Shown: positions 1 to 64,000 of the stretch, piece by piece
Layout of the letters: every line of letters begins with the position of its first letter
How positions within the stretch are numbered: position 1 is the stretch's first letter
Source: Isoetes taiwanensis
Lineage: Eukaryota > Streptophyta > Lycopodiopsida > Isoetales > Isoetaceae
Direction: 5' to 3'
Assembly: GCA_021234155.1 (NCBI GenBank)
Contig: JAJEKV010000010.1
Coordinates: 20,918,833 to 20,982,832 of the forward strand
Length of the DNA: 64,000 nt
Position numbers and translations under genes: made by a program
The notes under the pieces: model-generated
Told to the model about the DNA's origin: nothing
The model's database searches: none
The model's input: only the letters and a program-made list of their open reading frames with translations

Positions 1-155
1 CACGTCATCAATCCGCTTTCAATTTTTCAAAACCCAAGCTTACATAGAAAATGATACTTCGCGCCATGGAGTTCCCGGTCCTATGAATTTTTAGAAAGAA
101 TTTACAGGTATGTTCTTATTTTATCTCTGAGATATGCAATTATTTCTGTAAGAAG

Positions 156-2842
156 ATGACAACAGAGATCAGAATTGTCTTACCTGAAGAATATGCAGTT
201 ACTTGGAACAAAAAACGTGGAGGCTTCAAGGTTAGAGTAAATGAAGCTTTACTGAGGTCTCAAGGAACTAAGAATGTCGATTTGTGGACACGTGGAGATA
301 TTTATCACAAGGATCCAATTACCGGTAAGCTCCCCGACTTTAACTCTGTTACTAGTTTGGTTAAATTCGTATGTGAAGGGAGAAATGGCTTGTTGGGCTA
401 TTGTGATAACATGAAGAGATATATAGATCAGCTTTGTTGCATAATTGGACGTCATAAACATGAAATTGAGTCTATGAGATCTGATATAAAGCAGTCATCA
501 ATAGATAAGTGTTCACTGGTAAAAGAAATTGAATGCTTGAAGAAAACTTTAGTCCAAATGCAAAATGAAAATATGCTGAAAAATTTTGTCATTAAGCAAG
601 CAGAGAATGAGACGTGTCATATCCAGAATGATTTGATGCGGGCGGAGTCCTCAGTGAAAGTTCTAGAAGCTCGTTTGAAGAGATTTAAGAAGACTGCAAT
701 GGGAATGCATGAGAGAAAGAAAAATTTGAAACCCATACATGCATTAGCACCAAAAGAAGGAGCAGCAAGAAGGAGAGTTTATGCAATTAATCAAGTTCTG
801 AACACAAAAAAAGGAAAGGGGTAGCAAGAAAAAATATGGGAAACTTTTTACTTAACATGGCTTCACGAGATGAGATTCTTGCTCTACTAAACGAGCCATG
901 CAATGTAGCATTGAAGAGAGATGTACTAGACATGGTAATAAATAGAATAGAATAGAATAGAATAGGTTTTTTAGTATCCACAGAGACCGATTGGCCTATG
1001 GGATCCACTAATGTCAGAAGTAAAGGAAATATATTCAAATATGGATGCAAATGAGGTCCAAACCACTTGCGATACTATTGGATTAAGCAGACAAGGATAT
1101 AGAAGCCTATTCAAACCCTTTCATGCCGCATTAAAATCTCTAGGCACTAAGAAGGTTATAATTCCGCGTCCATATACAGTTGAGAGCATTAGAAGAGAAT
1201 ATGAAAGTTGAGGAGGTTCTTGGAGGTATGCATTCAATTCAATGTAGAGTCTCAAGCATTTCAAAAAAAAATCGCACTGAATGTGATGTGATCGGTCTTA
1301 ACGAGAAAAACAACATTTGGTTTGATTTAGAAACTATTCTCAAACTCATGGTTGTGTTTTATAATTTGCGGTCTTCTGAGATGGAACAATTGGATATCTG
1401 CATTAAGCTCGACGAGATGGAGCTTACGAGCAAGGCAAAGTATGAAAGAGTCTCTTTTGTTCTTGTGAACTATGCCATGGGACCAAGTTATGGAGCACAA
1501 CTATGCCTGCCCAAGAAGAAGAGAAATCCTGAGTTTTTTTCCGTACAATCTGAGGAACATACTTGGTGGCTTGATATGTTTCAAGTTCAGAAGGAGAACT
1601 TTTCAGTCCTAAGGTGGGTGTTTGAACAGACTGATACCCCAAGGATTATTAGTTTGTATGAATCTGGTGAATTATTGCAGGTGGATGGCTTAGGATCATT
1701 TAAGGTGAGATTTCATTTGGCTTCCGATTTAAAAACAGAGAAAGCTATGTATAATGTTGCTAATACGGCTGCTCAAACTTGCATTAATTGTATATTTTGT
1801 ATGTATAAACTAAAAGAAAAAAAAAAAGGGAAAGAGTTTTAGTACTATTTGCAAGCAGGATGCAGCTCCAGATAGACACTTAAAGGACGAAAACTTTGAG
1901 CCAATTTTGCCAATTCCACTACAGCGAGTTCATTTTTGTACTTTACATGCTATGGTTAGTATAGTGGAGAAAATGATACATCATAGTTGTATGTTTGTAT
2001 GGAATTTTAAAAGCGAGAAGGACAGGAAAGAAGGGATTGCACGGGTTGAGAAAGTGCTATCAGAAGCTGGGCTTCATGGTGGTAATGTAAAACTTGAAAA
2101 GGATTTGAAGAAATCAGTAAAAAGCTCTGTACCATGCAAGGTATCCTTGGGAGGTGATAAGGCAAGACACTTTTTGAAAAATGTGGATTCAAAGAGAAAG
2201 GGAACATTTGACTTTGGTAAGAGGCTAGTTGAGGCTGAAGCTGAAAGGGATAGGACGGATAGAGCCAATGCCACTATAAGGAAACTAGATGCATGTAATG
2301 CATTTTCCAACCTAAATGTACTACTGCAAAAACATACATTCACCAATGCAGATAAGGTGGAATTTAAACAGCCCGTCATAAAGTTTATAGATGCTTACAT
2401 CAAAGCGTGGGGCGAAAACGAGGTCACTCACTATATTCACATTTTGTATGCACATGGACCTTGGTTTATCAAGGAATATGGTAGTCTTGTTGTGTGGAAT
2501 ACTCAAGGCATGGAAAAGTCCCATAAACAGGCCAAACTAGCATTTCATCGTGCTACACAGAGAGGAGGATCTTCACTTGCATCAAGGCCACTCAATCAGC
2601 TTGGAACCTGGTTTTATAGAAGGCTGCTAGCAAGGCATGACATGAATGTTAAAAGAAGAACAAGTCCACAACTAGATAGTGCGTTGAGAGATGCTATCCG
2701 CAAGTGCAAAAGAGAACTATGGGAGAAGTCCACCGCTAAGGAAACACAAAGACAATGGAGAAACAAGCGGGTAAGGATTGGGAAAAATATGCCATCGCAC
2801 ATTAAATCTGTAAGTGCCATTGTCCTTGTTTATTTGATTTAA
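156..2842 (+). pseudogene. DDE-transposase-like gene, unnamed family, copy A (fragmented)
   Basis: Five consecutive coding pieces join into one protein of roughly 800 residues. 156-824 gives a basic N-terminal region with a coiled-coil stretch. 842-940 contains MASRDEILALLNEP. About 975-1,211 and 1,180-1,842 carry IKLDEMEL (D78 of that piece), ASDLK (D183) and a Cys cluster CINCIFC. 1,832-2,842 carries FCTLHAMV, HILYAHGPWFIKEYG and NTQGMEKSHKQ (E203 counted from 1,907). The order Asp, Asp, 'LH', then Glu in QGMEK recalls uncharacterised transposase-like proteins I know from cnidarians and other animals; this is from memory and unsearched. Breaks: stop at 822, a possible GT-AG intron around the AATAG repeat, a frame change near 1,200, and an A11 run at 1,817-1,827. 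A host gene derived from a transposon is the alternative. Confidence 0.6.
941..965. repeat. (AATAG)n microsatellite, copy A
   Basis: Five tandem AATAG units lie inside what looks like an intron of the transposase-like gene, just after a possible GTAATA donor at about 935 and before a CACAG acceptor near 982. The same array stands at 29,823-29,847 in copy B. Confidence 0.9.
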
Positions 2843-4085
2843 TCATCTAATATTGAGATTTTTTACGAATTTAGTCATTTCACTAAGAGTTACATGCTAT
2901 TATTGCAGCTAGGTTTCACTTTATTGTCTGGTTAATTTCTGTCTACAAAATATCCAACTGTAAGCTCTTGAAGATTTTCTTATCTAAACTTAATGTGTTT
3001 CCATACTCTATCATCCTATATGAATGTATTCTGAAAGGTAGCATAGGAGCTGCAAATAGCGCAGGATGGTGCTGCCCCTGTACTCCTTCATCCTACATGA
3101 GTTATAGTAGGTGGAGCTGAGGGACGTGGTGATAGAGGTCTGCTCATATTGCACTAATAATATAGGCATGCATCATATTTATGAAGGGATGGCTTTTGCA
3201 CGAGTTCTGTGAGCTTATTTTCTGTAATTGATTATTACAGACTGTCTAATTCTTGCTTGCAGATTAAATTTGTAATGTGCAGAGCATGCTGGGTAGTGCA
3301 ATATATATGCCAGAGATCGTTGGCTAAAACCAGGAGGTTTCCTTAGAAAAACATTGACTTGCCATTGGCCTATAGGAACAACACACTGATTTGAAGATGA
3401 TAGGGATAGATATATGGCACTAAGCTTTGACAATGAGCGTAGTCCATTCTGCCGTTATGGCTTTTGAAAGTGTGTTAAAAGTGTTCATAAAGTAGAAAAA
3501 GGAGAGTTTATCCAAGTTGATGTTTATAGAATCATAGAGTATGCCATTAGACGTGAGCTGAAATACAAGATTATATGACTGAAATACAAGGTTTACAACC
3601 TCTTCATTTTGTTCCTAAAGAATATAATCTATTTACTTGCAAGAACATTCAAAGTTGTGATAGTAAAAGTAGAAGTTCGTTCTGCATGTGCCAACACTGA
3701 CTTGCAAATACATGTACAGTATCTCAAATTTTGAAAAATGCATAAATTTTCTGGGTCTCTATGGGCTTACGCTCTAAGCATGTCAGATGGTTGCATCTAG
3801 GGACATTACTATTTCCTTGAAGATATTGTGACACCTTTTGCTGGAAGTATTATCCAATCTGTAAGGTAATTTTGAATTAGTATGATGCCAACACATACTC
3901 TTAACCTTAACTCATCACTAACGTTTACCATAAGTGATTGGCCTCTCAAAATTTGTCTTGAAAACAATCTAGAATACAATCTAAAATTTGTCTAGCAATG
4001 ACAGAGTATATATAATCTAGGTCTTAAAAACATACTAGAATACTGCCTCAGGTGGAAAAATCAAAAGCTTAATAGGGAAATCATT
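2843..4085. other. Non-coding, no recognisable feature
   Basis: AT-rich sequence follows the transposase-like reading frame, with stop codons in all frames and no motif I recognise. It may hold the 3' end of the transposon. I found no terminal inverted repeats by eye. Copy A lacks about 34 bp near 3,903 that copy B retains. Confidence 0.5.
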
Positions 4086-4202
4086 TTGCATGGAACAATA
4101 ACACAGAGCATCTCAAATTTGGGCATCCTCACAGCATTAGCTCCTCAATTTCATCCGAGGATTCATAGAGAGACAAAGGCAGTCTGCAACTGCACTTTGC
4201 GA

Positions 4203-4435
4203 ACTGCACTTACTTTCCTTGATGATAATGGAAAATTGCAAAATATGTCAAGAAGGTGCACCAGAACAGGTTGGTAAGTTCATAAAATGTTGCTTAATTT
4301 GGATTGCTTATTTTGCTATGTTTGATGCAAATATTGGAGCTTGCAAACAATAAAAACGAGATTGCCCATAAAGTGCATGAAACAATTTATAGGTTTGCAG
4401 AATGTGGGTTGAGATCTCTTGCTGTTGCTATTCAG
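4203..4435 (+). pseudogene. Plasma-membrane H+-ATPase (P3A type) fragment, copy A
   Basis: Two exon remnants of the nucleotide-binding domain of a plant plasma-membrane proton pump. Exon one (4,203-4,269) reads TALTFLDDNGKL and, after a small frame change, GAPEQ, which belongs to the family's KGAPEQ signature. Exon two (4,331-4,435) is exactly 35 codons, ILELANNKNEI...FAECGLRSLAVAIQ, followed by a GT donor. The acceptor before exon two reads CAA where CAG is expected. A full pump has about 950 residues and ten membrane segments; no other exons are visible nearby, so this is a captured or decayed fragment. Family identity is strong, function unlikely. Confidence 0.8.
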
Positions 4436-4588
4436 GTGAGCTTATTTCATAAATGGTTGTCAAGTTTAAAGCATGGTTTCATCTTGATAAGCCACATGGA
4501 GGATACATCCCTTGATGTGCAATGTAGGTATTGTATTTATATCTTTTCATGCTCTATGCCAGAGTTTGAGTTCATTCTCCATATACTG

Positions 4589-5345
4589 AATGTCGTCGAT
4601 TTGCGTAGCGAATCGGCATTCTTGCTCAAGACGAGCATGCATGCATTGCATAAGGCCGCCGATGCATGCATCGCGACGCGCTTTGGGGCCGCTCACGTTA
4701 CGCTTAGCTACTTATTGCGAGTTCTTCATCGACGCTTCACTCGGCGCTTTCCTCTTCTCTCGCCAGCATCTTTATTCTTTTGATTTATTTCCGTGCGTGG
4801 AGGGGCTTCTTCCCCGCCTCGTTTGGCCAATTTGGCGCTGCTTTCCTGCTATCCTTTTCGCCTTTAGCCTTCATCCCGCGACCTTCGCCCCGATCCTAGT
4901 TTGTTAAGGAAGTCCTTTGGTATTCGGGCTTTTGTTGGTTTCATGCGAGTCGCAGCAGGTAAGAATGTCGCCGATTCGTAGCGAATCGGCATTCTTGCTC
5001 AAGACGAGCATGCATGCATGCATCGCATGCTTTTGGGCCGCTCAAACGTTGGGTGTTTGCTACTTATTGCGTAGTTCTTCATCGACGTTTACATCGGGCG
5101 CTTTCCTCTTCTCTCAAAGAGCATCTTTATTCTCTTTGAACCCACCCTCCCTTCTTTGTTTACTATATTTTGTACAAGTTCTCGCTTTATCATGTTTTTC
5201 CACCCGTGGGTGATGCTTTTTTCCACCCAATCGGGTGATGCTATTCTTTGGTATGTTTCGCTTGTTGTTGGTGATGTGCGGTGTACAAAGTTGGCGAGCC
5301 ATCCGCTTTGACTTCTCCATGCACGGTTTTTGGGAGTGATTCTAT
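4589..5345. repeat. ~375-bp tandem repeat with hairpin, copy A
   Basis: Two units start at 4,589 and 4,964 (period 375). Each begins with an inverted repeat around GCCGATTCG / CGAATCGGC, then ATGCAT/GCATGC runs, then a shared segment reaching the TTCCTCTTCTCTC motif. In unit two the hairpin is perfect: nine-base arms at 4,970-4,978 and 4,982-4,990 with a TAG loop. A further piece (TTGGTTTCATGCGAGTCGCAG) at about 4,935 recurs near 5,612. The block is more GC-rich than its surroundings. No protein is supported. Confidence 0.75.
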
Positions 5346-5364
5346 GCCTTACGCTTGTTCAGTT

Positions 5365-5440
5365 CCCCTTGCCGGGCTTTATCACTAGGTTTTTCCTCGA
5401 AAACCCGAAGGGCGGGTTTTTAATCCCTGATAAGCTTTCT
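5365..5440. other. Nested inverted repeat, copy A
   Basis: A small stem GGTTTTC-CTC-GAAAACC sits inside a wider pair related to GCTTATCA / TGATAAGC. The outer pair is exact only in copy B (about 34,288-34,352). In copy A the left arm reads GCTTTATCA. It could fold in RNA or mark a mobile-element end; no element boundary was identified. Confidence 0.4.
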
Positions 5441-8400
5441 GTACAGTACATCAGCCACTCATCTATTAGCATTGTATTTGTTTTTGGGGTCCAAATGTTA
5501 TAATTGATTTTCCCTTTATTTTTCGTGGGTAGTTCGCATGTGTGCGGCTATCCACTGTCCACCATTGTAGAAATCTGCTGAGATGAATGAGAAGCCTATC
5601 GGGTGCTTTGTTGGTTTCATGCGAGTCGCAGTGCAAGAATGATGGGATTCTTGAAAGTGATGGGCTTCACATGCAATCTTTATGATCAGATTCGAGATGG
5701 TCGTGCAAATATGCCAGCCAAGGTGAGCATTAGGCTCTGAAGCAAGCCAATTTGTTTCTCTCCTCCTTCGTTTTGTATGCATAACTTAAATTGGCTTAAT
5801 TTATATCTTACAACTAGTTAATTGCTTTAATGGTAAGATTTAAAACCATGTTGTTGCTAGAACTTCCATCTACTGCTCGTGGGTGCCTTTCATTGTTAGA
5901 ACCTTAAGAAATCTGACATATCTTTCACAGACTGTATTAACAAGTTGCATTTGTTCTAAGAACCTTGATAGGGCATAAAGCAAATTGCTGTTAAATTCAT
6001 ATTCTTTATCAAAGATCTAGCAGGCCCTTTACATTGCCACAAACGCTTGTTCATCTAGTACATGAATGTCTAGTAGCTTTGAGGTAGTTATGAAGGTCGT
6101 GATATCCAAAGAAATGTGCATTAGAAGTTGAAGGTTTGCAGTTAAGTGTTTTGTTTCAGTTAGAATCTTGCTTATTTTGTAAGTGTTTAAATAGGTCTAG
6201 CATGTGCATACTAAACACACAGAGAGGAGGCTCTTCACAAAGCTAAGGTGCACACAAAAGGTCTTTTCATTGTTTATACTGGAATATTGATTTGTAAATC
6301 ATATTTGTCAATACAGACTTAATTGACACTTTTGCTCGTCAAGTCAGCAATGATTGTTTCAGGCTATGTTGGTGCGATGTTGTAGATGTTGGGCCTTAGT
6401 TAAACAGCTTGGTAATGAAGATAACAGGGTCTCCGTGTAAATGCTGGAACCGTGTAAATGCCGGAATATGTTACGACTGAACGAAGGTGTAAATTACATG
6501 AACATGCAAGGGTTCACATATTTGGTCTGTACAACTGCAGCAGATGTGATAGGGTAGTAGTTGTGCTAGTGTGAGATGTGTATGGTCTGCAGGTTCAACA
6601 TGGTCTGCAAGTCAGTCCTGTTTTTTCTCGCATAAAAGTCTCAGATTTGCTAATTCGCAATGAAGTACAAAGAGTATACTATATTTGGTGCTCTCGTAAG
6701 CTTGGGTAGTTGGTTAATTTGGATTTAATATTGATGAATATGGCGCATACTATAGCTGGGAACCATTGTCTTTTGACATGGGTTCTAGCAAAACTCTAGT
6801 TATTGGGTCCTGATGCATGGACAGTTACAGGGTTATTGGTGCTGCTTCTACAATTTTGCCTAGGTAGTGCTCATAGGTTTGTGAAGTCCTGCATCCGATC
6901 TGGTGCCTGCTGGAGAAGCAATTTTGTGCTTGTGGGTGCATCGTTATGAAGGTGGCTTAATGGGACAGCTGAAAAGATTTTTACAGCAACTGGACTCTTT
7001 CCAGCACCAAGTAATCGTCAATGAGTACCTTTCTGGCTTGGGCATCATGGTAACATTTCAACATTTACAGCTGTGTAAACTATCTAACAAGGTGTACTTG
7101 TATTGCAATATGCTTGCATGTTTGAAATGTGGCTAATAATTTTATCCCTAAGTGATTAGGTACAGTTGAAATGTGCTCATAGTGGGACCCAATTGTTTCA
7201 TGCAAGTAGACTGGATATTGTTCAAATGATTTTTCATCATGAATTTATGCGCTTCGAAATTGCAGTGGCAAGAGATTACGAACTTGTAAAAAAGATATAA
7301 TCATTGTTGTATTTTGACATACTGCTGCATGAGCAAATTGTCAGCCTGTCGAACGAGTTTCTCATTATACTTGTATGACAGATCTTCTGGGCTGCCGCGC
7401 AGGGTGCCTTACTAAGGCAGAGGCTATACTTTTAGGCTTGTCACAATTGACATTATTGGGTTGGCTATTTTACGAAGTCCTTCCCAAATTTACATGCGGC
7501 TTTCACTTTAGAGGAATGCATATACGTCCTGGAGTCACAGCAGCAAGACATGCCTACTATTCGTGTGCAAGTTCTAAAAACACAGTGCTGTTCACGTGGA
7601 AGCTAACACACTTTATTGTTTATGAACTGAAATATTGTATCTCCATTGTTGTTTATGAACTGAAATATTGTAAACTGTTGCTACAGTGGAAGCCACTTAG
7701 CTTAAGAATGCTGACTGGAAATATCATGAAGTTTAGAAAATTGACTACAACCTTATACCAGTTTTGCCTGGTGAAGCATTAGAAAAAACCACTCCGTTGG
7801 AAACCCATGTTTGACAGTTATATAAGAAAACCACTCTTTTTCGCTGAAAATCGATGTATGTAATTTACCTGCATGTTTATTCAAAGGACATGGAAGGGGA
7901 TTTACCATCACATTTTAGATTTAATTGCAGGGCATTTCTGGCAACGCATAAATGGGACTGATCAACCTAACACATAAGAATATTGCAATTCAAACTAAAA
8001 TGGCTTGTGAAACCCTTTTGAGAAAATGTCTCCTTACAGAAATAATATATTGATATATACGATTGAGGGCAGAATAGCCCTTATACAAAGATGAACTAAA
8101 TTTTAGTATGTTTCCTTCAGCTCAAATGTCTGGAAAGACTTTATTTCTCTAAAGGACTGCAATCATTTTCACTTTATACCTCTAATATTTACATGTAATT
8201 TTGGCTATCTATTGGTATTCTAATTTAATCATAATTCTTTTCTTGATGATAGGCTAAAGACTCTCTGAAAGAGGAGAGCTTTTTCTCACTGTTGGATTTG
8301 TCCTGTTTAGATCGGTTTGCCAGTTAGTCTTCACCTTGATAGCAAGCTAATCTTTTTAAAAAATATTGCAGCCGTAGATTAGCACATGTAGAAACTGTAA

Positions 8401-9439
8401 TTCAATGTCGTCATCCATGTCTTAGCAACAGCCTTCCTTAATAACTGGTAGTATCTAAGGTAGAGGCTCCACCTATGAAGGTTCTTGTATAATTTTGTAT
8501 CTTCTCTTTGATGGGACTTGTAAACAAGCTTTCAGGAAGGATGTCACCATTCTGATTTGAAATTATTGTTAGCAAACCAAGAAGGCTATTTAACAATATA
8601 AATAAGGTTATATACCTTCGCTGCTGAGAATCTTTAGGAATGTTACTTTGGTCGACATCGTCACTGTTGTCTTTGTCCAGAACATTGAGAAATCCAAAAG
8701 TTTCATCATCAGGAAATTGAATTTCTGTAAGTTAGAGGGCATTGGTTAATATAGAAGTCAAATATCTTTGGTGCAAGCAAGTAGTTCAATGGTTACTGAC
8801 CTTCAGTACATGTTTCTTGGGCCTTGGCTTGTGTAAATAGCCTTCTCTCTTGTAGTTCGTCCCTTTCACACTGGTTTGAAAGTACTCACTTTTAACCATA
8901 AAACTTGGAGGACAAAAGTAAATCGCTACTCCAAGCCTTTTGCTTTCAGAAAATCATTCATGTCATCTAGAAAGATATTTAACATTGAGCACATATTTTT
9001 GAGTTTCATAATCAGAACCGAATCAAAGATATTGCACAAGGGCAAAGGCTTCTACATGCATGTACCTTCCCTCGTTTTTTATGCCCAAGGTCACAACAAG
9101 TCGTTAAGATTCTCTGAAAGTCATAATGAAGTGCCAAAGGAAACTTTGATGGAGAATGTACTTCCCTAGTATTTTCCCCGAGCTCTTCAACAACAAGTAC
9201 ATGGGCGCTTCATAACCATCGAAAGTGGAGAACCATTAGCTCCTAGCATTTTTGCTACCGCTTTCAAGATATGACATGCTCAAACATAACCTTTCAAACC
9301 ATATGATCTCGCTATATATACGCTATACAAGACAGCTTGTAAATAGCTTGCATCAAGACAGCTTCTTTGGGAATTGAACCCAAATCCACCAGAGAACCTT
9401 TTATTTTATTTTTTCCTTCATTAAATACATCAAATATCG
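5441..9439. other. Non-coding stretch with small open frames, no gene recognised
   Basis: Open frames at 6,903-7,136 (77 codons) and 7,375-7,782 (135 codons) occur in both copies, but neither resembles a family I know. The second contains a 36-bp direct repeat and differs between copies by frame-preserving noise. On the minus strand, 8,880-9,260 has coding-like pieces (for example LSDGYEAAHVLVVEELQE in copy B) that may be 3' exons of the gene starting at 10,728. No RNA gene was seen. Confidence 0.4.
7611..7672. repeat. 36-bp direct repeat x2, copy A
   Basis: The segment TTTATGAACTGAAATATTGT occurs twice at a 36-bp spacing, giving the peptide repeat VYELKYC in the overlapping frame. Copy B carries the same at about 36,518-36,579. 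Confidence 0.75.
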
Positions 9440-10728
9440 TGATCAATTTTAGGGTATGAGGAGGCATACAATTTTGCATCGGATTATGTATTCTCTTCTA
9501 TATCCTACTTTCTTATCGTCCCATTAGGAAATGGAATTCAAAAGATCCAAATATCGACTCCAACAACCTTCTGCATTCTGATAGTGTTCATACCTCTTCC
9601 ACATTGAAAGGTTGAATCTGATCATTGTCCATATGCACTAATTCTAATTCAATTAAAGGAGTCCTAATGCGATGTTCCTCCACTGCCTTCCAACACAAAC
9701 GACCATTTTCTTGTTGCCTTTTCTTTCTTTGAACAAAGGAATTGCAATATAAGGTCTGCTTTGGTAACCTCAGACCGAAAGATGCAATTCCACATTATTT
9801 ACTTCAAAACCACAATAGCGTAAACAAAAGCATGCATACCCGAATATGAAATCAAAACCACAATAGCGTAAACAAATGCATGCATACCGAATATGAACCG
9901 GCCGAATCCACCTCACAAACAGCTTGTTTGTCCACCTGTTTCATGGATCCGTTTTCTCCATTCTCCATGGAAAATCTGCTCAAGAGAGATTTCACTAAGA
10001 TCTTGAAAAGTGTATGTCTGTGGTGCAATCCTGAACGTCTTCACATCTTTGAACAAATAAGCAAATACACTTATTGGAATAAAGGCTTTTGCCCCAGCTC
10101 GAACACCGACTCTTTTTGTCAAGAACCTTCTTACTTCCCCTGCTAATAAGCATCGAAATGCCATAACAACATGCATATTATCGATGCCTTTAGAAACTGG
10201 AGATAGTGTAGGGCGCCTACAAGCCGCCAACTTTCCCAAATTTGCCATTTGATTTTGTGTAATGATATTTGTGGAACCAGACACCTTGATCCCTGAGAGA
10301 AGACAAAGAAATGTGGGAAATAACAAATGCCCGATAGCATGATGATGGACCTCCAAGACACTTGTAATGCTTTATGCTGGAACTGTATTCTTAAACTCAG
10401 AGGAACAAAGATAATTCACTTCAAGCTTTGGAAATGTAGAACTCTCTGCAATATCCTCCTCCATCATATCTTGAGGCCCATATGCATGCGCAACAACGAC
10501 CTCCTCTACACTTTTGCAGCCTTGACTAATCACAAAACCTAAGACATGTGCTTTCCAATGCTTTGTCAAATAATTTAGCTTTCTTTTTTTTACTGCATGG
10601 CAATCGTGCTGTGCAGGCCTCATTGTCACCCAAGAACCCATAGAGACATTCAAATCGATCCATTCTCCATTTTCATCCTTCCCATTCCTTAGTGTAACTT
10701 GATTAATTTGTGATTGCTTAGTAGCCAT
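9440..10728 (-). pseudogene. Unrecognised multi-exon gene, copy A
   Basis: The start is chosen at ATG 10,726-10,728 (MATKQSQINQVTLRNGKDEN). The first exon continues with GSWVTMRP, VISQGCKSVEEVVVAHAYGP and LEVNYLCSSEF, then after a one-base frame change VISHISLSSL, NMHVVMAFRCLLAGEVRRF and GAKAFIPISVFAYLFKDV, ending near 9,920. A later exon encodes RQQENGRLCWKAVEEHRIRT and TPLIELELVHMDNDQIQPF, followed by one TGA and then ESMTGSFEFHFLMDDKK and EYIIRCKNCMPPHTL. The N-terminal part has the look of a BAH-type chromatin module (a Gxx-V opening, a V-x-WFY-like HAYGPQDM, then an LCSSEF strand), but this is weak. The same frame break and TGA occur in copy B, so at least those predate the duplication or arise from the same error. 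Confidence 0.5.
9804..9899. repeat. 48-bp tandem repeat x2, copy A
   Basis: The unit starts TCAAAACCACAATAGC at 9,804 and again at 9,852. Copy B has the same array at 38,706-38,801. On the minus strand it reads as a 16-residue repeat (FIFRYACICFCYCGFD), but it most likely lies in an intron of the unrecognised minus-strand gene. Confidence 0.85.
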
Positions 10729-10990
10729 TATCTGTGCAAAGAACGAATACATCATTGAACTAAAAAGCCACTGAATATATTATACTATAGGGCTGAAAAT
10801 ACTTATCTTCAATGACTACCAACATGTAATCTCAAGAGAGCAATCTGCACAATATCATGCAAATGCTCAATCCTAAATCAAATGAAATTGCAAAATAGCA
10901 GGCCCAGGATCACTCAAATCAGACATATGGGAATCAAAAGTTATGTGCAAACAACCGAACCTTAGGTGCCATCACCAAATAAAAACCCCC

Positions 10991-11097
10991 GGGTGCGGCA
11001 CCGAGACTTCCCGAGAGGTTACCCATCCCAGTACTATTCCGGCCCACGCGCGCTTAACTTCGGAGTTGATGGGATCCGATGTGGTAGCGCTGGTATC
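10991..11097 (-). ncRNA. 5S rRNA-derived sequence, copy A
   Basis: The minus strand reads ATACCAGC...GGATCCCATCA, then AAGTTAAGCGCGCGTGGGC (A box), ATAGTACTGGGATGGGTAAC (intermediate element and C box) and GGAAGTCTCGGTGCCGCACC, which is plant 5S rRNA from about nucleotide 12 to the 3' end. The first ~11 nucleotides, which pair with the 3' end in helix I, are absent and replaced by unrelated AT-rich DNA, so a functional ribosomal RNA is unlikely. A T5 run lies just downstream in copy A. Isolated 5S sequence outside an array is typical of Cassandra-type terminal-repeat retrotransposons or 5S-derived SINEs; I could not find LTR borders. Confidence 0.85.
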
Positions 11098-11499
11098 TGT
11101 TAAATGATTTGTGAATGTAGAAACAAGTTTCAAGCAATATGCTTGGCCAAGTAGTGCAGCCAAGAATTTGATGCTGGACGTACATTGACTTCTCCCGAGA
11201 AAATATTGCCAACGCCTAGTAAGTGTCTATTTGCTATTTTTATTTAATGTAAGTATTCTGTAAGTTTAATTTTGTGCCACTTTCAATTTACAGCTCCCAA
11301 ATTCACAAGCAAAGACTGTTGATCCAAATTATCTCCTCGACAATGAAGCCGAATGACATGACTCTGGCTGAATCCTACTTGAAGAACAGGGTGAAGCCAG
11401 AGAAAAATGTTCAATATGTGTTTAATATGTTTTATATGCTTTAAAAATGTTGAAACTTATTGATATTTGGATGCCACGAGGACATCCAAAAAATTTTAT

Positions 11500-12020
11500 A
11501 TATGACTTACCTCTTTTAATATATATGCCCTTACTGGAAATGTAACTTGGTCATAGTATCTTACTAGTAATAATGTAATGATGTATATATACTATGGTAC
11601 TAATGTATACATACCATGTAATAATGTATGCTATGAATGGAACATTGGAACCATGTAATACCATGTAATAATGTATACATTATAGTACCATGTTCATATG
11701 AATACCATAAGAATGAATGTAATAACATTATATATTCTCATATGTTATATAATACCATTTGTAGGAGGATAATAATGAATAATAATGAATAATAATAGAG
11801 ATTTATTACCAAATATCATAACGAATTTGAGAATGAATAATAATGGTATTATAAGAATGAATGTTCATATGTTCATTTCTAAGAATGGAACAAGAATGAA
11901 CATATGAGAACATATAATGGTTTGAACAAGAATGGATGTATGAGAATGACTTGAACAAGATGGTTTACATAAGAGAAAGAATGGTTTATATATGAGAAAA
12001 GAATGGTTAAAGTATAAAAT
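11500..12020. repeat. AT-rich low-complexity block, copy A
   Basis: Imperfect short repeats built on AATGTA, ACCATGTAATA, GAATAATAATG and GAATGAATG run for about 500 bp, with few other bases. Copy B holds the same block at about 40,420-40,940 almost unchanged. No coding signal. Confidence 0.8.
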
Positions 12021-12054
12021 GCTACATTGAATGAATGAATGCATGTTCAATGGT

Positions 12055-12243
12055 TCACTTTGATGACTTGGATTGTTCAATTGCTGGCTTTGCACTTAGG
12101 CCTGCTAACTTGGCTGCTGACTTGTTTGTTGGCTTGCTCACGACTTTTTTGCCGATCCGTCACGACTTGTCCGCTAGCTTACTTGGTCAACTTACTAGCC
12201 GATTTGGTCACCGACTTGGTCATTTACTTGTTTGTCGGCTTCC
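12055..12243 (-). pseudogene. Lys/Ala/Ser-rich (H1-tail-like) exon, copy A, degraded
   Basis: This matches 40,973-41,161 of copy B, where the minus strand encodes a lysine-rich repeat tail. In copy A the repeated CTG/CAG triplets are altered throughout (for example GCTGAC reads as GTCAC, GCCGAC or TCACGAC), so the frame is lost. The pattern is better explained by base-calling error at CAG/CTG than by mutation; see the finding on the error signature. Confidence 0.45.
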
Positions 12244-12520
12244 TCGACATGGACAACAACTGGTTGATCCTCTAAAATTGGTTACGGATCAAACGTTCCG
12301 GAGGCTGGGAAAAAGTGGCGAGGTTGAAAAAAAAAGTGATGGGTGAGAGGACGTCACGATGAAAGTACGTCAGCACCCGTTAATCACCCTATGTCGTGCA
12401 CTACCGAATTGTACACCACCAATAAAAAAAGACCCCCTAAAACAATCATCTTAATAGTGCCAATTTCACATCACCACTCCTTACTTAAAGTCCATGTCTT
12501 AGCTAGTACATCTGCTTCTT

Positions 12521-12690
12521 AGAGCCATTAAATGTAAATATAATCCATATGGTATTTTCCTGTGCTCTTCGCATCAAATGTGTAACATAGTTACTACCAA
12601 AAGATAGAGCCATTAAATGTAAATGTAATCCATATGGTATTTTCCTATGCCCTTCACATCAAATGTAGAACATAGGTACTACCAAAAGAT
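12521..12690. repeat. 85-bp tandem repeat x2, copy A
   Basis: The unit AGAGCCATTAAATGTAAAT... starts at 12,521 and 12,606, with a few substitutions between units. A third, decayed start (TAGTCATTAAATATGC) follows near 12,721. The same structure is at 41,440-41,609 in copy B. Confidence 0.85.
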
Positions 12691-13691
12691 AACATCCTTA
12701 TATCACTGCACATGCTTCTTATAGTCATTAAATATGCACAGTACTTCATAGCCACTTTTCACCTTGTCGTCGTACATAATCCCTCAAACGTTTTGGGACC
12801 ATTATTACTTGAACAAGTATCAAGTGTAACAAGTGTACCATAATAATAAAAAAAAGGGGACCTTTAAAAATATGTTCAAACAGACTTTTACCCTTCATGG
12901 ACATTTGCAAAGACCATTTCCGGCCAATATGTAGCCTTAAGCCAAAACAAGTGTAAATTTTGACCTACGCCTTAAAATGATTAACATTTAGCAAAGCAAA
13001 AGAATCACGAACTTCTAACGAATAACAATTTCCTTTTGTCAATCAAATTATGGTTTTCAGTCAAATATCTAGCTTATAACAGCAGGTATTTACCAATAAA
13101 CAAAGGAGTACAATTATTTCCCGGTCTATCATTTATTACCATGGGATCCAATTGCGGGTCTTTGACCCATATTGGAGGAAAGAATGCAAGTGTAACAACC
13201 ATGGCCCATTTACTGTCATTCTATTTTAGCAACATCCTTGCACTTGCGCATGCACTTCTATCTAGAGAATAAAACAAAAATAACAACGTACTAAGAAAGA
13301 AAATATCAAAGAAACAACAAAAGAGAATGAGTACTTGACAAGAATAGAATGACTGCACTTCCCAGGGTAAAAACAATCCAATTTTTGGCATACAATAGAA
13401 TTTCATCTAAATGTTGCAAATGTACCCAAATCGAGGTCTTTTCTGCCATTATTGTACCTTCATTAAGCAGATATACATGAGGAAAACAATTAGCAGCAAG
13501 GTTCTTGGACTTCCGAATATTGCAACAACTTATACCAGACTGATCTATCCAGCCAATTATGTGTTGATCCCAAGCATTCATCCTTAAACTGTCTCCTCTA
13601 GCTTGCTGGAACAACTCCTCATAACTTATTCCATTAGACCAAAGCGCTCCTTTCTTGTAAGTATATATGTAAGTGTGCAAAAACCTTATCA

Positions 13692-14666
13692 TTATAGTCC
13701 GGCCACAAGAATGGAATTTAGATTGCTTCCACATAAAGGCGGCGGAGGAGATGAAGCATTGACACATGAAGATGAACATGAAGCTGACTGGTTGCTATTT
13801 ATGTACACATGGGATTGCATTTGAGGCAGGGCTTCATTTCCCTTGAGGACATTGCAGCATTTTCTCATGCTAGGCCTGTGGTGTGGATCTTCTTGGCAAC
13901 ACAATAGCCCCAACAACAAAATTCTTTTCATCTCCCTCCATCAAAAACAATTTTCCAACTTTGGATCAGCAAAGATCCAACAGCTTTGTCCTCTTCATGC
14001 TTTTGCCATATCCACTCCAACAAGAACTTGCTCCCCAATTATATCTAACACCTTCCTTCCAGATCCCACCTCCAGAGCTAATATCCCTAAACCGTAAACA
14101 TCGATTTGTCACTTGCTTTTTACCAAGTATACCACCAGAGCGATGTATCCGAATGTACCGCCTCGTCATGCTTTTGCTCGCTTTGTCATAATCCAAGAGC
14201 TTGGCTAGGCCAAAGTCACCTAAATGTGCTCAAATTACCGGGCTGCGTAACATTGGATGCTTTCACATCTCTCGCACGATCTTTTGCTCCCATCCCGTAT
14301 GGAGATAAGCAAGCCCTTCCCGCAACTCCCAAGAGTATGTCATAGCGCTGTTGCTATGGAAGAATGTTGCAAAAGCAAATAGGTAGTTATCCAAGCCGCC
14401 AAGGGCATGTAATCATAGACCAAAAGCAGTTTTCCTTTTGTGTGGCACCACCCCTCGGAGGCTCAAAGATTCCGATGCCTCGATGGCTTATCACAGAAAG
14501 TTCTCGCAACCAATTGCGCTTTTACAAATGCCTCTTGAAAGAGAACCTTCACAGCCATCGTGATACCATCCCAGTAGATTCTCCTCAGAACTTTCCCAAA
14601 TCCTCCCTTTGCCAAGCATCTTATCTGTGGCTGAAATTCCCCGGTGGTCATTTTCAGGCCAGTGTG
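13692..14666 (-). pseudogene. L-type lectin receptor kinase, kinase half, copy A (many frameshifts)
   Basis: This is the cytoplasmic Ser/Thr kinase domain. Minus-strand pieces appear in the right order: AKGGFGKVLRR (glycine loop, about 14,590), MAVKVLFQE (subdomain II lysine), RDVKASNV (catalytic loop, first residue of HRD altered, about 14,260), GDFGLAKLLDYDKA (activation segment, about 14,200), and LLGLLCCQEDPHHRPSMRK (subdomain XI, about 13,890), then a short Ser/Pro-rich tail. The frame changes several times. Most breaks lie at CTG/CAG sites and differ from the breaks in copy B, so the underlying gene may be less damaged than it looks. Its lectin half lies just upstream beyond a transposon insert. 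Confidence 0.8.
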
Positions 14667-15850
14667 CATAGTTGGGAGTTAGCGCTAGTAGTTAGCTAAC
14701 GGGCTAATCTGAAAAATAACGTATAACGAGTTATTACCGAGGTGATAACGAAATTATCTATTCCCCACAAAAAAAAAAACATTCGAATTTTAACAATTTG
14801 AAACTTGTTTTTTACTAACTCGAATACGCTGAATTCAAATATGCAATCAGAATTCTCAAACACCTACTCTAACCTACTAAAACTTGACAATAATGCCCAT
14901 ACCTGTATTGTGCGCTGAATTCGGTCTATGTCCTTGAATATCCATCTTTTCCCGCAATGGAGGCCCACATCTACCAACATGTTTACTTAAAGGAGCAAAG
15001 ATTAACTAAATAAACTTAATTTTACATTAACAATCCAAAAGTTACATATGTCTTTGAGATTATATGTTCCCACATTGAGTACGAAACAAGAAACATTACT
15101 ATAACAAATTAAAAACATTAATCTGCTCATTTGTGAAGAATCAAGCATCAGCCTTGACGAAAGTGTTTGTAGATTTGGCCATGGAGGATTATTTTTCTAA
15201 TCTGCTGCCTGCCTTTGTTCGGGCTTCCAGAACTGCAGAGCTTCTAAGAATCAGTCAGCGTTAAGGCCATAAAGTATGCAGCAGATTCTGTGCTTGCACT
15301 CTACCCTAGAACAAATGAAGAAAAGAAAATCCGACCAAGCTGAATTTGAGACCGTAACTCACCCCGAACAAAGTTATAAGAAATCGATCCGAAGAATGTT
15401 GGACTCCCCTGTGGCAAAGCTGACATGACTCCATTAGCAAGCATTGGCCGCTCAGATGGATATGGAAATCCGTCAGATGAATGCCAGGTAATCAAGCAAA
15501 GAGGAGGAGTAGACCATCAAATCAAATGACTGTAAACCGGAATGGATTGATGAACCCAAAACCGAAACAAGATCGATTTATGCTAAGAGACCCAAAACCA
15601 GAAATAGGCAAACCGGTTCTTACCTGGGCTGGTGATCTTCGACCAAAACGACCGGATTGATGCTCCAGAAGACCTTAACCGGATTTGCAGGCCGGAGCAG
15701 ACGCGAGGAACACAGGGAAATTTGTTTTGGGGGGAAAAAATGGGTCTATTTTTTTTCTGGCGAAACTCATACACGTTATTTCTCGTTACATTTTTTAATC
15801 ACGGATAACGCGTTAGCAAATTGGGGCTAACGCGTTATCTGCCAACTATG
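14667..15850. mobile_element. hAT-like non-autonomous DNA transposon in the lectin kinase, copy A
   Basis: A 1,184-bp insert begins CATAGTTGGGAGTTAGCG and ends with the inverse of CATAGTTGGCAGATAACGCG. Both subterminal regions are rich in ATAACG/CGTTAT and TTAGC motifs, as in hAT elements, where such repeats bind the transposase. It interrupts the receptor kinase between FTYTQ and LKMTT. An 8-bp target duplication (GTTGTGTG) is intact in copy B; here the left flank reads CCAGTGTG. No transposase frame is present, so mobility would need a helper elsewhere. The 8-bp duplication supports hAT; the terminal bases fit the hAT consensus only loosely. Confidence 0.75.
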
Positions 15851-16826
15851 GTTGTGTGTATGTGAATTTGGTGATAGGCAGCCGAATTTCTTCATTAGAG
15901 CCTTCCATTTTCCTCCTTTTGTAGCATACGCATCCTGCAGCCAGCAATGAACTGAAAATGAGTGCAGCAATGAGAGCAGCTACCACCGGCACAAGTATGC
16001 TGCTTTTCTTTTTTACATCTCGCTTAGCCCGCGGTGGAACAGCAATTGAGGTGATAGAATTTGAGACACTAAAGTTCCATGCGTATAACCTGTGCAACTC
16101 AAAGTCATTAGCTCCTGTTGCAGCAGAAAATCCTACATACATGGCATCCTGAATCACTTTGCTGAGGTCAACTTCCAAGCTGAGTATTATAGTCTCTGGT
16201 TTTGTTGTATTCCTTGATAATCTGACTTGGAGTAAATTGCTTGCCGCCATGTAGTCTATCCATGCTGTCAGAGTAAGATTTTTACTTAACTTCAAGTCGT
16301 CTGGTGGAACTGCAGTTACTAGAGATGTTAAGTTATTCACGTCTATTCCAATATGTGCTTCAGCTGGGTCATAAAACTCAGCATTTTGAAAAGTATCAAA
16401 TTCCACCGCAAGCAAATGGTTTCTTGAGTCCCCGTTTAAGGATGAATTGAGAAGCCCGAGAAAAGATCCACTGCTATTTGCAGGCGGGGCTGTATTATTG
16501 GGGGTTATAATGAAGGCCATGCCATCTGCTGGATAATAGCCTGTAATATATTGCACAATTTGAAATGTGAAGGAAGTGCTAAAGGAAAGAAGCTGGCTGG
16601 AGTTTGTTGAATCCAGCAGGTGCACTGGATCAGTGTAGTATACACGCGAAGTGCTGAATTGATCATTCAATGATGAAAGCTCGATGTGGTCAGAACGCTG
16701 GACTGCGGCGCCCCAATGAATGATCAAATTTTGATGTTCAGAATCGAGGCTACTAAGGGAGAAGTTTTGTGATTGGGCAAGCAGTGGAAGGAGGAGGAAG
16801 AGCAAAAGGCGAAGCCTTGGATACAT
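15851..16826 (-). CDS. L-type lectin receptor kinase, lectin and transmembrane half, copy A
   Basis: The extracellular part of a plasma-membrane receptor kinase. The start is chosen at ATG 16,826 (MYPRLRLLLFLLLPLLAQSQ), which gives a clean signal peptide; an in-frame ATG lies 10 codons upstream. Residues ~22-255 form a legume-lectin domain with NFSLSSL at the start, ADGMAFIITP, and the metal-site segment AVEFDTFQN...HIGIDVN. Many N-x-S/T sites follow. A single membrane helix (VPVVAALIAALIFSSLLAAG) and a basic stop-transfer KRRK precede ITKFTYTQ, where the hAT-like insert cuts the gene. The frame is fully open, unlike the kinase half. A palindromic TATTTAAATA at about 17,217 could serve as its TATA element. 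Confidence 0.9.
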
Positions 16827-17212
16827 GATGGGCTGCTTCAATCCTGTAACATCCAAATGATCGACTGTAAAGTGGAATCAATTTATCTTGTCTCCAAACA
16901 CTTGGCCTTTAGCCACAATTTCAATTTCACAGGTTTCTTCTGCTCTGGCAATAACTTGTGTGCCAATGCTCAATGTGTGCAACTCTGTACATCTAAAATG
17001 GCCAAGGTCAATCCACATAAATGCTTCCGTGCTGACATGGCAAGATGTTGAACCAGGTTATTCTAGAATTTAAGTTTTGTCCATAAGATTGTGTGGATAA
17101 GGATGCTTTCTGACCATTAACTTGGCAGGAAAGTTTCCATTGGCTTGGACTCTAAATATGGGCGTCCGTTCTTGGCTTTGTGGCTAACGGACCTGGCCTC
17201 TTGATGGGGCAG

Positions 17213-17234
17213 CATGCGTATTTAAATACGCATG
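17213..17234. promoter_or_regulatory. 22-bp perfect palindrome with TATA-like core, copy A
   Basis: Both arms read CATGCGTATTT, so the centre is GTATTTAAATAC. It lies about 390 bp upstream of the chosen start of the lectin receptor kinase on the minus strand. A promoter role is inferred only from position and core sequence. It is fully conserved at 46,131-46,152. Confidence 0.4.
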
Positions 17235-19285
17235 TGAACATGTTGATACATATCGTATTTTCCTCTAGTCGCTTCATGGCAAGAAAGAAAGTGGAAAAAG
17301 AAAAAGAAAAATATAAACATGCGTGCGTGCATGCCCATGGTTTAGTAGAGAGCTTAAAAAAAACTCACTTGGGCAAAAAATTGGGTTTTTCTTTTTTTAA
17401 GTGTTCTTGAGAAGGGAGCCTTGCAAAGCTTTTGTGTAGGGAGGCCAGAGACAAATTGCTTGAGAAGGAGCCTTGCAAAGCATAGAAGGATTCTCGTTGA
17501 GACACCAAAGAGTCAAGAGCTTGGAGATCACATCAAGAACGGCATCAAACATCTTCTTTACAAAGGGGTTTTGTTGAGTTAATCCGAGGTACATGGGCTG
17601 ATATCATTGGATTTATGCATGAATTGATAAGAAGGTTTGGCTATGTATGTTCACAGAAAGTATGACATGCGTAAACATCCAGGGAACTAAAGATGGAATA
17701 GAAGCTAATCTAGATGCATGGTAATTCCTAAAAAGAGCCTGAGTAGGTCGGAATTGATGCGGTGAGGAATCTAGTTGAGAAGTTATGGGCTGCAACAACG
17801 TGCTTTTTTCATGCAAACACTTTAATCATCACCATCGACGAGCTGTAAGATCCGAAACATCCCGATATGACATGGAACAGTCGATTTGGGCATTAGAACC
17901 CCGATGTATCAGGGCAGTCTAAAGTTGCAACCCTGGCCTGGAATCCGACCGTTTGTTGGTTGTTTCGTTGTTTTATTTGTCCTTTTCCTTGATGTCTTGT
18001 TAACAAATGTCGTACACCTTAAATAAAGTTATAAGAAGTGGAGAAATAAATATACAAGGAGTATAAGGGAAAGTATGGAAGTACAAGGGGGATCCAAAGA
18101 CGCATCTATCCACAATAGATGCAGGAGATAGGTCTGATTTGATTATTAGTTATTTAAGTATGCTTTGTTGAATTAAACAAGATAAGGTCCTAAAGTAAAT
18201 ATGAGGCATCGAACGAAAGTGGTTCCCTGGAGATGGGGTCCGGGTTTTATGGTAAGTTGGCGAATATTCACCATTAAGGGGCCATGAGGTCCCGTGGGAT
18301 TTTCGCCGTATGCAAGATTTGGAAGCTCTACATTATTAAGACGATTAATAAATCTTGTTATGGAAAGTGGGTTTTTAATTAGAATATTAAAACCTTAGCC
18401 TAACAATGGTTCAAAAAAAGAAATAGATGCTGAACTTTGAGATCCGAGAAGTTGGGCCTGAGAGAGCAATATGAGATATAATGGAGGTCCAGATGAGGCT
18501 ATGGCGCTGAGCACCGGAGCAGTCTAAAGTGTATACAAAGTTTCTAAGTTGTTGCATTGCATTTTATCAAAGGCATCATAACTAATGGATTATTCCCATG
18601 GAGAATGGTTATGAGGCAAGTATTGCATCAGGTGGATTGGTAGTATCTTTCCTTGTTCAGCAAAGAAAGAATGATACGCTCTGAGCTACATCAATGATAG
18701 CCATGCTTGGCGACTTCATCGACGCGGATTAGATTGTGATCATCACCCGCGGTCGAAGTTTAGCTTTACCCCGACATGGTATTGATGAGAATTATATGTA
18801 AGAAGTATGGTAAGTTACTATGACCAACGGATTTATCGGCGGCCAATGTGGAATTGCATTCCTTAATGGGGGAATCACGAAGGTAAGTCGCAAGGTCATG
18901 GAAAATGCCAAGTATGAGATACATACTTCTATGTCATTGTAGGTTCATTGGGAAAGCCATCACCGTATGTGGGCAACCCCGACAACTGCATGATCTGTGC
19001 AATACGTATAGGAAGATTCTAATGAACTTCACATGTCTTGGCGGCATCAGTTCCACCGCTGTCTTGGTGCATTTGATCATGCTCCATTGGAACTCCGGCT
19101 CCGCTTCTAGGTTCTATGGCCTAGGTTGTTTCGGCGATGCTCATGTTCATCTCTCGATTCTCTCTCAGGGTATTCTTATACTGCGGACACCGGCGAGTTC
19201 TCCGGGTAGATTGCTACGTCACCAACTCTTGTGAACTCCTATGGTAAGAGGTCCCGCCGACGTGCGGGTCGGTGAGGGTATGGGT
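17235..19285. other. Non-coding upstream flank, error-rich, copy A
   Basis: This corresponds to 46,153-48,085. No gene is supported. The first 160 bp are purine-rich with GAAAAAG repeats absent from copy B. From about 17,800 on, the two copies differ every few bases, mainly at CAG/CTG/CCG, so frames here cannot be trusted. Confidence 0.5.
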
Positions 19286-22200
19286 GCGACACGCAGGTCT
19301 GCCACCCCACCACCCGCCATGGCTTGGAATGCTTTGACTGTCACGGTGGCTTTGGAAGGTTATGCTTCGGGGAAGTTAGTGTGGCAGAATCTTCAAAGTG
19401 TCGTAGCCCTTCATGGGAAAAGCGGTATCCCCCAATAGGGAAATGATTGATTAATTTGTGATGCCTGCATTATGCAACCTCTGGTCATTTGTTTCTACAC
19501 ATTGACAATCCTGTAGAGACCAGGGAAAAAAAAAGATTTTGGAGGGCATATCTTGAACAACCTCATGGAGATGGAACATCATTTTGAACATCATTGATGG
19601 CTTGTTAAATGGAAATGAAGAGATAGAAATATCTATCAGCGACACTAAGTTTCGATATTGCAAAGATCGGGATAGAAGTGAAACAATAGAAACTAAGTTT
19701 GTGATATTGCAAGAGCAAGATAAAGCCACATGATGGCAAAGGCGATTATAAGCTGGATCAAAGAATCGAAAACCTCTTGAGAAATAAAAAGCACCTCATC
19801 GAAGCTTAAGTTGATATAAAGAGGCGATATCTTTTTGACAGCGACACTTATTCAAAGTCCCATGCTTTTTTACATTCATTGGTCTTCATGGCATCTAAAT
19901 TTCTTGTATGAATGTGCCTAGGATCTTTTGCAATGACAAATTAGTCCTTTGCATCGAGCAAAATTTTACAACATAATAGAATGGCCGGAAAAAATCAGTG
20001 TGACATAGAAATGGGAAGATCTCTGCAAGATCAATGGCAAAGAATCATCCTAGATTTCTTAGTTCCTCTAAAAGGCAATATCTTTGCGGCTTAGAGAAAC
20101 ATAAGCTGTCATTTTAATTTATTTAAGCTCAATTATTAGTAACTAATGCTAACTTGAAAGAAGCGGGTTTGCAAGTGGTCACCTGATTCGGAAGTTAACA
20201 TTGGTCAATATAAACTGCAAGAATTTGCAAATTTGTAAGCAGTGAAAAACTTACAGAAATTGAAGCGCTCATACGTTATGTTTATTATGCCAACCAATTG
20301 GCATCGAGGGGTCTGTGCGAACATCATTTCGAGCATATATAGAGTAGAGGCACATGCAGTAAATGTCAGTCTTAGTACTTCTTTGTGAAGAGAATTAGAC
20401 TAAAAGACGGATACCTCTGTGTGGATACAAAGCTATGACAAATTCCTTGATGATTTGAAAAGCTAAGTGAAAAGAGGTTCTAATTTAGTATCTCAAATGT
20501 AAACCAATGGGTATACAAAAATTCATGGATTCATAGGTTGGACCAAATTATCCATGCTAATAATTATGTCCATGTCGTCCACAGTTTGAATCGGAAAGGA
20601 ACTATTGCACGTTTGTCATGACACAATTTACAAACTCGGACTCGGATTGTGTATTAATAATGAAGCAAATTATATAACTCTCCGGATATAATCTCATTCC
20701 ATTGGCAAATAAATAGTATTGAACCTGCTTTTACCCGAGGGTTTCTATGAGAAGAGACAAACATATAGTTGTCATGGACATGATTTATCACAACAGCAAA
20801 ACAAAATACGTGTCTCACAAATACTATCGAAAATAATTATCATTAACATTGCTAAAAGCAACTATTAAATGTTCTTGGAATACATAACTGTAATTATAAG
20901 GGGTTACCTCACGAAATGGAAAAAGGTGAAGAGGCTCGTGATGTGTATTCTAAAAATCAGCATAAGCAGACAAAAATTATGAAGTTACCAGCATGTAACA
21001 TATTAGCCTCTCGATCTATGAAGAAATATTTGTAGGATCTTTGGATGTCCAAAATGAAAAAGGGACAATGAAAGAAAGATGTGTTTGCAATGCATATGTA
21101 ATTATTCCATGTGGTTTTAAAATGGCGACATTAAATTTAAAAAAATTTTGAACTAAATAAAGGGAAATAGAAGATAACCTTAAAGACCCACCTTGATAGA
21201 ACACATGCCCTTGGAAATCCGAAGCTTCAAAGATTCTTTTTGCTCATGAATTACCTTTATCCTATGTTCATTTATTCATGCACATAGGCACAAATAGAAC
21301 ATAATCTGACAAAATCATTTTACATTCGACATAAATTTAACCTTGCATTTCATTAGTCCATCATAGGAATACTCCATCATAGGAAAAAGGGGATATATTT
21401 GAATGGTGGATCAGGAAGACATGTCTGTGCAAAGCAACCTCTTTGGATACAACTAAATTTAGCACATAAAAGTGCACATGTGCACATCTGCATTTTTCGT
21501 GTGTAGTCATTTTAGATTTGAAGGATCGTTTAGCAATGCCTACACTCATAGCGTCACCAAATGGTTGTGGAAAAACAACTTGGATAATTATATCTTTATC
21601 GGATGTGCTTATAATCATGGAAGGATGAACAACTCAAGTTCTTTAAACAAAATAGCATGGTGCACTTTGCTCAAGGAGTTCTTTTAAGAATGCGGTGGTG
21701 ATAATCATAATTACTAAAAAAGGGATCGAGCCTATAACTTCAATTCAATAGCTTCACATAGGTAATTTGGATGCATCAAGCATTATGTATTTTTATTTTT
21801 CACCTTTAAAAATGCCGATTATAAAATCAAGATAATGCTCATCAATTTACATACAAAATATCAAAGCTTCAGCTCTTGTAAGATCATGTTCTTATCAATT
21901 CAGACCTAGGACAAACAATAGATATCACGACATAAATGCTGACATTACTTGGTAGGAATACTCTTTATCACGAAAGAAATAGGCAAACTACATTCTTGGA
22001 AATTTTAACTTCTTGCTTCTAGAAGCCACGAACAACATATTATAGCATCGTAACTTGATTGCAATGATCACGGTAATGGCAAATAAAAAGAGCATCAAGC
22101 GAATATGATATATATTCCTCTTATGCTTTTGAAAAACTATTTTTGCGGAAGGATCCACATCAAAGTGGAATTTATGATCGAGGAGGAAGCGGCTGACCAT

Positions 22201-23165
22201 ATCTAGAGGAAATCAAAGCGGTAGAAATTTGCAACAAATTGATGACTTCCCGGCTTGAAAACATCGTAACAAAAGAATGATCAAACTTGTGAAGGAAGTC
22301 GCCCAACATTTTTGTGGCAATTTGAAAACAACTTCGATCCACCCATAACGGATATTCTCTCAAAGCGTGACAATTTGAAAGAACCTAGTCCATCCATATG
22401 ATGTTTTCTTAAAGCTAAAAAGGTTATAGCGGCTCAAGCATGAAGGAAAACTATCGGAAGAGACCCATTGTTGTAAGAAATAAGCAAAACATAGAAATCG
22501 AGAGAAAGATATGATCTCCTTGGTTCTATGCTCTCATCGCTTCCCTCATCACTAAGTAAGTTGCCTTCATTGAAGTAAAAAATTCTATGTTCAGATTTTT
22601 TGATCTTCAAACTGTTTATGTGGCATTCAAAATAGGCAATAGAACATGCCTTGTATTTCATTGAAATGTACATGAAAGTGACAATGTTCTTAAGGTCCAA
22701 CCTCTCACTGAATTGCAAGCACCTCTTCTCATGCAAGAACTCAACTACATATAAAAAAGAATAGACTTATAAATCACTTAAGAAACTTCGGAAATGTAAA
22801 AACAACCCAAACCCCTCACAAAACTCAGCAAAAAGAAATTCACTTTTTCAAAATGCAAATGTGTACCATATCGATCCGGCTTCCCACCTCTCTTACTATT
22901 TCAAAGTCTTAATTTAAGGCATATAGTTCCATTATGCATCACATTCATGGGCCTAAATAGACCATCAAATACACTACTTTTTGCGATGCTTGACCTTTAA
23001 TTGCAAAACATATATGTTGCACCTTAAGATTTGAGCTTGTAATGTTGGTGCCAAGAGCAAGAACTATGCACGAAATATATCCGGTTATAGAATTAGCTTG
23101 GTCACCAACTATCTGAGTTCCTACATATAGTGCCCCGCGCTGCTAGACATTCTTAACAATTTACG
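19286..23165. other. AT-rich intergenic DNA, no gene recognised
   Basis: This is unique within the window. Short minus-strand frames at 21,988-22,363 are adjacent and could be parts of one decayed protein with a hydrophobic segment (LMLFLFAITVIIAIKL), but no family is recognisable. No RNA gene, repeat array or transposon end was found. Confidence 0.4.
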
Positions 23166-24638
23166 TGGCGCTCACGAATATATACAACCCTCGGACGTAT
23201 ACATGCAGGGGACTTTCCCCTCCATGGCGACCCACTCGCCATGGCGAACCCTCCGTCTATTTCGGGCCATCTATAATACGATGCCGAAGAAGGACCTGAA
23301 AGGGGTCATTATTACGCCTTCAATGGGGCTCCTCGTCGGCGGGCGTGAATACAAGGGTTAGCACCACGGCATAAATCACATATAAATAACCACCACGAAG
23401 GGTGGCATATCCATCAAATACCAACGGCAAAGAATATGCATCTACACCTAAGAAAACACCCCAAACCCATGGTTCTACCCGGTTCGGACTCGGTGAGGAT
23501 CGTGGCGGCTAGGCCTCAAAGAGATCGTGAGCCGAGAATCTTGACATGGCGTTGGCTGGCATAGAACATTGGCTAGGGTTGTCCACTCCATCGCCCCTCA
23601 TTGCACACTTTGCGGATGGGTCAATTCACGCTATGGCGTCGCTATAGCCTTCAGGGAGGAGCGGGCTCGAGGCATCACCCTGCGAGCCTACTCCGGGGTT
23701 CATGAAGCCCGGTCCAGGAGTAAAGGCGGGGGGAAGCGTCCCCTTCGAATCCACGGTGGCTCCATGGGCGAGCTAGAGAATCGTGCGCATCGGCGACCCC
23801 GCATCCGTGCCGACTTACAAGCCCTAAATCTACTCAAAGTGCAAGGTGCCCCATACGGGTCACACCTTCCCACCGGGGAGTGTCGGACCCATACCCGGCC
23901 CTCGTGGCCGGCTATCAGGTCTAGCTCGCTATAGAGTCCGGGGGCCTTTTATGTTCGTGCAAGACCCCACCTCCACTTCACCCTTTGTGTTCCTTATGCG
24001 GTGCTAAGCCCGGTACCATAGCATCTATGACCGGTGGGCTCTTGTGCCGCAGCCGCATCTAATGGGATATCTGAGGGGTCTATCTAGGGCATACTACAAT
24101 CTGAGGGGCTCGAGGTCTCTACCCCGTAACCCCCATTTTGAAGTAATACCATGCAAGAACTATCAATCCATCCTTAACACACATAATCGATTATCGAAAT
24201 AAGGAGAACTCACCTTTACAATCAAGGGTTAGTCCTACAAGTAAAACAATGAGATACGGAGAAGCAAAGCCACAACGGTGCCCAGCAAGGGGCTGCCCTA
24301 GAATCCACAACTATATTAGCCACCCACAGATTGCAGGCTGGATCCATTACCCATTGGTGCTTCCATCTCCTAGGCCTTGGTGGTTCGGCTTGACTACCAC
24401 AGGTATAAAAGTACTTGAGTGCGGTGGCTCGGCGTGGCGAGGGTTTTGGCTTCGGCTCCTGCTCTTTCTTGGGCCAATTTTGGGGAGTCAATTAGCTATA
24501 GGGATCGGGTTGGCCGAGCCCAATTTGGAAGTCCCCATGTTGGCCGGTCGAATTAGGCGGTGAAGCCTTCCCAAAGCATTTATTGGCCTAATTATCCCAT
24601 TTAATATTAATCCCTAGATTATAGGTTATTATCTTTAA
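23166..24638 (-). repeat. 3' LTR of the minus-strand element, truncated
   Basis: This aligns with 26,326-27,780 and shares the CACGAATATATACAACCCTC start and the TTAATATTAATCCCTAG end. After about 24,638 it departs from the other LTR, so roughly the last 180 bp (the U3 start on the element's own strand) are missing or replaced. Plus-strand open frames here, such as 23,569-23,934, are not conserved in frame in the other LTR and are not genes. Confidence 0.8.
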
Positions 24639-26307
24639 AGGAAGTTTTTAAGTAGCTTGAAATTTGGTGGATTTACGATGCTTCCTTATTCGTGAAGTGC
24701 CGCGGTACCGGGCTTGTAGCGATGCCTCCTCCTAGGTTGGGGTGCGACTCGGGTAGAGTCTTCCTGTTTGTTAGGGGATCTTGGGGCTTTACGGATGATA
24801 TTATCCGCCCGGTTATCCCTGCGGCCTTGGCGATTCCTCCCAGAGCTCTAAGGCTGGTCCTTATCGCGAGCACACGGATCTGCGGGGTGTCTTCTTTTTG
24901 TCTTCGGCGAGGAACCACGGACCTGCGGTGGTGGCTCTTGCCGATGCCTTTCTTCCTCTTCCTTCCTCGATTCGGCTCCATCCGGCCGGTTGCCTCTCTT
25001 GCTCTATGCTGCCCGTCACCGCATTCTTTTCAGATTTTGCTCTTGTTCTACTGCTGGCTGATGGATAGTATCCTCCACGAAGCTTGGCGACCTCCTCCAG
25101 TCAAGCTGTGTTGCCTTACGTGCTTGCGCCCGGTGTGGCTTGCTCCTACGCTTGCTTCTCTTTGGCTATTCTGATTTCCGTTCTTCTTGTAAGCTCTATG
25201 AAGTAGCGTGGGGGATTAGCTTGCATATCTCGTTCAACGGCCGGCTGGAAATGATCGTAGTAGGAGGGTGATCCTGCTTCCCAAAGGATCTGATTGGTCT
25301 CTTCTTCATATGAGAGCGATGGAAGAGTATAGGCTCCCCATCAAAAGGCACATGGTTTCCCAAATAACGGTACCGAGCGGGGTCATCGGATGCAACCCTT
25401 TGTAGGTCCGCTTCTGCGCCATTTGCAAAATTTGTTTTGGGCTGTATTTCGTAGGGCCTCCGCCCCGGTTTGTTCATCCTCACCGGCCGGGAAGAGCCCG
25501 TGTATATACGCACACCATCTTCTTGTTCAACTATGGTGCGGGGTTTCTTGGATAGCGTTGAGCTTAATTACAAAGCGCTCATTATAGCGAAGAGTGGGTA
25601 TGGTATTGACTCCTTCATAAAAGCGTTTAACAAGATATTCCGGTATCTCCTCGGTTTTGCCTCCGTTTACGGCGATGGGTTTTTGCCGTGGCATGGTTCA
25701 ACCATTAAAAACTCTATGGGGTTTGAGAATAGCGGGGCTTGGCGGCTTGTACACCAGCTTGACTTCCTCCATGTCGAATAGGTGGAAGTTTGCGGTAACA
25801 GGGGGGGAAAAGTAAGAGGCGAGGTTTGGCTATGGCGGGGGGAAGCTTCTAGTTCGGCTGACTATGGCGGCTGGCGGAGACTCAAAAGAGCGCTAGGTGT
25901 TGGAGAAGTGAAAGAAAAAGTCACTTTTAAACTTTTAACCCTAAAAACTTTTTACAAAAAAGTGGCCGGAGGCACCGGTGGCGGGCACCCCTACCCGACT
26001 TGTCCTTCTGAGGCGCCTGTAACGTCCGGGTACCACCCCGCCACTTAGGGTTAGGGTTTTTTATTTCTGGTGGCGGGCACCCCTACCGAGGAGGTTTCTC
26101 TGAGCGCCCGTGACACGGGTACCCACGCCACTTAGGGTTAGGGTTTGGTACGGGTACACCTTCTAATTACAATTAGACCCACGCTAAAGCAAGCATGGCG
26201 GCAACCATTACACCACCCAAAAACTCATACTACTCCAAAATCCTCACTCTCTAGCTAACGATCTATCGAGTTAGTATGTGGCGGTGCAATAGTTTGGCTT
26301 CCCAAAA
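24639..26307 (-). other. Internal region of the LTR element, gag-like remnants
   Basis: The minus strand has short coding-like runs: MPRQKPIAVNGGKTEEIPEY then LVKRFYEGVNTIPTLRYNER near 25,690-25,560, a proline/arginine-rich run near 25,510-25,200, and a basic run (EPNRGRKRKKGIGKSHHRR) near 24,980. They are in different frames and would suit a decayed gag or carrier protein. No polymerase motif is present. Confidence 0.45.
25977..26148 (-). repeat. 92-bp tandem repeat with telo-box motifs
   Basis: The unit starts GGTGGCGGGCACCCCTACC at 25,977 and 26,069. Each unit ends in CTTAGGGTTAGGGTTT, which is AAACCCTAACCCTAAG on the element's strand, a plant telo-box type motif. It lies in the leader region just inside the primer-binding site. 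Confidence 0.75.
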
Positions 26308-26323
26308 CCATGCTCGATACCAA
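26308..26323 (-). other. Probable primer-binding site of the LTR element
   Basis: The minus strand reads TTGGTATCGAGCATGG, four bases from the end of the adjoining LTR. It matches the initiator-methionine tRNA 3' complement TGGTATCAGAGC with a small change at CGAGC/CAGAGC, a site that again involves CAG. Confidence 0.65.
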
Positions 26324-26325
26324 CG

Positions 26326-27960
26326 TGGCGGCTCACGAATATATACAACCCTCGGACGTATACATCACGGGGACTTTCCCCTCCATGGCGACCACTTCGC
26401 CATGGCGGGAACCCTCAGATCTATTCCGGGCCATCTATAATACGATGCGAAGAAGGTTCTGAAGGGTCATTCATTGCGCCTTCAATGGGGCTCCTACGTC
26501 GGCGGAGCGTGAATACAAGGGTTAGCACCGCGGCATAAATCACATATAAATAACCACCACGAAGGGTGGCATATCCATCAAATACCAACGGCCAAAGAAT
26601 ATGCATCTACACCTAAGAAAACACCCCAAACCCATGGTTCTACCCGGTTCGGACTCGGTGAGGATCGGTGGCGGCTAGGCCTCAAAGAGATCAGAGGTGG
26701 AGAATCTTGACATGGCGTTGGCTGGCATAGAACATTGGCTAGGGTTGTCCACTCCATCAGCCCCTCACTGTGCACACTTTGCGGATGGGTCAATTCACGC
26801 TATGGCGTCGCTATAGCCTTGGGAGCCAGCGGGGCTCGAGGCATCACCCTGGCGAGCCTACTCCGGGGTTCATGAAGCCCCGGTCCAGATGGGCGGGGGG
26901 GAAGGCGTCCCCTTCGAGAATCCGCGGTGGCTCCATGGGGCGAGCTAGAGAATCGTGCGCATCGGCGACCCCGCATCCGTGCAGACTTACTCGCCCTAAA
27001 TCTACTCAAAGTGCAAGGTGCCCCATCACGGGTCACACCTTCCCACCCAGTGTCGGACCCATGCAGGCCCTCGTGGCCAGGCTCGAGGTCTAGCTCGCTA
27101 TAGGAGTCGAGGAGCCTTTTATGTTAGGTGCAAGACCCCACCTCCACTTCACCCTTTGTGTTCCTTATGCGGTGCTAAGCCCGGTACCATAGCATCTATG
27201 ACCCGGTGGGCTCTTGTGGTACGAGGCATCTAATGGGATATCTGAGGGGTCTATCTAGGAGCATACTACAATCTGAGGGGCTCGAGAGGTCTCTACCCCG
27301 TAACCCCCATTTGAAGTAATACCATGCAAAGAACTATCAATCCATCCTTAACACATAATCGATTATCGAAATAAGGAGAACTCACCTTTACAATCAAGGG
27401 TTAGTCCTACAAGTAAAACAATGAGATATGAGGAGAAGCAAACACAACAGGTGCCCAGCAGTGCCCTAGAATCCACAACTATATTAGCCACCCACGATTA
27501 CGGTTTGGATCCATTACCCATTGGTGCTTCCATCTCCTAGGCCTTGGTGGTTCAGCTTCGGCTACTGCGGGTATAAAGTACTTGGTGCGGTGGCTCGGTG
27601 TGGGGTTTTGGCTTCGGCTCTGCTCTTTCTTGGACGAATTTTTGGGAGTCAATTAGCTATAGGGATCGGGTTGGTGGCCCAATTTGGAAGTCCCCATGTT
27701 GGCCGGTCGAATTAGGCCAGGTGGCGCCTTCCCAAAGCATTTATTGGCCTAATTATCCCATTTAATATTAATCCCTAGATTATAGGTTATTATCTTTAAT
27801 GATTAAATTAGCATAGCTAATTTAATCCCTTTTAAGTCAACCCCCTAGGTTACAATACCCCATGGTGGCGTACCTTTATCGGGTGACGTATCAGTATATT
27901 TATAGGTGTGCAGGTATAAATGCGTTCATTATCCCGTATATAAATCATTGGAGCGTCACA
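26326..27960 (-). repeat. 5' LTR of the minus-strand element (1,635 bp)
   Basis: On the element's strand it starts TGTGACGCTCC at 27,960 and ends GCCGCCA at 26,326, so it has canonical TG...CA ends. It is more complete than its partner. CTATAAATAT near 27,905 on the minus strand is a plausible TATA box for element transcription. Confidence 0.75.
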
Positions 27961-28882
27961 ATTTCCTCTACCACTCTTACTATAAAAACACACTGAATAG
28001 AAAGAATGGTAAGATTACCTATAAGGAATGAATCCATGCACGTTTTTCTGTATTAACAAATTGGCAATATGCCAGTCAATACCAAATTGGTTTATTTAGT
28101 ACCAAATCTGCAAGATGTTATCCATTGGTAAAATATAAGCTCGTATCTAGAATAGCACAAAAGGATTTAATAAAGAGAAGGAATAATTTCTTCAGACCAA
28201 ACTACCAAGGGTCATGAAAAATAAACATGCAAGAATCAATCACTGTACTTGGATATCTCAAGATTTAGTCTGCAAGTTTGATTGGCGATACAAAAGTGAA
28301 AATAAATCCTGCAAAGAAGCGCAACGTAGACCAAAGCTAAGTAGAAGATTAAATAGAATACCCTTGCAGGCAACCCAAAACAGGCTACTCTTGCATTGAC
28401 CTGCCTTGTCATCAGATTCTTTCCACATGCGCTATTAACCATTAATCTACCTTCTGCCTTTTCTCAAATTTTGGGCAACTATGGTGCATCCCCTTTAAGA
28501 GCTAAAAGTCATCTGTTTAGGACTCACGAAAACAAAAGAGCAACCTGAGAAAACCCTTTCTCTTTGAGTTCAACTTTGAGTTTATTCTGCATCCCAAATT
28601 CGGCCACAATCTTTTTGCAAAATCCAAGTTGCATTCGAGCAGGTTAGCATAGAAATTAGGACGTCTCCATTCAGATGCAACTCGGCATCTCAAGCATCGG
28701 ACTTCAATGAAGATTTAAAATCGAAATTGTACCTCCTTTTCCCTAAAATTAGAGAGCGTGGCTCCATTGATTTAGGAAAACTGGTGGCTCCATTGATTTA
28801 GGAAAACCGATTTCTAGCGGCTTCCCAACTAAAATTATGCCATTCCAGCGGCTGTCTTTCGACAAAGCTAAGGATTGAAGAC
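27961..28882. other. Intergenic flank before copy B
   Basis: AT-rich and without a recognisable gene. Its only structure is a 26-bp tandem repeat, GTGGCTCCATTGATTTAGG, at 28,758-28,807. It may be the part of the duplicated block that lies just left of the window in copy A, which cannot be tested here. Confidence 0.5.
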
Positions 28883-29037
28883 CACGTCATCAATCCGCTT
28901 TCAATTTTTCAAAACCCAAGCTTACATAGAAAATGATACTTCGCGCCATGGAGTTCCCGGTCCTATGAATTTTTAGAAAGAATTTACAGGTATGTTCTTA
29001 TTTTATCTCTGAGATATGCAATTATTTCTGTAAGAAG

Positions 29038-31724
29038 ATGACAACTTGAGATCAGAATTGTCTTACGAAGAATATGCAGTTACTTGGAACAAAAAACGTG
29101 GAGGCTTCAAGGTTAGAGTAAATGAAGCTTTCTTGAGGTCTCAAGGAACTAAGAATGTCGATTTGTGGACACGTGGAGATATTTATCACAAGGATCCAAT
29201 TTACGGTAAGCTCCCCGACTTTAACTCTGTTACTAGTTTGGTTAAATTCGTATGTGAAGGGAGAAATGGCTTGTTGGGCTATTGTGATAACATGAAAAGA
29301 TATATAGATCAGCTTTGTTGCATAATTGGGCGTCATAAACATGAAATTGAGTCTATGAGATCGATATAAAGCGGATCATCAATAGATAAGTGTTCCTTTG
29401 GTAAAAAGAAATTGAATGCTTGAAGAAAACTTTAGTCAAATGCAAAATGAAAATATGCTGAAAAATTTTGTCATTAAACAAGCGAGAGAATGAGGCGTGT
29501 CATATCGGAATGATTTGATCTTGGGGCGGAGTCCTCGATGAAAGTTCTAGAAGCTCGTTTGAAGAGATTTAAGAAGGCGCAATGGGAATGCATGAGAGAA
29601 AGAAAAATTTGAAACCCATACATGCATTAGCACCAAAAGAAGGAGCAGCAAGAAGGAGAGTTTATGCAATTAATCAAGTTCTGAACACAAAAAAAGGAAA
29701 GGGGTAGCAAGAAAAAATATGGGAAACTTTTTACTTAACATGGCTTCCGCGAGGATGAGATTCTTGCTCTACTAAGCGAGCCATGCAATGTAGCATTGAA
29801 GAGATGTACTAGACATGGTAATAAATAGAATAGAATAGAATAGAATAGGTTTTTAGTATCCCCACGAGGCCCGATTGGCCTATGGGATCCACTAATGTCG
29901 AGTAAAAGGAAATATATTCAAATATGGATGCAAATGAGGTCCAAACCACTTGCGATACTATTGGATTAAGCAGACAAGGATATAGAAGCCTATTCAAACC
30001 CTTTCATGCCGCATTAAAATCTCTAGGCACTAAGAAGGTTATAATTCCGCGTCCATATACAGTTGAGAGCATTAGAAGAGAATATGAAAGTTGAGGAGGT
30101 TCTTGGAGGTATGCATTCAATTCAATGTAGAGTCTCAAGCATTTCAAAAAAAAATCGCACTGAATGTGATGTGATCGGTCTTAACGAGAAAAACAACATT
30201 TGGTTTGATTTAGAAACTATTCTCAAACTCATGGTTGTGTTTTATAATTTGCGGTCTTCTGAGATGGAACAATTGGATATCTGCATTAAGCTCGACGAGA
30301 TGGAGCTTACGAGCAAGGCAAAGTATGAAAGAGTCTCTTTTGTTCTTGTGAACTATGCCATGGGACCAAGTTATGGAGCACAACTATGCCTGCCCAAGAA
30401 GAAGAGAAATCCTGAGTTTTTTTCCGTACAATCTGAGGAACATACTTGGTGGCTTGATATGTTTCAAGTTAGGGAAGGAGAACTTTTCAGTCCTAAGGTG
30501 GGTGTTTGAGCGGTGATACCCCAAGGATTATTAGTTTGTATGAATCTGGTGAATTATTGCGGTGGATGGCTTAGGATCATTTAAGGTGAGATTTCATTTG
30601 GCTTCGATTTAAAAGCGAGCTATGTATAATGTTGCTATCGGCTGCTCAAACTTGCATTAATTGTATATTTTGTATGTATAAACTAAAAGAAAAAAAAAGG
30701 GAAAAGAGTTTTAGTACTATTTGCAAGCGGGATCGACTCGGATAGACACTTAAAGGGCGAAAACTTTGAGCCAATTTTGCCAATTCCACTCTGGTGAGTT
30801 CATTTTGTACTTTACATGCTATGGTTAGTATAGTGGGAAAATGATACATCATAGTTGTATGTTTGTATGGAATTTTAAAGCGAGAAGGGCCGAGGAAAGA
30901 AGGGATTGCCGCGGGTTGAGAAAGTGCTATCGGAAAATTTGAGGCTTCATGGTGGTAATGTAAAACTTGAAAAAGGATTTGAAGAAATCGAGTAAAAAGC
31001 TACGTACCATGCAAGGTATCCTTGGGAGGTGATAAGGCAAGACACTTTTTGAAAAATGTGGATTCAAAGAAAGGGAACATTTGACTTTGGTAAGAGGCTA
31101 GTTGAAATTTTGAATTTGAAAGGGATAGGGACGGATAGAGCCAATGCCACTATAAAGGAAACTAGATGCATGTAATGCATTTTCCAACCTAAATGTACTC
31201 TTGCAAAAACATACATTCACCAATGCGGATAAGGTGGAATTTAAACGACCCGATCATAAAGTTTATAGATGCTTACATCAAAGCGTGGGGCGAAAACGAG
31301 GTCACTCACTATATTCACATTTTGTATGCACATGGACCTTGGTTTATCAAGGAATATGGTAGTCTTGTTGTGTGGAATACTCAAGGCATGGAAAAGTCCC
31401 ATAAACAGGCCAAACTAGCATTTCATCGTGCTACACAGAGAGGAGGATCTTCACTTGCATCAAGGCCACTCAATCGACTTGGAACTGGTTGGTTTTATAG
31501 AAGGCTGCTAGCAAGGCATGACATGAATGTTAAAAAGAAGAACAAGTCCACAACTAGATAGTGCGTTGAGAGATGCTATCCGCAAGTGCAAAAGAGAACT
31601 ATGGGAGAAGTCCACCGCTAAGGAAACACAAAGACAATGGAGAAACAAGCGGGTAAGGATTGGGAAAAATATGCCATCGCACATTAAATCTGTAAGTGCC
31701 ATTGTCCTTGTTTATTTGATTTAA
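29038..31724 (+). pseudogene. DDE-transposase-like gene, unnamed family, copy B (fragmented)
   Basis: The counterpart of 156-2,842. The N-terminal part (from 29,038), the IKLDEMEL piece (30,063-30,509) and the C-terminal piece with HILYAHGPWFIKEYG and NTQGMEKSHKQ (31,193-31,561) are all present, but there are more frame breaks. The N-terminal frame stops after GRHKHEIESMRS, and the ASDLK region loses its frame near 30,470. Most added breaks replace CAG or CTG (for example CAGTG reads CGATG, CAGCCC reads CGACCC). Downstream of 31,280 the sequence agrees closely with copy A. The two copies together support one ancestral reading frame. Confidence 0.6.
29823..29847. repeat. (AATAG)n microsatellite, copy B
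   Basis: The same array as at 941-965, here with one unit fewer or a shifted border. Confidence 0.85.
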
Positions 31725-33117
31725 TCATCTAATATTGAGATTTTTTACGAATTTAGTCATTTCACTAAGAGTTACATGCTATTATTGCAGCTAGGTTTCA
31801 CTTTATTGTCTGGTTAATTTCTGTCTACAAAATATCCAACTGTAAGCTCTTGAAGATTTTCTTATCTAAACTTAATGTGTTTCCATACTCTATCATCCTA
31901 TATGAATGTATTCTGAAAGGTAGCATAGGAGCTGCAAATAGCGCAGGATGGTGCTGCCCCTGTACTCCTTCATCCTACATGAGTTATAGTAGGTGGAGCT
32001 GAGGGACGTGGTGATAGAGGTCTGCTCATATTGCACTAATAATATAGGCATGCATCATATTTATGAAGGGATGGCTTTTGCACGAGTTCTGTGAGCTTAT
32101 TTTCTGTAATTGATTATTCAAATTTGTCTAATTCTTGCTTTGATTAAATTTGTAATGTCGCGAGCATCTTTGGGTAGTGCAATATATATGCGGAGATCGT
32201 TGGCTAAAACCGGGGAGGTTTCCTTAGAAAAACATTGACTTGCCATTGGCCTATAGGAACAACACACCGATTTGAAGATGATAGGGATAGATATATGGCA
32301 CTAAGCTTTGACAATGAGCGTAGTCCATTCTGCCGTTATGGCTTTTGAAAGTGTGTTAAAAGTGTTCATAAAGTAGAAAAAGGAGAGTTTATCCAAGTTG
32401 ATGTTTATAGAATCATAGAGTATGCCATTAGACGTGAGCTGAAATACAAGATTATATGACTGAAATACAAGGTTTACAACCTCTTCATTTTGTTCCTAAA
32501 GAATATAATCTATTTACTTGCAAGAACATTCAAAGTTGTGATAGTAAAAGTAGAAGTTCGTTCTGCATGTGCCAACACTGACTTGCAAATACATGTACAG
32601 GTATCTCAGCTTGAAAAACAGACAAATTTTCTGGTCTCTATGGGCTTGGCCGTTCGGCATGCTGTATGGTTGCATCTAGGGACATTACTATTTCCTTGAA
32701 GATATTGTGACACCTTTTGCTGGAAGTATTATCCAATCTGTAAGGTAATTTTGAATTAGTATGATGCCAACACATACTCTTAACCTTATGCTCTTCAAAA
32801 ATTAGACTGAAGCAATCTTCCTTAACTCATCACTAACGTTTACCATAAGTGATTGGCCTCTCAAAATTTGTCTTGAAAACAATCTAGAATACAATCTAAA
32901 ATTTGTCTAGCAATGACAGAGTACATATAATCTAGGTCTTGAAAACATACTAGAATACTGCCTCAGGTGGAAAAATCAAAAGCTTAATAGGGAAATCATT
33001 TTGCATGGAACAATAACACAGAGCATCTCGAATTTGGGCATCCTCACAGCATTAGCTCCTCAATTTCATCCGAGGATTCATAGAGAGACAAAGGCAGTCT
33101 GCAACTGCACTTTGCGA

Positions 33118-33351
33118 ACTGCACTTACTTTCCTTGATGATAATGGAAAATTGCAGTTCATGTCAGTAAAGGTGCACCAGAACAGGTTGGTAAGTTCATA
33201 AAATGTTGCTTAATTTGGATTGCTTATTTTGCTATGTTTGATGCAAATATTGGAGCTTGCAAACAATAAAAACGAGATTGCCCATAAAGTGCATGAAACA
33301 ATTTATAGGTTTGCAGAATGTGGGTTGAGATCTCTTGCTGTTGCTATTCAG
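33118..33351 (+). pseudogene. Plasma-membrane H+-ATPase fragment, copy B
   Basis: Exon one (33,118-33,185) ends CATGTCAGTAAAGGTGCACC, which reads HVSKGAPEQ, the P3A signature, better preserved than in copy A; one base is missing just before it. Exon two (33,247-33,351) is identical in protein to copy A. The CAA acceptor replacing CAG is shared by both copies, so it is either old or a recurrent error. Confidence 0.8.
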
Positions 33352-33504
33352 GTGAGCTTATTTCATAAATGGTTGTCAAGTTTAAAGCATGGTTTCATCT
33401 TGATAAGCCACATGGAGGATACATCCCTTGATGTGCAATGTAGGTATTGTATTTATATCTTTTCATGCTCTATGCCAGAGTTTGAGTTCATTCTCCATAT
33501 ACTG

Positions 33505-34255
33505 AATGTCGTCGATTTGCGTAGCGAATCGGCATTCTTGCTCAAGACGAGCATGCATGCATTGCATGCGTCGCATGCATGCATCGCATGCGTTTTGGGC
33601 CGTTCGTCAGGTTGGGCGTTTGCTACTTATTGCAGAGTTCTTCATCGACGTTTCATCGGCGTTTCCTCTTCTCTCAGCAGTACCTTATTCTCTTTGATTT
33701 ATTTCCAGGCAGGGGAGGGGCTTCTTCCTGCCTGGTTTGGTAATTGGCGTTGCTTTCTGCTATCCACACCCCCGGCCTTTAGCCTTCATCCTGTGACCGC
33801 CGTCCTCGATCCTAGTTTGTTAAGGAAGTCCTTTGGTGACCGGCGCTTTGTTGGTTTCATGCAGTCGCGGTGCAAGAATGTCGTCGATTCGTGTATGGCG
33901 AATCGGCATTCTTACTCAAGGCGAATGCATGCATCATCATCGCATGCGTTTTAGCCGTTCGTCGGGTTGGGTGTTTGCTACTTATTGCGAGAGTTCTTCA
34001 TCGGCGTTTCATCGGCGCTTCCTCTTCTCGGCCCGATTACCTTATTCTCTTTGAACCCACCCTCCCCCTTCTTTGTTTACTATATTTTGTACAAGTTACA
34101 TTTTATCATGTTTTTCCACCCGGTGGGTGATGCTTTTCCACCCTTTGGGTGATGCTATTCTTTGGTATGTTTTCGTTTGTTGTTGGTGATGTCAGGTACG
34201 GGTTGGCGGCGCCATCCGTTTTGACTTCTCCATGCGGGTTTTGGGAGTGATTCTA
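33505..34255. repeat. ~372-bp tandem repeat with hairpin, copy B
   Basis: Units start at 33,505 and 33,877. The hairpin arms read GTCGATTCG / CGAATCGGC in unit two with a longer loop than in copy A. The differences to copy A are dense and mostly at CAG/CTG/CCG. Confidence 0.7.
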
Positions 34256-34280
34256 TGCCTTACGTTTGTCTAAGCCCCTT

Positions 34281-34355
34281 GCGAGAAGGCTTATCACTAG
34301 GGTTTTCCTCGAAAACCGAAAGGTGAGGTTTTTAATCCGTTGATAAGCTTTCGGC
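34281..34355. other. Nested inverted repeat, copy B
   Basis: Outer arms GCTTATCA and TGATAAGC are exact, and the inner stem GGTTTTC-CTC-GAAAACC is exact. Copy A has a one-base change in the outer left arm. Confidence 0.45.
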
Positions 34356-37300
34356 GGTACATCAACCACTCATCTATTAGCATTGTATTTGTTTTGGGGT
34401 CCAAATGTTATAATTGATTTTCCCTTTATTTTTCGTGGGTAGTTCGCATGTGTGCGGCTATCCACTGTCCACCATTGTAGAAATCTGCTGAGATGAATGA
34501 GAAGCCTATCGGGTGCTTTGTTGGTTTCATGCGAGTCGCAGTGCAAGAATGATGGGATTCTTGAAAGTGATGGGCTTCACATGCAATCTTTATGACTGTA
34601 TTCTGAGATGGCTGTGCTAAATATGCCAGCCAGTGTGAGCATTAGGCTCTGTAGCAAGCCAATTTGTTTCTCTCCTCCTTCGTTTTGTATGCATAACTTA
34701 AATTGGCTTAATTTATATCTTACAACTAGTTAATTGCTTTAATGGTAAGATTTAAAACCATGTTGTTGCTAGAACTTCCATCTACTGCTCGTGGGTGCCT
34801 TTCATTGTTAGAACCTTAAGAAATCTGACATATCTTTCACAGACTGTATTAACAAGTTGCATTTGTTCTAAGAACCTTGATAGGGCATAAAGCAAATTGC
34901 TGTTAAATTCATATTCTTTATCAGCATCTAGCAGGCCTTTACATTGCCACAAACGTTTGTTCATCTAGTACATGAATGTCTAGTAGCTTTGAGGTAGTTA
35001 TGAAGGCTGTGATATCCAGTAAATGTGCATTAGAAGTTGAAGGTTTGCAGTTAAGTGTTTTGTTTCAGTTAGAATCTTGCTTATTTTGTAAGTGTTTAAA
35101 TAGGTCTAGCATGTGCATACTAAACACACAGAGAGGAGGCTCTTCACAAAGCTAAGGTGCACACAAAAGGTCTTTTCATTGTTTATACTGGAATATTGAT
35201 TTGTAAATCATATTTGTCAATACAGACTTAATTGACACTTTTGCTCGTCAAGTCAGCAATGATTGTTTCAGGCTATGTTGGTGCGATGTTGTAGATGTTG
35301 GGCCTTAGTTAAACAGCTTGGTAATGAAGATAACAGGGTCTCCGTGTAAATGCTGGAACCGTGTAAATGCCGGAATATGTTACGACTGAACGAAGGTGTA
35401 AATTACATGAACATGCAAGGGTTCACATATTTGGTCTGTACAACTGCAGCAGATGTGATAGGGTAGTAGTTGTGCTAGTGTGAGATGTGTATGGTCTGCA
35501 GGTTCAACATGGTCTGCAAGTCAGGTCTGTTTTTCTGCATAAAAGTCTGTATTTGCTAATTCGCAATGAAGTACAAAGAGTATACTATATTTGGTGCTCT
35601 CGTAAGCTTGGGTAGTTGGTTAATTTGGATTTAATATTGATGAATATGGCGCATACTATAGCTGGGAACCATTGTCTTTTGACATGGGTTCTAGCAAAAC
35701 TCTAGTTATTGGGTCCTGATGCATGGACAGTTACAGGGTTATTGGTGCTGCTTCTACAATTTTGCCTAGGTAGTGCTCATAGGTTTGTGAAGTCCTGCAT
35801 CCGATCTGGTGCCTGCTGGAGAAGCAATTTTGTGCTTGTGGGTGCATCGTTATGAAGGTGGCTTAATGGGACAGCTGAAAAGATTTTTACAGCAACTGGA
35901 CTCTTTCCAGCACCAAGTAATCGTCAATGAGTACCTTTCTGGCTTGGGCATCATGGTAACATTTCAACATTTACAGCTGTGTAAACTATCTAGCAAGGTG
36001 TACTTGTATTGCAATATGCTTGCATGTTTGAAATGTGGCTAATAATTTTATCCCTGAGTGATCAAGTGACAGTTGAAATGTGCTCATACTAGGACCCAAT
36101 TGTTTCATGCAAGTAGACTGGATATTGTTCAAATGATTTTTCATCATGAATTTATGCGCTTCGAAATTGCAGTGGCAAGAGATTACGAACTTGTAAAAAA
36201 GATATAATCATTGTTGTATTTTGACATACTGCTGCATGAGCAAATTGTCAGCCTGTCGAACGAGTTTCTCATTATACTTGTATGGCGGATCTTACGGGCT
36301 GCCTGAGGTGCCTTACTAAAGGCGAGGAGGCTATACTTTTAGGCTTGTCACAATTGACATTATTGGGTTGGCTATTTTACGAAGTCCTTCCCAAATTTAC
36401 ATGCGGCTTTCACTTTAGAGGAATGCATATCGTCACGGAGTCCACAATGACAAGACATGCCTACTATTCGTGTGCAAGTTCTAAAAACACAGTGCTGTTC
36501 ACGTGGAAGCTAACACACTTTATTGTTTATGAACTGAAATATTGTATCTCCATTGTTGTTTATGAACTGAAATATTGTAAGCTATTTGCTCTGATGGAAG
36601 CCCTTAGCTTAAGAATCTTATTTGGAAATATCATGAAGTTTAGAAAATTGACTACAACCTTATACCAGTTTTGCCTGGTGAAGCATTAGAAAAAACCACT
36701 CCGTTGGAAACCCATGTTTGACAGTTATATAAGAAAACCACTCTTTTTCGCTGAAAATCGATGTATGTAATTTACCTGCATGTTTATTCAAAGGACATGG
36801 AAGGGGATTTACCATCACATTTTAGATTTAATTGCAGGGCATTTCTGGCAACGCATAAATGGGACTGATCAACCTAACACATAAGAATATTGCAATTCAA
36901 ACTAAAATGGCTTGTGAAACCCTTTTGAGAAAATGTCTCCTTACAGAAATAATATATTGATATATACGATTGAGGGCAGAATAGCCCTTATACAAAGATG
37001 AACTAAATTTTAGTATGTTTCCTTCAGCTCAAATGTCTGGAAAGACTTTATTTCTCTAAAGGACTGCAATCATTTTCACTTTATACCTCTAATATTTACA
37101 TGTAATTTTGGCTATCTATTGGTATTCTAATTTAATCATAATTCTTTTCTTGATGATAGGCTAAAAGACTCTACGAAAAGGAGAGCTTTTCTCCTTGTTG
37201 GATTTGTCTGTTTAGATCGGTTTGCGGTTAGTCTTCACCTTGATAGCAAGCTAATCTTTTTAAAAATATTGCAGCCGTAGATTAGCACATGTAAAGCTGT

Positions 37301-38340
37301 AATTCAATGTCGTCATCCATGTCTTAGCAACGACCTTCCTTAACCCTTTGGTAGTATCTAAGGTAGAGGCTCCACCTATGAAGGTTCTTGTATAATTTTG
37401 TATCTTCTCTTTGATGGGACTTGTAAACAAGCTTTTGGGGGAAGGATGTCACCATTCTGATTTGAAATTATTGTTAGCAAACCAAGAAGGCTATTTAACA
37501 ATATAAATAAGGTTATATACCTTCGCTGCTGAGAATCTTTAGGAATGTTACTTTGGTCGACATCGTCACTGTTGTCTTTGTCCAGAACATTGAGAAATCC
37601 AAAAGTTTCATCATCAGGAAATTGAATTTCTGTAAGTTAGAGGGCATTGGTTAATATAGAAGTCAAATATCTTTGGTGCAAGCAAGTAGTTCAATGGTTA
37701 CTGACCTTCAGTACATGTTTCTTGGGCCTTGGCTTGTGTAAATAGCCTTCTCTCTTGTAGTTCGTCCCTTTCACACTGGTTTGAAAGTACTCACTTTTAA
37801 CCATAAAACTTGGAGGACAAAAGTAAATCGCTACTCCAAGCCTTTTGCTTTCAGAAAATCATTCATGTCATCTAGAAAGATATTTAACATTGAGCACATA
37901 TTTTTGAGTTTCATAACTGTAAACTGAATCAGCATATTGCACAAGGGCAAAGGCTTCTCTACATGCATGTACCTTCCTGTTCTTTATGCCCAAGGTCACA
38001 ACAAGCTGTTAAGATTCTCGGAAAGTCATAATGAAGTGCCAGTGAAACTTTGATGGAGAATGTACTTCCCTAGTATTTTCCTGGAGCTCTTCAACAACAA
38101 GTACATGGGCTGCTTCATAACCATCAGAAAGTGGAGAACCATTAGCTCCTAGCATTTTTTGCTACTGCTTCAAGATATGACATGCTCAAACATAACCTTT
38201 CAAACCATATGATCTGCTATATACAGTTATACAAGACAGTTGTAAACAGTTGCATCAAGACAGTTCTTTGGGAATTGAACCCAAATCCACCAGGAGAACC
38301 TTTATTTTATTTTTTCCTTCATTAAATACATCAAATACTG
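34356..38340. other. Non-coding stretch, copy B
   Basis: This matches 5,441-9,439, almost identical from 34,380 to 36,050. It has the same unassigned small frames at 35,809-36,042 and 36,282-36,689 and the 36-bp direct repeat near 36,518. No gene is assigned. Confidence 0.4.
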
Positions 38341-39630
38341 TGATCAATTCTTAGGGTATGAGGAGGCATACAATTCTTGCATCGGATTATGTATTCTCTT
38401 CTATATCCTACTTTCTTATCGTCCATTAGGAAATGGAATTCAAAAGATCCAGTCATCGACTCCAACAACCTTCTGCATTCTGATAGTGTTCATACCTCTT
38501 CCACATTGAAAGGTTGAATCTGATCATTGTCCATATGCACTAATTCTAATTCAATTAAAGGAGTCCTAATGCGATGTTCCTCCACTGCCTTCCAACACAA
38601 ACGACCATTTTCTTGTTGCCTTTTCTTTCTTTGAACAAAGGAATTGCAATATAAGGTCTGTTTTGGTAACCTGTACCTGAAAGATGCAATTCCACATTAT
38701 TTACTTCAAAACCACAATAGCAGAAACAAAAGCATGCATACCTGAATATGAAATCAAAACCACAATAGCAGAAACAAATGCATGCATACCTGAATATGAA
38801 ACTGGCCGAATCCACCTCACAAACAGTTGTTTGTCCACCTGTTTCATGGATCCGTTTTCTCCATTCTCCATGGAAAATCTGCTCAAGAGAGATTTCACTA
38901 AGATCTTGAAAAGTGTATGTCTGTGGTGCAATCCTGAACGTCTTCACATCTTTGAACAAATAAGCAAATACACTTATTGGAATAAAGGCTTTTGCCCCAG
39001 CTCGAACACCGACTCTTTTTGTCAAGAACCTTCTTACTTCCCCTGCTAATAAGCATCGAAATGCCATAACAACATGCATATTACTGATGCCTTTAGAAAT
39101 CTGAGATAGTGTAGGGCAGTCTACAAGCGTCAACTTTCCCAGCTTGCCATTTGATTTTGTGTAATGATATTTGTGGAACCAGACACCTTGATCCCTGAGA
39201 GAAGACAAAGAAATGTGGGAAATAACAAATGCCCGATAGCATGATGATGGACCTCCAAGACACTTGTAATGCTTTATGCTGGAACTGTATTCTTAAACTC
39301 AGAGGAACAAAGATAATTCACTTCAAGCTTTGGAAATGTAGAACTCTCTGCAATATCCTCCTCCATCATATCTTGAGGCCCATATGCATGCGCAACAACG
39401 ACCTCCTCTACACTTTTGCAGCCTTGACTAATCACAAAACCTAAGACATGTGCTTTCCAATGCTTTGTCAAATAATTTAGCTTTCTTTTTTTTACTGCAT
39501 GGCAATCGTGCTGTGCAGGCCTCATTGTCACCCAAGAACCCATAGAGACATTCAAATCGATCCATTCTCCATTTTCATCCTTCCCATTCCTTAGTGTAAC
39601 TTGATTAATTTGTGATTGCTTAGTAGCCAT
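38341..39630 (-). pseudogene. Unrecognised multi-exon gene, copy B
   Basis: This is the cleaner copy of the gene at 9,440-10,728. Start ATG 39,628-39,630. The first exon is open to about 39,277, then shifts one base and stays open to about 38,830, giving VWFHKYHYTKSNGKLGKLTL and CPTLSQISKGISNMHVVMAF, regions garbled in copy A. After the 48-bp tandem repeat, the exon with RQQENGRLCWKAVEEHRIRT resumes near 38,690, followed by the shared in-frame TGA near 38,490 and the segment ending PPHTLRIDHS. Further coding-like pieces lie at 38,000-38,130. The strand, order and codon pattern look genuinely coding; the product is unknown, perhaps a BAH-like chromatin protein. Confidence 0.55.
38706..38801. 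repeat. 48-bp tandem repeat x2, copy B
   Basis: Units start at 38,706 and 38,754 and differ by one base. Confidence 0.85.
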
Positions 39631-39906
39631 TATCTGTGCAAAGAACGAATACATCATTGAACTAAAAAGCCACTGAATATATTATACTATAGGGCTGAAA
39701 ATACTTATCTTCAATGACTACCAACATGTAATCTCAAGAGAGCAATCTGCACAATATCATGCAAATGCTCAATCCTAAATCAAATGAAATTGCAAAATAG
39801 CAGGCCCAGGATCACTCAAATCAGACATATGGGAATCAAAAGTTATGTGCAAACAAACTGAAACCTTAGGTGCCATCACCAGCGCCCTTCAGCTAAAACC
39901 CTGGTT

Positions 39907-40013
39907 GGGTGCGGCACCGAGACTTCCCGAGAGGTTACCCATCCCAGTACTATTCCGGCCCAAGCGCGCTTAACTTCGGAGTTGATGGGATCCGATGTGG
40001 TAGCGCTGGTATC
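39907..40013 (-). ncRNA. 5S rRNA-derived sequence, copy B
   Basis: The same truncated 5S as at 10,991-11,097, differing by one base in the A box (GCGCTTGGGC here, the usual plant form). The downstream sequence differs from copy A: AACCAGGGTTTTAGC instead of GGGGGTTTTT. Confidence 0.85.
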
Positions 40014-40419
40014 TGTTAAATGATTTGTGAATGTAGAAACAAGTTTCAAGCAATATGCTTGGCCAAGTAGTGCAGCCAAGAATTTGATCTTTGGGCGATA
40101 CATTGACTTCTCCCGAGAAAATATTGCCAACGCCTAGTAAGTGTCTATTTGCTATTTTTATTTAATGTAAGTATTCTGTAAGTTTAATTTTGTGCCACTT
40201 TCAATTTACAGCTCCCAAATTCACAAGCAAAGACTGTTGATCCAGTCATCTCCTGACAATGAAGCTGAGAATGACATGACTCTGGCTGAATCCTACTTGA
40301 AGAACAGGGTGAAGCCAGAGAAAAATGTTCAATATGTGTTTAATATGTTTTATATGCTTTAAAAATGTTGAAACTTATTGATATTTGGATGCCACGAGGA
40401 CATCCAAAAAATTTTATAT

Positions 40420-40940
40420 ATGACTTACCTCTTTTAATATATATGCCCTTACTGGAAATGTAACTTGGTCATAGTATCTTACTAGTAATAATGTAATGAT
40501 GTATATATACTATGGTACTAATGTATACATACCATGTAATAATGTATGCTATGAATGGAACATTGGAACCATGTAATACCATGTAATAATGTATACATTA
40601 TAGTACCATGTTCATATGAATACCATAAGAATGAATGTAATAACATTATATATTCTCATATGTTATATAATACCATTTGTAGGAGGATAATAATGAATAA
40701 TAATGAATAATAATAGAGATTTATTACCAAATATCATAACGAATTTGAGAATGAATAATAATGGTATTATAAGAATGAATGTTCATATGTTCATTTCTAA
40801 GAATGGAACAAGAATGAACATATGAGAACATATAATGGTTTGAACAAGAATGGATGTATGAGAATGACTTGAACAAGATGGTTTACATAAGAGAAAGAAT
40901 GGTTTATATATGAGAAAAGAATGGTTAAAGTATAAAATGC
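40420..40940. repeat. AT-rich low-complexity block, copy B
   Basis: The same AATGTA/GAATAATAATG repeats as at 11,500-12,020, nearly unchanged. Confidence 0.8.
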
Positions 40941-40972
40941 TACATTGAATGAATGAATGCATGTTCAATGGT

Positions 40973-41161
40973 TCACTTTGATGACTTGGATTGTTCAATT
41001 GCTGGCTTTGCACTTAGGCCTGCTAACTTGGCTGCTGACTTGTTTGTTGGCTTGCCTGCTGACTTCTTTGCTGATCTGGCTGCTGACTTGTCTGCTAGCT
41101 TACTTGCTGACTTACTAGCTGATTTGGCTGCTGACTTGGCTGCTGACTTGTTTGCTGGCTT
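40973..41161 (-). CDS. Lys/Ala/Ser-rich C-terminal exon (histone H1-tail-like)
   Basis: The minus strand is open for 62 codons to TGA at 40,973-40,975: KPANKSAAKSAAKSASKSAS, then KLADKSAARSAKKSAGKPTN, then KSAAKLAGLSAKPAIEQSKS. A CAG acceptor-like triplet precedes the first AAG. Such KSAAK repeats are characteristic of linker-histone or other DNA-binding basic tails. No globular H1 domain was found within reach upstream on the minus strand (41,162-42,000), so this would be a terminal exon or a stranded fragment. A simple 15-bp minisatellite (TTGGCTGCTGACTTG) giving this peptide by chance is the alternative. Confidence 0.4.
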   Translation of the reverse strand, partial: KPANKSAAKSAAKSASKSASKLADKSAARSAKKSAGKPTNKSAAKLAGLSAKPAIEQSKSSK

Positions 41162-41439
41162 CTGACATGGACAACAAATCTGTCGATCCTCTAAAATTGG
41201 TTACGGATCAAACGTTCCGGAGGCTGGGAAAAAGTGGCGAGGTTGAAAAAAAAAGTGATGGGTGAGAGGACGTCACGATGAAAGTACGTCAGCACCCGTT
41301 AATCACCCTATGTCGTGCACTACCGAATTGTACACCACCAATAAAAAAAGACCCCCTAAAACAATCATCTTAATAGTGCCAATTTCACATCACCACTCCT
41401 TACTTAAACTCCATGTCTTAGCTAGTACATCTGCTTCTT

Positions 41440-41609
41440 AGAGCCATTAAATGTAAATATAATCCATATGGTATTTTCCTGTGCTCTTCGCATCAAATGT
41501 GTAACATAGTTACTACCAAAAGATAGAGCCATTAAATGTAAATGTAATCCATATGGTATTTTCCTATGCCCTTCACATCAAATGTAGAACATAGGTACTA
41601 CCAAAAGAT
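41440..41609. repeat. 85-bp tandem repeat x2, copy B
   Basis: The same structure as at 12,521-12,690. Confidence 0.85.
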
Positions 41610-42619
41610 AACATCCTTATATCACTGCACATGCTTCTTATAGTCATTAAATATGCACAGTACTTCATAGCCACTTTTCACCTTGTCGTCGTACATAATC
41701 CCTCAAACGTTTTGGGACCATTATTACTTGAACAAGTATCAAGTGTAACAAGTGTACCATAATAATAAAAAAAAGGGGACCTTTAAAAATATGTTCAAAC
41801 AGACTTTTACCCTTCATGGACATTTGCAAAGACCATTTCCGGCCAATATGTAGCCTTAAGCCAAAACAAGTGTAAATTTTGACCTACGCCTTAAAATGAT
41901 TAACATTTAGCAAAGCAAAAGAATCACGAACTTCTAACGAATAACAATTTCCTTTTGTCAATCAAATTATGGTTTTCAGTCAAATATCTAGCTTATAACA
42001 GCAGGTATTTACCAATAAACAAAGGAGTACAATTATTTCCCGGTCTATCATTTATTACCATGGGATCCAATTGCGGGTCTTTGACCCATATTGGAGGAAA
42101 GAATGCAAGTGTAACAACCATGGCCCATTTACTGTCATTCTATTTTAGCAACATCCTTGCACTTGCGCATGCACTTCTATCTAGAGAATAAAACAAAAAT
42201 AACAACGTACTAAGAAAGAAAATATCAAAGAAACAACAAAAGAGAATGAGTACTTGACAAGAATAGAATGACTGCACTTCCCAGGGTAAAAACAATCCAA
42301 TTTTTGGCATACAATAGAATTTCATCTAAATGTTGCAAATGTACCCAAATCGAGGTCTTTTCTGCCATTATTGTACCTTCATTAAGCAGATATACATGAG
42401 GAAAACAATTAGCGGCAAGGTTCTTGGACTTAGAATATTGCAACAACTTATACGGACTGATCTATCCGCCAATTATGTGTTGATCCCAAGCATTCATCCT
42501 TAAACTGTCTCCTCTAGCTTGCTGGAACAACTCCTCATAACTTATTCCATTAGACCAAAGCGCTCCTTTCTTGTAAGTATATATGTAAGTGTGCAAAAAC
42601 CTTATCATTATAGTCCAGG

Positions 42620-43590
42620 CCACAAGAATGGAATTTAGATTGCTTCCACATAAAAGTGAGGAGGAGATGAAGCATTGACACATGAAGATGAACATGTGAT
42701 TTGGTTGCTATTTATGTACACATGGGATTGCATTTGAGGCGGGGCTTCATTTCCCTTGAGGACATTGCGGCATTTTCTCATGCTAGGCTGTGGTGTGGAT
42801 CTTCTTGGCAACACAATAGCCCCAACAACAAAATTCTTTTCATCTCTCCTCCATCAAAACAATTTTCCAACTTTGGATCAGTGGCATCAGCAGTTTGTCC
42901 TCTTCATGCTTTTGCCATATCCACTCCAACAGAACTTGCTCCCAATTATATCTAACACCTTCCTTCCGGATCCACCTCGGGCTAATATCCGGCAGTAAAC
43001 ATCAGATTTGTCACTTGCTTTACCGGTGTATACCAGCTCGGGGGCGATGTATCGAATGTACACCTTACGGTCATGCTTTGCTCTGTTTTGTCATAATCAA
43101 GAGCTTGGCTAGGCCAAAGTCACCTAAATGTGCTCACGAAATTCTTGTCAAAGCGAGGAACATTGGATGCTTTCACATCTCACGTGCCGCGATCTTTTTG
43201 CTCCCATCACGTATGGAGATAAGCAAGCCCATACGCAACTCCCAAGAGTATGTCATGGCTGATTTGCCATGGAAGAATGTTGCGAGGTGCTAAATAGGTA
43301 GTTATCAAGCTGCCGTTGGGCATGTAATCATAGACCAAAAGCAGTTTTCCTTTTTGTGTGGCACCACCTGTGAGACTCTCGGAAGATTCCGATGCCTCGG
43401 ATGGCTTATCACGAAGAAAGTTACGCAACCAATTGCGGTTCTTTTACAGTCGTCTCTTGAAAGAGAACCTTCACGGACTCTTTGTATTACCATCTGCCGG
43501 TACTCCTCTGTAAACTTTCCCAAATCCTCCCTTGCCAAGCATCTTATATCTTTTGTGCTGAAATTCCTGGTGGCTGCCTTTGGTTGTGTG
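42620..43590 (-). pseudogene. L-type lectin receptor kinase, kinase half, copy B (many frameshifts)
   Basis: Recognisable pieces on the minus strand: KGKLLLVYDYMPNGSL and GVAYGLAYLHT (subdomains V-VI), DVKASNV (catalytic loop), GDFGLAKL followed by LDYD, and the C-terminal region near 42,760. Frame breaks are frequent and mostly at different places from copy A. The immediate left flank of the hAT-like insert here keeps GGTTGTGTG, showing the target duplication. Confidence 0.75.
43583..43590. repeat. Left target-site duplication of the hAT-like element, copy B
   Basis: GTTGTGTG directly before the CATAGTTGG terminus. The identical octamer follows the right terminus at 44,770-44,777. Confidence 0.75.
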
Positions 43591-44769
43591 CATAGTTGGG
43601 AGTTAGCGGTTAGTAGTTAGCTAACGGCTAGCGGGAAAATAACGTATAGCGAGTTATTACGGAGGTGATAACGAGTTATCTATTCCCAAAAAACATTCGA
43701 ATTTTAACAATTTGAAACTTGTTTTTACTAACTTCGAATCTGCTGAATTCAAATATGCAATCAGAATTCTCAAACACCTACTCTAACCTACTAAAACTTG
43801 ACAATAATGCCCATACCTGTATTGTCTTATTTGAATTCGGTCTATGTCCTTGAATATCCATCTTTTCCTGCAATGGAGGCCCACATCTACCAACATGTTT
43901 ACTTAAAGGGCAGCATTAACTAAATAAACTTAATTCTTACATTAACAATCCAAAAGTTACATATGTCTTTGAGATTATATGTTCCCACATTGAGTCTGAA
44001 ACAGTAAACATTACTATAACAAATTAAAACATTAATCTGCTCATTTGTGAAGAATCAAGCATCAGCCTTGACGAAAGTGTTTGTAGATTTGGCCATGGAG
44101 GATTATTTTTCTAATCTGCTGCCTGCCTTTGTTCGGGCTTCCGAACTGCAGAGCTTCTAAGAATCAGTCAGCGTTAAGGCCATAAAGTATGCAGCAGATT
44201 CTGTGCTTGCACTCTACCCTAGAACAAATGAAGAAAAGAAAATCCGACCAAGCTGAATTTGAGACCTGGTAACTCACCCTGGAACAAAGTTATAAGAAAT
44301 CGATCTGGAAGAATGTTGGACTCCCTGTGGCAAAGCTGACATGACTCCATTAGCAAGCATTGGCCGCTCAGATGGATATGGAAATCCGTCAGATGAATGC
44401 CAGGTAATCAAGCAAAGAGGAGGAGTAGACCATCAAATCAAATGACTGTGCAACCGGAATGGATTGGATGAACCCAAAACCAGAAACAAGATCGATTTAT
44501 GCTAAGAGACCCAAAACCAGAAATAGGCAAACCGGTTCTTACCTGGGCTGGTGATCTTCGACCAAAACGACCGGATTGATGCTCCAGAAGACCTTAACCG
44601 GATTTGCAGGCCGGAGCAGACGCGAGGAACACAGGGAAATTTGTTTTGGGGGGAAAAAATGGGTCTATTTTTTTTCTGGCGAAACTCATACACGTTATTT
44701 CTCGTTACATTTTTTAATCACGGATAACGCGTTAGCAAATTGGGGCTAACGCGTTATCTGCCAACTATG
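43591..44769. mobile_element. hAT-like non-autonomous DNA transposon in the lectin kinase, copy B
   Basis: 1,179 bp, with termini CATAGTTGGGAG and the inverse of CATAGTTGGCAG, flanked by the perfect 8-bp duplication GTTGTGTG. Its position in the receptor gene is the same as in copy A, so the insertion is older than the duplication. No transposase frame. Confidence 0.8.
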
Positions 44770-45746
44770 GTTGTGTGTATGTGAATTTGGTGATAGGCAG
44801 CCGAATTTCTTCATTAGAGCCTTCCATTTTCCTCCTTTTGTAGCATACGCATCCTGCAGCCAGCAATGAACTGAAAATGAGTGCAGCAATGAGAGCAGCT
44901 ACCACCGGCACAAGTATGCTGCTTTTCTTTTTTACATCTCGCTTAGCCCGCGGTGGAACAGCAATTGAGGTGATAGAATTTGAGACACTAAAGTTCCATG
45001 CGTATAACCTGTGCAACTCAAAGTCATTAGCTCCTGTTGCAGCAGAAAATCCTACATACATGGCATCCTGAATCACTTTGCTGAGGTCAACTTCCAAGCT
45101 GAGTATTATAGTCTCTGGTTTTGTTGTATTCCTTGATAATCTGACTTGGAGTAAATTGCTTGCCGCCATGTAGTCTATCCATGCTGTCAGAGTAAGATTT
45201 TTACTTAACTTCAAGTCGTCTGGTGGAACTGCAGTTACTAGAGATGTTAAGTTATTCACGTCTATTCCAATATGTGCTTCAGCTGGGTCATAAAACTCAG
45301 CATTTTGAAAAGTATCAAATTCCACCGCAAGCAAATGGTTTCTTGAGTCCCCGTTTAAGGATGAATTGAGAAGCCCGAGAAAAGATCCACTGCTATTTGC
45401 AGGCGGGGCTGTATTATTGGGGGTTATAATGAAGGCCATGCCATCTGCTGGATAATAGCCTGTAATATATTGCACAATTTGAAATGTGAAGGAAGTGCTA
45501 AAAGGAAAGAAGCTGGCTGGAGTTTGTTGAATCCAGCAGGTGCACTGGATCAGTGTAGTATACACGCGAAGTGCTGAATTGATCATTCAATGATGAAAGC
45601 TCGATGTGGTCAGAACGCTGGACTGCGGCGCCCCAATGAATGATCAAATTTTGATGTTCAGAATCGAGGCTACTAAGGGAGAAGTTTTGTGATTGGGCAA
45701 GCAGTGGAAGGAGGAGGAAGAGCAAAAGGCGAAGCCTTGGATACAT
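44770..45746 (-). pseudogene. L-type lectin receptor kinase, lectin half, copy B (one frameshift)
   Basis: Identical in layout to 15,851-16,826: signal peptide from ATG 45,746, legume-lectin domain with AVEFDTFQN and HIGIDVN, membrane helix, KRRK, FTYTQ. One extra A in an A-run at 45,500-45,503 (three A in copy A at 16,581-16,583) shifts the frame after about 80 residues. Since the rest of the exon is almost identical between copies, a homopolymer read error is as likely as a true null mutation. Confidence 0.85.
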
Positions 45747-46130
45747 GATGGGCTGCTTCAATCCTGTAACATCCAAATGATCGACTGTAAAGTGGAATCA
45801 ATTTATCTTGTCTCCAAACACTTGGCCTTTAGCCACAATTTCAATTTCACAGGTTTCTTCTGCTCTGGCAATAACTTGTGTGCCAATGCTCAATGTGTGC
45901 AACTCTGTACATCTAAAATGGCCAAGGTCAATCCACATAAATGCTTCCGTGCTGACATGGCAAGATGTTGAACCAGGTTATTCTAGAATTTAAGTTTTGT
46001 CCATAAGATTGTGCGGATAAGGATGCTTTCTGACCATTAACTTGGCAGGAAAGTTTCCATTGGCTTGGACTCTAAATATGGGCGTCCGTTCTTGGGCTTG
46101 TGTAACGGACCTGGCCTCTTGATGGGGCAG

Positions 46131-46152
46131 CATGCGTATTTAAATACGCATG
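46131..46152. promoter_or_regulatory. 22-bp palindrome with TATA-like core, copy B
   Basis: The same palindrome as at 17,213-17,234, followed here by alternating CATGCATG/GTGCGTGC runs that include RY-type CATGCATG motifs. Confidence 0.4.
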
Positions 46153-48085
46153 TATACATGCATGGCATGCATGCGTGCGTGCATGCATGTGTAGAGAGCT
46201 TAAAAGCAAGGGTTTTCTTGTGTTCTTGAGAAGGAGCCTTGCAAAGCTTTTGTAGGAGGCCAGAGACAAATTGCAGAGCATAGAAGGATTCTGTTGGAGA
46301 CACCAAAGAGTCAAGAGCTTGGAGATCACATCAAGAACGGCATCAAACATCTTCTTACAGGTGGGGTTTTGTTGAGTTAATCTGAGGTACATGGGCTGAT
46401 ATCATTGGATTTATGCATGAATTGATAAGAAGGTTTGGCTATGTATGTTCGAGAAAGTATGACATGCAGAAACATCCAGAGGAACGAAAGATGGAATAGA
46501 AGCTAATCTAGATGCATGGTAATTCCTAAAAGAGCCTGGAGTAGGCCGAAATTGATGCAGGAGGAATCTAGTTGAGAAGTTATGGGCTGCAACAACGTTT
46601 TTTTCATGCAACAGACGGAATCATCGCCGACGGAGCCAGAAGATCTGGAAACATCCCGATATGACATGGAACAGGTCGATTTGGGCATTAGAACCCCGAT
46701 GCATTGTGGGCAGCTCCGAAAAGTTGCAACCCGGTCTGTAACCCGATCTGTTTGTTGGTTGTTTCGTTGTTTTATTTGTCCTTTTCCTTGATGTCTTGTT
46801 AACAAATGTCGTGTACACCTTAAATAAAGTTATAAGAAGTGGAGAAATAAATATACAAGGAGTATAAGGGAAAGTATGGAAGTACAAGGGCAGGGATCCA
46901 GCACAGACTATCCACAATAGATGCAGGAGATAGGTCTGATTTGATTATTAGTTATTTAAGTATGCTTTGTTGAATTAAACAAGATAAGGTCCTAAAGTAA
47001 CATGAGGCATTGAACGAGTGGTTCCTGGAGATGGGGTCTGGTTTTATGGTAAGTTGGCAGAGGCTATATTCAGTTGCGGTCATGAGGTCCTGTGGATTTT
47101 CAAGCCAGAAGTGCAAGATTTGGAGTTTCCACATTATTAAGACGCATTAATAAATCTTAAGCTATGGAAAGTGGGTTTTTAATTAGAATATTAAAAAACC
47201 TTAGCTAACAATGGTTAAAAAAGAAATAGATGTTGGAACTTTGGAGATCTGGAGAAGTTGGGCCGGGAGAGCAATATGAGATATGTGGAGTGTCCAGATG
47301 AGGCTATGGCATGGAGCACTGATAGTCTAAGTGTATACATGTAAGTTTCTAAGTTGTTGCATTGTATTTTATCAAAGGCATCATAGCTAATGGATTATTC
47401 CCATGGGAGAATGGTTATGAGGCAAGTATTGCATTGTGTGGATTGGTAGTATCTTTCCTTGTTCAGCAAAGTACGTAGGCGTCGGAGCTACATCAATGAT
47501 AGCCATGCTTGCGACTTCATCGACGTGATTAGATTGTGATCATCACCCGTGTCAGTAAGTTTAGCTACTCCGACATGGTATTGGATGAGAATTATATGTA
47601 AGAAGTATGGTAAGTTACTATGACCAATGGATTTATCAGAAGCTAATGTGGAATTGCATTCCTTAATGGGGGGAATCGCCTTAGCGTAAGCTGTAAGTAT
47701 TGTGAAAATGCTAAGTATGAGATATACTTCTATGTCATTGTAGGGTTCATTGGGAAAGCTACTTCAACAGGTATGGGCAACCTCGACAACGGTATGATCT
47801 AGGCACATGTATAGGGAATATTCTAATGAACTTCACATGTATTGGTCTTTGCATTGTTCCACTGTTGTCTTGGTATTTGATCATGTCTATTGGAACCTCC
47901 GGGGTCGGGCTTCTAGGTTCGGTGGCCTAGGTTGCTTCGGCATGCTCATGTTCATCTCTGATTCTCTGTGGTATTCTTATACTCTGTGACACCGGGCGTA
48001 GTTCTCCTGGCAGGGATTGCTACGTCAGTCAACTCTTGTGAACTCCCATGGTAAGAGGTGTGCCAGACGTGGGCTGAGAGGGTAT

Positions 48086-51000
48086 GCGCTGGTCAAGAGC
48101 CTGAGTTTGGGATTAGGTAACTGAGATCTGAGATGGCAGTCTTTTCACTATTTTGGACTCAAGACCATTGTACTATATCTATCAGAAGCTTAGACTTAGA
48201 AGTTTAGACAAGTCTTGGTATTTTTGTTGTCTTATCTCCATGCTCTGGAGACCTCATGTATTCTCTTTGATCACTTTAATCATTTCAAAGATTTTCCTCT
48301 TGGCATATAGTTTCTCTGTTCTCTTTCCTTCTGTTTATCTGTTCTTAGTTTCTAGTTTCTTCTTTCAGCAAAATCCCGCCTGATACTCTATTACTGAGGA
48401 TTTGCTTGTTTGACATCAATGTCCTCACAGAAGATCATCTTGCAGGCTATCCCGAACTCGGATCCTAAAGACTGTCGCCAATTGCCGGGTCTTAGCTACT
48501 TCTTTTTTCCCTAAGATGTCTTTTCAGACCTTTGCTCAAAGAGGAGCTTTTCAGCCAAACTGCTGCTCGCTTGGCCAGACAACAATGCCAGAATGCTGCT
48601 TATTATGGCGACTATGATATTGAAGGTGGTCGCCCACATTTGCGTGCTCATTCTGCACCATCCACACCTCCGGCTTCTTAATGTCCAGGACCCTCTACGC
48701 ATTGTCGTAATTGTTCCCAACCATAGTCGCCTCATCAAACCCCTATTCATCAGACTCCACCCTAATTTCCAAATTCCGGAAAGCACTTATGTCCATATTC
48801 CATCCATGCTGACCCCTCTTCCTTTACAACCCTCTTCTTGATTATTCAACACCTTTACACAGTAATTTCAAGGACATAATAAGACCATGTTGATCAAATA
48901 TAACTAGCAATTTAACGTGACTATTTATGGACTTGGAATGTAAGCTGGCTGGGCAACATGCTGCTAACGGGGCCTGTATATAGGCTGGCTGAGCTTCCCA
49001 TTGTCCCGGAGCTATGTTTATGATGATTTGGTATTTTGGCTATGTTCTTTGCTTCTGTTGCTCATGTGTTATATTCCTTTGCATTAGGTTGTCATTGTCT
49101 TAGCACTGTGCTCACGTAGGATTTTCCGTCTATGTTTGTGCTTACCCAAGATTTGCAGAGTATTTCCATGCATGCAGCGGCAGCCAGGGATCCCCACTTA
49201 GTCACGAGGACTAACCCCAGTGAGTGCAAACCCCAGTGAGTGCATATGTGCAGTGAATGAGCAAGGCGGTGGTCAAGCTAACGGTAGCAGTGCAGCTGTG
49301 GCTCGTGGTTGAGCGAGAAGATTCTAGGGTTGAATTGCTAGAGTTGGATGTTATCTCTATCGAGAATGTTGATCTATTGGATGTTGACCTTACCTGATTA
49401 TATTGAGTTTATAAACATTTGTTCATTGATTTGGAGTAAGTAAGTTCAATTGAAAGGAAGATTTAATTCTTCACCAGTATTATCAACCTAGAATTATAGA
49501 AGTTTGACAAGATCCCGAGTTGCCAGGAGGGTCAACTCGGCAGACTCGTCACAGCTTGACATCCCAGTTTGGAGCAGGAAGAACTTTTTGAGACTGTTGA
49601 CTTGCTAACTTCTGTTTGCACATATCTAGGGTGGGTTAAAATTAAAAAAAAAAAAACTAGAAGTAAAACAGGCTTGGGGCAAGGGTTAGATTTTCTGGGT
49701 TGCCCCTAGGGGGGCAAGCCCTTGTGCATGGAGTTTATGGCATATTTTAGGTATATGCCAGTATATGCCAGGAATATACCAATGGCTGCTCCAAACTTAG
49801 TATCAACTGTAAACTAGCGGTGGCTGCTGTTGTTGGGCAGCCACTTTGAAACCGGCTAACTGGTCGTCAATCCATTCCCGCACCCAATCTCGAGCCTGGA
49901 GATTATCGTAGTTGCAACAGAAGGGTTTAGAAGGAATCGGCTTGGTTTAGGTAGTATCATTGTCAGTTGAGAGTTGCTTGAGGCTGAGTTTTGATCAAAT
50001 AGTTTTGAGGTGAGTTTTAATCTTCAGTGTTGCTTGCAACCTTATGTAATCTGTAATCGACTTATTCTTATGTTGTAGATGCCAAGAACTGGAGCAAAGA
50101 CAAAATGCTGACGATAAGTCCGAAGAGCTTCATTTTGCGATTGGATCTTGGGTAACTATACTACATTCAGATTTCGGAAGCCTTGCAGCACATCTCTGTA
50201 AATGCGTAACCAGCACAACTAAACTGAATGGTAAAACTGGGATGCACGTCAGATGAAGACACAGACTTGAGCCAGTACCGCCCCAAGGATATTTTGAGAA
50301 TGCAGCATTTTGTCCTTCTACTGCCATAGCAGCCACTCAACTTATAGAATCACCCCTTTTAGATGCCGCAGAGCTTGTTAGCAATGCCATCAAAACGGTT
50401 AAGCTGCAATATAGATGCCATGGAGCTTTAGAACCAGATGGATGATAATTATAGCGTGCCAATTTCCTTACTCCAGGTTCGTTGGGGTTACATAATTTTT
50501 CCGTTTATGATGTAGACTTTGTTTGCAAGCAACTTACCAGATATCTATGAGAGCATTCTGGTTCTGCTCCCTGATTACAATAAGGATGCCAGCATAGATG
50601 CAGTTGTTACACTTCCTCAACCACAAATGGATTTATTAGGAAAACCCTGGTGCCATGTTTAGCCTGAGTCATACGAGAAAAACTCTAGTGCCCTCTTACC
50701 TTAGAATTTTTCGTGACTTCTCTAATCTACTGCAGGTTATGTGGCGGGTTGTACATGTGCAACTATGATGCTAACTTTGAACATCACTTCAGGCTTTGGC
50801 ATTCTACTTTCCTTGGAAATGAAGGCAAGTCACAGAGTTATATAATGTAAGCATGGTATTAATATGCCCTAAATAGTAGAGTTTAGAGTATAGGAAGCAG
50901 TGGAAAAACTTCATAATTCTGAATTTTGTGTATTCTTTTAAGTAAAGTATGCCCATTGAATGTTATTACGAAAAGATAAGTGAAAGTTGAAGCGCTTGCT

Positions 51001-51954
51001 GTGCAAATTAATATTTTGAGAACCTATGGCTGATTGGGCTTCCCTCTAAAAGTGGCAGTTTGTTTGTCTCACAAAAAATCAATTCAATTACATATTTCTA
51101 AGTTCAGTATGTTATTCAACTTGAGGTGATTGTTTTCCCGTAAATTCTGAACTATAACCATGTACAGTAATTTCCTTGGAATCGTATGCCCTATGCAAAA
51201 TTACAAGTGAAGAGCTCTATCTATCATCTAAATATCAGAGCTTGGAGCTTAAGTAGGCATTTGTATGTGAAGCAAGTTTAAATATCAGAGCTTTGAAGAA
51301 AGCGGTTTTGTTGCAACTACAAGAAAGGGAGGTAACTTACAAGTAAACTTCTTAGATTCTCTTTATGTTTTCATTCATACGGGTTAACCAAGCTCTGCAA
51401 TCCGTGAATCAGCTCTTCAAACCTGGATGTCTCTCTAATGTTTCACTTTTGTCTCATTTTATTTTGGAAAAGCAGCCATGAAACTATGCAAATCTGAAAC
51501 TGTGTCATTCATGGGCATTGATGTCTCCTCTCATTTCGTTTTCTCATGTGTAATGAATAGCTTCATGTTATCAAGTTAAGTAAAATGTGTGATCATTGTA
51601 GGCTCTTGCACACTAATGCAATGATGTTAGCTATCATGTTACTTCACATGTACTATATACCTTCTTGTTGATCAGATTGACATATATGTTAATGTGATAT
51701 GTAGGAGTGTTTGTTTTCCCAAGTTGACGGATGAGTCCCATTTTAATGAAATTGAGCTTATGGCTTTTGGCATGGTTTTCATATGATTTCATGGGCGTAT
51801 TGCACGAGGCATACTAATCAATATATCTAGAGTGCACATACTCCAGCACTATTTTTTGTGCTAGTTTTCAATGGTTATGACCTACATTTCCTCTTTCTCC
51901 TGGTATTATTCCATTTGCAAGAATCAAAATTGACATGCAAGCATCGAGAAAACC
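48086..51954. other. Intergenic, no gene recognised
   Basis: This starts where copy B loses homology to copy A. Open frames here (48,511-48,841; 50,130-50,336) are short, overlap on both strands and show no motif. No RNA gene or transposon terminus was recognised. Confidence 0.45.
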
Positions 51955-52510
51955 TATTTTAGGGTTCCATGTACACACAGTCCAAATTTGGCTTGTTGCT
52001 TCTGTCTCTTGGCTACTGAATTATCATTTTAGGGTTCCATGTACAACAGTTCGAATTCGGCTTCTTGCTCCTAGCTTTTGGCTTCTGAATCATCATTTTA
52101 GGGTTGCATGTACACAGAGTTGAAATTTATCTTCTTGCTCCTGGCTCTTGGCTGCCGAATCATCATTTTAGGGTAGGAATCGTTTGCTAAAGTGTTCTTG
52201 AGGTTGTAGCTCCTGGCTGTCGAATCATCTATTGGAGAAGGAATTGTTTGCCATTCGTCTTCTTGCTCCTGGCTCTTGGCTGCCGAATCATCATTTTAGG
52301 GTAAGAATCGTCTGCTAAAGTGTTCTTGAGGTTGTGGCTCCTGGCTGCCGAATCATCTATTGGAGAAGGAATCGTCGCCATTCGTCTTCTTATACGGCTC
52401 TTGGCTGCCGAATCATCATTTTAGGGTAGGAATCGTCTGCTAAAGTGTTCTTGAGGTTGTGGCTCCGGGCTGCCGAATCATCTATTGGAGAATGAATCGT
52501 CTGCCAATTT
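51955..52510. repeat. Compound minisatellite
   Basis: Three units of about 67 bp, each opening TTTTAGGGTT(C/G)CATGTACA (about 51,959, 52,027 and 52,096), are followed by about three units of 120-125 bp. These begin CTTGCTCCTGGCTCTTGGC, pass through GCCGAATCATCATTTTAGGG and GTGTTCTTGAGGTTGT, and end AATCATCTATTGGAGAA. The short unit is embedded in the long one, so the array grew by higher-order duplication. No coding frame runs through it. Confidence 0.85.
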
Positions 52511-53819
52511 CTTGGGGCTCTTGTATGCAGGTATGAAATAAAAGAAAACCCATGAAATCTGACTTAGTTCTTGCTGAAAATGCATGGCATGGGTGATTTG
52601 GACAAATATTGTGATTTGAAGCATCGAAGGATTAAAAAGCATGGAAAACTAGCCATAGTTGAACTCCCAGGTCAGTAAGCTTGCCTCTAGTTTTATCATA
52701 AACAATTTCATCAAGCACTCAAATTCACGATATGATATGTAGATAGAAATCACTAGCTTCTTTAGTGGTGGATTGGATCATAAGTCTGCTGGCAGGGTAG
52801 TATATTATCGTACAGGCGGCGAGCTAAAAGTTTTAGTTATATGCAAAGAGCCCACATGTCGAAATCTGATAGGAGGAGGAGCTATGATGTAGGCAATTTC
52901 CAGATGGGCATAAAATTGTGGCAATTCACTCTGTTGTGAGATATGCAAGGAAAAGAAGGTTGTTGCAAATGATTTGAATTTAGCTTCAAATGATTTCTTT
53001 ATTGCCGTTAGTTTTGCTCCATTAATGCTGCACGAATGAGCTCTTTGAATGGGCATCAATGTGTAAATGCTAGTAGAAACATAAAGCAAAAGGGATCTTA
53101 ATACTCTCTCCATATGTGCAGAAGGGTCTTAATACTCCTTTAATATGCTGTATTTGGACTGCCACATGTAGCTTAGAAGAATATAGAAATAATGTAATAT
53201 ATGCCAGGATGCATAAATGACGCTTATGCACTGATTTTATATTATCATATGGAGATTGAAATAGTAGTGCCTGACGCATATGTTCTCTTTACTACTTCTC
53301 AGAACAAGACGCTCTGTTTTAATATTTCTTATCACGACAAGATGCTATAGATGCACACAATGCTGCATCATGGATATTTATATTATCTTTGGTGGTTAAT
53401 TTCATGGGAAAATTCCAGATATACCCCTGAATTTAATGATTATTCCAAATTTGCCTCTCAATCAACTTTTTTAATTTGGAAAAAGTTTTTGGGTTTTTTT
53501 TTTTTTAATCCAATTTACTAAGATTGTTAGATATTTGGTGGGCAGAAACTTTTTCCGTTGTTCTGAAAATCGATTGTTGGGAAATATGGTGTTGATGGGT
53601 TTTCGGCCTTCCGTCCATGCATGTTGGACGAGTTGGAGGATTTGCTCCACGAATCGAATCGAAGTTGTAGGTGTCCAAGGAGTGGTGACTTTCAGCCGTG
53701 CAAGGGCTACCATGCGAAATTGATGTCGATTGCATAAGAGTGAGTCAGAATCGAAAGTGATCGGCAGTAGAATTCGAGATTGGAGGTCAGCATAGTTTTG
53801 AAAGTTTTTGATTTTTGGA
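52511..53819. other. Intergenic, upstream of the RPA1-like gene
   Basis: Nothing recognised apart from a T12 run near 53,495. Sequence from about 53,760 may be the 5' leader of the RPA1-like gene. Confidence 0.4.
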
Positions 53820-55284
53820 ATGGCTGGTAGTTGTGATGCTCCATATTCTGATGTGCCCTCTTCTCTTGAATCTGATGCTCCATGTTCTCATGTGCCCACT
53901 TCTTTTGATGTGCCCTCTTCTATTCTAGATGCCCCATGTTCTGATGTGCCCTCTTCTTCTGGTGTGCACTCTGTTGTTCCATGTGATGCTCCATGTGCTG
54001 ATGCTGCTTCCTCTGTTCCCTGTTCCTTTTCAAGTGGCAGAGAGACGAGGATTGTTCCTATTCGTAGTTTAAGTCCCTATATCTTTAATTGGAAGATTAA
54101 GTGTAGGGTGACTGCAAGGGTAGCATTAAAAAAATTTGCATCGTCCAGACTTACTGGCGTTCGGTTCCATTTTGATGTCATGGATATGGAATCATCCGAG
54201 ATACGAGTCATATGTTTTAATGCCCTGGCTACAAAATTTGATAGGCATATCCGAATTGGCAAGGTTTTGACTATATCAAAAGGGATGTTTAAGCCCACAA
54301 ATAAGATTTTTAATCAGTTAAGCCATTCGTGGGAATTGTATTTACAAGATAGTTCTATAGTTGACGAGTGTGATGATGATAAAAGTATTCCGCATCATAT
54401 GTATCGGTTTGTTGTCCATTGCAGACTTAGAATTTAAAGATAGGGATTCTGTGGTTGACGTTATTGGTGTTATTACTGGAGTAGAGGAGGCATCACGTGT
54501 GCATCGTAAGAATGGAAGGCCTGTTGATCGTAGAATTATTCATATGAAAGATGAATCTGGTAAGCAGATTGAGATCACTATGTGGGGGCAGGTGTCATTG
54601 CGAGAGGGCTTGCAAATCGAGGAGGCTATGAGTGCAAATAGGGAGCCAATTGTTGCGATAAGAGGGGCGAAGGTGAGCGATTATGCAACTAAATCGTTGG
54701 TTACTCTTCAATCGAGCCAGATGCAAGTAAACCCCTTCATTCCTGAAGCTAGGGCATTAAGGGCATGGTTTGTTAAAGAGGGCAAAAAAACTGTTTCTGT
54801 TTCTCTCACAATGACTGCACAGCCATTGGCTGTTGACGATTCTCTAAAATTTGTCTCTGAGCTATCTGAGGTGGCTCTTAGGGATGCTGAGAAACCAATA
54901 TTAGTAGACTTAAGAGGCACAATAATAAATATGAAGCATGATCTGTTGTACTATGCAGCATGCCCATTGAAATGTGGCAACCGCCAATGTCTGAAGAAGA
55001 TGAGGGCTACTGAAGATGGTCTATGGCATTGCATTCCGCTTATAGGTGAGCAAATATTTGGTTGTACAGCAAAGCAATTAGATCTCTGGAAACTTACAGA
55101 CACTGGAAGGTTTAATGCAGTTGTGCAAGCGGTATTCTTTAAAACCTTGCAGTTCAGAATTAGAATAAAGGTGGAGACATATAATGATGTGGAAAGGAAC
55201 AAGTATATTGTGGAAAAAGATGATGAGGTGAATTATTCAATGGGATGTGTGCAGCTGATCAAAGCAATGCAGAAATTGTCTTAG
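53820..55284 (+). pseudogene. RPA1-like single-strand DNA-binding protein, one frameshift
   Basis: The large subunit of replication protein A binds ssDNA through OB folds. Start ATG 53,820 (MAGSCDAPYSD). Residues ~1-75 are a degenerate DAPCSDVPSS repeat in place of the usual N-terminal OB fold. Then come DBD-A (RIVPIRSLSPYIFNWKIKCR through VRFHFDVMDMESSEIRVICF), DBD-B (from SVVDVIGVITGVEEASRVHR), a partial DBD-C zinc ribbon (ACPLKCGNRQCLKKM...WHC) and the usual C-terminus. One extra base near 54,411 shifts the frame; without it FVSIADLEF reads through. About 40 residues are missing after WHC, including the fourth zinc Cys. Plant Helitrons often carry RPA1-like frames, so a transposon passenger is a real alternative to a host RPA1 paralogue. 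Confidence 0.8.
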
Positions 55285-55904
55285 GGTGTATTGTAATTAC
55301 TGCGTATTGTGATTAATGTGGATTTTTGAGGAGTGTAGAATATCCTGTCTTCTCACTTGCTTCTAGGAATTGTGCCTATAAATTTGGTTGTGCGCGATGT
55401 CGCAGTAGCTTATGTATTGAATAATTAAAAGAGTTGTATTTTTTGGATACTCTAAATTGCACCAAATTGCAAGGTGAATTAAGTGTTAGACTTCTGACCG
55501 TCTCCATAAAGCAAAAGGCTGAACCCTGCCCCATCGCTGGGACCACACAGAACCTCTGCGAATTGCATTCATAGTTTCAGTAACATTTTAGGCTGGGGTT
55601 GCAGGTTGCTTAAATAGCTACAACATGGCCGTATAGATGCAATAGAAAGATATAGTGGTACCGGATATGTGGTTTCAACATGTGTCTTTCTTTTTAACAT
55701 TGTTTTGCCTTGCATAGAGTCTTTCTACTGATCGATATGGGTTGAATATGTATTGCTTCATAACATGATCTTCTTGAAAGCCTTCAGTAGCACAAATGCT
55801 TTAGAACTTGGTAGAATTATTAATTATTAATGGGACTCATGCATATTATGCCAAGAAGAACATGCTGCAGGAAACCTACCAAAACAAATCTTCAAGTGTC
55901 CTCA

Positions 55905-56360
55905 CAGGTAGCACCATAGGTATCTTAGAGCATGTGACATATGTCCATGACCAGATGTTTCAAAGGGGATCTCAATAATTTTGTTGGAAACACTCTTATT
56001 GACGCCTATCCAAAATGTGGAAGCTTGGAGAAAGTCTACAGAGCTTTTAGCAGATTGCAGCATGATTCTGGCCATCTTGCTTTACAGTTTTTAATGATAT
56101 GCAGCAGAAGGGCATAAAGATGAATCAATTTACATTGCCCAGCATCCCTAAGGCATGTGGGACCATTAACGCCATAGAGCAAGATAGGCACATTCATGAA
56201 CAAATTGTTGAGCATGGCCTTAAACCTGATGTTGTGGTTGGGAGTTCGTTTATTCATATGCATGCCAAATGTGGGAGGTTAGAAGAACCAGAATTAGTCT
56301 TCGATACATTGGCCAGTCAAAACAGAGTGACATGGAAAATGATCAGAGCTTTTGTGCAGC
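55905..56360 (+). pseudogene. PPR protein, 5' block (decayed)
   Basis: NNFVGNTLIDAYPKCGSLEK, then RHIHEQIVEHGLKPDVVVGS and SFIHMHAKCGRLEEPELVF are successive PLS-type pentatricopeptide repeats. Proteins of this class bind organellar RNA in plastids or mitochondria for editing or processing. Frame changes occur near 55,975 and 56,095, and the block ends after NRVTWKMIRAFVQ. The next repeats appear only at 58,273, so 1.9 kb separate the blocks. Confidence 0.75.
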
Positions 56361-58272
56361 TTAGCAAAAACAGACTTGCAACAAGATGCTTATTCATCTG
56401 ATAATCCATGTATGTAAATGCCAACTGACCTGCACTTGATAATCCTGAAGTTGATCTATCCACCACCAAGCAGGCAGCTATGAGCGCATGCAGTCCTCCC
56501 GTCCAATGTCTCATGGAATTAGTAGCTGCTACAGATTGCTTTTGTGGTGCAACTTCCTCAAGCCTACACCTCTTTCCAGCTGGGATGGAAGAGGATCAAC
56601 ATAAAAGAGAAAGCCTCTCTCCAAGTTGCAGTTGCTGCAAAGCAGTAATAATTATGGTTGAACATGGCCAATATAGTGCTGCCACAAGCACCTAGAGCTC
56701 TTCAACAATAGAACATCGCTCAAGCTAAAGTCTGCCATGCTTGAGAAGTCTCCTTGGCACACTCTTAAGTGACCCTGACAGATTTCTTACAAAAGGGACT
56801 GCTCAAAACCAAGAAACTAATTATGTCCCAACTCTACTCAAGGTAAAACGCTACAATAATAGCATGCTTAGATGCCGGCTAAATAAATCCAGTGCTCTCT
56901 TTTTGCTGTATCTAACCTGCAATTGACGGAACTATGACATACCCAGAGCTAAACCAGTTGCAGCAGGGAATACAAGTAAAGAACTGCCACGAATCTAAGC
57001 TCATGCCTGCCCCAACAATATACTAATGTAGTAGCACCCCACCCTTGAGAGAAAGAATATGTCCTTCCCATTTTCAAAGGAAAAAAAACTCAATCAAGTG
57101 ATAATGTCAATACACCCTTCCCAAAATGAGTACCAAAGCGCATACATTTAAGTCCCTAAGTTGTAGTAAGTGCAGCATTCCTGACTGTAGTGAGTGCAGC
57201 CATCTACAAAGCTACATCGGATGTAGCATAACTTCCTAAATCTGAACCTGAGAAGTCTGATCAAGAACACATTTCAGGAAACGAAAGAGGCATACCATAT
57301 TGATTGAGGCCAACTCCCTTTTGCAAGCCTAGCGGAGGCTAGCGGATGTGCGGCATTGCTTTTATAGTTTTGAGTAAGCCATATTATTCCTTCGACCCGT
57401 TAATCCATGCAATTGCATGAATGGCTGCAGAATATGATCCATACACAGACATACTTTGCAAAAGATTTAGAGCCATCAACTTGCTACTTCTGACTTAGCT
57501 AAAACCCTGTCAACTCTAACTACAGATGTGTTTTAGCATATTTTATCTTATTTCATCTTCACATGTGTTATGAAACATAAATTTCTAATGTAGTATTGTA
57601 CCGCTGCACTATGATATCAATCTGCATTGTCACTTCTGAACCAATTTTGCTTTGTGTTTGTTGTGACATGCAGGGTACAAGAGCAAAGAAAGCTGAATGT
57701 ATTCAGTGAATCTCTACTCACAGGTCTTGCAACATGCAGTTGCATGAGGTACACAGTCCGGTCAGTTTATATAAGCTTACATAAGACTTTGTATAATCCA
57801 CAGAGAGTTTGTGTATGTTGCTTAAGTGATGGTAACTCTTTTAAAGTTGTCATGGACACGTCAATGGTCCATTTACAGATTTGTAAGCCCCGCTGCATTT
57901 CTTTAAATAGACTTGGAACTATCATGCAGTTGCAAAGAATGAGCTGTTTTGCATTTCCTTAATCTATAGACAGAGTCAGCCAACATCTGCATTTCCCATC
58001 TTCCGTATGTTTCCTTTATCTGTCAGTACTGACATTGGCAGATCCCTTAGTTGCTTTGGATCCAAATAGTTCATTGAGGTTAGGTAAGCTTGCACCATTT
58101 CCAGATCCTTAGATACAAGCGTTAATTGCACCTACAATTTCTGAGCCACGAGACTATAAGCATCTTTGATTTGCCATGCCAAGTACTCCTGGCCACTAAG
58201 AGGCCCAGCAACGATATGACCTATTCCCAATAGCGCTATTAGTACTCTACATTTTGTTCTCTGAAATAACAG
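56361..58272. other. 1.9-kb gap between PPR blocks
   Basis: No gene is recognised. A segment near 56,421-56,448 (AATGCCAACTGACCTGCACT and on) is repeated at about 59,994-60,021 beside the P450 remnants, so P450-locus sequence has been copied here. The rest may be an inserted element or an intron. Confidence 0.45.
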
Positions 58273-59530
58273 GGTTGCTGCAACATTCTGCACTCATGTG
58301 ATTGGATCTTATATTCAGCATGGCTACCTGGATGAAGCAAAGGAACTCTATAGACAATGTCTCAGTATGACATGGTTGTTGCATCGACTGCATTGATTAC
58401 AGGATATTCACAAAATGGGAGGCTGAAGGAGGCCTTTGAAGTGTTTGAGGAAATGCCTGAACGAAATGTTGTGTCATGGATTGCCATGGTTAGAGCTTAT
58501 GCCCAACATGGGAAACTGAGTGAAGCAGTTGAACTTTTCAAGAGAATGCCTTTACGTGATGTAACTGCTTGGAATACTATGATAACAGCATATGCTCAAC
58601 AGGGGTGCCTGAAGGACGCAATCCAGCTTTTCCAACAAATGCCAGAAAGGAATGTAGTTTCATGGACTGCTATAATTACTGCCTGTGCTGAGCATGGCTA
58701 TCTCAAGGAGGCCTTTCAATTGTTTAAGCAAATGCCTGAACATGATCTAAGTTCTTATAATGTCATGATTACAGTTTATGGTCAAAATGGGCATCTGCAA
58801 GAAGCTTTTCAGTTGCTTCAATCTATGCCACAAAGAGACATTGTCTCCTGGAATGCTATGCTTGGATTTGTTGATCCTGTCATTCACAATGCCCTTATTA
58901 ATATGTACTAAGTGTGGTAATATTAAGAATGCTCAAGATGTTTTTGACAAGATGCCTGCAATAATAGCAGGATATGCTCATCATGGTCTGGGAGATAGAG
59001 CTTTAAATATTTTCCAACAAATGCAGCGTGAAAAAGTTGCGCTTGAACAAGTCATATTTGTCAGCATTCTTGCCGCATGTAGTTATGCTTCCCTGCTTAC
59101 TGAGGGCTATCATTATTTTGTTTCCATGGGCAAGGATTACTCTGTTACCTTAAAGGTGGAGCATTGTGTATGATTGATCTCTTTGGGCATGTTGGATGGC
59201 TAGATGAGGCTACATCTTTGATAAACAATCTAATATTTTCAGCAGATATTACATCATGGACAACACTGCTTGGGTGCTGCAGAAACTATGCTGATTTGAA
59301 GTGGGAAAAATATACTGCAGATCACTTTCTTGAATTATATCTTGAGAACGATGCACCATATGCTTTGTTGTCAAATATCTATGCTGCTGACTAAGAAGCA
59401 AGCTAAGGCAGCAAATGTTCGCTGTAGATCTCTATGCATTAGCATTACCTTTATGACGATGTCATGCAAAGAAAAGGAGGATACATAATTGGATGACCAA
59501 CTGTAGAAAAAAGAGCTATGAAAGATAAGT
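58273..59530 (+). pseudogene. PPR protein, 3' block with E-domain remnant (decayed)
   Basis: 58,357-58,911 alone encodes at least five ~31-residue repeats of the short S type (RNVVSWIAMVRAYAQHGKLS, RDVTAWNTMITAYAQQGCLK, RNVVSWTAIITACAEHGYLK and others). Frame breaks lie near 58,355, 58,908 and 59,168, and part of the repeat after FDKMP is deleted. After CMIDLFGHVGWLDEA the frame continues to PYALLSNIYAAD, the E-domain hallmark, and VMQRKGGYIIG...PTVEK to about 59,530. No DYW deaminase domain follows. Runs of S repeats are usual in non-seed plants and some seed-plant editing factors. Confidence 0.85.
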
Positions 59531-59599
59531 CGGCACCATCACCATGTATGATTGCAAAATAAATGGCTTACAAATAAGCCTGTCCGGCATTTAGAATCC

Positions 59600-60107
59600 T
59601 AAGACATGAGCAGATCCAGGACAGCTAATGCTTGGCCAATGCAGATCCATGGCCCATCTGCAACATATATGGATTGCAATAATAAGAGTAGGATTTTAAT
59701 ATTGCAGTGTGAGATATCACGTCTCCAGTCACGCATTTGAGCTGCTCTAAAACCTCAATTTCTGCCTCTGAGCCCTGTCTTTCCATAATCTGTTCCCAAT
59801 TTTCAACCATGTCCATGGTGCACTTTGTCATGGTTCCCACCATTGCCTGCAGGGTAAAAAAGGAACAAAAAAAGTAGTGAGTATAAAGTTCCATAGAGAT
59901 ATGGCCGAGAGTATTCTTCACAGGCTTCAGGATTTTAATGATGCAGCGCTCATTGTTACAAGTGTTAATGCCTTCAAACGCACAAATTGCATTAAATGCC
60001 AACTGACCTGCACTTGATAATACTGCAGTTGAAGCTGGTAGATAGTTTATTGCCCATGTGGATAGTAGGTTGCCCTGAGCAGTTAGACTTCTCAAAAGTT
60101 GCAGCAA
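59600..60107 (-). pseudogene. Cytochrome P450 remnant (second, shorter copy)
   Basis: The minus strand carries AMVGTMTKCTMDMVENWEQI and EAEIEVLEQLKCVTGDVISH, the region between helices C and F in clan-72 plant P450s, near 59,850-59,720. Further downstream a stub of the haem loop, GPWICIGQALAVL, near 59,650 ends in a stop. It lies directly downstream of the better-preserved P450 copy, so this looks like a decayed tandem duplicate missing its middle exons. Confidence 0.7.
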
Positions 60108-60391
60108 ATACCTGTTTCAGAATTCTTTGCAACAGGACATCCTCTAGAAGACTCATAGTTCGCCTGCACAACTAGAGACAAACCAAATAAGCGCTGTTGT
60201 GGCTTTTGCAATACTCCTTTGGCAATTCTCTTCAGAACTAGAGGAATTCTTGGTGTTTAGATATGGAAAACTTACAGTTTTCCTGAGGCAGTGGCCGGTG
60301 CATGACGAATAATTTCCCAATTCCTTAAGTTCAGAAAGTTCCAACTGAGATCTAACACTTTGGTTCTTATAAAAGTATACATAGTATTTCT

Positions 60392-61367
60392 CTACAGTCT
60401 CTCAAATATAATGGGCATGCCACGGTGTGGTTTCAAGATGCCTGTACCAGATGGATTGTGTATGTTGTTTGGGGAGATGCGAAACTTGAATCTAGAGAGA
60501 ATAATGGCCAGTAGAATTTTAGCTTCCAGGACAGCAAATGCTTGGCCAATGCAGATCCGTGGCCCATCTGCAAAGGGTACGAATGCATTGGATGCTTGCA
60601 TGCATGTGCGATGCCATTAGCAAATCGATTTGGATTAAACTCATTCACATCAGCACCCCATAGCGATGGATCATGATGAAGTGCAACAATTGGAACGAAA
60701 ACTCCAGCACCCTTTGGAACAAACAACTTTCCAAGGCCAATGCTTTTGGAAGCTCCCTTAGCAACAAAGATCGCTGGAGGATACAATCTTAAAGTTTCAT
60801 TAATCACCATTGTCACCTGCCAAGGGACGCAATGCATATTTATGAAGAAAATTCAGCAACATGTGAGGTAAAATTAAGGGTGCCTAAAGGAACTTACAAT
60901 CTTCAGCTTGCTAACCATTTCTGCATCAGGATGATTGCCCTTAGAAATCTCTTGCACTTCTTTATGCGAAAGATCTTGCTAGAAAGCATAATTTGCTAAA
61001 AGCATTAACGCCCAAGTTAATAAAGTGGATGTTGTCTGTGGATGTTGTCTCATGACCTGCAATATAGAATGTCTTGCACTCTTCGATCAATTTCTCATCC
61101 CCAAACTTCCCATGACTCTTCTCACCAACAGCAACCCCTGTAGCATAAGTCCTAAAAGATCATTTCCAAATTCACCATTATTTGCCGAGTTCCTTCTTGC
61201 TTTAACTATTTCTTCAAGTACAGAGTTCAGCTGTTTCTTCAAATTCCTTATTTGCAAATTACTTGGAATGGGAAGCAACCTGGAAAAGTTAGCAAGATGT
61301 CAGCGCAAATTTAAAAGAACTTTACTCTCACCATTGAGCTGCTCCCAGCATGGGATGAAAACCTGAA
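60392..61367 (-). pseudogene. Cytochrome P450, clan 72, 3' exons (frameshifted)
   Basis: An ER-bound haem monooxygenase; substrate unknown. In order on the minus strand: LPIPSNLQIRNLKKQLNSVL and NGEFGNDLLGLML (61,278-61,145); after one frame slip near 61,137, GDEKLIEECKTFYIAGHETT (I-helix oxygen-binding motif); HPDAEMVSKLKI then GTAAGT donor at 60,897; acceptor at 60,817; VTMVINETLRLYPPA (ExxR); [11 protein letters not shown]; after a slip near 60,605, [20 protein letters not shown] (haem Cys); stop after [10 protein letters not shown] 13-bp tandem duplication sits inside the I-helix codons at about 61,030. The first exon is not present in order. Family is sure; broken as given. Confidence 0.85.
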
Positions 61368-62379
61368 CAACATTAAATCTAATGCACTTTTATGGCAATA
61401 GATGTGGAATTAAGTGATTATTTCTGATAATCCTTCTGATCACTCTTCTTTTAGAATTGAAGATTGATAGATTATAGATTATAGATTGCATTATGAATAG
61501 TGATGGCATATTATAAAACCAGAAACAAGTATTGGTTGCAATATGGAAACAAGATCAGTGTGACGTGCTTAGAAATGATTTGGCATTTCTTAGGCACGAA
61601 ATGGGCGCCTATTTCTTATAATGATAGAGGGATTGTACAAGCAGGTCGTCAAGAGCACCATACCATCAATGCAATCTGCATACTCTATTGTGCCAACATG
61701 CATGTGGCACTGCTGCAAGTGATTTATTGTTTGGCACCACCTAGCTCTGCACATTTTGCGGATGCGTTAATACCTAGACCACCAATATGGCACATTCTTT
61801 CAAACTAGCTGGGGAAGACCTTTAGGATCTAGATACTGCTACATCTCTGTAGCTTTTTCAGTTTCATAGGTTTGTGTGCATGCTTAATCCATATACAAGG
61901 TCTTTGATTCTGCAGAGAGGTATCAAGTGCTTCCAATCAGTGTTTTCAGTATGCACACACTCCACTGCGATGAATATAAACCAAAACAATCATTCCCAAT
62001 GATAGTTCCAACATACAATGACCAGACACATCTTATAATTTATCCTTAGTCGTCCATATACTCTTTTGAAAGCACCAACATATTGCATGCATTAGGCCTC
62101 GGTTGAGCCATTTCAAAAACCCTTGAATGATTATAAGGCAGGGCAACAATAGCACGTTAACAACCTACTTTTGACTGAGGAAGTCACTATGCAGTAGCTT
62201 TAAGGCCTATGTGATTCTATTTTGTGGCATCTTTCCACATTTCATTGATAATTTCAGTAGCAATTTAGGCTGCGTACACTCTTTGCTTTCTATTAAAGGA
62301 ATTTTTACCATGTGCGATGATTTCCAGTGGAAACGATTCAAACTTCAATGTCATCCATGAGAGCTTGAACAAATCATTA
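61368..62379. other. Intergenic between P450 and MULE
   Basis: No gene or repeat recognised apart from a short AGATTATAG duplication near 61,470. Terminal inverted repeats of the MULE would be expected here but were not identified by eye. Confidence 0.4.
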
Positions 62380-64000
62380 TTTGCCAACTTGATGTAGGTT
62401 TTGAGGGAGTTGAAGATGATATCTCCACTGATTCGTCTCTATATGATTCAGAAGCAACTGTAAGTGATTTCACTTTTGATAATGTTGACAATGCTGCAAG
62501 GTTTGAGAATCTAGATGATGAAGACCATGTAACAGCGAGTGGTGATTATGACAATCATTTGAATGAGGGAGACTCTGTTGGATCATATCCACGTATACCT
62601 TCAATCAACTCAAGAGAAGGTTACATTTTCACGGAAGCATCATACTCTTTGATGGTGCAATGCGTCAAAACTTGTGTCCAGCCCTTTATCGAAGATATCC
62701 TAGGCGCTGATCCTTCTTTCCCTGCTGGGTATGTTCGACAGTCGCAGAAGCCACAAAGCACACAGATAATCGAAAGGTGGTTGAGTTTCCAAAAAAAAAC
62801 TAGAAGTTGGTCCAGAAACTAATCTTCTCTTACGCATGACTTTGAAATGGCTTTATATCCCCCCCTCGTGGATGTGGAAGGAGATTATTTTTAAAGGCCA
62901 TGTTGATCCGGATTTAGGGCACCTGCCTATATGCCCTACCCTGGACAATATAAAAAATATATGGCAGTTTGGAGCCAAGTTTCATGGTATTCCAGAAGAT
63001 TATGTGAGGCAATGCATAGCAACATGTGAATGCAATGCCCGTCATGTAATTCCTATCAGTAGAGAAAACCTATTTACCCGTGAGGAGAAAGTTCCATGCG
63101 ACTTTCTAGAGAGCCGAGTGGAACAGTTGCAGGTGGAGCACAAAGTGAGATTGCTTCGACGTCATACCAGAAGCTGAGGAGATGGCACAACATGTGTAGA
63201 TTACATTTGTCATCGAGGGGGAGATGCCCGAAGGTGTGGCATACGGGATGGAAGGCAGATGAGAAGAAGCTTCAAAAGTATATGTGGATTTCGCCTCCGT
63301 ACGGTGATGCCAAGCAACAATAACCAAGATGGTTTTTCCAGCATATACATACGTGAAGGGCATGATGGCCACAATCCATTGTCCGAAAATGACGAATGGT
63401 CTCGTCCTTTACATCCCTCTATTGTAGAAGAGGCAGCAAACATGCTACTGGACACAAGAGACTTCCAAGCTGTATGGAGTAATATGATGAAGAGGGGAAA
63501 AGAGATATGTAATACCATGAGACCTGTTGAAAGAGTCACTTACCGATTCAAACTGGCACACGAGGACATATGGCATCTTGGTTACCACTTGCGACTCAAA
63601 GGTATGTTCAAAGGTTTTTATTGTTTAGCCTTGGTTCCTTCTATACAAAGTGTCCCGTGTCGTGTCATGCAGGAGCATTTCTTGGTCCAGATTGGGATAC
63701 CGTTGAGAGTGGTATGGATGCTTGGATGAGGTCCGGTAAGGTCATTTACCATCAATCTTATGCACCCACCCACGAGGACCCGGGATTGCGGCCCTGTGGT
63801 CATTCAAGATAGGTGGATGTTGGAGCAAGCGATGAAATATAGTCCGAACGGGGGGTTGGACTATGGATTCAACATTCAGAATAAATATGTATGGTTGCCC
63901 ACTATATGATGCACATGTCCCTAATCGCAATGGCATTGGTGTGCCAATTTTCTACATGATGTGCACCACTATACCTGGTGAGCATCATGAAAGAATAGCC
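62380..64000 (+). pseudogene. MULE-type transposase, truncated by the window end
   Basis: The protein starts with an acidic stretch (DDISTDSSLYDSEATVSDF), then SREGYIFTEASYSLMVQCVK. A frame slip in the A9 run near 62,796 leads to KLEVGPETNLLLRMTLKWLY. Later pieces are EGHDGHNPLSENDEWSRPLH, then RVTYRFKLAHEDIW, FLGPDWDTVESGMDAWMRSG, and VVIQDRWMLEQAMKYSPNGG leading into GLDYGFNIQNKYVW and NRNGIGVPIFYMM. The last part matches the start of the MULE/FAR1-type DDE domain, where the first catalytic Asp precedes a FxxNKY-like motif; here GLDYGF. At least four frame changes and one stop are visible. The rest of the domain lies beyond the window. Confidence 0.7.

Follow-up and report, generated by a model that had tools for sequence, protein, structure and literature searches.

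Default basecalling models of the Guppy era misread 5-methylcytosine in the motifs CCAGG and CCTGG, and such Dcm sites accounted for about 70% of the consensus errors in bacterial nanopore assemblies, errors that were abolished by training on methylated DNA (Wick et al., 2019, PMC6591954). Sequence errors have also been recorded as giving rise to homotype false duplications (PMC9516828). The v1 assembly of Isoetes taiwanensis (1658.30 Mb; 204 scaffolds, 909 contigs) was produced from R9.4.1 nanopore reads of native DNA called with Guppy 3.1 flip-flop, by means of miniasm, polishing with racon and pilon, Bionano scaffolding, gap filling with LR_Gapcloser and purge_haplotigs (PMC8566536). We analyzed a window of 64,000 nucleotides of this genome (G000:C908:20918833-20982832) and searched 1,658,258,908 bp in 1110 sequences. 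The window contains two neighboring copies of one stretch, whose differences are very probably strand-specific nanopore base-calling errors at methylated CHG (mainly CAG/CTG) cytosines of a locus that was itself probably doubled falsely. As a phenomenon this is of a known type, the modified-base nanopore consensus error, and the errors do concentrate in the methyltransferase context CAG/CTG.

The copies, A and B, lie head to tail about 48 bp apart and form a duplication of about 28.9 kb (Table 1). An earlier sequence-only reading had recognized the two copies and was right on their presence, and their extent proved larger than it had described, as A starts 9.65 kb upstream of the window and B ends at 48,086. 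Fourteen stretches of at least 300 bp, summing to 8.2 kb, are identical in A and B and separate the patches of differences, so that the background divergence between the copies appears to be near zero. No N is present in positions 1-64,000, and the pipeline used for the assembly suggests that the junction region was possibly gap-filled (PMC8566536). When compared by eye with both flanks, the 48 bp of the junction displayed no convincing homology, and we infer that two contig ends meet there. Window positions 5857-6258 have two partial relatives (92 and 88%) on another scaffold, 42 kb apart (L003 and L004, C1025:20687473 and 20729387), which may represent another duplicate pair, true or false.

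Table 1. Position of the copies, miscalled patches, reading frames and repeats (window positions unless a contig is named).
Feature	Position	Strand	Remarks
Copy A	1..19282, plus 9.65 kb upstream of window	+	errors of + strand type, mainly in 3' half toward junction
Junction between copies A and B	19283..19330	.	about 48 bp
Copy B	19331..48086	+	errors of - strand type, mainly in 5' half toward junction
Main miscalled patch in B	19331..33480	-	as printed on +: CAG to CGG/CGA, CTG to TTTG/TTG
Miscalled patch in A	5600..7300	+	CTG to TCG; CAGC/CAGT to CAAAG
Main miscalled patch in A	8900..12300	+	takes in the broken GCTGAC array, 12,138-12,257
Mixed patch	13400..15560	.	interleaved signatures of A (+) and B (-)
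Last 2 kb of A	17176..19282	+	86% identical to B; errors attributed to A
Lectin gene region	15600..17170	-	0 of 63 CAG/CTG sites altered; copies differ in 2 columns over 1.57 kb
L-type (legume) lectin frame, copy A	15846..16877	-	343 aa; PF00139, E 1.1e-66
Same lectin frame, copy B	44765..45586	-	shortened to 273 aa
Three open frames (245, 226, 342 aa)	87..2842	+	intact in A; broken up in B, where at most 154 aa remain open
Repeat element (LTR-like), B version	23163..27799	.	1.5-kb direct repeat at each end
5S rDNA arrays	C13:281392-304506; C907:40703529-40709667		loci L054, L056-L064; most units with strand-specific miscalls

Differences between the copies are not spread evenly over sequence contexts. 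Within positions 1-4560 of A, 54% of the CAG trinucleotides are altered compared with a mean of 7% over all trinucleotides, and with B as reference 35% of the CTG are altered in A 5480-12600, again against a mean of 7%, whereas control trinucleotides such as CAT/ATG are altered at about 0-1% in the same zones. At most 2 bp from a CAG/CTG, the rate of differences reaches 0.160 versus 0.030 elsewhere at 0-4.2 kb, 0.078 versus 0.005 at 5.6-7.3 kb and 0.186 versus 0.016 at 8.9-12.6 kb (p from 1e-14 to 1e-60). Eight of the nine zones compared have an odds ratio between 2.5 and 15.8 near CAG/CTG (at most 2 bp), with p from 1e-9 to 1e-60, and the remaining zone is the lectin gene, in which no CAG/CTG is altered; the mismatch rate is thus clearly far from equal across trinucleotides, in line with the sequence-only reading. 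The examples that it had put forward were all recovered no more than a few bases away from where they had been placed, namely CAGTG/CGATG at 653/29537, CAGCCC/CGACCC at 2370/31247, AATCAGCTT/AATCGACTT at 2598/31476, ACAGACTG/CAAATTTG at 3237/32119, and the array of GCTGAC that is irregular in A and regular in B (41,056-41,176). The alternation of affected patches between the copies, which it had also noticed together with the near-identical sequence between them, is borne out by 36 runs, compared with 87 expected under shuffling (minimum 61). Its claim that differences sit at CAG/CTG holds for most of them, with some exceptions: an insertion of 36 bp in B compared with A (3904/32784), an indel tract (17236-17480 in A, 46154-46280 in B, longer in A) for which the error rule does not account, and one extra A in a homopolymer (16580 in A, 45500 in B) that truncates the lectin frame of B. 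The 36-bp indel and the indel tract could be haplotype differences.

The changes follow fixed rules on the miscalled strand, where CTG becomes CCG, TCG, TCA or CG and CAG becomes CAA, CAAA or CAAAG. Where one copy is clearly the better, 173 of the 282 CTG sites of that strand are altered, the share of CTG hit in zone 1 being 79%, and 84 of these 173 turned into strings of the CCG/TCG/CG type (CCG 48, TCG 20) against only 4 into TTG or CTA; the better copy being defined as the one that keeps CAG/CTG, the direction of change is partly circular there. Isolated single-base changes on the miscalled strand comprise 54 T>C, 5 A>G, 16 G>A and 10 C>T, and swaps of adjacent bases such as CAG>CGA recur between the copies. 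An observation that fits methylated CHG cytosines less well is that CCG, which is also a CHG context, is altered at none of 16 sites in zone 2 and often in the 5S units described below. With a copy and strand signature that was defined after inspection of the A/B differences, A carries 71 signatures on the + strand versus 22 on the - strand and B 108 on the - strand versus 21 on the + strand (Fisher, 1e-19). Similarly, the trinucleotide error spectrum of the zone where B is bad correlates with that of the zone where A is bad better after reverse complementation (Pearson 0.63) than without it (0.38). Signatures are also unevenly distributed along the copies: A position 4500 divides those of the A+ type into 11 before it and 60 beyond it, and those of the B- type into 89 and 19 (Fisher, 1e-19), the worse halves being the 3' half of A and the 5' half of B, which both adjoin the junction.

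The 5S rDNA arrays on C13 and C907 provide a test at a locus unrelated to the window and with a known true sequence; like the strand split, it is free of the circularity attached to the choice of a better copy. Of 48 units scored, 9 are perfect and 39 imperfect, and the latter have their altered products in common, on a single strand and in agreement with the error table of the window. CCAGT is intact in 16/48 units and otherwise mostly replaced by CCAAAG or CCAAG, TCTGA became TCGA in 25/48 units and GCTGG is often GCCGG or CGG, while the error at CAT/ATG amounts to 0.9%. The errors are thus strand-specific, with repeatable products that recur in these arrays; both arrays, however, contain errors of one strand only, which counts against the explanation that we prefer. 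Sixteen dispersed 5S copies outside the arrays present an ordinary decay pattern (G>A 43, C>T 17), their CAG/CTG being nearly intact. An unusual unit (CCGGGA..AG end) occurs in both the C13 and the C907 array, and the former may be a version of the latter that escaped purging, in which case the two would not be fully independent.

The miscalled CAG/CTG cytosines are probably methylated, because CAG/CTG is the core of the Dcm site CCAGG/CCTGG, because the lectin gene escaped the errors and because the genome encodes a chromomethylase-like gene. None of the 63 CAG/CTG of the lectin gene is altered although it lies inside a bad stretch, as expected of an unmethylated gene, but better polishing of a unique gene could look alike. 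The chromomethylase-like gene possesses, on separate exons, a methylase motif above the Pfam cut-off, an SGCGG motif and a chromodomain match just below its cut-off (24.7 vs 25.1 bits). It is found with equal scores at two places, L052 (C61:40699) and L053 (C1026:7442183), C61 being a separate sequence, and this pair is possibly a single gene assembled twice. On the whole, the miscalls at modified CHG cytosines that the sequence-only reading had proposed are supported by the unequal rates, the rule-like products, the restriction to one strand per copy, a direction opposite to decay and the recurrence in 5S rDNA. The strand split of the errors and the probably false nature of the duplication had escaped that reading.

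Two other origins of the differences have to be weighed against methylation-induced miscalls. CHG sites in methylated plant DNA mutate faster than others, and gene conversion can leave a patchy identity, so that A and B might be old duplicates that truly diverged through methylation-linked mutation or gene conversion. Such decay affects both strands and yields C>T together with G>A, the pattern of the dispersed 5S copies, whereas T>C prevails over A>G here on one strand (54 to 5), swaps of the CAG>CGA kind recur, the sign of the error depends on copy and strand, and the products reappear in the 5S arrays; methylation decay was therefore rejected as the source of the A/B differences for its wrong direction and for the strand asymmetry, and real divergence as a whole is hardly credible. 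It is less far-fetched, but still improbable, that the R9.4.1 model is weak at CAG/CTG as such and that methylation is unnecessary: the error table is context-specific, and the strand-specific errors of telomere repeats stem from similar current profiles and not from methylation (PMC9414165). On the contrary, the failure of default models at methylated CCAGG/CCTGG is documented and is repaired once they are trained on methylated DNA (PMC6591954), and 63 of 63 lectin sites remain intact within a bad stretch, a contrast that better polishing could mimic.

The duplication itself is likely false, a single locus having been assembled twice, because the error-rich halves of A and B both face the junction, the copies abut on one scaffold and the end of A is only 86% identical to B. 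We give a smaller though appreciable chance to a real and recent tandem duplication of 28.9 kb, in which only the base differences would be methylation-induced and the reads would have been sorted by strand between two true copies. The clean head-to-tail structure and the few indels, which are not error-like, would agree with it, and the 8.2 kb of identical stretches suit a very young duplication, yet the 36-bp indel and the indel tract represent divergence outside the error sites. A true duplication accounts less well for two error-rich halves facing the junction and for the roughly 48 bp of unmatched sequence between them, in an assembly that went through Bionano joining and gap filling (PMC8566536), errors being a known cause of homotype false duplications (PMC9516828). 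Since a few differences (the 36-bp indel and the indel tract) lie outside CAG/CTG, there is also room for the two versions being two haplotypes.

Under the preferred reading, a locus assembled twice with methylation-induced miscalls, the basecaller would misread CHG cytosines on the affected strand, turning CTG into CCG/TCG/CG and CAG into CAA/CAAAG, and these errors would persist in the consensus wherever short-read polishing did not reach. The same locus would have been assembled in each of two contigs whose ends overlap, and scaffolding would then have placed these ends side by side. Reads of each strand would fit one version better, leaving + errors in A and - errors in B, and Illumina reads would align to the locally better version and leave the other one unpolished, hence the alternating patches.

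The same artefact may extend to repeats. In the LTR-like element, CAG drops from 66 in the A version (-5800 to -1088) to 28 in the B version (23,163-27,799) and CGG rises from 64 to 112, whereas CTG (39 vs 38) and CCG (69 vs 61) are nearly unchanged. Among the copies of this family (loci L014-L041 and window 23163-27799), CAG (4-29 per copy) is traded against CGG (17-35), CTG and CCG varying less, which suggests the same artefact genome-wide in copies that were sampled with a query bias. Pairwise signatures in 32 LTR-like copies are uninformative on its frequency, as their ranking depended on how closely they resembled a query that was itself miscalled; in addition, CGG>CAG between such copies also corresponds to CpG decay, which confounds the signature counts.

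The gene content of the genome is that of a plant, with lectin, PPR and replication protein A frames. If miscalls are the cause, the frames fragmented in B and the cut lectin frame are probably artefacts, and most apparent broken genes of the locus would probably be artefacts of the assembly too, because the copies would be miscalled and one stretch probably assembled twice. Gene duplications and pseudogenes annotated at such loci would be false, and repeat families and 5S arrays would acquire artificial subfamilies, so that their ages, copy numbers and selection tests would be wrong. Conversely, any nanopore plant assembly can be screened for an excess of CCG/TCG replacing CTG on one strand, a signature that would point to unpolished or falsely duplicated stretches and provide an indirect sign of CHG methylation. 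More generally, unpolished DNA in nanopore plant assemblies might keep a strand-resolved record of CHG methylation, and errors might sort reads by strand and thereby create false tandem duplications, a proposal for which we see the chances as evenly balanced. If it is true, a first CHG methylation map of this lycophyte could come from the assembly alone, and such indirect evidence would be of some use because lycophyte chromatin has received little attention (PMC10952607).

In the literature that we searched, a search that was not exhaustive, no paper tabulated CAG/CTG miscalls in plant nanopore data, and a strand split of errors between copies was not found described. The closest described system is that of the Dcm-site errors in bacterial nanopore assemblies (PMC6591954), where the CAG/CTG context dominates the consensus error as it does here; unlike Dcm, the present context is plant CHG without a requirement for flanking CC/GG, in a eukaryotic assembly and with a methylation that we infer. 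Native plant DNA read with the same pore generation is known to lose accuracy, a loss blamed on methylation absent from the training and addressed with species-trained basecallers (PMC9749173, PMC7501810); these studies give an overall accuracy, unlike the context-specific table obtained here, and the main text of PMC9749173 mentions neither CHG nor CAG nor CTG. Strand-specific errors in the calling of telomere repeats (PMC9414165) similarly have fixed products that differ by strand, but they were explained by the current similarity of the repeats. Finally, as in homotype false duplications (PMC9516828), read errors separate two versions of one sequence, often on the same scaffold, whereas the errors at this locus are of the methylation type and the versions are split by strand.
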